Shown here: positions 1 to 45,294 of the stretch, piece by piece
Layout: every line of letters begins with the position of its first letter
How positions within the stretch are numbered: position 1 is the first letter of the stretch
The notes under the pieces: model-generated
Told to the model about the DNA's origin: nothing
The model's database searches: none
The model's input: the letters and a program-made list of their open reading frames with translations, nothing else
Assembly (NCBI GenBank): GCA_902812465.1
Contig: CADDZE010000031.1
Span: 1-45,294, forward strand
Source: Acidobacteriota bacterium
GTDB lineage: Bacteria; Acidobacteriota; Terriglobia; UBA7540
DNA: 45,294 nt
Direction of reading: 5' to 3'
Translations under genes and position numbers: made by a program

Positions 1-138
1 GAGCCGTATCACGTGACGCTGCGGCTCTCAGTCCTCAACCTGACCAACCAGCAGGCCTTGTACAACTTTCTTTCTACCTTTAGCGGCACTCACGTCGTCG
101 CGCCGCGAACCTGGCAGGCGGAGTTGGTTTCATTCTAG
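1..138 (+). CDS. 3' end of a TonB-dependent receptor (partial)
   Basis: The first 45 codons of the window are open in frame 1 and stop with TAG at 136-138. The peptide has alternating polar and hydrophobic residues typical of the last beta-strands of an outer-membrane barrel (VTLRLSVLNLTNQQALYNF), and it ends in Phe (AELVSF), the usual C-terminal signature for BAM-dependent insertion. The 'NLTNQ' stretch occupies the place of the 'NLFNR/NLFNH' segment seen near the end of the other receptors in this window. The rest of the gene lies outside the window, so the ligand and integrity are unknown. Confidence 0.6.
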   Translation, partial: EPYHVTLRLSVLNLTNQQALYNFLSTFSGTHVVAPRTWQAELVSF

Positions 139-160
139 CACATGAGCCGTTGCCAGCATG

Positions 161-247
161 CTAGGCCTTGGCCCTGAACGTGTCGTGCAGGTTCTGGACG
201 CTCTGCATAACATAGAGCTCGTGCCAGAAACGATTAGGCGTTGGCGT
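161..247 (-). pseudogene. Possible C-terminal remnant of an FGGY-type sugar kinase
   Basis: On the minus strand a short frame ends at 161 with a stop and reads FWHELYVMQSVQNLHDTF. This resembles the C-terminal helix of AraB-like ribulokinases, which commonly follows the pattern Y..LY..Y..LHD.F. Nothing upstream on the minus strand continues the kinase, so at most a decayed tail remains between two receptor fragments. The match rests on about 20 residues and could be chance. Confidence 0.2.
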
Positions 248-360
248 AGAGCAGCCCGCTGTCGTCAACGAGCTGCGGTGCCCCCGAGGAGGGCCTCGGC
301 CGGTCCGATTGCTCGAGGCTCCCGGCCTCTTACAATCCAGCTCAGCGGGCAGAACACCAA

Positions 361-2396
361 GTGTTTCACCATACTTCGACACCGGCGGAGAGTGGCGTCA
401 ACTGGCCCAGCGTTCTCAAGTTGGGCAGCGGCTATGCGGACAATTTCCCGGTCATCAGCTTCGGTCCCGCCGTGAACAATCACTACGAGACCTCTCTCGG
501 CAACAACTGGCAAGGCTTCTACGTCGCGAGCAATTTCATCTTGAACGATCAACTCTTCTGGACCCGCGGGCGCCACGCCTTCACTTTCGGCGGCGAATTT
601 CGAGCCATGGAGATCAACAGCCACTCAGGATCCAATGCGCTGAGCTTTAGCTTTTCTCCGAACGCGACGGGCTCTCCTGCCGCGGCGTACGGAAATCAGG
701 TGGGATTTGGCTTTGCGAGCTTCCTCCTCGGCGACGTCAATAATGCATCGGCCACTGTTCCTTTTGACCTGTACGGACGCCGGAAGATCATGAATCTCTT
801 TGCTCAGGATAGTTACAAGGTGACCCCCAGGTTGACGCCAAACCTTGCCCTTCGCTGGAACGCTAACTTTCGCTTCACGAAAAGTATGGCCACTGGGCGA
901 ATTTCGACCTGCAGGCGATAGATTCCACGCTCGGAATACCGGGCACGCTGGTTTACTCCAAGAACGGATCGGATAGCTTCGAGAAGAACGAGGATTGGAC
1001 CCTTTTCGGTCCTGCCGTAGGCGCCGCCTATTCTTTGGGGAGGAAGTGGGTGCTGCGCGGATCGTATGACATCACCTACGTGCCCATCGGTATCCAATTC
1101 TGGGAAGGCATTTGTTACGGGTTCGCTCCGCGCTACACCGGTACCAATTCTGTCCCAACTCCCTTCAACTGGGACAGTGGCTACCCGGGCGTGTTGGTGC
1201 CTGGAAGCAAGCAGACGGAATTAAGCCCGTATCAGTTCCCCATTGTCAACATCGATCCCAACAGCTTGAAGGCGAGTTATACCCATAATTTTAATTTCGG
1301 CGTTCAGTACGAATTGGGCAGAGACACACGGCTGGAGGTTAGTTACGTCGGAAATCGCGGTCGTCGGCTGCCGGATGGCACACTGACGCCTAACGAGGCG
1401 ACGCCCTCGAAGTTCCTGCCGCTGCTCAACTCGGGACACTTGTACGACTATGTCTGCGACCCAGCATCCGCCGCCGCTGCGGGTGTTCCATACCCCTACC
1501 GCGGATTCTGTAGCTACGCCTGGGCGGCCATCGCGCCCTGGCCCCAGGCCGCGTCGGTGACGGCCAACTTCTCTTATCCGGCCCTTTACTTCGTCGGCCG
1601 GCCGCTCGCCAAGTCGACCTACAACTCACTGGTCACGGAGGTCGTCAAACGCGCGGGCGCCGGTTGACCTTGGACCTCAGCTATACGCTTTCACGCATCC
1701 GCACTGACACGTTTAGCGCGTTCGCTGAAACCTATTACTAGAGTGGCGTGCAAGATCCCACCAACCTGAATGCGGAAGCGCAATCCCTATCGCCGTATGA
1801 CCAGGAGCACGTGGTCAAGGGTACGTCACTTATGAACTGCCGTTCGGGCGGGCCCGCCGCTTCTTGGCGAGCGCGGGGCGGTTTGCGAATGCGGTTGCCA
1901 GCGGCTGGAGAATCTCAGTCCTTCCGCTGTATGCATCAGGTCTTCCCCTCCGGTTCTATTCTTCAAACTACTACGGCTGGCCTGCCTGGGCAGCCGTCTG
2001 GGTAAACTACAACCTCTCGGGATATCATAACCGGCTGTTCGACCCCAGCCATTATGTCCTACCCACGCGCGATAATCCCGCTCCGTTTCAAGATCGGGAC
2101 CTTCCCGCCGGTGTAGCAGTCAATCCTCCTTTCGGTCAGCTAGGAACGGGAAAGCCGCGCATCCCGCAGCTTCGCGGTTTTGGGACGGCCAGCGAGAACG
2201 CCGGCCTGATGAAGGATTTCCTATTTGGGGAGGATGACCGCTATCGCCTCTCTTTTCGCGTCGAGTTCTATAACCTGTTCAACCGTCACTAGTTCGCCGA
2301 CCCTGTGACTGATCTCAGAGCTCCCAGTTCGGATTTGTCCTTGGGCTCGCGAGCTCAGGACGAAAGGGCCAGTTCGCGGCTCGATTCACGTTCTAA
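361..2396 (+). pseudogene. Decayed TonB-dependent receptor (Oar-like), N-terminus missing
   Basis: The translation is clearly the barrel part of an acidobacterial-type TBDR, but it runs through several frames. Frame 1 (361-~880) contains GRHAFTFGGEFRAMEINSH and NLFAQDSYKVTPRLTPNLAL. Frame 3 (~879-1667) continues with EKYGHWANFDLQAIDSTLG and LEVSYVGNRGRRLP. The reading then shifts near 1668 (LTLDLSYTLSRI), meets a TAG at 1739-1741, shifts again near 1830 (YVTYELPFGRARRFLAS), reads to NLFNRH, meets a second TAG at 2290-2292, and shifts near 2320 to finish GQFAARFTF with TAA at 2394-2396. The signal peptide, regulatory-like domain and plug are absent upstream, so the gene is also 5'-truncated. 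This is a real relic rather than one sequencing error: at least four frame changes and two in-frame stops occur within 2 kb. Confidence 0.85.
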
Positions 2397-2727
2397 AGGG
2401 AGACTATCGAGACGGTGGTTATGGCAACGCTCTTGTTGCGTGGGTTGCGCGATAATCGAAGGGCGATGCCCCATCTCACCAGCGTGCCGGCCTTCAGGCT
2501 GCCGAGTACGCGGAGACCAGCTTGCATGGCTCGGGCATATTGGCGACGCTCGTAGACCCTGCCCTATCCTGCTAGCGCTTCCGTCAGAGGAAGGGCCGCG
2601 GCCCCGTTAAAGCTCCGATGTCCAGTTCAAAAAGGCGTGGCCGGAGACCGTCGTCAGGAAGGCTGAGCGATGCCAGTCGCCCTCACAAAGGGGGCTGCAA
2701 CATCGCGGAATGTGCTATGCTTGTCGC
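2397..2727. other. Intergenic, no gene recognised
   Basis: About 330 bases between the receptor relic and the next candidate gene. I see no convincing coding sequence or RNA on either strand. The only signal is a promoter-like TGCTATGCT at the right edge (listed separately). Confidence 0.4.
2713..2721 (+). promoter_or_regulatory. Extended -10 promoter element
   Basis: TGCTATGCT fits an extended -10 box (TG-n-TATnnT). It ends only 6 bases before the GTG at 2728, so a transcript from it would be nearly leaderless. It overlaps the alternative ATG at 2710, which argues against that upstream start. Confidence 0.35.
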
Positions 2728-3159
2728 GTGAGACCTCGGGTGGCCAAAGCCCTGTTTCTGCTCTGGGCGATGTGGTATATTTCCGGCCCCGTTGCTGCCA
2801 CCATCGACGTCTGGGATTCACCCCGAGAAGAGATACGTGACGTTCAGCGAAACGCTGGCGGTGCCGTTGTACTCTTTGCGGCCGCGGTTTGCATTGGGCT
2901 CATGCTGCTTCGGAGATCCAGCGAGCGCTTGCGATTCTTCGCTTCAGTGATTCGCCAGCGTTTGTCACCTCCGGCTCCGCCGCCGCTGGTGGAGCAGCCT
3001 GTCCTCGCGCTTATTTCCCTAGCCCTTCGCCTCCGGTTCTGCTTCGGATCTAGAACTTTCCTTTCTTCATACCCTTGTGCTGACTGGACCTGTGCAGTGG
3101 GGTCCGCGCGTTGGTCACTATCTTCGTCCTTTCTTTGGACAGCAGGGCTGAACGAGTGA
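2728..3159 (+). CDS. Small membrane protein of unknown function, 3' end possibly frameshifted
   Basis: The frame starts GTG (2728; an ATG at 2710 overlaps the promoter-like box) and encodes an N-terminal hydrophobic segment (AKALFLLWAMWYISGPVAA), a polar stretch (WDSPREEIRDVQRNAGG), a second hydrophobic helix (AVVLFAAAVCIGLMLL) and a basic, Pro-rich tail. This gives two membrane spans with a short loop, of a kind seen as small hypothetical proteins in Acidobacteriota; I cannot assign a function. After about residue 100 the composition becomes erratic. A one-base shift near 3000 would give a short Pro-rich ending, PSPPVLLRI, with stop TAG at 3051-3053, which looks more natural. The gene may therefore be a recent frameshift mutant whose true end is 3053. 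Confidence 0.45.
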   Translation: MRPRVAKALFLLWAMWYISGPVAATIDVWDSPREEIRDVQRNAGGAVVLFAAAVCIGLMLLRRSSERLRFFASVIRQRLSPPAPPPLVEQPVLALISLALRLRFCFGSRTFLSSYPCADWTCAVGSARWSLSSSFLWTAGLNE

Positions 3160-3426
3160 GCCAGACGTTCCCGACCCTGCCCTTCAGCGGATGAGCCAGC
3201 CCAAGCGGGGCCGCCCAGCGCCAGGGCTGGTGAACGTCCTGTGTTCGAGCTCTATGTCCCGGCGACGAGCTAGGCAACTTGACTTGGAAGTACCAGGCCC
3301 ACGCGGGCCGAATGCAGAGGGTCACACACCGGCGGTCGCAGTCGCAATCGCCAAGGACAACGCAGAGAGTGCGGAGGCGAACCAGCACCGCCCGCGCACC
3401 ATCCTTGATTTCCTGGGAAGGCTGTG
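3160..3426. other. Intergenic, no gene recognised
   Basis: Roughly 270 bases (about 370 if the preceding gene really ends at 3053) before the phosphatase gene. Open frames here have no recognisable protein character. The last bases contain GGGAAGG (3415-3421), the ribosome binding site of the next gene. Confidence 0.4.
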
Positions 3427-4374
3427 ATGGACGGAAGAAGCTCAAAGCGATGGTTTCTGCTTGCGTCTTGCCTGTTGAGCTTGGCTCCTTGTGTCTCCCC
3501 TCAAGTGGCAGTCCAGCTCGGGGCCAACCGCCTCCTCCCGCTTGAGGAAGTGCCGGATTCTCATGATCTTCGTCCGCTTGCTTCGTCTGAAAATTTGCCG
3601 CGGCCGATTGGTGGCCTCACTCCCACCGGCAGACCCTGTGCCGCCGTTGCCCAGGATCCCGCGGCTCATGTGGACGGATCGACGGCACACACCGCTGGCC
3701 AGATTTCCTGGAAGCTGTTCGTTGCCAGGGTCCTGCAGGACCAGAAGCAAATCTGGCTTTATCCGCGAAGTCTTGCCCAAGGTGAGCGCTGGTGGCCGGC
3801 TGCAGTAGTCGTCCTCGCGACGGCCGGACTCGTGGCCTTAGATGCTCGCGACGTGCGGTACTTCCGGCGTACGCACGCCTTTGCTGAATTCAACCGAGCT
3901 CTGAGCTTTAACCATACTGTCGTCGGCATGGCGGCTGTTCCCACGACTGCGTATCTGGTGGGCTGGGTGCGCCGCGATTCTTACTCGCAACAAACGGCCG
4001 AGCTCACTGCCGAAGGGCTCGTCGACGCCGGAATACCCGCGCTGGTCCTGAGAGATATAAGCCGCCGGATACCACCCGGATCGATCCCGCCGAATGGCGA
4101 ATTCGACGATTCCTGGTTCCGAAGCCATAAAGGGCCCTTCTACCTGGGGCCTGGTGGCTTTCCGTCAGGGCACGCTCTGGCGGCGTTCTCGATCGCCACT
4201 GTCTTTAGCAAGCGCTACGGCCGGCACCGCTGGGTTCCCTGGGTGGCTTACGGTGGCGCGGCCGCCGTTAGCTTTTCCCGATTGACGCTCCAAGCTCACT
4301 TTCCATCCGACGTCTTCGCCGGTGCCACCTTAGGCTACGTCGTTACGCGTCATGTCGTCTTACGAAACCGATAG
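3427..4374 (+). CDS. Secreted/membrane PAP2-superfamily phosphatase
   Basis: Members hydrolyse phosphate monoesters of lipids or isoprenoids (phosphatidic acid, undecaprenyl-PP) on the outer face of the inner membrane or in the periplasm. The ATG at 3427 is preceded by GGGAAGG five bases away; a GTG one codon earlier is less likely. Residues 1-25 form a signal peptide (RWFLLASCLLSLAPCVS). The acid-phosphatase signature is present: a degenerate first motif (RDISRRIPP), PSGH at about residue 246, and SR-x5-H-x3-D with S284, R285, H291 and D295. Hydrophobic segments lie around residues 120-135 and 270-285. The first motif is R-x6-P rather than the canonical K-x6-RP, so it may be a divergent subgroup. 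It sits 43 bases upstream of a receptor pseudogene on the same strand. Confidence 0.85.
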   Translation: MDGRSSKRWFLLASCLLSLAPCVSPQVAVQLGANRLLPLEEVPDSHDLRPLASSENLPRPIGGLTPTGRPCAAVAQDPAAHVDGSTAHTAGQISWKLFVARVLQDQKQIWLYPRSLAQGERWWPAAVVVLATAGLVALDARDVRYFRRTHAFAEFNRALSFNHTVVGMAAVPTTAYLVGWVRRDSYSQQTAELTAEGLVDAGIPALVLRDISRRIPPGSIPPNGEFDDSWFRSHKGPFYLGPGGFPSGHALAAFSIATVFSKRYGRHRWVPWVAYGGAAAVSFSRLTLQAHFPSDVFAGATLGYVVTRHVVLRNR

Positions 4375-4417
4375 CAGCACTGGGCGAAGATCGTGGCCGG
4401 GAACTACTCGCCCTCGA

Positions 4418-7348
4418 ATGACACCTCTGAGGTCTTTAAGCCCTTTTTGCGGGGCCTTCCTAGGCTTGTTCGCTTTAGCGTTGACCGTTTTAGCGGCAAC
4501 GACGCGTGCTCAGACGCTGCAGGTGGGTGGCACTGTGGAGGGTATCGTCCAGGATTCGAGCGGGGCTGCCGTCGATGGGGCGGAAGTGGTGCTGACCAAT
4601 GGTGCCACGGGTCAGACGCGAGTCGCGCACACCGACGAACGAGGTAGCTTCCAGGTCAGCTCGTTACCCGTTGGAACCTACATTCTGAGGGCCCATCATC
4701 CCGGATTTGCGGCCCACGTGCAGACCGGCATCCAGTTGTCGATTGCCCAGACTGTACGGCTGACAATCTCGCTGGTCCCGGCAGCTGTGACCTCCCAGGT
4801 CAGCGTGACCACGCGGCTGCCTTTGATTGACGCCTCTCAAACCACTTCCACTTTCATCGTCGACACGGAAAGGATTGAGGAACTTCCGGTTAGAACCCGC
4901 AATGTGCTGGATTTTGTCCTGCTGGCGCCCAGCGCCGCTTCCTCGGGCACCGTCGCGGCGGGAGCCAGCGCCTCGATCGGATCGAGCGGATTCAGCTTTG
5001 GCGGCCTGCGGGCCAGGAGCAACAGCGTTTCCATCGACGGGCTCGATAACAACGACGAGTATGCGGGCACCAGCCGCACCGAGCTCTCTCCGGAAATGGT
5101 GCAGGAGTTTCAGGTGGTCAATAACGGCCTCTCGGCGGAGTATGGTGGTGCCTCGGGGGGCTCGATCAACGTCGTAACGCGGGACGGGACAAACGACAGG
5201 CATGGGGAAGCGTTCATCTTTGCCCAGACCGGTGTGCTCAATGCTCGCGACGCGGTCGAGAGTCAGCCTTTGAAGCCGCAGCTGGCACGTTACCGAGCAG
5301 GCCTATCGAGTGGCGGTCCGCTGATGGAAAACCGAACCTTTTACTACGCCGCCGCCGAGCAGCAAGGCAAGACGGCGCAAGATGCCTCCGACATGGATCC
5401 CAGTGCCGTCTCAGCGGTCAATCGCGTTCTGGCGGCTGGGGCGTTTTGGGGAATACCAACCCGCCAACTGACATCCGGTTTGTTTCCGGTCGCCCGTAGC
5501 GAAACAGAGGCTTCGGGCAAGCTGAATCATCAGTTCAGCCAATGGCAGTCCTTGATGCTGCGCCATGCCTTTACTAACAATCGGGAAGCTGGAGATGCCT
5601 TCAACGCGGATGGCCTGGCGGACGCGAGCGCCCGTGGCTCGAGCTTTACGCGAGATCACGCTCTGGCAGGGTCGCTCGTTTCTTTGTTATACCACATGCC
5701 GTAAACGATCTGCGATTCCAGGTGGCGGCGCGGCGGGTCACCCTGCGTACAAACGCCTCTTCTCGACCCGAGATCGATATTGATGGGCTGGCACCCTTCG
5801 GCCGGCCGTACGAGGGAAACAGCCGCCGGCGTGAGAATCACTATGAAATTGCTGATACGTTGGCCTTGAGTCGCGGTTCTCATTTCCTCAAGGCCGGAGG
5901 GGTAGCGAACCGCGCCCACCTCGCGTCGGATGCCCCGGACGGGTTCGGCGGCATCTACGCCTTTGCCGACCTAGACGATTTTCTGGCTGGCAGGCCTGAT
6001 TTCTTCCGCCAGGCCTTTGGAGACCCCGACACCGGCTATCAGGTGACCAGCTACGGCGGCTTCTTCCAGGAGCACTGGATCGTGAGCCGAGGCTTCACCG
6101 TAGACCTTGGCCTGCGCTACGATTTCGAGCACTTGCCGCAGGGTTTCAATCAAGATACGAACAACCTCAGTCCGCGTGTGGGAATTGCGTATAGCCCTGC
6201 TGCCCGGTGGGTTGTGCGGGCTGGCTTCGGTATCCTCTACGACCGATACGTGCTGGCGTATTTGAATCGCGCGATCCAGAAAGATGGTGCGCAAGGGTTC
6301 GAGCAGATTGCCTACGGAGCGGCGGCAACGTCTATTTTCCAGCGGACGGCGGGTGGTTCCGCTCGAGAGCCACTGTGGAAAGTTCTGCCTTCTGTGTATC
6401 GTGCCGATCCCCACCTAGCCACTGCCTACAGCGAACAGATGAACGTGGAAGCCGAACGCCAGCTTTCCGCCAATACATTCCTCAGCGCCAATTACCTCCG
6501 CGTGCGGGGCGTAAAGCTGTCTCCCGGATCCGAAATGTGAACCTTATGACGCCGGTGGTACTGACGCGTGAGAACGCGGACGCCCTAGAGATAACGAACC
6601 CCGCGCCGCAACAGCTGGGACGGTACGTGTTTGGCCACGCCGTCTTGATCCGAGATTGGATGCGCTCGAACTGCTGGAGGACTCCGCCAGCTCTAGCTAT
6701 CAGGGGTTTACTTTCGCGCTGAACCACCGCCTGGCAAACGAAATCGAATTCACCGGTAGCTACACGCTTGCAAGGACGCTCGACGATGCCTCAGACTTCG
6801 ACGAACAACCGCAAAACCCCTATAGCCTGAGAGAAGATTGGAGCGCCTCGCGCAACAGCCAAACGCAGCGCTTCGTCTTCAGTGGGCTTTTTGAACTTCC
6901 CTTCGGACAGGTAGAGACCTTGACAGGGCAAGCAGCAGCCACTTCAGTTCGGCCCAATGCCCGGCGGCTGGAGGGGCTGCTTGCTCATATCGAGTTGGCT
7001 CCCATTGTTACGCTGGAAAGCGGCCGCCCCATGAATGCCCTCACCGGGCTCGACTCGAACCGAAGTGGTGCGTATCCGTTCTCCGCGCGCCCCTTGGGCT
7101 TCAAGTGCAACAGCCTGGCCACGCCGGGCATAACGAACGTCGACTTGCGCCTGCTCAAGTATTTTCTTTTTGGCAAACACGCGCGCCTCGACTTGGTCGC
7201 GGAGTTCTTCAATCTCTTCAACCACACGAACATCGTTCAGATCAATTCTCTTTACGGAAATGAACTTCAACCACTGCCCGGTTTCAGGCAGCCGACACAA
7301 GCCCTTAACGCGCGACAGATCCAGTTCTCAGTCGACTTCGAATACTGA
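4418..7348 (+). pseudogene. TonB-dependent receptor (Oar-like) disrupted by three small frameshifts
   Basis: The start is most likely ATG 4418, giving a signal peptide (FLGLFALALTVLAATTRAQ) followed by a carboxypeptidase-regulatory-like beta-sandwich (GTVEGIVQDSSGAAVDGAEV onward) and a plug domain (SVSIDGLDNNDEY, GSINVVTRDGTNDRHG). Frame 2 stops at 5704. Frame 1 resumes at 5701 with VNDLRFQVAARR and runs to 6540. A short piece is in frame 3 (RIRNVNLMTPVVLT), and frame 2 returns near 6640 (RLDPRLDALELLEDS) to the end, IQFSVDFEY, with TGA at 7346-7348. The first and third shifts each look like loss of one base from a short G or C run (CCG-GTA; GCC-CGT). All domains are otherwise complete and about 975 residues would be encoded, so this is either a young pseudogene or partly sequence error. 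It precedes a secreted TPR gene on the same strand. Confidence 0.8.
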
Positions 7349-7425
7349 GATTTCCTTGCCGGGTCGGTGAAACGGAGGATCAGCGGAGCGCGAGGCCGAG
7401 CACGCCGCCGGGAAACGGTCCCCAA

Positions 7426-7434
7426 TGCTAGAAT
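7426..7434 (+). promoter_or_regulatory. Extended -10 promoter element before the TPR gene
   Basis: TGCTAGAAT matches TG-n-TAnAAT and lies 29 bases before ATG 7464. It overlaps an upstream in-frame ATG (7425), indicating that the shorter start is the real one. No good -35 box is visible, as allowed for extended -10 promoters. Confidence 0.4.
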
Positions 7435-7463
7435 CGACAGCGGGAGTTGTCGAAATCTTCGCC

Positions 7464-9473
7464 ATGCTTGACAAGAGGCTGCGTTCCCGTCCGCGTTCTG
7501 GCTGGCCTCTGCTCTTGGGCGCATTACTCACGTCCCTGAGTACCGCGCCAGCTCAGACTGCCAGCGAACTGCCGCGGTTGACCCCCGAGATTGTGGCTCA
7601 TTGGCAGGCGGCCGAAGATGCGCGGAGGCGCGAGGACTATGTGACGGCGGTGCGCGAATACCGCCAAGTGATCGCGCTCAGCCCCCGCTTCGCTGAGGCG
7701 TACCAAAACCTCGGGCTCGTCTATCAACTTGAAGAACGATGGTCTGACGCGATTGCGGCGTTCCTTCAGGCGCTTTCTCTCAAGCGTGACCTGCCGGGAG
7801 CCAATCTGTTTCTGGGAATCGACTACTGCCGGAACGGGGAAGCGCATCGTGCCATGCCTTACTTGACTAGGGCCCTCCGGGAGAAGCCTGAGGTGCCCGA
7901 AGCGTGGTCCTGGCTGGCTACGGCCCAGGAAATGCAGGGCGAGGTCGCGGCAGAAATTGCAACGCTGCAAAAGGGGCTGTCAATCCACGATCGCGACATC
8001 GATCTGTTGTATCTCCTGGGCCATGCCTATGAGGCGCTGGGTAAGCAAGCGGTTGACGCTGCCAGCGCGGTCGATTCGGATTCCGTCAGCCGGGAAGAGT
8101 TTTTGGCGGAAACGTACGCGAGTGATGGCTACTGGTCCGAAGCGCTGGCGCATCTGCAGAGTGTACTGGCTCGGGCGCCGGGGCGGATGGGCGTTCACGC
8201 CGCTACTGGGGAAGTGCTGCTGCATGCCGGGCGCTTGAGCCGTGCCCTGGAGCAGTTTAACGCCGAACTCCAAATCCATCCTGGCAACCTGAGAGCCCGG
8301 GTGCGGCGTGGGGAGATCGAGCTGTTGCAAGGTCTGCTGGATGCGGCTTTGGCTGACTGGTCCGAGGCACTCAGTCAAGATGTGGCCCGCACCGAGGCGA
8401 TCCTAGGAGTCCGGGAGACGGGATTTGGGGATGCCGGACGGGAACAGCTTCCGGATGCCCTGCGCCAGAAGTTGGACGGGTTGCGGCCTAGCCTCGCTTC
8501 GCGGTCCGGGGCCGCCACCGAGCTGGTCCTGGCTTTCATCGCTTCGCAGAATGGCGCCGTGGTACCCGCTCTGCCGAACCTCGCGGAGTCCAGTGCAGTT
8601 GCTGGTCCGAGTAGAACCTGCAGTGTTCCAGCGCTCGAGAAGTGGCTCGCCAGCGACGAGCTGGAGCTAGCCGCGCAATGCGGCCCGCGCCTCCTGACGG
8701 GGGAATCTCCTTTGCCGTTGCGCGTGGCAACTGCCCATGCCCTGTTGGAGACGTCGCACCCCGACGCAGCGCTGGTCATCCTTGAAGCCGCCCCGCCTGC
8801 CCAGGCCCGCTCGCCGGAGCTCCTCTACGAGAAGGCGCGGGCCTACAAGAAAATGGCGCTGGCGGCCTACCTGAGGCTCTATGCCACCGCCCCGGACTCT
8901 TACCGCGCCCACCAGTTGAACGGCGATACCCACGCCGCGCGCGGCGAGGACGAGAAGGCCATCGAGGAGTACCAGCTCGCGCTACGCCAGCGGCCCCATC
9001 TTCCTAATCTGCACTATGAAACCGGTCGGCTGCTGTGGAAGAACTTTCGCACCGCTGAAGCCCGTCGCGAGTTTCAGGCTGAACTCGAGGTGAACCCGCG
9101 CCACGCGGGCGCGCTGATCTCGATGGCGACGATTTACCTTTACGAACATCAGCCCCAAGAAGCGTTGGCGTTGCTCCAGCGGGCGGCGCGCCTCGAACCC
9201 GGCAATGCGGATGTTCATCAGTTCCTTGGGGCTGCCCACCTCCAGTTGCAGCAATACGCCATGGCGGTAAAGGAGCTGAAGCTGGCCGCGCCGCACGACG
9301 AGGACGGCAAGATCCATTACCAGCTGGCCAAAGCCTACCAGGGCCTGGGACTAAAGCAGCAGGCGGCGCAGGAGTTTGCTACCTCCAGCGCCCTGAATCA
9401 ACGCTTTCATTCGCGAAATGCGGAGCACGCCGACCGCCTGGCGGCCGCCGAAGCGGCGCTAAGGGAACCGTGA
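7464..9473 (+). CDS. Secreted TPR-repeat protein (669 aa) downstream of a TBDR
   Basis: ATG 7464 begins a classical signal peptide (RSGWPLLLGALLTSLSTAPAQ), so the protein is exported to the periplasm or outer membrane. The mature part is almost entirely tetratricopeptide-like helical repeats with the usual G/A/Y/P pattern: an N-terminal block (residues ~35-150), a central, less regular block (~200-430), and a C-terminal block (~440-640). The C-terminal block contains the segment SYRAHQLNGDTHAARG...LHYETGRLLWKN, which is shared in style with the TPR protein at 17310. TPR proteins are scaffolds; no enzymatic motif is visible. It directly follows a TBDR and is followed by a convergent gene. I infer a partner role for the receptor, by analogy with TPR-fold SusD proteins, but no such function is shown. 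Confidence 0.85.
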   Translation: MLDKRLRSRPRSGWPLLLGALLTSLSTAPAQTASELPRLTPEIVAHWQAAEDARRREDYVTAVREYRQVIALSPRFAEAYQNLGLVYQLEERWSDAIAAFLQALSLKRDLPGANLFLGIDYCRNGEAHRAMPYLTRALREKPEVPEAWSWLATAQEMQGEVAAEIATLQKGLSIHDRDIDLLYLLGHAYEALGKQAVDAASAVDSDSVSREEFLAETYASDGYWSEALAHLQSVLARAPGRMGVHAATGEVLLHAGRLSRALEQFNAELQIHPGNLRARVRRGEIELLQGLLDAALADWSEALSQDVARTEAILGVRETGFGDAGREQLPDALRQKLDGLRPSLASRSGAATELVLAFIASQNGAVVPALPNLAESSAVAGPSRTCSVPALEKWLASDELELAAQCGPRLLTGESPLPLRVATAHALLETSHPDAALVILEAAPPAQARSPELLYEKARAYKKMALAAYLRLYATAPDSYRAHQLNGDTHAARGEDEKAIEEYQLALRQRPHLPNLHYETGRLLWKNFRTAEARREFQAELEVNPRHAGALISMATIYLYEHQPQEALALLQRAARLEPGNADVHQFLGAAHLQLQQYAMAVKELKLAAPHDEDGKIHYQLAKAYQGLGLKQQAAQEFATSSALNQRFHSRNAEHADRLAAAEAALREP

Positions 9474-9486
9474 GCTTGGGCTCCAG

Positions 9487-9511
9487 CCGCGCGTTCAGTT
9501 CGATCGCGCGG
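9487..9511. terminator. Hairpin between convergent genes
   Basis: CCGCGCG (9487-9493) and CGCGCGG (9505-9511) form a perfect 7-bp stem with an 11-base loop in the 94-base gap between two converging genes. There is no T-run on either side, so it would be a weak or Rho-assisted bidirectional terminator. Confidence 0.35.
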
Positions 9512-9567
9512 AGAAGTGCCGCCCGCAACGGTAGGGTTCGATCGGAGCTTAATTTTAAACTGGCGCC

Positions 9568-11853
9568 CTAGTACTCCGCCTTCACTCGGACGTATTCCCT
9601 TGGCCCCAGCCGTATGGGTTGGGAAACCGGTGTACCGTCCGTGGTGAGTTTCAGGGTGCGTCCTTCCGCGGCGGGGATCGTGATCCGAGATGATCGTGGG
9701 CTGCCGGTTGGATTGAACAGGATGAAGTTGAGCTCCCGCGGCGGGAATAGACTGGCGTCAAAAATGTCCAGGAGATCCAGGTTCACTAGCATGAGTTCGC
9801 GATCGTCCACCGTTCCCAGCGCCTCAAACATCAAGTAGAGCCAGAGGACTTCGCCGGCGCCGTATATTTCCTTTCCCACGCTGCCGGTTTGCCCGCCGAG
9901 CTCGAGCGTGCCCAGGTTTTCATAAGGAATGAACAGACACTGCGACTGCTTACCGGACGCCCCGCTGCAGGACTCGAAGAAGTAGAAGTTGTTGCGTCGT
10001 TGCTGGTCCATGAACCGCAGCAGCCCCTCCACGACCAAACCGCGGCGCATAATGGCGGTCCAGGGCAGGATTGCTTCCACATTCTCCTTGAACGCCGGGT
10101 ACAGGATCGACGCGGCGGCTTGCGCCATGCCGCGAATGTCATGAGTCGTCTGGCTGGGGTCGCTGTACCAGTAGAACATCCGCAACTGCTCGTAAAGCAG
10201 GTAGCGCGCAATGGTGGGCAGGCCCAACTCCGCCGCGGCTAAGGCACCGAACGCCAGTTCCTGGGGTTCATGAAAGAGCTGGCTAGCGCGCACCGTCGCC
10301 ATCACTTCGACCGCGCGGCGAGCCTCTTCCCGGTACTTCGCCTCTCCGGTCAGGTGGTGGGCGATCAGTCCGGCCCAGGCGTACAACCCCCCGACGGCGT
10401 AGTTTGTGCCTGCTCCCTGTTGTTCGAGCGTATCGGTCCGGTAGTAGATGGGGAAGAGATAGCCGTAGCGCCGGGCTATCTTGATAGCGGTTTCGTAGGC
10501 GCTCAGAAAGTGGGTGACTAAGTTCCGAGAGCCTGAGAGTGCGCCAATAAGCGGATATTTGATCAGGCTGTTCTCGAATGGATACCAGGAGTCCGCTACT
10601 TCGTTCTCGGGCCGCAGAAAGTCATTACTGATGCTTTGCGCGTCGCCATGATAGAAGAGCGGCATGCTCGCGAGCAGGTGGCGGACGGTCTCCTGGAAGG
10701 CGGGATCTGGCTGCACTCGGAGGTAAAGCAGCGACGGCCAGAGGACATCCGTCATGGTCATGAGCTCAAAGTTCTGTCCCGTTTCGTGCCAGAGCTCGGA
10801 GGAGGCGCGCACGTACGCGCGCAGGCCCCAGTACCCATTCACCGTGATCAGCGAGGTGTCTCTCTGCTGAAGGTCATTCACGGTGCCGGCAGAGATTTGT
10901 TTCCAGCTTGTGGCACACGGTGGCCAATCAAGCTTCTCATCGAAGAGGGGAAGCAAGGCCTCCATCCACCGAGCCACGGCCTGCTGTTCATTCAGTAGGG
11001 TGCGCAGAGGGCGCTGCAAAAGCCAGTAAGTGAAGCCGACCTCGCCAGCAGGCAGAAGGTCGCCCGTCGCCTGATCCGCCACCAGGCCGACTCCGAGCGT
11101 CTGGTTGCCGTCCTTTTCCAGGCGGGCAACCATCGAGCAGCGGTAGGCGAGAAAGCGGGGAATATTCTGCAGCGACATCCATCCCATGCTGCTGATGTCG
11201 AAATACAGCATGGTTTCGACGCCGCGCGTAGCGTCGAGCAAGTAGACCGCAGGCAAGTCGTTCCCCCAGGCACCCAGAGAGTTCCGAGTGGGCTGCTCGA
11301 GCAGCACGCGTCTCCAGCTTGCTGACTGCCCCTCCATCATGGTCGAAGAGGAGCTGAGCCACACGATGATCTGCGGCTCGACTCCGGAGTCGTGCTGCAG
11401 GCACAGGGGCTGAGGCAGCTCGAGCCGAATCTGGAAGCGGAACCAAGGCTCGGCTTTGCTGATTTCGGCTCGCCACGCGTATTCCACTGACTTGCCGTCA
11501 CGGCCTCTCCCGTGGCCTTTGCCTTCGGCAGTGATCGCCGATTCTAGTCGCTCCTGCCGCACGACCTCGAGCCCAAAAGATGGACCCGTGATCCATGGAA
11601 CCTGCGGAAGCGTGGCCGCCGCCCATTTCCCAGCCTGCCGCACGAAGCTGCAAAATCCTGCAAGCCCGCTCAGATTGACAAACTCGACGCGCTGCTCAGG
11701 ACCTTCGATGGCCAGGGGCTCGAAATTAGAGCCCGCAGCAGCGTCACTGGCATTGGGTTCCGGCCGCCCAGCGTGCGCTACGAGCGCGCCGCTCGCGGCA
11801 CTGCGGACCAGTATTTGAACGAAGGCACGCCGATCCATTGGTCGCAAAATCAT
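9568..11853 (-). CDS. Tat-type secreted protein, possible (alpha/alpha)-barrel glycan-active enzyme
   Basis: The N-terminus carries a twin-arginine-like signal (MDRRAFVQILVRSAASGALV; an ATG at 11838 five codons downstream is an equally good start). Residues ~50-280 look like a beta-rich domain (WFRFQIRLELPQPLCL, ETMLYFDISSMGWMSL). Residues ~330-680 are predicted largely helical with many Trp and Tyr (NGYWGLRAYVRASSELW, ADSWYPFENSLIKYPL, FPIYYRTDTLEQQG), the style of six-hairpin glycosidase, lyase or epimerase toroids. The last ~80 residues again look like a small beta-sandwich (RELNFILFNPTGSPRS). That architecture, beta domain plus helical toroid plus C-terminal beta cap, is common in glycoside hydrolases and polysaccharide lyases, but I do not recognise a family or catalytic residues. 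It lies 232 bases downstream of an intact TBDR on the same strand, so it may act on that receptor's ligand. Confidence 0.7.
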   Translation of the reverse strand: MILRPMDRRAFVQILVRSAASGALVAHAGRPEPNASDAAAGSNFEPLAIEGPEQRVEFVNLSGLAGFCSFVRQAGKWAAATLPQVPWITGPSFGLEVVRQERLESAITAEGKGHGRGRDGKSVEYAWRAEISKAEPWFRFQIRLELPQPLCLQHDSGVEPQIIVWLSSSSTMMEGQSASWRRVLLEQPTRNSLGAWGNDLPAVYLLDATRGVETMLYFDISSMGWMSLQNIPRFLAYRCSMVARLEKDGNQTLGVGLVADQATGDLLPAGEVGFTYWLLQRPLRTLLNEQQAVARWMEALLPLFDEKLDWPPCATSWKQISAGTVNDLQQRDTSLITVNGYWGLRAYVRASSELWHETGQNFELMTMTDVLWPSLLYLRVQPDPAFQETVRHLLASMPLFYHGDAQSISNDFLRPENEVADSWYPFENSLIKYPLIGALSGSRNLVTHFLSAYETAIKIARRYGYLFPIYYRTDTLEQQGAGTNYAVGGLYAWAGLIAHHLTGEAKYREEARRAVEVMATVRASQLFHEPQELAFGALAAAELGLPTIARYLLYEQLRMFYWYSDPSQTTHDIRGMAQAAASILYPAFKENVEAILPWTAIMRRGLVVEGLLRFMDQQRRNNFYFFESCSGASGKQSQCLFIPYENLGTLELGGQTGSVGKEIYGAGEVLWLYLMFEALGTVDDRELMLVNLDLLDIFDASLFPPRELNFILFNPTGSPRSSRITIPAAEGRTLKLTTDGTPVSQPIRLGPREYVRVKAEY

Positions 11854-12018
11854 ACGACGAGCAAGGGGCTAGGGAGTACCGACAAGTTGAGCGTGTGCAC
11901 GGGTATAACCACCCCGGGCCGGCCGTCAGCTTTACCGTTCGCCCACGCAGAGCAGGCTTTGCTGTGGCGCACCGGAGCAAACTCAGAAAAAGATGGCGGG
12001 GTGGCCGAAGAACAATAA

Positions 12019-12036
12019 TCGGGCTGCACGGCCCGA
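12019..12036 (-). terminator. Rho-independent terminator of the minus-strand TBDR
   Basis: Read on the minus strand, TCGGGC-CGTGCA-GCCCGA is a 6-bp GC-rich stem with a six-base loop followed by TTATTGTTCTT. It lies 50 bases after the stop codon of the receptor, and would separate it from the downstream Tat-secreted gene. Confidence 0.55.
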
Positions 12037-12085
12037 TAGCTCCGGGGAACCCGAAGGTAGTCTCTGCGGAGGACAGCGTAAGCCG

Positions 12086-15000
12086 TCAGTAGCTGATCTT
12101 CAAGCCGAATTGAATAGTTCGCGGACCACTCGCACTTGTCACAGCGCCAAACCCGCAAGAAAAGGGGCCAGGACACCCTGGCGACCCCACTGGCTGGAAG
12201 GGGGTTCCAAGGGGAGTGGCAAAAGCTCCGTTCGGCGCTTGGTAAATGTGCCGGTTGAACAGATTGAAGAATTCCGCTCGGAAATCCAGCCTGGCGTTTT
12301 CACCGAGCAGGCGTGTCCGCTTCTCGATGACAAAGTCTTCATTGCGGCCTCCCCAAGTACGGGCGTGGTCGAGGGCACGCGGCTCGTCGCCGAAGGTGAA
12401 GGGGGCGGGCACTGCAAACGCTGCCGCATTGAAGAAGGGTGTCTCAGCCGGCTGGAAGCTGCCACTCTTGTTGGTCTGCGGGACACCGGGAATCACATTG
12501 ACGCGGGCGCCCGCACCGGCGACCTGGCATCCGCCAAATAGCACGCCTCCGGCCGTGCCGCTGCACGAGGAATAGACGGCGGTTGGGACACCCGAGCTAT
12601 AGGTCAGGATGCCGCCGACGGACCAGCCTCCCACCACGCGGTCGAGCGCACTCGTCTGGTTCAGGTAGCGCTTACCGTGGCCCACCGGCAGCTCGTAGAA
12701 GAAGCTCGTCACCAGGCTCTGAGGTGTGTCCAGCTGGCTGACGGCCTTTTCCGCCCGCCGGTTGTACGAGTTCTGACCAATAAAGCCACCGGTTCCGGTA
12801 AAGCCGGACACACCAGGGCCCAGGGAATCGGCGTCAGTGATGTTCTTCGAAATCGTATAGGAGACGAGCATGCTGAGGCCGGCACTGAAGCGCTTGGTGA
12901 CCCGGGCCTGCATCGAGTGATAGGTCGAGTTGCCGGTGCGGTCTGGACCAAACGACTGATCCTCGCCGTTGAAGTTGCCGTACATCGGGAAGGGGCGCAG
13001 GGCCTGGGCAATTGTAGCCCCGCCGCCCCACAAAGTGGCGAAGCTGGGGAACGGCACCTTGACTCCCGCGGCGATGGCATTGGGACAGGCGCCGTCGGAG
13101 AGGCAACTAACGTTCATGCCCAGCTCGCTGCCGAGCGCCAACCAGCGTGGGTCCACCTGGTTGGTGAGGATGTTGTACGCCGGCAGATGCGTGCCTTTCG
13201 ACCCCACGTAGGCCACGTCCGCGAGCAGATTGGCGGCCACTTGACGCTGTACGTCCAAGTTCCAGGACTGAATGTCGCCAGGCCGCCCAGAGTTGGCGGG
13301 CGCCACAATCACACCCCCATTACCGTTCTGGCCATCGGGCGTGAAGGGTCCGGATGGCGGCAGGATGTGAGGCACTCCCTGGTCGATCTGGATAGGGCTG
13401 GAGAAATTTTCTTTGTTGAAGAAGCCCAGGCCGTCCTGGTCGGCGAAGGAAGGCTCCTTCAGCGGCTCGTAGAAGATACCGTAGCCGCCACGCAGGACCG
13501 TCTTCTCGTCCACCCGGTAGGCAAAGCCCAGACGCGGGCCGAAGGCATGAGTGAAGACATCTTGAGGCCGCTTCTTCCCGTTGCGTCCCGGTCCCTTGCC
13601 GAAATAGGTGTAAGCTCCGGGAAGGTTGCCGGCGCCTGGGTTGGGCAGCGAGGGATCAACCACGGAGAACCGGTCGAACGCCTCGGTGGCGGGGATATCG
13701 TAGTCGTAGCGCAAACCGTAGTTGAGGGTCAGCCTGGGAGTGAGCTTGTAGGAGTCTTGGGCGTAGAAGGCGAAGTCCTTATAGCGCACGCCGCTGAAGG
13801 CACCATAATTCAGAGTGGTCGTGTCAACGAGCCCGAAGAGCGCGCTGGCGATAGCGTTACCTCCCACCCCGCTGGCTGTGCCGGTTGAACTCGTTTCCGG
13901 GCTGTTGAAATCAAATTCGCCGGCGGACTGGGTGAGGCGGCGAACATTGAACTGAAGGGCGCGGAGCTCGCCTCCGAACTTCAGGTTGTGCTTCCCCCGC
14001 ACCCAACTCACAGCGTCGGCGAATTGGAAGACATTGTCCGCGAACTGGGAGTCGCCGCAATTGTTGAGCACGGAGTCGTAGGGCGTGCCATGGAACTTAA
14101 TGCACGGGAAAGTGGTATTCTGCACTCCCGTCAGTCCGAGCTTAGAGGGCCAGTTCTGGCCAATCCCATTGGAGAGTTCGCCGCGCCACCTCCGGCTGAA
14201 GCCCATCAGGAAGTGGTTCAAGACAGAGGGCGTGAAGGTGTAGTCGTCACTGAAGCGCGCGTAGCGGGTGTTTTGCGGCGTTTGCCCGCCAAAGATGGGG
14301 CCCAAGGATACGATGGACTGGTTGTTGGTGTTGTCGTAGTCGAGGCCTGCCGAGATGCGCTGCCTGTCGGAGACGTTCTGGTCCACCTTGATATCAAAGA
14401 GGTTGGCGATGGTCTGCGAGGTCTGTCTTTGGAACACGTTGTTGGTCAGACCGCCGTTGGTTGGGGGCAACAGAGCAAAAACCTTGCTCATCACCGAGCT
14501 TGGCTTGAAATTCGGATCATTGGATAACGTGTTCTGCGGAATTGGCGCGTGGGTAACCGGATCATAGATCTGCTGGTTCGGGTCGTTGCAGAAACCGGCC
14601 GCGTTGAAGCCGGCGGTGCAAAGGGCAGAAAGGTTTCCCTGGCGGAAGGCTTCGTTGGGAAAACTTTGCGCTCCGCTGCTCCCGGTGTGGAAGCGGAACC
14701 CCTCGTAGTCGAACATGAAGAACGTCTTATCCTTACCGTTATAAATCTTGGGTAGCCAGACGGGGCCTGAGACGAGGAAGCCAAAGTCATTCTGGATGTC
14801 CAGGTTCTTGGGCACGCCGGCGGTGTTGTTGTTCCAGCTGTTGGCGTCGAGTGCGCCGTTGCGGAGGAAATCGTAGGCGTCGGCGTGAAACTGGTTGGTG
14901 CCGGATTTCATCGTCAGGCTGACGATGGCATCGCCGGATTGCCCGTATTCGGCCGAGAAATTGCTCTGGAGCGTCTTGAACTCCTGAATCGCTTCTGGGG

Positions 15001-15637
15001 AGACCCCCTTGTTCTGCTGCGTGTTGGGACTGACCAGCGAGATCGAGACGCCGTCCACCAGGATGTCCGTGCCACCCTCCTGACCGCCGTTCAACTTGTA
15101 GTCATCGGTACTGTTGGAGGCCGGATTGTTGGCAACATTTCCTACGAACCCCGGCACCAAAGTGATGAACTGCACAGGGTTCCGAATGGTACCGGAAACC
15201 TCGAGAGGCAGATTATCAACCAGCGCGTTTTGGACCGTCGTGCCCACGTCGGAAGTTGTAGGCTGAAGCTGGAGGGCATTGGCGGCCACCGTGACCGTCT
15301 CTGAGACGGAGCCTAAAGTCAGCTTGATATCCAGGTGAGTGGCAGTCGCCGTGCTCACGGTCACGCCGGTTTGCTCATACTTCTTGAACCCCGAGCTATC
15401 GGCTACCACCGAATAGGTTCCGGGTGGTAGATTGGCGATTGAGTATAACCCGGCATCCGTCGCCTTGACACTCACGCTCAAACCGGTGTCCACGTTACGG
15501 GCCGTTACCGTCGCGCCGGGGACAGCCGCACCGGTAGGGTCGGTGACCATGCCCTCGATGGATCCATTAGTGGTCTGGCTCGCAAGATAGGAAGCGAAGG
15601 AAATTGCGGCGAGTAACGCCAAGAGTCGCTTCTTCAT
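12086..15637 (-). CDS. TonB-dependent receptor, Oar-like with N-terminal carboxypeptidase-regulatory-like domain (1183 aa)
   Basis: An outer-membrane receptor of the type thought to import large or scarce ligands using TonB-ExbBD energy. The ATG follows GGGGAGGG at about eight bases. Residues 1-20 are a signal peptide (LLALLAAISFASYLAS). Residues ~24-115 form the carboxypeptidase-regulatory-like beta-sandwich (GSIEGMVTDPTGAAVPGA, YSIANLPPGTYSVVA). Residues ~120-260 are the plug (DILVDGVSISLV, AIVSLTMKSGTNQFHADAY). The remainder is the barrel with typical segments (FMFDYEGFRF, LTLNYGLRYDYDIPA, RLGFAYRVDEKTVLRGGYG), ending IQFGLKISY with C-terminal Tyr. It is intact, unlike two relatives in this window. 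A regulator with a membrane span is encoded divergently, and a Tat-exported protein lies downstream. The ligand cannot be read from sequence. Confidence 0.93.
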   Translation of the reverse strand: MKKRLLALLAAISFASYLASQTTNGSIEGMVTDPTGAAVPGATVTARNVDTGLSVSVKATDAGLYSIANLPPGTYSVVADSSGFKKYEQTGVTVSTATATHLDIKLTLGSVSETVTVAANALQLQPTTSDVGTTVQNALVDNLPLEVSGTIRNPVQFITLVPGFVGNVANNPASNSTDDYKLNGGQEGGTDILVDGVSISLVSPNTQQNKGVSPEAIQEFKTLQSNFSAEYGQSGDAIVSLTMKSGTNQFHADAYDFLRNGALDANSWNNNTAGVPKNLDIQNDFGFLVSGPVWLPKIYNGKDKTFFMFDYEGFRFHTGSSGAQSFPNEAFRQGNLSALCTAGFNAAGFCNDPNQQIYDPVTHAPIPQNTLSNDPNFKPSSVMSKVFALLPPTNGGLTNNVFQRQTSQTIANLFDIKVDQNVSDRQRISAGLDYDNTNNQSIVSLGPIFGGQTPQNTRYARFSDDYTFTPSVLNHFLMGFSRRWRGELSNGIGQNWPSKLGLTGVQNTTFPCIKFHGTPYDSVLNNCGDSQFADNVFQFADAVSWVRGKHNLKFGGELRALQFNVRRLTQSAGEFDFNSPETSSTGTASGVGGNAIASALFGLVDTTTLNYGAFSGVRYKDFAFYAQDSYKLTPRLTLNYGLRYDYDIPATEAFDRFSVVDPSLPNPGAGNLPGAYTYFGKGPGRNGKKRPQDVFTHAFGPRLGFAYRVDEKTVLRGGYGIFYEPLKEPSFADQDGLGFFNKENFSSPIQIDQGVPHILPPSGPFTPDGQNGNGGVIVAPANSGRPGDIQSWNLDVQRQVAANLLADVAYVGSKGTHLPAYNILTNQVDPRWLALGSELGMNVSCLSDGACPNAIAAGVKVPFPSFATLWGGGATIAQALRPFPMYGNFNGEDQSFGPDRTGNSTYHSMQARVTKRFSAGLSMLVSYTISKNITDADSLGPGVSGFTGTGGFIGQNSYNRRAEKAVSQLDTPQSLVTSFFYELPVGHGKRYLNQTSALDRVVGGWSVGGILTYSSGVPTAVYSSCSGTAGGVLFGGCQVAGAGARVNVIPGVPQTNKSGSFQPAETPFFNAAAFAVPAPFTFGDEPRALDHARTWGGRNEDFVIEKRTRLLGENARLDFRAEFFNLFNRHIYQAPNGAFATPLGTPFQPVGSPGCPGPFSCGFGAVTSASGPRTIQFGLKISY

Positions 15638-15769
15638 CCAGAACCCTCCCCACCCGAATCACCCGACGGCCTTGGGTCTGATACGCGGAAAATGTAGTCG
15701 TGCGTTCTCTGAACGGCCACTCTTTTATCCGCACCGCGCCAGCAGCAAAAGGGATTTACAGGTGAACAT

Positions 15770-15785
15770 CATGGTTAATTCCATG
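15770..15785. promoter_or_regulatory. Inverted repeat in a divergent promoter region, candidate operator
   Basis: CATGG-TTAATT-CCATG has perfect 5-bp arms around an AT-rich centre, midway between the start of the TBDR (minus) and the regulator (plus). The location fits a binding site for the adjacent regulator, but short inverted repeats occur by chance. Confidence 0.3.
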
Positions 15786-15906
15786 TTAAGTCGGCGCAAA
15801 CACGCCTCTCCGCGCAGGCCGTTGAAGGGTAGATTGGCCCGGAGAGAGGGAGCGAGTGCATAGGAGTGATTTCAAGCCGGGACTAATGATAAGAAAGTCT
15901 CACCTG

Positions 15907-15915
15907 TGGTATCCT
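15907..15915 (+). promoter_or_regulatory. Extended -10 promoter of the regulator-TPR operon
   Basis: TGGTATCCT (TG-n-TATnnT) lies 84 bases before ATG 16000. It falls inside the longer open frame that starts at 15856, which supports the shorter gene model. Confidence 0.35.
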
Positions 15916-15999
15916 TGCTCAAGTCTACTCGGGGGTTACAGCCTATTTAAGGTCCGCTGGCAGGCTGCGGCGCAGGAAGCGGAGTGTGAGGCTCGAGCA

Positions 16000-17301
16000 A
16001 TGGCCCGTCTGCAGGAGCAGATTCCTCCGATACAACTGGCCGAAGACGCGCGCTGGCAGTTGGTGGAGCGGATTGTGGCCAGCCCGCCTTTCCAGAAGTC
16101 CGCTCGCCTTCGCGAACTACTGCTTTACGTCACCGAGCAGACCCTGTTGGGTCACGCTAACGAACTCAGTGAACAGAAGATAGGGTGTGCGGTCTTCCGA
16201 AAGCCGCCAGACTACAGCCCGCTGGAAGACAGCTCGGTCCGGGTGCATTTCCGGCAATTGCGGCTGCGGCTGCACGAGTACTTCGATTCGGTGGGCACGG
16301 CCGAGCCGTTGATCGTGGAGATACCGAAGGGAGCATACGTGCCCGAGTTTCGGCCAGCCCACCCTGCAGCCGTTCAATCGGGCGCGTCCTCCGCCGAAGC
16401 GCGGCAAGCTGGCTGGCGGGTACAAGAAGCCCTGCCGCGGGCCCTGTGCCTGGTTTTGGCCGCAGCTTGCGCCGTGCTTGCCTGGCAATGGCATGCCGCT
16501 TCGAAAGCGCCTGCTCCCCCTTCAGTTTCGCTCCCGCCTTGGCCGGTCTCCGAGGTTTTTGACTCCCAGCATCGCACGACGATCGTCGTGGCGGACGCCA
16601 ACTATGGGATGCTGCGGATCATGGCGCAAAAGCCCGGTTCGCTGGAGGAGTACCTGCGAGCTGATTTTCCCGCTGCCTTCTCTCCCCGAGCGCTGTCCAC
16701 CCAATCGGCGCGGATTATGAAGTACATCTCGGACTCCCTGCTGACTTCCTATGCCGACGCCGCCACTGCTGCCTCCCTCGTGGCGATGGCCGGTCCGTTT
16801 ACAGATAAAGTGGTGGTCCGATCGGCCCGCGACCTGCGCTTGCGCGATCTGGACACCGGAAATTTCATCCTGCTGGGCAGCCCGGCATCCAATCCCTGGG
16901 TGGAGTTGTTTCAGGACCGCTTGAACTTCCAGGAGCAGGAGGGACGGGTGGGCGAGGGTCCCAAGGTCTTCGTGAACAAGCGTCCTCGTCCCGGCGAGCA
17001 AAAGACCTATGAAGGGCTGCGCTGGACAGGTACAGCGGGCACCGATTACGCGGATATCGCCTTGCTGCCGAACCCACAGCATGATGGCTACGTCCTGATC
17101 CTGCAGGGGCTGCAACAGGAAGGTACTGAGGCGGCCGGGCTGTTTCTGAGTGATCCCGAAAGCCGGAACAAGCTTCGGAACGCCCTGGGAGTGAGTGCAG
17201 ACTCGGCGGCGAAAACGGCCTTTGAGGTGCTGATTCGGACGGCCGCGGTAGACGGCGCGCCCAGTTCGGGGACCATGGTCGCAACCCGTTTGCTTCACTA
17301 G
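16000..17301 (+). CDS. Membrane-anchored regulator with N-terminal DNA-binding-like domain and periplasmic sensor domain
   Basis: The 433-residue protein from ATG 16000 has three parts. Residues ~15-117 are a helical domain of a type I associate with acidobacterial regulators (ERIVASPPFQKSARLRELLL, SEQKIGCAVFRKPPDYSPLE, SSVRVHFRQLRLRLHEYF, IPKGAYVPEF), which resembles a DNA-binding module. Residues ~147-163 form one membrane span (ALCLVLAAACAVLAW). The C-terminal ~265 residues would be outside the cytoplasm and include VVADANYGMLRIM and FILLGSPASNPWVELFQDRL. The layout is that of ToxR/CadC-type one-component membrane regulators. An upstream in-frame ATG at 15856 gives an implausible extension overlapping a promoter-like box. 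The gene is divergent from an intact TBDR and only eight bases from a TPR gene, so I infer control of that receptor. DNA binding is inferred, not shown. Confidence 0.7.
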   Translation: MARLQEQIPPIQLAEDARWQLVERIVASPPFQKSARLRELLLYVTEQTLLGHANELSEQKIGCAVFRKPPDYSPLEDSSVRVHFRQLRLRLHEYFDSVGTAEPLIVEIPKGAYVPEFRPAHPAAVQSGASSAEARQAGWRVQEALPRALCLVLAAACAVLAWQWHAASKAPAPPSVSLPPWPVSEVFDSQHRTTIVVADANYGMLRIMAQKPGSLEEYLRADFPAAFSPRALSTQSARIMKYISDSLLTSYADAATAASLVAMAGPFTDKVVVRSARDLRLRDLDTGNFILLGSPASNPWVELFQDRLNFQEQEGRVGEGPKVFVNKRPRPGEQKTYEGLRWTGTAGTDYADIALLPNPQHDGYVLILQGLQQEGTEAAGLFLSDPESRNKLRNALGVSADSAAKTAFEVLIRTAAVDGAPSSGTMVATRLLH

Positions 17302-17309
17302 GAGGTTGG

Positions 17310-18491
17310 ATGGTGCCCGTTTATCTTCGCCCGCTTCGTTTTGGTGTGTCGGGGCTCGCTGCAGCGGTTTGCGTGGCCATTTCTGCCGGCAAGATGGCTG
17401 CTCTATCGTGCGGGCGGGCACCGGAGGCGTCACGCGTTGCGGATCTATTGAGGCAAGCGCGCGCTTACGAAACACAGCAAGATTACGCGAAGGCCGAGCA
17501 GGTTTACCGGCAGGCCCGGGAGATCGAACCGGACAACCCGGAAATTCTCAAGCGCGCCGCTGTGCTCTACCAGACGGAACTCAAGTTCCATGAGTCCATC
17601 GATCTGCTGCAGCGGGCTCTCCAATACGCGCCGCGGTATCCCGAGGCGAATTTCTTTCTGGGCGTTTCGTACTTAGGACTCAACGATTTGTCCCATGCCA
17701 TTGAAGCCTTCCGTAAGGAACTGGAGAATGCCCATCCGCACCCGCGCTGCCGCTACTATCTAGGCGTGGCGCTCGAGTCGGCGGGTCGGGAGCAGGAGGC
17801 GCTGGCCGAGTTCACGCGCGCCGCTGCCGATAATCCCAAGGACGCTGACTCGCTCTACGAGCTGGCCTTAATTCACAAGAACGCGTCGCTCAAGGCGATC
17901 GACCAGCTGCGCGCTCTCGATCCCGATTCCTTTCAGCTTCACCGCCTTATGGGTGAAATCTACGCGGACGACGAGCGCTACGGCGAAGCGGTCAGCGAGT
18001 ATCAGGCCGCGCTTGCCAAGCGGCCCGACGACCCCAGCGTTCACTATGCCCTAGGCGTCGCCTATTGGGCGGAGAACCAGTTCAGCGCCGCCCGCCGGGA
18101 GTTCGCTTCCGCGCTGGCGCGCGACCCGAACAATGCCCTCATCAAGCTCTACCTCGGCGACATCGCTGTGCGCGAGCATCGCTTCGACCAGGCTCTGCCG
18201 TATCTCCAGGCTGCCGCTGCCGCTCAGCCTGGCATGAGCGCGGTGCACCTTCTCCTAGGCCGATGCTACCAGGCGGCCCACGATCCGGTCCGCGCCCAGC
18301 AGGAGTTCCAGCGCGCCGCCCAGCTTGATCCCACTGATCCGCAGCCTCATTATCTGTTGGCCCAGACCTACCGCGAGCTTCATCAGCCCCAGCAAAGCGA
18401 CCGCGAACTGGCTCAGTTCGAAGCGCTTTCCAAGGCCAGCAAAGACCGAAAAGCCTCTGCCGCCGGACGGATGGGCCGCATCTCGGAATAG
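17310..18491 (+). CDS. Secreted TPR-repeat protein (393 aa) in an operon with the membrane regulator
   Basis: ATG 17310 is preceded by AGGAGG at five bases (TAGGAGGTTGGATG) and lies eight bases after the regulator stop, so the two are cotranscribed. A hydrophobic N-terminus (GVSGLAAAVCVAISAG) suggests export; a Cys at residue 34 (ALSCG) could be a lipidation site but the lipobox is poor. From residue ~42 the whole protein is TPR repeats, about nine in number (ARAYETQQDYAKAEQVYRQA, PEANFFLGVSYLGLNDLSHA, PSVHYALGVAYWAENQFSAA). The segment around FQLHRLMGEIYADDERY...LGVAYW parallels the TPR protein at 7464. A clear terminator follows. Its likely role is as a periplasmic adaptor of the sensor or of the TBDR encoded across the divergent promoter. 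Confidence 0.88.
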   Translation: MVPVYLRPLRFGVSGLAAAVCVAISAGKMAALSCGRAPEASRVADLLRQARAYETQQDYAKAEQVYRQAREIEPDNPEILKRAAVLYQTELKFHESIDLLQRALQYAPRYPEANFFLGVSYLGLNDLSHAIEAFRKELENAHPHPRCRYYLGVALESAGREQEALAEFTRAAADNPKDADSLYELALIHKNASLKAIDQLRALDPDSFQLHRLMGEIYADDERYGEAVSEYQAALAKRPDDPSVHYALGVAYWAENQFSAARREFASALARDPNNALIKLYLGDIAVREHRFDQALPYLQAAAAAQPGMSAVHLLLGRCYQAAHDPVRAQQEFQRAAQLDPTDPQPHYLLAQTYRELHQPQQSDRELAQFEALSKASKDRKASAAGRMGRISE

Positions 18492-18511
18492 CGCGCGCCT
18501 CCGCATTCGAG

Positions 18512-18540
18512 GAACGCTTGGGTTTGGCAAGCGTTCTTTG
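18512..18540 (+). terminator. Rho-independent terminator after the regulator-TPR operon
   Basis: GAACGCTTG (18512-18520) and CAAGCGTTC (18528-18536) make a perfect 9-bp stem with a seven-base loop, followed by TTTG. It is 20 bases after the stop codon at 18491 and precedes a convergent gene. Confidence 0.7.
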
Positions 18541-18752
18541 TGCCCGGGCCAGCCTTGTCTTTTCAATCACATATCCGGTTCGTTTCGTCAAATAACCGGT
18601 GTGCGAGGGGTGCGCCGCGCGCTGGGATCCCCTTGGCAGACTCAAACGAAGTCGACAACGTTGACACTCTGGACTTTGTACACTCCGCTTACGATGTCGA
18701 CGGCTGGTGCGAACCGAGCATCCAACGGCCGCACGGAGTCAGCCGTGAAGCG

Positions 18753-20363
18753 TCAACGTGGGCTGGGATATTGCCACGGCGGCAGAATGAAATCATCCTG
18801 TGGCAGCTCGTCGGGATGTAGAACGGCGTCTGACTCCGCTTCATGGGCGTAGTGGGCTGCCTGCACCGGGTCCTTTTGCATGTTGAGCGCCTGGGCCAGC
18901 AGGCGCTTCGCCTGTGCGTTGTGGGGATCGAGGCGCACGGTCTCTGTCAGTTCGGCCACCGCCAGTTCGCTTCGGTGCAGCTTCAGCTCGGACTTGCCTA
19001 GCGCCAGGTGGATCTCCGGGCGCGCAGGGTCTGAACGGACGGCCTCGCGAAATGCCTGTTCGGCCTCCTCCGGCTTACCTTCCCGGTCGAGCGCGATACC
19101 GAGGAAATAGATCAGCAGCATGTTCTGGCCCAGACGGGCGCGCGCTTGGCGAAGCAGGTCAACTGCTTCGGCAGCGCGGCCAGTGTGCAGCAATGCCTGA
19201 GCTAGGCCGAGGTAAGTGGTTGCGATCGGCTCGCCGCGTGCGATCAGATCGCGGAAGACCTCCTCGGCTTCGCGGTAGCGGCCAGAGCGGAGATAGACCG
19301 CACCCAGCCGCAGTCGCAGGGCATAGGATTGGGGGTTGCTGGCCAACCCCTGCCGGGCGGCGTCCAAGGCGCCGGCGTAATCCGCCTGGGCCATCAGTTC
19401 CTGGGTCAGGTCGAGCCAGTGGTCCTCGTTCGTGGGAGCGAGCCGTGCGGCCTCGCGCAGAGCCGCGATGGCGCGTTCGGGATCTCCGCTGCGAGCCTCG
19501 GCGATTCCCAGCAGCGCCCGAGCCGGTGCGGAAGGCTCGCTGCGCGCGAGCCTCTCCGCGATAGGAACGGCTTCGGCAGGACGGCGAGCGCTGACCAACG
19601 CCAGGGCCAGATCGAATTGCGCCCAGGCGTGGGGATATTGCGCTGCTAGTCTGCGAAAGACACCCACGCCGCGCTCGAGCTCCGGATCGGGCTGAGGCCG
19701 GGGCGGATGGGTGAGGCCGCTGGCAATCATTAGCGAGCCATAGGTGACCATTTGGGCGGGGCTGAGCGGGAGCTGCCCGGCGCGGTCCAAAGCGGCGTGA
19801 GCATTGCGGTGCAGGCGGAGTTCGGCCGAAGCCAGCGCCAGCAGAAACTCCGGATCAGAGGGCCAAAGCTCGCGGGTGCGCTCGAGGTCATTGACGGCAG
19901 CCGCGTTCTGGTGCTCCTCGAGCTCGACGCGGCCCAGGTAGTAGCGGGCGAAGTGATCGTCCGGGGCCAGGCTCAAGGCGGTGTGCAGGGCTTGCTCGGC
20001 CTGAGCTGGGTGATGGGTGGTCCAAGCTAGGTATCCCAGGTTGCGATAGGGTTCCGGCTGGCGCGGGTCGAGACGAATCGCTTCACGATATTCCGCTTCC
20101 GCTTCGCTGCTCCGGCCTAAGGCGGCCAGAGCAATGCCGCGAAAGTTCCGAATGCGAGCGCTAGAAGGCTGCTCGCGCTCCGCCGCGGTGAATGCCTCCA
20201 GCGCCGCTTCGAACCGATTCTGCTTTAGCGCGAGCAGCCCCCGCGCCAGGGCATCCGAGGGATCCGCAGGCGAGCCGAGAGTCGGCGTCATGCCGGCAGT
20301 TCCCAGGCACGCTGCCCAAGACAAAATGGCAAGACCAACGACGGCCGATGACGGAACACGCAT
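18753..20363 (-). CDS. Secreted TPR-repeat protein (536 aa)
   Basis: The N-terminus is a hydrophobic export signal (SAVVGLAILSWAACLGTAG). Residues ~38-510 are TPR repeats with long regular blocks (ALARGLLALKQNRFEAALEA, PEPYRNLGYLAWTTHHPAQA, MLLIYFLGIALDREGKPEEA, PEIHLALGKSELKLHRSELA). A short Pro- and acid-rich tail follows (LPQDDFILPPWQYPSPR), which may be a docking peptide. A TACAAT box ends eight bases before the ATG, suggesting a nearly leaderless transcript. It converges on the other TPR gene and is not clearly in an operon with anything. No catalytic motif is visible; the partner is unknown. Confidence 0.85.
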   Translation of the reverse strand: MRVPSSAVVGLAILSWAACLGTAGMTPTLGSPADPSDALARGLLALKQNRFEAALEAFTAAEREQPSSARIRNFRGIALAALGRSSEAEAEYREAIRLDPRQPEPYRNLGYLAWTTHHPAQAEQALHTALSLAPDDHFARYYLGRVELEEHQNAAAVNDLERTRELWPSDPEFLLALASAELRLHRNAHAALDRAGQLPLSPAQMVTYGSLMIASGLTHPPRPQPDPELERGVGVFRRLAAQYPHAWAQFDLALALVSARRPAEAVPIAERLARSEPSAPARALLGIAEARSGDPERAIAALREAARLAPTNEDHWLDLTQELMAQADYAGALDAARQGLASNPQSYALRLRLGAVYLRSGRYREAEEVFRDLIARGEPIATTYLGLAQALLHTGRAAEAVDLLRQARARLGQNMLLIYFLGIALDREGKPEEAEQAFREAVRSDPARPEIHLALGKSELKLHRSELAVAELTETVRLDPHNAQAKRLLAQALNMQKDPVQAAHYAHEAESDAVLHPDELPQDDFILPPWQYPSPR

Positions 20364-20923
20364 GCAGCTTCATTGTAAGACTACCCGCTCTCGTGCTGTG
20401 CGGCTTCCTGGGGCTCGATCCCTGGTGTCCTCCGCGCCGCCAACGCGACCAGCGATCTGCGCCACTCCCGAGCCGGAGGGCAGGGTGGAGAAAGCGAGAG
20501 CCTACTACGTTGGCCGCGCAAACTGCAATCTTGCGGGCACACAGGAGGGTCCGCCTTGCCAAATTAGCGCGGATTGCATCACCCCGGACGGCCTGTCGTG
20601 CGGAAATAGCAGTATTGGTGTCTCCTGTTCGGTTCCTTCGGGGGGACGTATGCTACGTTTCCACTCGACTCTAGCCGCTTCCGGGCCTCGGAAACGGCGA
20701 TCGGGAACCCGTCGCGGTGGTTTACCTGCAGCGCATGAGGTGAATCTCGGAACTGCCGTTTCCCATGTAAACGATACGATCCGGACCGACCTGGACGAGA
20801 TTTTGGCGGGTCATCCAGCACCGATGCCTTCCCGTAGCTGGCATTGACGCGGACTATTGATTCGACCCGGCCCGCGTCGCGCGTCCGTGTTGGTTCGCCC
20901 GCTCTCCTGAGCGGCAAGAAGCC
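20364..20923. other. Intergenic stretch, no confident gene
   Basis: About 560 bases between the TPR gene and the tRNA. Open frames here are short and lack recognisable character. On the minus strand near 20735-20825 a frame reads LVQVGPDRIVYMGNGSSEIH, vaguely like a TolB/WD40-like blade, but it is too short to call. The right end is the region just downstream of the minus-strand tRNA. Confidence 0.4.
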
Positions 20924-20999
20924 TGGTGCCGCGGGACGGAGTCGAACCGCCGACGCCAGCCTTTTCAGGGCTGCGCTCTACCACCTGAGCTACCGCGGC
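20924..20999 (-). tRNA. tRNA-Phe (anticodon GAA)
   Basis: The minus strand folds into a complete 76-base cloverleaf with encoded CCA. The acceptor stem is GCCGCGG/CCGCGGC, the D arm is GCTC...GAGC, and the anticodon stem CAGCC/GGCTG holds the loop CTGAAAA, whose anticodon is GAA. The T arm contains the TTCGA motif. The discriminator base is A, as expected for tRNA-Phe. No integrase or duplicated 3' end is seen nearby, so it does not appear to be an occupied integration site. Confidence 0.95.
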
Positions 21000-21141
21000 G
21001 CGTGATTCCATTCTTCCGGCACTCGCGTATTCTGTCAAGCAGGTGTCGCATCCCGTTTCGTGCCGCCAGGGGGTTCGCGGCTCCATCGGGAATGATGTTG
21101 TGAATCGCTCGGCTCGTCCAGGCGGAGCCGCGCAATAGGTC

Positions 21142-22476
21142 CTATTTCATGATCGCCTGGTAGGGCAGCAGGATCGCCTTGCGGTCGAGATCCAGCCCTC
21201 CCGTTGGGTGGAGCTGGGCCATGAAGACGACCACCATGTCCTCCTTCGGGTCAATCACAAAGGAGGTGTAATAGAAGCCGCCCCAGTAATACGAACCCAA
21301 GGAGCCAAGCTCGGTGAGAAACTTCGGCTCGCTGATCACGCCGAAGCCGAGGCCGTAACCCAAATCGTCCGCTTTGCCCTGCACGTGATTCTGGTTGATC
21401 AGTTCAACAGACTTGCGGCTGAGCAGGCGCGTGCCGCCGAGCTCGCCGCCATTCAGCAGCATCTGGCAGAACCGGTAGTAGTCCTGCGCTGTCGAACAGA
21501 GCCCTCCGCCGCCTGAGAAGTAAGTACGCGGGCCGCGGTAGGGATAGTCCGCCGAATAGGAGAACTGGCCCTCCTTCACCGTCTGGCCATCCAGAATCGG
21601 CTGCAGTCCCTTCTCGGGGTCATACGTGTAAGCCGTGGCGAGCCGGCCTACCTTCTCTGGGGGGAGGAAAAACTCGGTGTCTTTCATGCCGAGCGGTTTG
21701 AAGATGCGCTTTTCGAGGAAGCGGTCGAGCGGCATGCCCGAGACAACCTCGACGAGGTAGCCGAGCACGTCATCCGCCAGGCTGTATTCCCAAAGGTCGC
21801 CGGGTTGGAACAGGAGGGGTATTCCGGCCAGCTTCTTCACCGCCTCGCCGATCGTTCCGGGTTGCTGCAGCAATCCGGCACCGATGCCCGCCTCGATGTA
21901 AGCCTTCCCGAGGCGCGGATTCCACTGGTAGGTCAAGCCGGAGGTGTGGGTGAGGAGGTAGCGGATGGTGATGGGGCGCTTGGCCGGCACCGTGGCGCCG
22001 GGAGGCGAGGTCCTATCCTGCGGCCAAGGCGGATCGAGCACCTGCATGTTTTTAAATTCGGGGATGAAGTCAGAGACGGGCTCGTTCAGTGTGAACCGCC
22101 CTTCTTCATAGAGCATCATCACGGCGACGCTGGTGATCGGTTTGCTCATTGAGCAGATGCGGAAGATGGCGTCCGTCCGCATCGGCTTCTTGCTTTCGCG
22201 ATCGGCCATGCCTACAGCCTTGAAGTAGACGATCTTGCCATGGCGCGCCACCAGGCTCACCCCGCCGGCGATTCTGCCCTCGTCGACACTGCGCTGGATC
22301 GCGCTGACGATGCGGTCAAGGCGCTCGGAAGACAGGCCGACATCCTCAGGCTTCGCGGCGGTTCCGGCCGCTAGCTCCGGCCGCGCCTTAGCCGCCTTGG
22401 CTAGCTGAAGCGGAGCTGAAAGAACTTGCCAGGGCAGCAATGCTGCGCCCATCACCAGGATCAGTCTTCGTCGCAC
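21142..22476 (-). CDS. Exported beta-lactamase-fold serine hydrolase (EstB / class C beta-lactamase family)
   Basis: A member of the beta-lactamase-related serine hydrolases (esterases, D-aminopeptidases, penicillin-binding-like enzymes). I chose GTG 22476 because GGAGGAG lies eight bases upstream and the product then begins directly with a signal peptide (RRRLILVMGAALLPWQVLSA). Residues numbered from this GTG: the nucleophile motif SMSK is at ~109-112 (S109, K112), and a Tyr motif YSL is at ~231-233 (WEYSLADDVLGYLVE), as in EstB-type esterases rather than the YxN of true beta-lactamases. The conserved HTSGLTY block lies at ~177-183. This argues for an esterase or peptidase function rather than antibiotic resistance. 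A minus-strand amidohydrolase gene lies 139 bases upstream, so the two may be cotranscribed. The substrate is unknown. Confidence 0.88.
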   Translation of the reverse strand: MRRRLILVMGAALLPWQVLSAPLQLAKAAKARPELAAGTAAKPEDVGLSSERLDRIVSAIQRSVDEGRIAGGVSLVARHGKIVYFKAVGMADRESKKPMRTDAIFRICSMSKPITSVAVMMLYEEGRFTLNEPVSDFIPEFKNMQVLDPPWPQDRTSPPGATVPAKRPITIRYLLTHTSGLTYQWNPRLGKAYIEAGIGAGLLQQPGTIGEAVKKLAGIPLLFQPGDLWEYSLADDVLGYLVEVVSGMPLDRFLEKRIFKPLGMKDTEFFLPPEKVGRLATAYTYDPEKGLQPILDGQTVKEGQFSYSADYPYRGPRTYFSGGGGLCSTAQDYYRFCQMLLNGGELGGTRLLSRKSVELINQNHVQGKADDLGYGLGFGVISEPKFLTELGSLGSYYWGGFYYTSFVIDPKEDMVVVFMAQLHPTGGLDLDRKAILLPYQAIMK

Positions 22477-22615
22477 TGAGTTTCTCCTCCGCGAATCGAT
22501 TTCCTTACGCTCTTGCTTCACGGCCTCATTTGACCTCTGACAGGTCCCCGCGGTCACTCGCCCAGCGCTTCCGCTTCCTCACTCAACAGGAAACGAAGGG
22601 CTGTCCCTAGAGGCC

Positions 22616-23932
22616 TCACCGCGCGGTCTGATTCTTGTAGATCACTCCGCCCTTCATGACAAACTTCACGTTCTCGAGAACGCTGGGATCGGCCAGCGGA
22701 TCGCCCTCCACCGCGATCAGGTCGGCGAACTTGCCCGGCTCGAGCGTTCCCACGCGGTCCTGCCAGCCAAGCAAATCCGCCGCGTTGACGGTAGCCGCCT
22801 GGATGGCCTGTAGGGGAGTGAGCCCCAGGTTGACCATCACGGGAAACTCGTGAGCATTCAGACCGTGGGGATAGACCGCTGCATCGGTGCCGAAAGCCAC
22901 CTTGACGCCTTCGCGGAAAGCCCGCGCCACGTTGCGCCGTGCCGCCGGCATCACCACCTTGGCCTTTTCAATCATGTCTTCGGTCAAACCCATCTTGGGG
23001 TAGTTCTCCATGAACCAGTCCATCAGGTAAAGGGTGGGGACGAGGTAAGTGCCGTGCTCCTTCACGGCGCGGATGCCGTCCTCATCAATAAAGCTGCCAT
23101 GCTCGATGGAGTCGACGCCCGCCTCAGCAGCGTCGCGGATGGCGATGGCACCGTGGGCGTGGGCTGCCACCTTGCGGCCCAGTCTGTGGGCGGTAGTGAT
23201 GATGGCACGCATCTCCTCAGGGCTGTATTGCTCGAGCGCCGGGTTATCGCCCTTCGAGAGCACACCGCCCGAGGCCATGAACTTGATCAGGTCGGCGCCG
23301 TACTTGATATCCCAGCGGACCTTGGCGATGACGTCGGGCACGCTATCCGCTACGCCGTCAGCGCTGGCCTCAAATTCCGGCGCGAGCAGGTTGATATCGG
23401 CATGGCCGCCGGTAATGGAGAGCGGCGGGCCCGAGACCAGCATGCGCGGACCGGGCACGTCGCCCGCGTTGATGGCATCGCGCAGGGCCACGTCAGCGAA
23501 GCCGCGGGCGCCCACGTTGCGCACCGTGGTGAACCCAGCCTCGAGCGTGACCCGCGCGTTGTGAGCGCCGAGCAGCGCCTCACGGGGCACCGACAGGCTC
23601 AGCGCCCGGTAAGCGCCGAGATAAGGCGACATCGTCAGGTGAGTGTGGCAGTCAATGAGGCCGGGCAGTACGGTGACCTTGCTTAGGTCGATCAGCTGCG
23701 CGCCCTTCGGTACGTGCGGCTCGATCTGGGCCGCGTCTCCGATCTCCTGGATCCGCTGGCCTTCGATCAAAATGATCTGGTCAGTGCGATATTGCCCCGT
23801 CTTAACGTCCAGCACCCGGCCTGCCCTGACGGCAAGCGTTCCCCCCGGCGCCGCGGCCTCCTGGGCTGCCATCCATGCGGTTGAGGTGAGCAAAGATGCT
23901 GCCAGGGTCGCCCGTAGTACCGCCCGTTTCAT
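22616..23932 (-). CDS. Exported metal-dependent amidohydrolase (imidazolonepropionase/prolidase-like)
   Basis: A member of the amidohydrolase superfamily, group with imidazolonepropionase-like and Xaa-Pro dipeptidase-like enzymes that hydrolyse C-N bonds of small molecules or dipeptides. Residues 1-24 are a signal peptide (ATLAASLLTSTAWMAAQ), so it works outside the cytoplasm. The binuclear metal site is complete: H96 and H98 (DCHTHL), the bridging Lys K217 (DLIKFMASGGV), H258 (VAAHAHG), H278 (SIEHG) and D350 (FGTDAAVYPHG). The length of 438 aa is normal. GAGGAGGAACTGG directly precedes ATG. Upstream are two copies of a direct repeat. Together with the downstream serine hydrolase, this suggests a periplasmic peptide or amide scavenging pair. 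Confidence 0.9.
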   Translation of the reverse strand: MKRAVLRATLAASLLTSTAWMAAQEAAAPGGTLAVRAGRVLDVKTGQYRTDQIILIEGQRIQEIGDAAQIEPHVPKGAQLIDLSKVTVLPGLIDCHTHLTMSPYLGAYRALSLSVPREALLGAHNARVTLEAGFTTVRNVGARGFADVALRDAINAGDVPGPRMLVSGPPLSITGGHADINLLAPEFEASADGVADSVPDVIAKVRWDIKYGADLIKFMASGGVLSKGDNPALEQYSPEEMRAIITTAHRLGRKVAAHAHGAIAIRDAAEAGVDSIEHGSFIDEDGIRAVKEHGTYLVPTLYLMDWFMENYPKMGLTEDMIEKAKVVMPAARRNVARAFREGVKVAFGTDAAVYPHGLNAHEFPVMVNLGLTPLQAIQAATVNAADLLGWQDRVGTLEPGKFADLIAVEGDPLADPSVLENVKFVMKGGVIYKNQTAR

Positions 23933-23977
23933 CCAGTTCCTCCTCGATGGGTCAAGTCTAAGGGAGAGCCAGAAACT

Positions 23978-24034
23978 CTACCCTATTTTGTATCTCGCTG
24001 ATTCTAAAGAACATTACGGCTTTGTTTGTAAAGA
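23978..24034. repeat. Direct repeat copy 1 (about 57 bp)
   Basis: This copy contains ACATTACGGCTTTG and TGATTCTAAA in the same order and spacing as copy 2, exactly 133 bases away. It lies just upstream of the minus-strand amidohydrolase gene. On the minus strand it includes TTTACA and TAGAAT, a promoter-like pair with a long 20-base spacer. Confidence 0.75.
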
Positions 24035-24110
24035 TTCGCCATGGGTGCAGCCACTGGGGGATCCTAGGTATAGGGCAGCTGAAGTTCCGAGTAGAGGCGC
24101 GGCTCGAGTT

Positions 24111-24167
24111 CTACGTTATTTTGTATCCCAATGATTCTAAATGACATTACGGCTTTGCTTGTAAAAA
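24111..24167. repeat. Direct repeat copy 2 (about 57 bp)
   Basis: The counterpart of copy 1. About 46 of 57 positions are identical by eye, with mismatches mostly in the first ten and last five bases and around the middle CTCG/CCAA. The minus strand again shows TTTACA and TAGAAT. Tandem regulatory copies, or a dispersed intergenic repeat family, would both fit. Confidence 0.75.
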
Positions 24168-24443
24168 ATTTTCGTTGCGCCAGCTCACATTTACCCGGGA
24201 ATTTACCCCTGGGCCGAGCACGCCACGACATACAATGGCTACAATGGTTCATAAGCCTTCGACGTTTGACAGCTGAATACACTCCGGGCAGGGGGCAACC
24301 CACAAGATACATAGGCGAGGCTAGATGTCAAGAGCAAGGAGGGAGGCGGCCTGTGGCGGCGAGTTCTTACCGCCGCCCTTCTGGCGCTCAGATACCGGCG
24401 CGACAGAAGAGGGCGTAGGTTCCACAAGCCGCGACCGAGATAC

Positions 24444-24473
24444 GGAGGGGCAGGTTGCGAAGCCTGCCCCTCC
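24444..24473 (-). terminator. Strong hairpin downstream of the minus-strand TBDR
   Basis: GGAGGGGCAGG (24444-24454) and CCTGCCCCTCC (24463-24473) pair perfectly over 11 bp with an eight-base loop. It lies 27 bases beyond the receptor stop codon. There is no T-run after the stem on the minus strand, so it may be a Rho-assisted terminator, a 3' stabiliser or a REP-like element. Confidence 0.5.
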
Positions 24474-24499
24474 TCACAAAAACACAACAGCCTACGAGT

Positions 24500-27400
24500 T
24501 CAGAAATTCAGCTTTAAGCCAAACTGAATCTCGCGCGGATCGTTGGCCCCGGTGATTTGCCCAAAATTGCCCGCCCCGATACTAGTACCGATACTGTTGA
24601 AAGACGGGTGATTCAGGAAATTAAAGAACTCCGCCCTGAATTGGTACCGCAAACGCTCGGTAAGAGGTCCGTTCTTGTAGAGAGCGAAGTCCCAATTCCG
24701 CGTGGGAGGACCCCAAACCGAGTTTCTCCCAGCGTCGCCGAAGGTACCGGGCGCCGCGTTCACGAAGCAAGCGGTGTTAAACCACTCGGCCACGCTGCGA
24801 GGGGCGTTGTTGGGATTGCATCCGGCCAAGCGGTTGGCAGCCTGGCCGAAGTCCGAGTTCACTCCTGCCACGTCGCCGGTTGAATTGAAGACGGTAGCGG
24901 GAGTGCCGCTTTCTAAGGCAATCACGCCGGCGATCTCCCAACCTCCCAAAGTCTTACTGATGAAATCATTCCTTCCCCGGAGGAAGGGCAGGTCATAGAC
25001 GTAGTTCGCCAGGAAGATGTTGCGGCGCCCCCAGTCGGCGGGGCCAAAGTTGTAGCGGAGGTCGTAGGTGTTGATGGCGTTGGCGTAGAGGTCGGAGCCG
25101 TAGTCAAAAGTATTGGAGTAAGTGTACGCGATGCCGAACTGCAACCCCTTGTTCAAGCGTCGCTGCACGCTCACTTGCAGGGAGTCGTACCTGGAATTGG
25201 CATCATTCAACCCGACCGTGAGGCCACCCAAGCCCGAGTAGCGGAAGCAGGCAGCCGGCTGATTCGCACAGACGGGGTTGTGGGTCTTGGTGCCAGCGAA
25301 GAGTTGGTTCTGGTCCGCGTTCACCACCAGGTGGCGTCCGCGCGTGGCGACGTAGCCCACTTCTACCAGGGTGTCCTGCGGGAACTGGTGCTGGATGGTA
25401 AGGTTCCATTGATAGACCGCGGGAATCTTGGCGATCAGGTCGCCGCCCGTGACCGGTATCGGCAATTGCGGGATCTGTCCTCCGCTGGAGGCAATGCAAT
25501 TCCGCTGGGCATCCAACTGGCCGCCCGGGCAGTCGGCCTTGCCTCCCAAGGTTTCGGCTGCCAGCTGGAAGGGCGAGTTGCCCCCCATCAACGTAACGTC
25601 ACTGAGGGTGAAGTGATTGTAGAAGATGCCGCCGCCGGCGCGAATCGACGTGGTTCCGTGGCCAAACGGATCCCAGGCGAAACCGAGGCGGGGCTGAAAC
25701 AAGTCATAGTGTTTCTGGAAGATTTCGGGTGTCAGGCCTCGCTGCAGCCCGTAGTTGCGAAGCAGGGTGTTGATGGCGTCGTAATTGGACGCCGTCAGCG
25801 GCTGGCCGAAGACGGCAAAGTGCCCGATGGCTTCGCGGGGCAACTGGTCGCACGGCACCGAGATGCCGTTGTAGGGGTTGCCGCCGATTACGAAACCCGT
25901 GGTGGGGTCGACCACCTGCTGGATACCAGGCAGGAACGAGTAGTTGAGGGGATTGAAAGTGGAGAAATTGCACCAGCGGCTGCGGTAGGGCGGGAAATAA
26001 TCCCACCGCAGACCGCCCTGGATCGTGAGGTGGGGCGTCACCTTCCAGCTATCCTGGCCGAATACGCCCTTCTGCCAGGCTACCCAAGGGGTGTAGTTGC
26101 GCCAGCCGAGCTCGCTGTAGGTGCCGAAGTTGCCCAGAAAGGCGTCGGCGAGGGGAGCTCCGGTGGTGGTCGCCGTGTTGGAAGCGTCAAAGGTAAAGGT
26201 GCCGTTTAAGTTGTTCCCGATGCCGCTGCTAGATCCTGGTGTCACACGGACTTGGTCTCGGTCGTTCTCGCCGTCCTGTTCGATCCACACGCCTGCCTTG
26301 ATGAGGTGGCTGCCCCGGATCTTGGTCACAATGTCCTGAAAGGTGAACACCTTGCCGACACTTCCCGACGGGTACGGCAGGCCGCTGATGGAGTCAAAGC
26401 CGCTAACATTGACGGTGGGAATCTTCCCCGCGATGTCTTTGCTCGCGTCACCGAAGATGTAAGGGAAGTTAATTCCGAAAGCGCTGCGGTTTAATCCCGC
26501 CCCGGTGTTGAGATTGACGTGAACGATGTCTTCTGTGGCGGTGAAGGCGAAATCGTTCAGAACCGTCGGGCTGAAGTTGGTGGTGAGGTCGAAAGTTCCG
26601 CCGCGCTCGGGAAATTGTGGGGTTATTTGAAGCAGTTGACTGCTGCCCGAAGTCCCCCACGACGGCCTAGCATCCTGTGTGTAGTGACGCAGTGCCACGG
26701 CCAGATGAGACTTGATGCTCTCCATTTGGTAGTCCACCTTAATGGTTTCCTTACGCTCGTTGGAGGGGCTTCCAATCTCCTTCACGAAGTTGTTGCCCAA
26801 CCCGGAAGTGGTGGGCATTGCCATGGCTTGAACGAACGCGGCGCCGTTGGGACTCCACAGAGAAGAGGGGATAGTGTCGTTGGGAAACCGTTGTCCGGCC
26901 ACTAACCCGTCGACGCCGTTCAAGTAGGCAGGAACCTTGGGACAGGGCAGATTGGCCGCGCAGTAGTCGGAAAAGTTGCCCTGACGAGCAAGCGGATCCG
27001 GAACGGTGGCCACCGAGGTGCTGGTCGTGCGGATACGGCTCCACTCCTGCGACCAGAAAAAGAAGAGCTTGTTCCGGTGAGGAATAACGGGTCCGCCGAA
27101 ATCGTAGCCGAAGTTGTTAAACTTCAGAATGCTGACGGTCGGAGAGAAGAAATTGCGAGCGTCGAGGTCGTCATTCCTCAAAAACTCGTAGACGCCGCCG
27201 TGGTACTGCTGGGTGCCGGACCGCATTTGCAGGAGCACTTGACCTCCTGCCCCGCGGCTATATTCGGGCATGTAGCCGTTGGTGACGATGTTAATCTCAC
27301 CGATGGCCTCCAAGCTGGGCGCCGCCACCATGGCGCCGTTGGCGCGCGTCCGAGTGGAAGGTGAGCCTTCAATTTGAACGTTATTCGAGTCGCCGCGCAG

Positions 27401-27976
27401 CCCGTTGACATGCGTATCTTGCGTGGCAAATAGGTTCATCGACTGAAAGCTGTTGAAGGAAAACGCTTGCACGACCCCAGGCTGGAGGGCCAGGAGGGAG
27501 GCGAAGTTGCGCCCGTTGACCGGCATCTCCTCAATCTGCGTCGAGTTCACCACGCGCGAGACCTTGGCATCTTCGGTCTGCACGGTGAGCGCCTGCGCCT
27601 GCACCTCGACCGTCTGCGTCACCTGTCCAACCTCCATCGTGCAGCTCACCTGCGGCCGGCCGGCCGGATCGAGGATGACGCCGGCGGATGTGCACCGCTG
27701 GAAGCCTTCCTTCTCCGCGGTGACGTCATAAGTTCCCGCAGGAAGATTGGGTACGACGAAGTAGCCGGATTCGTTGGTCGTGGTGACTTGTGAGGCCCCG
27801 GTTTCCTTGTTGGTGATGGTGATCCTGGCGTTGGGGATGACGGCGCCGGTCTTATCGGTGATGGTTCCGCTGATCGTGCCGAGAGTTTGAGTCTGGCTCA
27901 AACCTGAAATGGCGCAGCAGAGTATCAGCCCACCCGCCAGTGCGGCGAGCAGGTGCGCAGCCACGTGTCGAAACAT
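24500..27976 (-). CDS. TonB-dependent receptor, Oar-like (1158 aa)
   Basis: Intact receptor. GGAGG precedes the ATG by eight bases. Residues 1-28 are a signal peptide (LLAALAGGLILCCAISGLSQ). Residues ~32-120 are the carboxypeptidase-regulatory-like domain (GTISGTITDKTGAVIPNA, GYFVVPNLPAGTYDV). Residues ~130-265 are the plug (IEEMPVNGRNFASLL, GGQVLLQMRSGTQQYHGG). The barrel follows with typical strands (LFFFWSQEWSR, HLTIQGGLRWDYFPPY, VEVGYVATRGRHLVV) and the ending IQFGLKLNF with C-terminal Phe. A secreted TPR protein is encoded 229 bases upstream on the same strand, and a strong hairpin lies downstream. It differs in sequence from the receptor at 12086, so a different ligand is likely. Confidence 0.93.
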   Translation of the reverse strand: MFRHVAAHLLAALAGGLILCCAISGLSQTQTLGTISGTITDKTGAVIPNARITITNKETGASQVTTTNESGYFVVPNLPAGTYDVTAEKEGFQRCTSAGVILDPAGRPQVSCTMEVGQVTQTVEVQAQALTVQTEDAKVSRVVNSTQIEEMPVNGRNFASLLALQPGVVQAFSFNSFQSMNLFATQDTHVNGLRGDSNNVQIEGSPSTRTRANGAMVAAPSLEAIGEINIVTNGYMPEYSRGAGGQVLLQMRSGTQQYHGGVYEFLRNDDLDARNFFSPTVSILKFNNFGYDFGGPVIPHRNKLFFFWSQEWSRIRTTSTSVATVPDPLARQGNFSDYCAANLPCPKVPAYLNGVDGLVAGQRFPNDTIPSSLWSPNGAAFVQAMAMPTTSGLGNNFVKEIGSPSNERKETIKVDYQMESIKSHLAVALRHYTQDARPSWGTSGSSQLLQITPQFPERGGTFDLTTNFSPTVLNDFAFTATEDIVHVNLNTGAGLNRSAFGINFPYIFGDASKDIAGKIPTVNVSGFDSISGLPYPSGSVGKVFTFQDIVTKIRGSHLIKAGVWIEQDGENDRDQVRVTPGSSSGIGNNLNGTFTFDASNTATTTGAPLADAFLGNFGTYSELGWRNYTPWVAWQKGVFGQDSWKVTPHLTIQGGLRWDYFPPYRSRWCNFSTFNPLNYSFLPGIQQVVDPTTGFVIGGNPYNGISVPCDQLPREAIGHFAVFGQPLTASNYDAINTLLRNYGLQRGLTPEIFQKHYDLFQPRLGFAWDPFGHGTTSIRAGGGIFYNHFTLSDVTLMGGNSPFQLAAETLGGKADCPGGQLDAQRNCIASSGGQIPQLPIPVTGGDLIAKIPAVYQWNLTIQHQFPQDTLVEVGYVATRGRHLVVNADQNQLFAGTKTHNPVCANQPAACFRYSGLGGLTVGLNDANSRYDSLQVSVQRRLNKGLQFGIAYTYSNTFDYGSDLYANAINTYDLRYNFGPADWGRRNIFLANYVYDLPFLRGRNDFISKTLGGWEIAGVIALESGTPATVFNSTGDVAGVNSDFGQAANRLAGCNPNNAPRSVAEWFNTACFVNAAPGTFGDAGRNSVWGPPTRNWDFALYKNGPLTERLRYQFRAEFFNFLNHPSFNSIGTSIGAGNFGQITGANDPREIQFGLKLNF

Positions 27977-28205
27977 TTCGGTACCTCCGGTCCCGATTTG
28001 GAAATGCCCGACACGCGACGCAGCGAAGGAGCAGGATGTTCCGGCTGTATTGTCTTGTCAGTCCATCGGCTTTATTCGAACCGTTTCGGCAGAGTTCTGG
28101 AAAGCCTTATATTAGTACACCTGTCAAGAGGCCGGCGGTCTCATTTGACTCTTTGGGTTAACCCACGCTGGATCAGCAGGTTGAAAGACGCGGCTGGCTG
28201 GGCCG

Positions 28206-29576
28206 CTAGGGGCGCACGCGCAGTTGCGCCAGCAACTCGTCCGGCACAATACGGCGCAATTGCGGGTCCCCCTTCAGACCCTCGCTGAGCTCGCTCCGCG
28301 CTTCTGCCGTCAGGCTCCCGCTCCTTGACGCGAGCACCAAGCCCAGTTCGACATGAGACGTAGCCATCTCCGGTTGGAGCAGGAGAGCCCGGCGCAATTC
28401 CGTCTCGGCATCGGCCCAGCGCTGCTGCCGGGCGAAGGCCGTGCCTAGGTTCAGATGGGCCGAAGCCAGACCCGGCCGAATGGCTACGGCAGCGCGGAAA
28501 TGCTCGATGGCGGCGTCGATTTGCCCCGCACTCAGCAGGACATTGCCCCAATTGTTGTGAGCTTCGGCAAAGCCTGGCTGGCTACGTACCGCGGCCGCGA
28601 ACTCTTGGCGGGCCTCCTCCGGACGATGCAGACTCCAGAGGACGCCTCCCAAGTTGTTGTGAGCCTCTGCATCCTCGGGCACGACAGCCAGCGCGCGCCG
28701 GAAGGCCTCCGCCGCTTCCTCCAGCCGGCCCGTGTGCCAAAGATCGAGGCCGCGGTTGTTCTCCTCGAGCGCCCGCTGGCGTAGCGTGTTTTTGCGAGCG
28801 AGCTCGTGCGCCAACGCGAACCATTTCGAGGCCTCCTTAACCTTTCCCAGGCGCTCGAGTGCGGTCGCCAGGCCATTGACGGCGGGCAGGGAATCCGGAT
28901 GGGCGCGGCACGCAGCGCGGAAGGCCGCCGCGGCCTCCGCGAACGCCCCCTCGTGAAGCAAGGCCTCGCCCAAGCCTTCGCGTGCTTCCGGATATTCCGG
29001 CTGCCGTTGTAAAGCCTGGCGAAACTGCGCCTCTGCCGCCGCCATGTCGCCCTGCTGCAAACGGACTAGACCCAGGCCGTAGTGAGCTGGCGCGCTTTTG
29101 GAGTCGGTCTCAAGGATGGTCTGGAATTCCCGGGCGGCAGCATCGAAATCGCCCCGGCGAAATAGCATGTCACCCAACTCGAGGCGAGCAGGCAGGTACT
29201 TCGGATCGGCGGCCAGGGCACGGCGGAAATGAGCTGCTGCCTGATCCCACTGGTTCTGGTCAGCGGCGACTAGTCCTTTGCGGTACCAGGCGACTGGAAG
29301 GTAGGGATCGAGGGCCAGCGCGCGATCCAGTGCGGCGGAGCTACCGCCACGATCACCTGCCGAATCGAGCGCCGTGGCTAGCGAGAGATAGGCCGCGGCC
29401 GAGGCTGGATGCGCGCGAACGTCCTCACGCGCGACGGCAACCGCGGCAAGGACGGAGCCGGGGGAGTCTTGGCCCGCGCCATGCAAAGTGGCCGCACCTG
29501 CCAGGCAACATGCCACAACCACGAGCCGCCACCCTTTCGTGGCTCCAAGGCTGCGTTCAGCACTCTTGGTTATCAA
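28206..29576 (-). CDS. Secreted TPR-repeat protein (about 456 aa) upstream of a TBDR
   Basis: The start is uncertain. TTG 29576 has AGAGGGA about seven bases upstream and gives a signal peptide (GWRLVVVACCLAGAATLHGAG). A longer open frame reaches 30122 but its N-terminal extension is low-complexity, lies antisense to the decayed channel gene and looks non-coding. The mature protein consists of TPR repeats (AAYLSLATALDSAGDRGGSS, PVAWYRKGLVAADQNQWDQA, AEAHNNLGGVLWSLHRPEEA, ASAHLNLGTAFARQQRWADA), with a short tail (RRIVPDELLAQLRVRP). It is followed on the same strand by an intact TBDR, the third TBDR-TPR pair in the window. A periplasmic or outer-membrane partner of that receptor is the likely role. 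Confidence 0.82.
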   Translation of the reverse strand: MITKSAERSLGATKGWRLVVVACCLAGAATLHGAGQDSPGSVLAAVAVAREDVRAHPASAAAYLSLATALDSAGDRGGSSAALDRALALDPYLPVAWYRKGLVAADQNQWDQAAAHFRRALAADPKYLPARLELGDMLFRRGDFDAAAREFQTILETDSKSAPAHYGLGLVRLQQGDMAAAEAQFRQALQRQPEYPEAREGLGEALLHEGAFAEAAAAFRAACRAHPDSLPAVNGLATALERLGKVKEASKWFALAHELARKNTLRQRALEENNRGLDLWHTGRLEEAAEAFRRALAVVPEDAEAHNNLGGVLWSLHRPEEARQEFAAAVRSQPGFAEAHNNWGNVLLSAGQIDAAIEHFRAAVAIRPGLASAHLNLGTAFARQQRWADAETELRRALLLQPEMATSHVELGLVLASRSGSLTAEARSELSEGLKGDPQLRRIVPDELLAQLRVRP

Positions 29577-29615
29577 GGGTAAATCCCTCTGCTTTGCACC
29601 CCATGGAGGTGAATC

Positions 29616-31224
29616 ATGCGAAGGATTGAGGTCGCCGCGCTCGCCGCCGTTCTGTTTCTGGCCCGAACTCCCGGCATCGCGCAAGGCCCGCCCGAACAGG
29701 GGTTGGTTCAGGTTAACCACGAAGCCCTCGTGACGCTGAAGGCAGCGGTAGGTCCTTTCACGCCCACGGCCCGCGCCCAGGCTGCCAGCCGCCGCTTGCA
29801 AGATATCCTGAACTCGCGACCCGAGCAAATCAAGGTGGGCGTTGAGCGGGTCGACATCGGCTGGCTGCTTACCGTCAAGGGCCAGCCCGTGCTTTCGGTA
29901 ACGGACGCTGACGCCCGAAGTGAAGGCACGACGCCGGAGGAGTTGGCTCGCCTCTAACGCCAGGCTCCGCAGGTGGGACTTGAACGTGCCGTCCGCGTCA
30001 CCGCCCGCAGAACGCTCTAGCGCCGGATTCTGATGGCCATGCTGGCCGTCGTCATCACGCTCTGCGTGCTGTGGCTGCTGCGGAGGATTTGGAGGCAGGC
30101 AGTGCGAATTCTCGAACGACACCGCGGACGTATTACACCTCTGCGCCTCCGCGACCTCGAAGTGGTATCGTCAGCCGCCCTGTACGCTGCCGTACGGCGC
30201 TCGCTGCTCGTTTTAGTGGGGGTGGTTTACTGACCCTCACCGCCAGACTGCTGGCGGTCTTCAGCCTGTTTCCTGCGACGCGAGCTTACGCCCAGGTCGT
30301 CTTTCTTTGGGTTTGGGAACCCCTGGTGGACATCGTTTATGGATTTTTCCGCTACTTGCCCAACCTGTGTTTTATCGTGGTGATTGTCTTCGCCGCCCGC
30401 CTGGCTATGCGCGGCCTCGGCTTCATCTTCGAGCAGGCCCATCGCGGCGCGATCAGCCTCGAGCCCTGGGTGCCCCGAGACGTGGCACGGCCCACGGGCC
30501 AAATCGCCAAGATGGTGCTGCTGGTGCTGGCGCTCTTCTTCATTGCTCCGCTCATTCCCGGCACGGGCACGCGCGCCGCCGAAGCCATCTCGGTAGTGCT
30601 GGGCCTCATGGTGTCCTTCAGTTTCACGTCGACGGTAGGCAACCTCATCGCAGGCGTCGTCCTGACTTACATGCGTCCCTTCCGCGTGGGCGATCGTGTG
30701 AAGCTAGGGGAAACCACGGGAGATGTCACCGAGCGCAGGTTTCTCTACACAAAGATTCTCACGATCAAGAACGAAGAGGTCATCGTTCCGAGTTTGGTAG
30801 CGCTCGGCGGATCCCTTATCAGCTACAGCGCGCGAGCCAAGACCGAAGGTTTTGATCCTGCATACCAGCGCGACCATCGGGTACGCAGCCCTTGCCGCAA
30901 AGTACATGAGTTGCTCATACGGGCTGCAGACCGCACGGCGCACCTGCTCAAGGAGCCGAGGCCCTTCGTGTTGCAGACGGCTCTGAATGATTTCTACGTG
31001 ACGTATCAACTGAACGCTGCCCCAACCAGATGGCTGCCATCTACGCCGAGCTTCAGCAGAACATTCAGGATTCGTTCAATGAAGGCGGCGTGGAGATCAT
31101 GTCACCGCACTACTACCAATTGCGCGACGGCAACGCGGCCACCATCTCGGCGCAGTATCTGAAGGATTACCAGCCACCGCGCCTCCTGGTCAGTGCCACC
31201 TGGAGCCAGGCGCCGCCAGGGTAA
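29616..31224 (+). pseudogene. Decayed MscS-type mechanosensitive ion channel
   Basis: A signal peptide (EVAALAAVLFLARTPGIAQ) and periplasmic region start at 29616 but stop at 29957. In the same frame a TAG at 30018-30020 interrupts TARRTL|RRILMAMLAVV, and the frame ends at TGA 30231-30233. Frame 2 then carries the channel core (LTLTARLLAVFSLFP, STVGNLIAGVVLTYMRPFR, VGDRVKLGETTGDVTERRF). A shifted stretch near 30850-30895 restores LILHTSATIGY only in another frame, and after ~31025 the C-terminus (MAAIYAELQQNIQDSFNEGG, VEIMSPHYYQLRDG) is in frame 1. The order of parts matches a full MscS family protein with an extra N-terminal domain. In-frame stops plus about four indels show loss of function. 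The gene lies divergent from the TPR gene at 28206. Confidence 0.85.
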
Positions 31225-31432
31225 TCTGTCTCGCGAGCTGTCGTGCTCGTCACACTGTGTATTTTCGCCGCGGTCGATCTGCTTAAGTTGGTACAAAAAA
31301 ATGGCTTACGGTGGGGTTTGCTCTTGCATACGAGGGGTCCGGCCGCGTGCAACCGGCATGGGCTGGCTTATCGTCGAAAAAAAGAGGGAGTATGCAACGG
31401 ATAAGGCATAGAGAAAGGAGGTAATAAGCGTC

Positions 31433-31777
31433 ATGAGGAACTGGATTTTAGCTATGACCGCACTGGCGTTGCTCGGCTGGGCGGCTCCGCTAGCGCAAGC
31501 CAAGGAGAAAGCCGGCGCCAAGACGACCGAAAAGGCCGCCAAACTCGAGACTCTGACCGGAACGCTCTCGATGGTAATACCTGGCAAGAAGCTAGTGGTC
31601 GTAAAGGACTCGAGCGGCGTGCCGTTTGACTTCAAGGCGTCCGGAGCGGCCATTCAAGTGGGTGGCAAGAAGGCCAAGCTGGAAGATCTGAACTCAGCGA
31701 CCAACAAGCAGGTAACCGTGAAGTTTATTCCTTTGCGCTCTGGCAACGTTGCAAAGAGTGTGGAGGTCAGTTCCTAA
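31433..31777 (+). CDS. Small secreted protein of unknown function (114 aa)
   Basis: AAAGGAGG (31414-31421) precedes ATG 31433 with an 11-base spacer. Residues 1-23 are a clear signal peptide (ILAMTALALLGWAAPLAQA). The mature part starts with a Lys/Ala/Glu/Thr-rich linker, then a small beta-rich domain (LETLTGTLSMVIPGKKLVVV, VPFDFKASGAAIQVGGKKAK, QVTVKFIPLRSGNVAKSVEV) with the periodicity of an OB-like or DUF5666-like fold. No Cys or metal site is visible. It is likely periplasmic. A 17-bp hairpin follows closely. Confidence 0.75.
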   Translation: MRNWILAMTALALLGWAAPLAQAKEKAGAKTTEKAAKLETLTGTLSMVIPGKKLVVVKDSSGVPFDFKASGAAIQVGGKKAKLEDLNSATNKQVTVKFIPLRSGNVAKSVEVSS

Positions 31778-31789
31778 CTTGTTGAGGCT

Positions 31790-31832
31790 GCTGGCCGGTT
31801 GCTGGAATCGTGACCTCCAGCAACTGGCTAGC
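31790..31832. terminator. Long hairpin (17-bp stem), terminator or 3' stabiliser
   Basis: GCTGGCCGGTTGCTGGA (31790-31806) pairs with TCCAGCAACTGGCTAGC (31816-31832) through 17 positions, two of which are G-T pairs, around a nine-base loop. It begins 12 bases after the small secreted gene. No T-run follows. Confidence 0.55.
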
Positions 31833-32018
31833 GGGGTGAAAGCGCAATGTTGACTTGCGCGCGATAGCAGGCCGTCAGGGCACACCGCAGGTTACCTCCC
31901 CACCCATGAGGCCTTCCGCAGAACCGGGTGGCCATTCCGGCTGAGCCTGCTTCTTCGATAAAAGAGCCGGCCACAAGGTCGGTCGGCCAGAAACTTCACA
32001 TCATAGAGGGAGAAACAA

Positions 32019-32684
32019 GTGAGCGAGAAGATCTGTGTTCGGACTAGTGTTCCCTGGATGGGAACGGTTATCGCCTTAATGTGTCTGTCCTTGCCGTTAC
32101 GCGGACAGATCGCTGAGTTTCACAAGTGGAATCTGGATTTGGGTGCAGGTGTGACACCCACGCTCGGCTCCACCAGCAACCGCTTGACAACCGGCTGGAA
32201 CTTCGTCGGAGGCGCCGGCTATAACTTCGCTCCCCCCTTTGGCGTTACCTTTCAGGTGGTGTACGACGGCTTGGGCGTGAGCAATTCGGTTTTGAAGGAA
32301 TTCAAAGTCCCAGGCGCCAACGCTCATGTGTGGGGATTCACTCTGGACCCGATGGTGCGCTTCCGCAGTTCTAGCCGCCTCGGATTCTACGTCATCGGCG
32401 GGGGAGGGTATTACCGGCGAGTAGTGAATTTTACCCAACCGACCGTGGCCATTGAGGAGCTCTTCGATCCTTTCTTCGGAATCATCACACCTATTTTGGT
32501 TCAGGCTCAAGAGACGATTGGGACCATCACCCGCGTCGGCTGGGGAGGCAACATTGGTGCCGGTGCGACGTTCAGGCTGGGTGAGAGTGGAGCGAAATTC
32601 TTCACAGAAGTGCGCTACCACCACATTGCCACCGGCCCGAGGCCAACTGACCTGCTCCCGGTCACCTTTGGGATCCGTTGGTGA
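32019..32684 (+). CDS. Outer-membrane beta-barrel protein (221 aa)
   Basis: GTG 32019 follows GAGGGAGAAACAA. Residues ~14-30 are a signal peptide core (GTVIALMCLSLPLRGQ). The rest is a small barrel of about eight strands with alternating polar and hydrophobic residues (WNLDLGAGVTPTLGS, NFVGGAGYNFAPPFGVTFQV, RLGFYVIGGGGYYRRVV, GGNIGAGATFRLG) and the ending VTFGIRW with C-terminal Trp. It matches the general OmpA/OmpW-like small barrel fold. No function can be assigned; it is not part of the minus-strand prsT unit that converges on it. Confidence 0.82.
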   Translation: MSEKICVRTSVPWMGTVIALMCLSLPLRGQIAEFHKWNLDLGAGVTPTLGSTSNRLTTGWNFVGGAGYNFAPPFGVTFQVVYDGLGVSNSVLKEFKVPGANAHVWGFTLDPMVRFRSSSRLGFYVIGGGGYYRRVVNFTQPTVAIEELFDPFFGIITPILVQAQETIGTITRVGWGGNIGAGATFRLGESGAKFFTEVRYHHIATGPRPTDLLPVTFGIRW

Positions 32685-32821
32685 CGGCCGTGAGGCCCCG
32701 GAAGCGCGGTTTGAGGGTGCGGTACCTGCACGGCGGGGCATCCGAAAGTCCGCTCGGGGGATGGGAGCTGCGGTAGCCGGTCGGGGCTTACCGGTCTGAT
32801 TGCTTGGCACTTTTGGGTCCG

Positions 32822-35107
32822 TTAGCCGCGTCCCAGCTGGGCGAGCAGAGAATGCACTTCGGCAGCCCGGTCGAACTTGGGGTCTGCCTGGAGCGCCTTT
32901 TCGAACTCGTCTCGCGCCTGGCGCGTGTCGCCCGCTTTCATGTAAGCCATGCCCAGGTGGTAATGGACGTTGGCATCGCGATCGGACCTTCGCTCGGCCT
33001 CCCGCAGCAGGTCGATCGCTGACTGGTAGGCTCCCTTCTGGTAGTAGGCCCAGCCCAGGGTATCGGCGGTGGCTGGCGAGTTCGGGAGGCCTCGCCGTGC
33101 CGTTTGGGCTAAACTCAGCGCCACGTCGGTGTTCTGGCCGTGCTCGAGCATCAGGTAAGCCAGATTGTTCGCGACCGGGGCGTAGTCGGGCTGAATCTGG
33201 AGGGCTTTCTGATAGGTCTCCATGGCCTTATGCCAGTCACCTTGCTGGTCCTCCATCTGACCCATGAATAGGTAAAAACGGACGTCGCGCGGTGCTAGGC
33301 CAATAGCCTGCTGACAGGTCGCAATGGCCTGATCGCGGGCCTGACGTCCAGCCTGCAATTGGGCCAGCAGCCAGAGCGCCTCGATATTGCGGTTGTTAAG
33401 CGCGACCGCCTTCTGGGCAGCCTCCTCCGCCTTGTCCGGGTGCTTGGCGACCGCGTACACGGTAGCCTGAGTGACATAAAAGGCGGAGTTATTGGGGCTC
33501 TTGGAGATTTGAGCGTTGACGCGGGCAACGGCCTTTTCCACCTGTTTTTGCGCGATCAGAGCGCCCGCCAGGCCCTGCAGGGCCTCCACGTCATCCTTGT
33601 CGCGATCCAGAGCCTGTTCGAAGAACTTCACGGCTTCCGCATAGCGCTTTTGCGAGGCCCGCAGTTCGCCCAGCCGGGCGTAAGGAGTGGGCGACTGAGG
33701 CGCCATCTGAAGAGCCTGGCGAAGATCGGCTTCGCCTTCCTCGGAGCGCCCTCGGTTCACCAGCGCCATGCCGCGTAGCAGGTAGCCATTCGGCGAGGAG
33801 GGCTGATACTTAATCAGGGCCTCGGCACAGTCCTGCATGAGGGCCCAATCTTTCTTGGTCAAAGCGACCGAGGCGAGTGCCTTCTGCGCTTCCACGAGAC
33901 TGGGTCGCAGCCGCACCGCTTCTTTGAACTCGCTGGCCGCGCGTTCTCCGTTGCCGACCTGGGCCAGAGCAGTGCCCAAATAATAATGGGCCACCGCATT
34001 GTCCGGCTCCAGCTTCAGGACCGATTCGAAAACGGGAACAGCCTGGTCAGCATGACCCTGGCGCTGCAAAATCTCCCCTTTGAATAGCTGGGACAAGAGC
34101 TCCTTGGGATTGTCCTTCAGGATGGCGTCGTTGACCTTGCTGGCTTCGTCAATCCGTCCCTTCATAATCAGCAACTGAACGTAGTTGTGGCTGATGGTGA
34201 GGTCCTTGGGCCGCTGCTGGTGGAGGGAAGCGTATTCGGCTAGCGCCTTGTCCAGCTGACCCGTTGCGAAGTAGTAGTCGCCCAGCACACGCAAGCCTTG
34301 TGGATTCTTCGCCAGGTCAGCCTTGGCTTTTACAAAGACCTGCTCGGCCTGATCCTTCTGTCCCTCGCTGAGGTACATCCGGCCGAGTGCCAAACGGGGT
34401 AACAAGCTGTCCGGAGCGACCTCCATAGCACGCCTGAATTGTTGCTCGGCCTCAGACCAGCGCCGCTGACTGACGTAGAAGTTGCCCAGCGCCAGCAACG
34501 CAGTCATCGACTTGGGGTCGAGGGAGACGGCCTTCTTGAAACTCTCCTCGGCCTGCGCGGTTTCCTTGGCATTGAGCTGAAGCAGCCCCATGTTGAGGTA
34601 AGACTGGGTCAGATTAGGGTCCAGCTCAATGGCTCCTTGCATCTCCTGCAGGGAGGCCTGCACGTCATTCAGGTAAGCGTAGGCATTGGCCAGCAGGACG
34701 TGTCCATTCACATTTTGGGGATCCTTCTGCAGGACCAATTGAGCTCGCTCCTTGGCCTTATCAAACTGGCGCGCAGCTAGATAAAGGTTACCCAGTGCGA
34801 CCTGGGCTTCAAGGTCGTCGGGGTTCAACTGGACGGCACGCATGAGCTCGGCGTACGTTCGGTTCCAGTCACCGAGCTTGCGGTAGCATTCAGCCAACTT
34901 GAAGTGAGCCCTCTCAAAAGAAGAATCGAGTTGGATGGCGTTGGAATACTGGATCATCGCCTCGCGATACTTTCCCTGGGCAAAGTAAGCCTCTCCCTCC
35001 TGAAAGAACTTTTGCTTGCGCGCGTTCGGATCGCGCTTGCATCCGCCTAGCAGAGCAACCAGAGTGACCAATAACAGGGCCACGGCCCCTAAACGCCCGC
35101 GTTTCAT
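32822..35107 (-). CDS. prsT: PEP-CTERM/EPS-type TPR lipoprotein PrsT
   Basis: Large TPR lipoprotein found beside EPS and exosortase loci. ATG 35107 is preferred over an ATG at 35119: GGAGGAAG sits just before it and the product then begins with a lipoprotein signal (VALLLVTLVALLGGC) with the lipobox LLGGC, Cys at residue ~23. From residue ~33 to the end there are about 20 TPR units (KQKFFQEGEAYFAQGKYREA, AQVALGNLYLAARQFDKAKE, AVAHYYLGTALAQVGNGERA, ATADTLGWAYYQKGAYQSAI). PrsT is thought to scaffold the EPS export and secretion machinery at the outer membrane or periplasm. It is divergent from the EPS operon regulator at 35574 across a 466-base gap that holds a palindrome. The length of 761 aa is a little shorter than the ~900 aa usual for PrsT. 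Confidence 0.88.
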   Translation of the reverse strand: MKRGRLGAVALLLVTLVALLGGCKRDPNARKQKFFQEGEAYFAQGKYREAMIQYSNAIQLDSSFERAHFKLAECYRKLGDWNRTYAELMRAVQLNPDDLEAQVALGNLYLAARQFDKAKERAQLVLQKDPQNVNGHVLLANAYAYLNDVQASLQEMQGAIELDPNLTQSYLNMGLLQLNAKETAQAEESFKKAVSLDPKSMTALLALGNFYVSQRRWSEAEQQFRRAMEVAPDSLLPRLALGRMYLSEGQKDQAEQVFVKAKADLAKNPQGLRVLGDYYFATGQLDKALAEYASLHQQRPKDLTISHNYVQLLIMKGRIDEASKVNDAILKDNPKELLSQLFKGEILQRQGHADQAVPVFESVLKLEPDNAVAHYYLGTALAQVGNGERAASEFKEAVRLRPSLVEAQKALASVALTKKDWALMQDCAEALIKYQPSSPNGYLLRGMALVNRGRSEEGEADLRQALQMAPQSPTPYARLGELRASQKRYAEAVKFFEQALDRDKDDVEALQGLAGALIAQKQVEKAVARVNAQISKSPNNSAFYVTQATVYAVAKHPDKAEEAAQKAVALNNRNIEALWLLAQLQAGRQARDQAIATCQQAIGLAPRDVRFYLFMGQMEDQQGDWHKAMETYQKALQIQPDYAPVANNLAYLMLEHGQNTDVALSLAQTARRGLPNSPATADTLGWAYYQKGAYQSAIDLLREAERRSDRDANVHYHLGMAYMKAGDTRQARDEFEKALQADPKFDRAAEVHSLLAQLGRG

Positions 35108-35418
35108 ACCTTCCTCCATCGTGTTCCAAACTTGCGCCTAATAGCCGGGCGCTCCATCAACTTAGGGGGCTCGGCCCGGCCAGAAGGCCCTTGAACCCGG
35201 CCGACCTTGCCTACCCCCGAGGATCGCGAGGATGAGGATAAAGCCGGGGGAGCGAAGCACTCCGTTGAACTCGAACATAAGGCGCAATCCGAGGTCCATC
35301 TTCCTCAGACCCCCGGTCTGTATGCAACATGTTCCTTACCATGCAGTTGCAGCCGGCCTGCCCTTGAGCTGACGCTGCTTCAGCTTAGCACGGTCGGCGC
35401 CTAAAAGTAGAAAGGTTT

Positions 35419-35433
35419 TTCCACTAAGTGGAA
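35419..35433. promoter_or_regulatory. 15-bp palindrome in the divergent prsT/EPS promoter region
   Basis: TTCCAC-TAA-GTGGAA is a perfect inverted repeat with three-base centre, located in the ~466-base gap between prsT (minus) and the EPS regulator (plus). The position suggests an operator for a dimeric repressor or activator. Nothing else in this gap looks like a gene. Confidence 0.5.
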
Positions 35434-35573
35434 CCATCCTGCCCTTTGAGTTGCAGCGGGTGCGGAAAGATTCCTTGCGTTCGGCCCTAAGTTGTGGTAA
35501 GAAATAGACTTGCCAGGGAGGGGTTGTCTCGCTGCAGTTAGAGCCTGTTGGCAGCGGTCGTGCTCGCACACAT

Positions 35574-36590
35574 ATGCTCGCTCATTGTGCGGTGGAAAAT
35601 TGTCTGGTCAGTGGTCGATACATGGAAGTGGAAGCTGAAACCGGAGGCAGCGCCGGTAGCTCGTCGGCCGACCCTGCCCAACAGGACGGTGCCTACGCGC
35701 GCTGCCCCAGTCCTGCCATGCAGGCCCTCTGGTCGCTCATGACGGAGCTTGCCGCCGCCGATATTCCTGTTTTGGTGGTGGGCGAGGCGGGAACGGGCAA
35801 GGAAGTCATGGCCCGCCAAATTCATCAGCTTTCCTCTCGCCGCGACGAACCCTTCGTCAAGCTTCGCTGTGCCGAGCTGGCGCCGAAGGAGCTGGCAATC
35901 CGAACCGGAACCGGCGGCAGTACGGGTATGCCGGCCCAGGGAACCGTCTTGCTGGACGAGGTCAGTGAGCTCAGTGAGGCGTGCCAGGCACTGTTGCTGA
36001 GCTTTCTTTTGCACGAGGACAGAACTTCCGATCGCCGCCGTTTTGCTGTTGGCATTGTGTCGACTACGTCCCGCGACCTGGAGGAGGAGATGCGCCTCGG
36101 GCGCTTCCGAAGTGATCTCTATTACCGGGTGAGCGGTGTGAGCTTGCGCATCCCGCCGCTGCGTCAGCGGCGCGAGGATATTCCGGTGCTAGTGAGCTTC
36201 TTCCTGGCAAAATACGCTTCGAGGCTGAATCTCCCGCGCCCGGCGCTGAGTTCACGGGCTTGGTACACCCTTGAGACCTACGGCTGGCCTGGTAACGTGC
36301 GAGAGCTGGAGAATGTGGTGCGGAACCTCGTGGTGCTGGGGGATGAAAAGCTGGCTCTGACCGATCTCGAGCGATCCTTAGGAGAAGCACGTAAGGCAGC
36401 GGGGGCGGGCAACTACTCGCTGAAGGAAGCAGCACGCGAGGCTTCGCGCCAGGCCGAACGAGATCTGATTTTAAAGGTGCTGGCACGCACGCGGTGGAAT
36501 CGCAAGCGGGCGGCCCGAGAGCTGCAAATCAGTTATAAGGCGCTTCTCTACAAGCTGAAACAAATGGAGTTGGATGACTCGGCGGCGTGA
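35574..36590 (+). CDS. Enhancer-binding-protein-like AAA+ regulator with Fis-type HTH, GAFTGA loop missing
   Basis: Related to sigma54-dependent response regulators of EPS/PEP-CTERM loci (PrsR-like), but without a receiver domain. The AAA+ core has Walker A GEAGTGKE (residues 70-77), Walker B TVLLDE (124-129), arginine-finger region FRSDLYYR (178-185) and PPLRQRREDIPVL. The C-terminus holds WPGNVRELENVVRNLVVLG and a Fis-type helix-turn-helix (VLARTRWNRKRAARELQISY, ~302-321). The stretch between the 'RCAEL' and 'GTVLLDE' elements is only ~22 residues and lacks the GAFTGA loop that contacts sigma54. The protein may therefore not activate sigma54 promoters in the usual way. Start is uncertain: ATG 35622 is an alternative and neither has a good ribosome site. 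It opens the EPS operon strand. Confidence 0.85.
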   Translation: MLAHCAVENCLVSGRYMEVEAETGGSAGSSSADPAQQDGAYARCPSPAMQALWSLMTELAAADIPVLVVGEAGTGKEVMARQIHQLSSRRDEPFVKLRCAELAPKELAIRTGTGGSTGMPAQGTVLLDEVSELSEACQALLLSFLLHEDRTSDRRRFAVGIVSTTSRDLEEEMRLGRFRSDLYYRVSGVSLRIPPLRQRREDIPVLVSFFLAKYASRLNLPRPALSSRAWYTLETYGWPGNVRELENVVRNLVVLGDEKLALTDLERSLGEARKAAGAGNYSLKEAAREASRQAERDLILKVLARTRWNRKRAARELQISYKALLYKLKQMELDDSAA

Positions 36591-36715
36591 AACGCAGCAG
36601 GCTGGAACCGGTCAGCGTGGCGAACACCAGGACGGAGGAAAATGGCGGGGCCTTTTTGAGGAAATCGGGGAAGGTCTGAGGGGCCAGCCAATTCAGAGTT
36701 AAGGAGACGGAGAGG

Positions 36716-37351
36716 ATGAACACAAGGGCTTCCCTCGGAGGGCTTTTGGCAGCCTGGCTGGTCCTGGCGGCCGGAGGGGCTGCGGGCCAGACTCGCCAGC
36801 AGGGTCAGGCGGGCGACGCTCCCCAGGCACAGAAGGCGGCGGAGGGCGCGCAAGTTGCCAGTGCTGCACCGCCCGACTACGTCATCAGTCCCGGCGACCA
36901 GCTCGACATCAACGTGTGGAAGGAGCCGGACCTCAGCAGCAAGGTCCCGGTGCGCCCCGACGGGAAGATCTCCATGCCCTTATTGAATGACGTGCAGGCT
37001 GCCGGCTATACGGCCGCAGGATTGGCCTCCGTGATTACCGAGCGGCTGAAGAAGTATCTGGAAAATCCACAGGTGACGGTCATCGTGGCGGGCGTCAACA
37101 GCCAGCACATCTACATCACGGGGGAAGTGAATCATCCCGGAACGTTTCCCCTGCTGCCGGGGATGGACGTGTTGCAAGCTCTCGCCAGCGCCGGCGGACC
37201 CAACCAGTTCGCGAACACCAAGAAGATCTATGTATTGCGTAAGGTTAGTGGAAAGGTCGAGAAGCTTCCCTTCAACTACAAAGAGGCGATGAAGGGGAAT
37301 CTCGAACAAGACGTTATCCTGAAGCCAGGTGACACGATCGTTGTGCCCTAG
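36716..37351 (+). CDS. Polysaccharide export outer-membrane protein (Wza/EpsE-like)
   Basis: Forms or contributes to the outer-membrane channel for EPS export. AAGGAG precedes ATG by nine bases. Residues 1-25 are a signal peptide (LLAAWLVLAAGGAAGQ) without a lipobox Cys, unlike classical Wza lipoproteins. Residues ~53-127 are the polysaccharide export domain (YVISPGDQLDINVWKEPDLS, VPVRPDGKISMPLL) and ~130-211 an SLBB domain (IYITGEVNHPGTFPLLPG, LKPGDTIVVP). It is 211 aa, so short, with one SLBB repeat. The next gene begins ten bases later, so they are cotranscribed. Confidence 0.9.
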   Translation: MNTRASLGGLLAAWLVLAAGGAAGQTRQQGQAGDAPQAQKAAEGAQVASAAPPDYVISPGDQLDINVWKEPDLSSKVPVRPDGKISMPLLNDVQAAGYTAAGLASVITERLKKYLENPQVTVIVAGVNSQHIYITGEVNHPGTFPLLPGMDVLQALASAGGPNQFANTKKIYVLRKVSGKVEKLPFNYKEAMKGNLEQDVILKPGDTIVVP

Positions 37352-37361
37352 GCGGCTTGTT

Positions 37362-38765
37362 ATGAGACGAGGCAGGATCTTAACGGCAGCGATGCTGACC
37401 CTGGGATGGGGATGCGTCGCTTTCGGCCAGCAGACCGAGACGTCTCTGCCGTCTTCCAGGTCCGTGCAGGGAGAGATGGCTGAGGGGCAGACCTCGGAGC
37501 CTGTTCTCCAGCCAGACAATCGGCCCCTTGCGGGAATCGAGGAGATTACGCTGGGGACACTGGGCGAGGGTCGAAGCTACCTTCTGCCAGCCTTCGCCTT
37601 TTCGCAAGCGGCGGACACTAATGCGCCGCTAGTGGGCAACGGAAACCAGAAGTTTGTGACGTTGAGCATTCCCGTCGGCTACGTCGCTCTGAACAAGTCC
37701 AGCGCGAAGCAGCAATTCATGGCCGATTATGTGGGTGGCGGATTTATCTACGAAACGGCTTCGCAGTTTAATGGTTTCTTTCAGCAGTTCGGCTTTTCCG
37801 AGACAGTTAAGGGAAGGCGCGCGCAACTCGAGCTGACGGACCGTCTGACCTACTTGCCGGAGACCGGCTTCGGGTTTGCCGGTGTAGGACTGGCGGGTGC
37901 CGGAGTGCAGCTAGGGTTGGGAGGAACGCTGGGTAATCTCAACCCCTTGTACGGCTCGGAAGGAACAATTTTGACCAACCGGCTGAGCCGGTACAGTAAC
38001 GTAGCTGCGCTCGAAGCTAAGTACGACGTCAGCGGCCGCTCGACCTTGTCCGGGGTCGCAGCCTACGACATCCTCAGCGGCGGCGGCAGAACAGGGTTTA
38101 TCAGCGGGAATGACTTGATCCTCTCAGGGAGCTACGACCGGGCCCTTACCCCCCGCGATACCTTCACCCTGGGTGCATTCGACTCCCAGTTCCATTACGT
38201 CGGGGTGCAGGAATCGATCAACGTCTATGGTGCGCAGATCGGTTACGGACGCCGGGTAACTGGGCGCCTGGCATTTAAGCTGCTCGTGGGCCCTGAATTC
38301 TCGCAGATTACGTTGGGGGGGGCCACCACCCGCCCTCGTGCGAATGCCTTCGGCCAAGCCAGGCTTGAGTACCAGAGGGGGAGGACGAATTTTGCCGCCG
38401 ACTACTTGCAGCACGTAACGCAAGGCTCTGGTGTCTACGCGGGAGCGTATACCTACCGGGCCTCGGGTTTGGCGGGGCGGCAACTATCCCGCGTTTACCA
38501 CGCAGCGCTGAACGTGGGTTACGCGCACAACAAGCCTTTGTACCAAACCGCCCTGACTCCCGGGCCGGCCAACCGAGCCTTTGACTACGAATTTGGCGGC
38601 CTCCGTCTGCAGCGCCCTTTTGGGCACTATACCAGTGCTTTTGTCTACTATGAGTTTCAGCGCCAGACGTCGGATTTGCCGTTTTTTGGGGCCAATGGTC
38701 GGGTTCTAATCCGCCATGTCTTTGGAGCGGGCTTCAGCGTGCATCCTCGCCCTATCGGGCTGTAG
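37362..38765 (+). CDS. EPS-locus outer-membrane beta-barrel protein
   Basis: ATG 37362 begins a signal peptide (RILTAAMLTLGWGCVAFGQ). An upstream in-frame start would overlap the previous gene. After a low-complexity linker (~25-80) the protein is a barrel of perhaps 14-18 strands (FVTLSIPVGYVALNK, AALEAKYDVSGRSTLSGVAA, AFKLLVGPEFSQITLGG, NFAADYLQHVTQGSGVYAG) and ends in ...GAGFSVHPRPIGL. It resembles the PEP-CTERM-associated outer-membrane proteins of EPS loci but I cannot name it exactly. It lies between the export protein and the chain-length protein, consistent with a role in export or anchoring. Confidence 0.72.
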   Translation: MRRGRILTAAMLTLGWGCVAFGQQTETSLPSSRSVQGEMAEGQTSEPVLQPDNRPLAGIEEITLGTLGEGRSYLLPAFAFSQAADTNAPLVGNGNQKFVTLSIPVGYVALNKSSAKQQFMADYVGGGFIYETASQFNGFFQQFGFSETVKGRRAQLELTDRLTYLPETGFGFAGVGLAGAGVQLGLGGTLGNLNPLYGSEGTILTNRLSRYSNVAALEAKYDVSGRSTLSGVAAYDILSGGGRTGFISGNDLILSGSYDRALTPRDTFTLGAFDSQFHYVGVQESINVYGAQIGYGRRVTGRLAFKLLVGPEFSQITLGGATTRPRANAFGQARLEYQRGRTNFAADYLQHVTQGSGVYAGAYTYRASGLAGRQLSRVYHAALNVGYAHNKPLYQTALTPGPANRAFDYEFGGLRLQRPFGHYTSAFVYYEFQRQTSDLPFFGANGRVLIRHVFGAGFSVHPRPIGL

Positions 38766-38815
38766 CGCAGCGGGGCGGCACGGGAACGGAGCGCGTTCGG
38801 CGCCAGGAGGTTGGT

Positions 38816-40384
38816 GTGACTCGAGAGATGACATTTGAAGACTATTGGGCAGCGGTCAAGCGACACCGCTGGACTATCCTGATCCCGACTCTGCTTGGAC
38901 CACTCCTCGGGTATGCTCTCACCTGGTTTTTGACTCCAGAGTACACCTCGACGAGCTTGATCCTGATCGAGCAGCCGAAGGTTCCTTCCAACTATGTGCC
39001 TTCCGTCGCGAGCACCGACTTGTTCACCCGGCTGGCCACGTTGCAGGAGCAGATACTGAGCCGTAACCGCTTGCAGCCTATCATCGAACGCTACGACCTC
39101 TACAAGAGGGAGCGTAAGACCTCCATGGAGGATGCGCTCGCTGAGATGCGCAAGAACATCAGCCTGCTGCCGGAGCAGTTTCAGACTGCCGCCACCACGG
39201 GGCCGGGCGGGAAAACCCTCACGCCACCCCCGCCACCCTCCGCGCGGAGCCAGACGGTGCCGGGTTTTAGCATCAACTACACGGGTTCCAGCCCGGATTT
39301 GGCGCAGAAGGTGTGTGCCGACCTGACAGCGCTGGTGATCGAAGAGAATCTCAAGCAGCGGGAGCAGCAGGCCCAGTCGACCACCGAATTCCTCACCTCC
39401 GCCTTAGACAACGCCAAACAGCGCTTGGATGCCGCGGATGCTAAGCTGGCGCAGTTCAAACGGCAATACCTGGGGGCCATGCCGGACCAGCAGCAGAGCA
39501 ATTTGCAAATGCTGGCCGCGCTGAATACGCAGCTCGGAGCGGTGACGGACGCCTTGACACGCGCCCAGCAGGGGAAGCACCTGGCTGAGTCCATGCTGGA
39601 GCAGGAGCTTCAGGCTTGGCGGGCAAGCAAGTCAGGGAATAATCCCCAGGCCATGCAGCAGGATCTGGCCAAGATGCAGGAAGCGCTGGTGACGCTGCAG
39701 GCGCGCTATACTCCGGACCATCCTGATGTCATCAAGCTCAAGAACGATATTGAGAAGCTAAAGAAGGCGATTGCGGAACAGCAGGCTTCCGGCACGAAGG
39801 CCTCGGTCGACGCCGGCAGCGCTGACAGCGGCATCGAGCCGCCCCAAATACAGAAGTTGCGCGCCGAGATCGCCGCTGCCGAAGCCGAAATTCGCGGCAA
39901 GACTCGCCAGCAGGAAGACATCCAGCGGCGAATCAACGCCGTGGAAGCGCGTCTGCAGCTGAGCCCCGTTGTGGAACAACAATATAAGGATTTGACTCGG
40001 GGGTACGACGAGGCGCTGAAGCTGTACGACGAGTTGCTGGCTAAGCGGAGCGAATCCGAAATGTCCACTGAGCTGGAGCGCCGCCAGGAAGGTGAGGTTT
40101 TTGAAGTATTGGACGCCGCCAGCCTTCCCGATTCGCCCTCGTTTCCTATCTGGTGGCAGTTCGTTCTGGGCGGGCTGGGCGCAGGCTTGATGATTGGGTG
40201 CGGCATCGCCCTGCTGCGGCAATTGGGCGACAAGTGCATCCGCGACGAGCGGGACATCGAGTTCTACTTGCAGTTGCCCACCCTGGCCTTGCTCCCGGTG
40301 GTGGACATCGGGAACGGCCGGCGGGGGCGTTTGAAGCCGCCGCGTCGTCAGGAGGCGCTGCCGGGCGAAGTACTGAAGGCTTAG
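38816..40384 (+). CDS. Polysaccharide chain-length determinant / co-polymerase (Wzz, GumC-like)
   Basis: Inner-membrane protein controlling polymer length and linking synthesis to export. GTG 38816 follows AGGAGG; ATG 38828 is an alternative. One membrane span lies at ~residues 20-38 (WTILIPTLLGPLLGYALTWF) within the Wzz domain (FEDYWAAVKRHR, EYTSTSLILIEQPK). Residues ~170-420 are a long coiled coil (TTEFLTSALDNAKQRLDAAD, NDIEKLKKAIAEQQ). A second span lies at ~445-467 (WWQFVLGGLGAGLMIGCGIA) with a short cytoplasmic tail. There is no kinase domain, which is supplied separately by the gene at 41351. It corresponds to the XrtA-type chain-length determinant of PEP-CTERM-like loci. Confidence 0.92.
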   Translation: MTREMTFEDYWAAVKRHRWTILIPTLLGPLLGYALTWFLTPEYTSTSLILIEQPKVPSNYVPSVASTDLFTRLATLQEQILSRNRLQPIIERYDLYKRERKTSMEDALAEMRKNISLLPEQFQTAATTGPGGKTLTPPPPPSARSQTVPGFSINYTGSSPDLAQKVCADLTALVIEENLKQREQQAQSTTEFLTSALDNAKQRLDAADAKLAQFKRQYLGAMPDQQQSNLQMLAALNTQLGAVTDALTRAQQGKHLAESMLEQELQAWRASKSGNNPQAMQQDLAKMQEALVTLQARYTPDHPDVIKLKNDIEKLKKAIAEQQASGTKASVDAGSADSGIEPPQIQKLRAEIAAAEAEIRGKTRQQEDIQRRINAVEARLQLSPVVEQQYKDLTRGYDEALKLYDELLAKRSESEMSTELERRQEGEVFEVLDAASLPDSPSFPIWWQFVLGGLGAGLMIGCGIALLRQLGDKCIRDERDIEFYLQLPTLALLPVVDIGNGRRGRLKPPRRQEALPGEVLKA

Positions 40385-40400
40385 GGAGCATCAAAACGCT

Positions 40401-41324
40401 ATGTACAAGAAGTTCTTCGGGCTCCGCGAAAATCCGTTCAATGTGAGTCCGGACCCGCGATACTTGTTTAACACTCGGCATACGGAAGAGGCGCTGTCCT
40501 GCCTGACGTATGGCATCCAGAACCGGCGAGGCTTTGTACTGTTGACGGGAGAGGTGGGAACGGGCAAGACCACTCTGGTGAATAAACTGCTCGAGTGGCT
40601 GCATCGTCAGGGGCTTCCTACGGCCTTCATTTTTAATTCGCGCTTGAGCGTAGCTCAGTTCTTTGACTTTATGATGGCCGACTTCGGCATTCCCTGTGAG
40701 TCGCGCCTGAAGAGCCAGGTCCTGCTTCGGCTCAACCAATGGTTGCTTGAGCGGTATCGGGCCGGCGAGACAGCCGTGCTGATCGTGGACGAAGCGCAAA
40801 ACCTGTCCCCCCAGGTGCTGGAGGAGATCCGGCTCCTAACCAACCTAGAGACGTATACGGAGAAGCTCCTGCAAATTATCCTGTCAGGACAGCCGGAGCT
40901 GGATATCAAGCTGAGGCAACCCGAACTTCGTCAGTTGCGCCAACGGATCACCTTGCGATGCAAGACGTATCCTTTGACGCTCGAGGAGACGTCCGGCTAT
41001 ATTGCGGCGCGACTGCGGGTGGCGGGTGGAGACGGCCAAACCATCTTCTTGCCGGAGACGGTGGCGGTCATCCACAAATACTCGCGCGGCATTCCGCGCG
41101 TCATTAACCTGCTATGCGAGCACGCGTTGATCAGCGCGTTCGTCGACCAGCAGAAGACGGTTCCTCCCGAGACGGTGGAAGCAGTAGCCCAGGAGTTCGA
41201 ACTTCATGAAGTGTCGCCCGTCGCTGCCCCGGCGCCGGCTTCAGTCGCCGACGAGAATGCGCGCCTGACGGAGGCCATCCAAAACTTGGCAACCTTAATG
41301 GACCGGCTGCACCGCCCGGAGTAG
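40401..41324 (+). CDS. EPS-locus secretion ATPase (TIGR03015-like, ExeA/GspA-type AAA)
   Basis: A member of the AAA ATPases found beside PEP-CTERM EPS genes, related to the peptidoglycan-binding GspA/ExeA proteins. AGGGAG lies 12 bases before ATG 40401, 16 bases after the Wzz stop. The N-terminus YKKFFGLRENPFNVSPDPRY is the family signature. Walker A GEVGTGKTT is at ~50-58 and Walker B VLIVDEAQNL at ~126-135. A winged-helix-like region follows (EETSGYIAARLRVAG, IHKYSRGIPRVINLLCEHA). A short Ala/Pro-rich tail ends in a coiled coil (ENARLTEAIQNLATLMDRL). The probable role is energising or organising EPS assembly; the exact function of the family is unproven. Confidence 0.92.
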   Translation: MYKKFFGLRENPFNVSPDPRYLFNTRHTEEALSCLTYGIQNRRGFVLLTGEVGTGKTTLVNKLLEWLHRQGLPTAFIFNSRLSVAQFFDFMMADFGIPCESRLKSQVLLRLNQWLLERYRAGETAVLIVDEAQNLSPQVLEEIRLLTNLETYTEKLLQIILSGQPELDIKLRQPELRQLRQRITLRCKTYPLTLEETSGYIAARLRVAGGDGQTIFLPETVAVIHKYSRGIPRVINLLCEHALISAFVDQQKTVPPETVEAVAQEFELHEVSPVAAPAPASVADENARLTEAIQNLATLMDRLHRPE

Positions 41325-41350
41325 GTCGGATCCACTGAGAAAGGGAGTTT

Positions 41351-42253
41351 ATGAGCCGCATTCACGATGCGTTAAAGAAGGCCGAACTGGAGAGAGCTGA
41401 GGTGCCCGCACCGGAGTCGCCGGAGCCTGCCTTGCCAGCCAATCCGGCCAGGACGGAAGTTGCTGATCACGATGCGCTGGGCATGGACAGTCCGCTCGAA
41501 CCTCTCACCATGCAGGGTCTCGAAAAACGCTGCTCCAAGGCAGTGTGGAAGCCGGATCCCAAGGCGGTCTTATTCCTGGATCCTAAGGATCAGTCGCCCG
41601 GCACTGAGGAATTTCGCGCTCTTCGGTCGCGACTGTACCAAATTCGTGACCGGCAGCCCTTGCAGACGCTTTTAATTGCTAGCGCTCTGCCGCGCGAGGG
41701 TAAGACATTCGTGGCCGTCAACCTTGCTCAAGTGATCGTGCAGCAACGGGGTCGGCGGGTTCTGCTGATTGACAGTGACCTTCGCCTGTCGCAAGCCCAT
41801 CGGTTGCTGGGAGCCCCGGGCACACCGGGTCTGACCGAGTATCTGCGCGGTGAAGCGGAGCCGCTGAGCATCATGCAGCGGGGGCCGCAAGACAACCTCT
41901 ACTTTATACCCGGCGGGGGGCCGGTCCCGAATCCCGCCGAACTGATTGGCAACGGGCGCCTTCGCTTGTTGCTCCACCGAATGGCCCCGCTTTTTGACTG
42001 GATCATTCTGGACTCGCCACCAGCCGTTCCCGTCACGGACGCCAGCCTTCTCGCCGAAATGTGTGATGGCGTGCTTCTGGTAGTCCGTGCAAATTCGACC
42101 CCCTTTCCCTTGAGCCAGAAGGGCTGCCAGCAGTTCCAGGAGAAGCAGCTCGTCGGCGCTGTGCTGAACCGGGTATCGCCCGGAGCGACTTACAGCGCGT
42201 ATTATTACGGATACGGTTCGGCAGCGGGCCGGGATAGCAAGAATCTCAAGTAA
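41351..42253 (+). CDS. Cytoplasmic tyrosine autokinase of the EPS locus (CpsD/CapB/TIGR03018-like)
   Basis: A BY-kinase that regulates EPS polymerisation by cycles of tyrosine phosphorylation together with the Wzz-like partner. AAGGGAG precedes ATG 41351. An N-terminal linker (1-80) contains MSRIHDALKKAELER, the typical start of this subfamily. Walker A is SALPREGKT (~111-119), Walker A' VLLIDSDLR (~137-145), and Walker B WIILDSPPA (~217-225). The C-terminus carries a tyrosine cluster TYSAYYYGYG (~279-288), the expected autophosphorylation sites. It is cotranscribed with the ATPase (26-base gap) and followed by a 190-base gap before the sulfate-activation genes. Confidence 0.93.
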   Translation: MSRIHDALKKAELERAEVPAPESPEPALPANPARTEVADHDALGMDSPLEPLTMQGLEKRCSKAVWKPDPKAVLFLDPKDQSPGTEEFRALRSRLYQIRDRQPLQTLLIASALPREGKTFVAVNLAQVIVQQRGRRVLLIDSDLRLSQAHRLLGAPGTPGLTEYLRGEAEPLSIMQRGPQDNLYFIPGGGPVPNPAELIGNGRLRLLLHRMAPLFDWIILDSPPAVPVTDASLLAEMCDGVLLVVRANSTPFPLSQKGCQQFQEKQLVGAVLNRVSPGATYSAYYYGYGSAAGRDSKNLK

Positions 42254-42444
42254 CCGGCTCGCTGCGGGGGGTCGCCCGCGCGCACAGCGCCTGACTGCAG
42301 CCCACGATGGCCCGGCTGGTCATGCGGAGCTACACCGTCGCCTGCTCACGGCGTCCCCCCAACAGCTGGCCTGAGATTAGGCAGCCTCGGGTCGCACGGG
42401 CGGCCGGAGCAAAAGCCAATATCAGATCAAGGAGAAGCTTGCTG

Positions 42445-44205
42445 ATGCAGGATCGTTTGATCGCCCCACACGGAGGGACACTGGTCAATCTCATGGCTCA
42501 CCCCGCGCGCGCCCAGGAGCTGCGCGCTCATTCGCGAGAGTGGCCATCCTGGGACCTCACTCCCCGACAGTTGTGTGATCTCGAGCTTTTGCTTAACGGC
42601 GGCTTCTCCCCCTTGCGCGGCTTCATGAATCGCCGGGACTATGAGAGCGTATGCCGTGAGATGCACCTGTCCAACGGACTGCTGTGGCCGATCCCGATCA
42701 CTCTGGATGTGACGGAAGAGTTCGCCAGGTCCCTTGCCCCTGGCACGATGGTGGCTCTCCGTGATCCGGAGGGGGTGATGCTGGCTGCCCTGCACGTAGA
42801 GGAAGTCTGGCAGCCTGACCGCGAGGCCGAAGCGAACTTGGTTTTCAAGACGCACAGCGCTTTGCACCCGGGCGTGGCTTATCTGCGCAACCAAACACAC
42901 CCCTTTTACGTGGGCGGGCAGCTTGAGGGCGTCGAACTGCCGCGGCACTATGACTTTCGCCCGCTGCGGCTGACACCGGCCGAGTTGCGCGCTGAGTTCG
43001 TGCGCCTCGGGTGGCGGCGTGTGGTTGCTTTCCAGACCCGCAATCCCATGCACCGCGCTCACCAGGAGCTGACGCTTCGGGCGGCCAAGCAGGTGGAGGC
43101 CAATCTGCTTATTAATCCCAGCGTGGGCATGACCAAGCCAGGCGATGTGGAGTACTACGTTCGCGTCCGTTGCTATCAGGCTTTGTTGTCCCGCTATCCC
43201 AAGGACACCGTCAAGCTCAATTTGTTGCCGCTGGCCATGCGCATGGCAGGCCCACGTGAAGCCTTGTGGCACGCCATCATCCGCAAGAACTATGGCTGCA
43301 GCCACTTCATCGTAGGCCGCGATCACGCCGGTCCTGGAAAGGACGAGCACGGCAAGCCATTCTACGGGCCTTATGAAGCTCAGGAGCTGCTGCGTCAGCA
43401 CGAGAAAGAGATTGGCGTTACCATGGTCCCCTTCCAGATGATGGTCTATCTTGAAAGCGAGGACCGCTACGTCCCAGAGAACGAAGTGCCACCAGGCGCT
43501 CGAGTCCTGAACATTTCCGGCACGGAGCTGCGTCGCCGGTTGCAAGAGGGCCGCGAGATTCCGTCCTGGTTTACTTTTCCGGACGTCGTGCGCGAGCTGC
43601 AGCGCAGCTATCCGCCCCGCCACAAGCAGGGATTCACGGTCTTCTTCACGGGTCTGTCCGGATCAGGCAAATCGACCATTGCCAACGTTCTGCGCGTGAA
43701 GTTCCTCGAGATGGGAGGACGGCCGGTGACGCTGCTGGACGGCGACATTGTTCGCAAGCACCTGTCCTCAGAACTGGGATTTTCCCGCGAGCATCGCGAC
43801 ATCAACATCCGCCGCATCGGCTTTGTGGCTTCGGAGATCACCAAGAACGGGGGCATTGCCATCTGCGCTCCCATCGCTCCTTACGACGCGATTCGAAAGG
43901 AGGTACGCGCTATGATCCAGCCGCTCGGTGGTTTCATCCTCGTGTATCTAAAAACGCCGCTCGAGACCTGCGAAGCGCGGGATCGCAAGGGGCTCTATGC
44001 CAAAGCGCGAGCCGGGCTGATCCAGCAATTCACCGGCATTTCCGATCCGTATGAGGAGCCCGACGACGCTGAAGTGGTCATCGATACCACCGATCTCACG
44101 CCGGAAGAGGCAGCACATGAGATTTTCCTGCACCTCGAGCGCGAAGGATTTATTGGGGCCAGCCTATCCGAAAACGAACTATCGTCCTCGGGTCGGTCAC
44201 TCTAA
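42445..44205 (+). CDS. Bifunctional ATP sulfurylase / APS kinase (PAPS synthesis)
   Basis: Converts sulfate and ATP to APS and then to PAPS. ATG 42445 follows AAGGAGAAG at seven bases; an earlier in-frame ATG at 42307 gives an Arg-rich extension without family match. The 586-aa product has an N-terminal PUA-like region (~1-180), the sulfurylase catalytic domain with QTRNPMHRAH (~197-206) and GRDHAGPG (~291-298), and the APS kinase with P-loop GLSGSGKST (~403-411), DGDIVRKHL and the FSREHRDINIRRIGF block. Both active sites are complete, as in fused Sat-CysC enzymes. The stop overlaps the start of cysQ by one base (TAATG), so the pair is translationally coupled. Its position after the EPS genes suggests sulfation; no sulfotransferase or cysH gene is in view. 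Confidence 0.93.
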   Translation: MQDRLIAPHGGTLVNLMAHPARAQELRAHSREWPSWDLTPRQLCDLELLLNGGFSPLRGFMNRRDYESVCREMHLSNGLLWPIPITLDVTEEFARSLAPGTMVALRDPEGVMLAALHVEEVWQPDREAEANLVFKTHSALHPGVAYLRNQTHPFYVGGQLEGVELPRHYDFRPLRLTPAELRAEFVRLGWRRVVAFQTRNPMHRAHQELTLRAAKQVEANLLINPSVGMTKPGDVEYYVRVRCYQALLSRYPKDTVKLNLLPLAMRMAGPREALWHAIIRKNYGCSHFIVGRDHAGPGKDEHGKPFYGPYEAQELLRQHEKEIGVTMVPFQMMVYLESEDRYVPENEVPPGARVLNISGTELRRRLQEGREIPSWFTFPDVVRELQRSYPPRHKQGFTVFFTGLSGSGKSTIANVLRVKFLEMGGRPVTLLDGDIVRKHLSSELGFSREHRDINIRRIGFVASEITKNGGIAICAPIAPYDAIRKEVRAMIQPLGGFILVYLKTPLETCEARDRKGLYAKARAGLIQQFTGISDPYEEPDDAEVVIDTTDLTPEEAAHEIFLHLEREGFIGASLSENELSSSGRSL

Positions 44206-45011
44206 TGGGCACCCTTGCTGCGGACGAAACCTTGCAGCGGATCCTCCAGGCGCTCGAGGCGGCGCGCCGTGTGCTTGCCTCCTTCACGCCCGGGGCGGTC
44301 AGCACCGAGTACAAGGCGGGCCGCGACCCCGTCACCGAGGCGGACCGCGCCGTCAATCAGGTGCTGCGCGAGTTCCTGGTGCGTGACGGTGAAGGCTGGC
44401 TCTCCGAAGAAAGCGCGGATGACCCTTCACGCCTAACCCTGCAACACGTCTGGATTGTCGACCCCCTGGATGGCACGCGCGAATTCGTGGAAGGCATTCC
44501 GGAGTGGTGCGTCTCGGTGGCGAAGGTGGAGAACGGGCGGGCGGTGGCCGGGGGCATCTTGAATCCGGCCACGGGTGAGCTGTTCCTGGGCTCGACGGCC
44601 ACAGGAGTTACCTACAATGGCGTGCACGTGCGAGCGAGCCTTCGCTCGACCTTAGACGGCGCACTCGTCCTCGGCAGCCGCAGTGAAGTGACGCGCGGGG
44701 AATGGGCTCGCTTCGAGGACGCTCCCTTTGTCCTCAAGCCCATGGGCTCGGTAGCCTACAAGCTGGCGTGCGTGGCCGCCGGCCTCGCCGATGCCACCTG
44801 GACCCTCGTTCCCAAGCATGAATGGGACGTCGCCGCTGGTGCGGCGCTGGTGCTGGCCGGCGGCGGATTCGTACTCACCCTCGACAACGCGGTGCCTACC
44901 TTCAATAATCCCGATGCTCTCCTGACCGGTTTGATCGCCGGTGGTCCGCGGATGCGAGAGCCCATCGAGTCGTTCTTACGCCCCTACATGGTGGTTGCCG
45001 GTCGGCCTTAG
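44205..45011 (+). CDS. cysQ: 3'(2'),5'-bisphosphate nucleotidase CysQ (inositol monophosphatase family)
   Basis: Removes the 3'-phosphate of PAP (or PAPS), relieving product inhibition of sulfotransferases and recycling AMP. The metal-binding residues of the IMPase fold are visible: E46/D47 region in DPVTEADRAVN, E68-E69 in GWLSEESADD, D86-P-L-D89-G-T in the motif IVDPLDGTREF (~84-94), and W207-D208 in KHEWDVAAG. The length of 268 aa is typical. Translation starts within the stop of the sulfurylase/kinase gene (TAATG), giving a fixed PAPS-synthesis plus PAP-removal pair. A plain inositol phosphatase function cannot be excluded, but the context favours CysQ. Confidence 0.88.
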   Translation: MGTLAADETLQRILQALEAARRVLASFTPGAVSTEYKAGRDPVTEADRAVNQVLREFLVRDGEGWLSEESADDPSRLTLQHVWIVDPLDGTREFVEGIPEWCVSVAKVENGRAVAGGILNPATGELFLGSTATGVTYNGVHVRASLRSTLDGALVLGSRSEVTRGEWARFEDAPFVLKPMGSVAYKLACVAAGLADATWTLVPKHEWDVAAGAALVLAGGGFVLTLDNAVPTFNNPDALLTGLIAGGPRMREPIESFLRPYMVVAGRP

Positions 45012-45219
45012 CCTGCGATGTCGATCCCAAGGTGCTGGGGGGCGTGGCCCAAACTTCAATCAGTTCGCCAGCGGGTCCTCGCTTAACCAGCTTCCGCCCG
45101 GCTGGCGCAAAAGAATCTTCTTCATACGCCCAGCAGGATGAAACAACTCAGGTCAAGTCTTGTTCTCAGCACGGGAAGATGTCCGGTTTTTATAGCCCAT
45201 GATCTGTTTGGTTTTTCTT
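45012..45219. other. Intergenic, no gene recognised
   Basis: About 210 bases after cysQ. Short frames only. No clear terminator is seen right after the stop; the first structured element is the imperfect hairpin at 45220. Confidence 0.4.
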
Positions 45220-45266
45220 TGCCGCTAGCCGAAGGAGCCCGTAGGGCGACTGAGGTTAGCGGCAAC
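45220..45266. repeat. Large imperfect hairpin with an inner stem
   Basis: TTGCCGCTAGCC (45220-45231) pairs with GGTTAGCGGCAA (45255-45266) through 12 positions, one G-T pair, and encloses a smaller GCCC-GTA-GGGC stem. It is more elaborate than a simple terminator and is preceded by a T-rich stretch rather than followed by one, so on the minus strand it would be followed by AAAGAAAAACC. It may be a repeat element or an RNA structure. Confidence 0.45.
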
Positions 45267-45294
45267 GCGGCCCTTCCGAGCCGCCCGCCTGGGG

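Follow-up and report, generated by a model that had tools for sequence, protein, structure and literature searches.

Exported TPR proteins are encoded beside TonB-dependent nutrient receptors far above chance in soil Acidobacteriota

Introduction

Are the exported TPR proteins encoded next to outer-membrane receptors in Acidobacteriota partners of these receptors, as SusD is of SusC? The question is raised by a 45,294 nt stretch of contig CADDZE010000031.1 (Acidobacteriota bacterium, GCA_902812465.1), hereafter the window. In its region 4,418-29,576, the initial annotation had read three pairs of an Oar-like TonB-dependent receptor (TBDR) and a signal-peptide TPR protein, and had proposed an analogue of SusC/SusD. 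Among soil bacteria Acidobacteriota are dominant, and their genomes each encode dozens of Oar-like TBDRs. No report of TBDR-TPR pairing in this phylum was found in the paper library searched, which covered few subscription papers. We report here that exported TPR proteins adjoin outer-membrane nutrient receptors far above chance in these soil Acidobacteriota. The conservation of receptor-TPR gene sets over genera and families suggests a receptor-plus-partner uptake unit.

Results

Receptor and TPR genes of the window

The genes of interest are listed in Table 1. Both intact TBDRs, 12086 and 24500, are Oar-like, with a CarboxypepD_reg domain followed by an OMP_b-brl_4 barrel, each domain being far above cut-off. 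The annotated count of one broken and two intact receptors was confirmed but proved incomplete: a second broken TBDR, the fourth in all, was located at about 367-2328.

Table 1. Positions and characteristics of the genes analysed in the window
Feature	Position	Strand	Description
Disrupted Oar-like TBDR	4352..7348	(+)	Outside the set; at least two frame changes
TPR-B	7425..9473	(+)	Exported TPR protein, likely start 7464; Sec-type N-terminus; orthologues in L095, L112, L178, L179, L180
ENZ	9568..11853	(-)	Tat-type exported, glycan-enzyme-like; without Pfam match
TBDR 12086	12086..15637	(-)	Oar-like TonB-dependent receptor, centre of set; CarboxypepD_reg + OMP_b-brl_4, about 636 bits
REG	15856..17301	(+)	Putative membrane-anchored regulator; one TM segment, residues about 192-210
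TPR-A	17310..18491	(+)	Exported, ten TPRs; 8 bp behind REG; Sec-type N-terminus
TPR-C	18753..20363	(-)	Exported TPR protein; orthologues in L095, L112, L178, L180
Serine hydrolase	21142..22557	(-)	Beta-lactamase class C / esterase superfamily, below equivalog cut-offs; 58 bp behind dipeptidase
Xaa-Pro dipeptidase-type amidohydrolase	22616..23932	(-)	Downstream of TBDR 24500; NCBIfam NF051886, 508 bits (cut-off 500)
TBDR 24500	24500..27976	(-)	Second intact Oar-like TBDR; CarboxypepD_reg + OMP_b-brl_4, about 636 bits
TPR-D	28206..30122	(-)	Upstream of TBDR 24500, 229 bp away; start probably near 29576

Sec-type N-termini were found, as annotated, on the TPR proteins at 7464, 17310 and 28206, the signal peptide of TPR-D being identified by visual inspection, taking the later start near 29576. 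Two of the three proposed pairings, 12086/17310 and 24500/28206, held. The third, 4418/7464, was misassigned: orthologues of TPR-B accompany a 12086-type TBDR in five other genomes, so that 7425/7464 belongs to TBDR 12086, and it was rejected as the partner of the broken TBDR 4352. The segment said to be common to 7464 and 17310 was recovered (17310 against the C-terminal part of 7425, 34% identity, E 2.3e-26) and includes P-[DNS]-S-x3-H-x-L-x-[GA]-[ED]; the HY..G motif is largely ordinary TPR consensus. As marks of a receptor partner, two features were discarded as unspecific, namely the HY..G..W motif (a loose PDSxxxH occurs in 7/20 TBDR-near and 6/45 other TPR proteins of the window's own genome) and the signal peptide (16/18 near TBDRs, 36/47 elsewhere). 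Exported TPR proteins are frequent away from TBDRs too.

TPR genes are enriched near receptors

Proximity was defined as lying within 3 kb of an Oar-like TBDR. The genome of the window, for which the statistics were computed from hit positions and retrieved stretches, is TPR-rich (66 clusters in 3.9 Mb) and has about 50 TBDR loci. Fourteen of the 66 TPR clusters were near TBDRs when 4.9 were expected (2.9x, p 3e-4), and 11/61 against about 4.5 after removal of the window's five clusters. The corresponding ratios were 23/55 for 4.7 expected in G009 (4.9x, p about 0.001), 10/27 for 3.1 in G128, a complete genome of another family (3.2x, p 0.001), and 6/31 for 1.8 in G005 (3.4x, p 0.03), where the enrichment is weak. 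An excess was thus observed in all four genomes tested, and it persisted in rotation tests preserving TBDR clustering (G009, G005, G128). As a negative control, none of the 40 response-regulator domains of G009 was within 5 kb of a TBDR. This count against a shuffled expectation, suggested with the initial annotation, therefore came out in favour of the pairing. The commonest layout among directly adjacent pairs of G009 (12/19) was TBDR then TPR on the same strand, with gaps of 10-214 bp. In the window's genome, 34 of 50 TBDRs had no TPR neighbour, which indicates that a partner is not required by every receptor.

A conserved six-gene set around TBDR 12086

The clearest case in the window is a conserved set of six genes, ENZ, TBDR 12086, REG, TPR-A, TPR-B and TPR-C. 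Five further genomes, from three families, carry it either complete or with a few members missing at most; the G128 version is without REG and TPR-A. TBDR 12086 shares 65-68% identity with its counterparts at the other loci of the set, and about 35% with the next clade. REG and TPR-A are directly adjacent in L095, L098, L178 and L179, and apart in L112. In the window and in these five loci alike, REG and the TBDR are divergently oriented.

Residues about 42-310 of ENZ resemble a beta-super-sandwich of the galactose-mutarotase/GH97/GH36 type, followed by a mostly helical part. The match (Z about 15, rmsd 3.5 over 207 residues) comes from a low-confidence model (pLDDT 49.6) of which only the N-terminal sandwich is usable. 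REG has a conserved C-terminal domain predicted to lie outside the cytoplasm, and an N-terminal part for which one orthologue gave a weak Trans_reg_C match (E 0.065, 13.7 bits, cut-off 26.2). For ENZ and REG, the sequence search for solved structures returned none, and the NCBIfam search none above cut-off.

The set may be a polysaccharide utilisation locus: a putative regulator stands beside the TBDR, a GH130 gene adjoins the set in L095 and L112, and in the low-confidence model the N-terminal part of ENZ resembles sandwich domains of glycan enzymes. More broadly, TPR-linked TBDRs were found with GH130, GH43, GH39, GH127, MGH1-like GH, AP_endonuc_2, LacI-type binding domains and ROK, the contrast with TPR-less TBDRs covering the commonest families only. 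Together with the enrichment near TBDRs, the glycan genes and sugar-type regulators of several paired loci make a SusCD-like logic plausible.

In the 12 pairs analysed, the divergence of TBDRs and that of their TPR neighbours were correlated (Mantel r 0.71, p 5e-5). Pairs from the same genome (the window and L018; L098 and L100; L095 and L105) belong to separate clades of TBDRs; the correlation is therefore not fully accounted for by the species tree. Co-inheritance of linked genes would be expected to produce it as well.

The TPR proteins differ from SusD

SusD_RagB (PF07980) had no match in 26 genomes, including that of the window, while the Bacteroides control was positive; homology to SusD by sequence was rejected on this basis. 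In a profile search the window TPR proteins matched TPR families only. By a heuristic reading of N-termini, a plain Sec signal was assigned to 39 of the 47 TPR proteins adjacent to TBDRs, and a lipobox to 2 (0/18 in the window's genome, 2/29 in G009), and those of the window are, on sequence, not lipoproteins.

SusD has four TPRs, undetectable by sequence, and a large loop-rich subdomain (PMC2954216). The predicted structure of TPR-A is all helical (pLDDT 92.6): ten canonical TPRs span almost the entire mature chain, and the loop-rich subdomain is absent. SusD chains were absent among the best 50 fold matches listed for TPR-A, although a partial resemblance may still exist; the top ones were the OGT TPR domain, MamA and PilF/PilW. 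The co-localisation, the glycan context and the layout are in line with the proposed SusC/SusD analogy, but the absence of SusD_RagB, the mostly absent lipobox and the canonical TPR fold weaken the specific parallel with SusD. The layout is SusC/SusD-like, with a putative partner that is unrelated to SusD and probably periplasmic.

Discussion

The best reading of these results is that the TPR proteins are periplasmic partners or scaffolds at TBDR uptake loci, their location, contact with the receptor, scaffold role and substrates being putative. We give about an even chance (0.5) to the proposal that they are dedicated, Sec-exported partners of particular nutrient receptors and would act in the periplasm. 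The oligomer imported by the receptor would derive from a glycan at the 12086 set and probably from a peptide at 24500. The TPR superhelix may then dock from the periplasmic side on the plug or the N-terminal CarboxypepD_reg domain of the receptor, on exported enzymes encoded at the same locus, or on both, and would thereby keep uptake and cleavage together, as well as signalling at loci with REG. A more tentative extension, possible though rather unlikely, is that Acidobacteriota evolved, independently of SusD, an uptake complex of their own: several periplasmic TPR superhelices would attach to an Oar-like TBDR from the inside and link import with periplasmic enzymes and with a transmembrane regulator. 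Nutrient import in the phylum could commonly be built in this way.

Other explanations were weighed. A SusD-like position of the TPR protein on the outside of the cell, where it would catch ligand above the TBDR barrel, would agree with the TBDR-then-TPR order, which is that of susC-susD, with the glycan genes, and with the absence of SusD itself. We consider it quite unlikely, because nearly all the TPR proteins are without a lipobox and so have no known route to the surface, TPR-A is without the inserted ligand-binding subdomain, and a single set holds three different TPR proteins; the periplasm is a better fit than a lid at the surface. The neighbourhood of REG and TPR-A, the single TM segment and conserved C-terminal domain of REG, and its divergence from the TBDR could instead mean that the TPR protein signals to the external domain of REG that the receptor is occupied or that substrate is present in the periplasm, REG in turn controlling the divergent TBDR operon. 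Such a role is unlikely, given that REG is missing from most TPR-TBDR pairs, that TPR-A stands apart from it in L112, and that its putative DNA binding is drawn from a match under cut-off.

Help in folding or inserting the very large Oar-like barrels, by analogy with BepA or with the TPR domains of PilF/PilW, is very doubtful: TPR-A aligns with PilF/PilW (Z about 19), but so it does with many TPR folds, most TBDRs have no neighbouring TPR gene, and several TPR proteins per locus with locus-specific pairing ill suit a general chaperone. Finally, TPR and TBDR genes might merely accumulate together in accessory regions, in genomes that abound in both, an explanation to which the high TPR content and the weak enrichment in G005 would lend some credit. 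Yet the excess survives the rotation tests, the control family scored zero, the pairs have operon-like spacing, and the conservation of the set across three families is hard to reconcile with chance gathering, which we regard as highly improbable.

A receptor with a periplasmic TPR partner would be close to Bacteroidota SusC/SusD in several respects: a carboxypeptidase-regulatory-like domain stands at the N-terminus of the TBDR, the adjoining gene encodes a partner with TPRs, commonly in the order TBDR then partner, and the locus includes enzymes and a regulator. It differs in that the Acidobacteriota partner has canonical TPRs, no SusD_RagB and mostly no lipobox, that several such proteins, probably periplasmic, occur per locus, and that the regulator is, by the searches made, neither of SusR nor of hybrid two-component type. 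TBDR-linked carbohydrate loci of Proteobacteria (for example the CUT loci of Caulobacter and Xanthomonas) comprise a TBDR, enzymes and LacI-type regulators and no SusD, all of which is found here too. We know of no dedicated exported TPR protein in such loci, whereas in Acidobacteriota TPR genes recur beside the TBDR. The OGT TPR domain, MamA and PilF/PilW resemble TPR-A in fold, but belong to other cell contexts with no receptor linkage, and the likeness is uninformative on function.

A dedicated TPR partner, if confirmed, would offer a handle for predicting substrates locus by locus, would help to find uptake loci in genomes of uncultured bacteria that yield nothing in SusCD searches, and would raise the question of whether a helical TBDR partner evolved twice, outside and inside the outer membrane. 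The parts of the Candidatus Solibacter account consulted do not describe TBDR-TPR pairing, and list ASPIC/UnbV (CRTAC1-type) and CnaB-type families, both abundant in that organism, as paralogue groups (PMC3174227). In G009, 13 of the 21 TBDR-TPR loci have ASPIC/UnbV genes at a distance of five genes or fewer.

Linkage of TPR and TonB-dependent receptor genes

The genome to which the window belongs (3.9 Mb in 190 contigs, the window being contig CADDZE010000031.1) is most closely related, among named entries, to MAGs of Acidobacteriota that carry the label Terriglobia or group 11, 13 or 18. It contains about 50 loci for Oar-like TonB-dependent receptors (TBDRs; PF25183) and 66 TPR gene clusters, of which 14 have a TBDR at a distance of 3 kb or less; the expectation, taken from the length fraction without shuffling, is 4.9. 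In three other Acidobacteriota genomes, where the expectation came from rotating TBDR positions regardless of contig borders, TPR clusters near a TBDR numbered 23 of 55 in G009 (4.7 expected; 20 against 3.7 within 2 kb), 6 of 31 in G005 (1.8 expected, p = 0.03) and 10 of 27 in G128, which belongs to another family and is assembled in one contig (3.1 expected, p = 0.001). A count of this kind had been proposed in the initial annotation, and an excess over chance was seen in all four genomes, though weakly in G005. Because a single TPR protein served as the reference for defining clusters, TPR genes with little similarity to it escape the count. As a control, none of 40 response-regulator domains in G009 lay within 5 kb of a TBDR.

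Among the 19 directly adjacent pairs of G009, the TPR gene is directly downstream on the same strand in 12 (gaps of 10-214 bp), upstream on the same strand in 4 and divergent in 3. In same-family genomes, relatives of TPR-A are often convergent with the TBDR, single or in two to three tandem copies; such arrays were seen at five loci (L097, L100, L103, L104, L105), convergent wherever the contig extends to the TBDR.

The closest relatives of paired TBDRs are TBDRs paired with the same TPR type elsewhere (63-82% identity for most), whereas identity to the remaining TBDRs falls to about 30-43%. Across 12 pairs, the identities among TBDRs correlate with those among the TPR proteins (Mantel r = 0.71, p = 5e-5). 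Pairs from one genome sit in different clades, therefore the species tree alone is insufficient to explain this; co-inheritance of linked genes is a possible cause.

Features of the window, with coordinates and strand (TBDR 12086 and TBDR 24500 are intact)
Feature	Position	Strand	Remarks
Fourth Oar-like TBDR	~367-2328		a stop and frame changes interrupt it; not part of the initial finding
Broken TBDR, considered in the pairing	4352-7348		disrupted in at least two places
TPR-B	7425(7464)-9473	+	canonical multi-TPR
ENZ	9568-11853	-	Tat-type exported protein
TBDR 12086	12086-15637	-	CarboxypepD_reg + OMP_b-brl_4
REG	15856-17301	+	putative membrane-anchored regulator
TPR-A	17310-18491	+	canonical multi-TPR
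TPR-C	18753-20363	-	canonical multi-TPR
TBDR 24500	24500-27976	-	CarboxypepD_reg + OMP_b-brl_4
TPR-D	28206-30122	-	canonical multi-TPR
Probable exopolysaccharide/exosortase locus	32822-40384

A conserved gene set around TBDR 12086

ENZ, REG, TPR-A, TPR-B and TPR-C recur jointly around 12086-type TBDRs. All six members are present in L095 and L112, TPR-A being separated from REG in the latter (the TPR-A of this locus is complete in L096). L178 has ENZ-TBDR and, divergent from these, REG-TPR-A-TPR-B-TPR-C; in L179 only TPR-C is missing, the sequence examined ending at TPR-B. L180, whose genome is complete and represents a third family, is devoid of REG and TPR-A, and L098 has TBDR-REG-TPR-A with different flanking genes. 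TPR-B therefore belongs to this set, which rules out the broken TBDR, to which it had initially been assigned, as its partner. TPR-A and TPR-B, for which a common family had been suggested, are related (34% identity over 236 residues, E = 2.3e-26, a kinship exceeding the TPR background), and relatives of both are present in other genomes.

Few genomes of the class have an ENZ orthologue (6 of 151); all five outside the window adjoin the conserved set, and ENZ is flanked by GH130 genes in L095 and L112. A search for a family match to ENZ found none. Its predicted model is of low confidence and usable only in the N-terminal part, which is similar to the sandwich domains of enzymes acting on glycans (Z about 15, rmsd 3.5, 207 residues). 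In REG and its relatives at L095, L098, L112, L178 and L179, the N-terminal part is conserved, as is the C-terminal domain with its motif QGLQQEGTEAAG, and there is one TM segment; this uncharacterised family gave no PDB match and nothing above cut-off in Pfam.

Possible role of the TPR proteins

According to a heuristic script, 39 of 47 TBDR-adjacent TPR proteins carry a plain Sec-type signal, as do many TPR proteins elsewhere in the genome, and 2 of 47 a lipobox-like sequence. The predicted model of TPR-A has ten TPRs (pLDDT 92.6 over 393 residues), and its nearest folds are general TPR superhelices. By contrast, the SusD-family structure BT_3984 has few, sequence-cryptic TPRs joined to a loop-rich subdomain (PMC2954216), and no SusD_RagB was found in 26 genomes searched. 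Of the SusC/SusD analogy first proposed, the proximity of TPR genes to TBDRs stands, but the specific parallel with SusD is weakened.

We favour a periplasmic partner or scaffold (probability about one half). The ranking of the readings is based on the general lack of a lipobox, on the presence of several TPR proteins in one set and on their occurrence also at loci that have no REG. Second comes a signalling connection with REG, which is rather unlikely. A surface SusD analogue is somewhat less probable still; a role as assembly factor is doubtful, and the absence of any link between TPR and TBDR is the least credible reading. The arrangement may be read as a nutrient locus in which the TBDR has a TPR partner other than SusD; in the open-access paper library searched, no account of TBDR-TPR pairing for Acidobacteriota came to light.

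Neighbourhood and likely substrates

Among the products of genes around TPR-linked TBDRs are ASPIC/UnbV-FG-GAP proteins (9 of 72 in G009), GH130, GH43, GH39, GH127 and MGH1-like glycoside hydrolases, xylose-isomerase-like proteins, GFO/IDH/MocA oxidoreductases and LacI/ROK-type regulators. Near TPR-less TBDRs (L010-L047), M28 and S9 peptidases, and not enzymes acting on glycans, appear among the 25 commonest neighbour families listed, on which this qualitative contrast rests; this hints that these receptors may serve peptide uptake. Substrates of TPR-linked receptors would not all be glycans either, since at TBDR 24500 the order on one strand is TPR, TBDR, Xaa-Pro dipeptidase, serine hydrolase.

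In G009 (L113-L129), 13 of 21 TBDR-TPR loci have ASPIC/UnbV-FG-GAP (CRTAC1-type) genes no more than five genes away, and the products of many of these genes have Tat-like N-termini; a TBDR-TPR-CRTAC1 triad is possible. Further along the window, a TPR lipoprotein exceeds the cut-off set for the XrtA/PEP-CTERM PrsT model (371 against 312 bits); the genes behind it, judging by eye, resemble those for a sigma-54 regulator, for polysaccharide export and for a chain-length protein.
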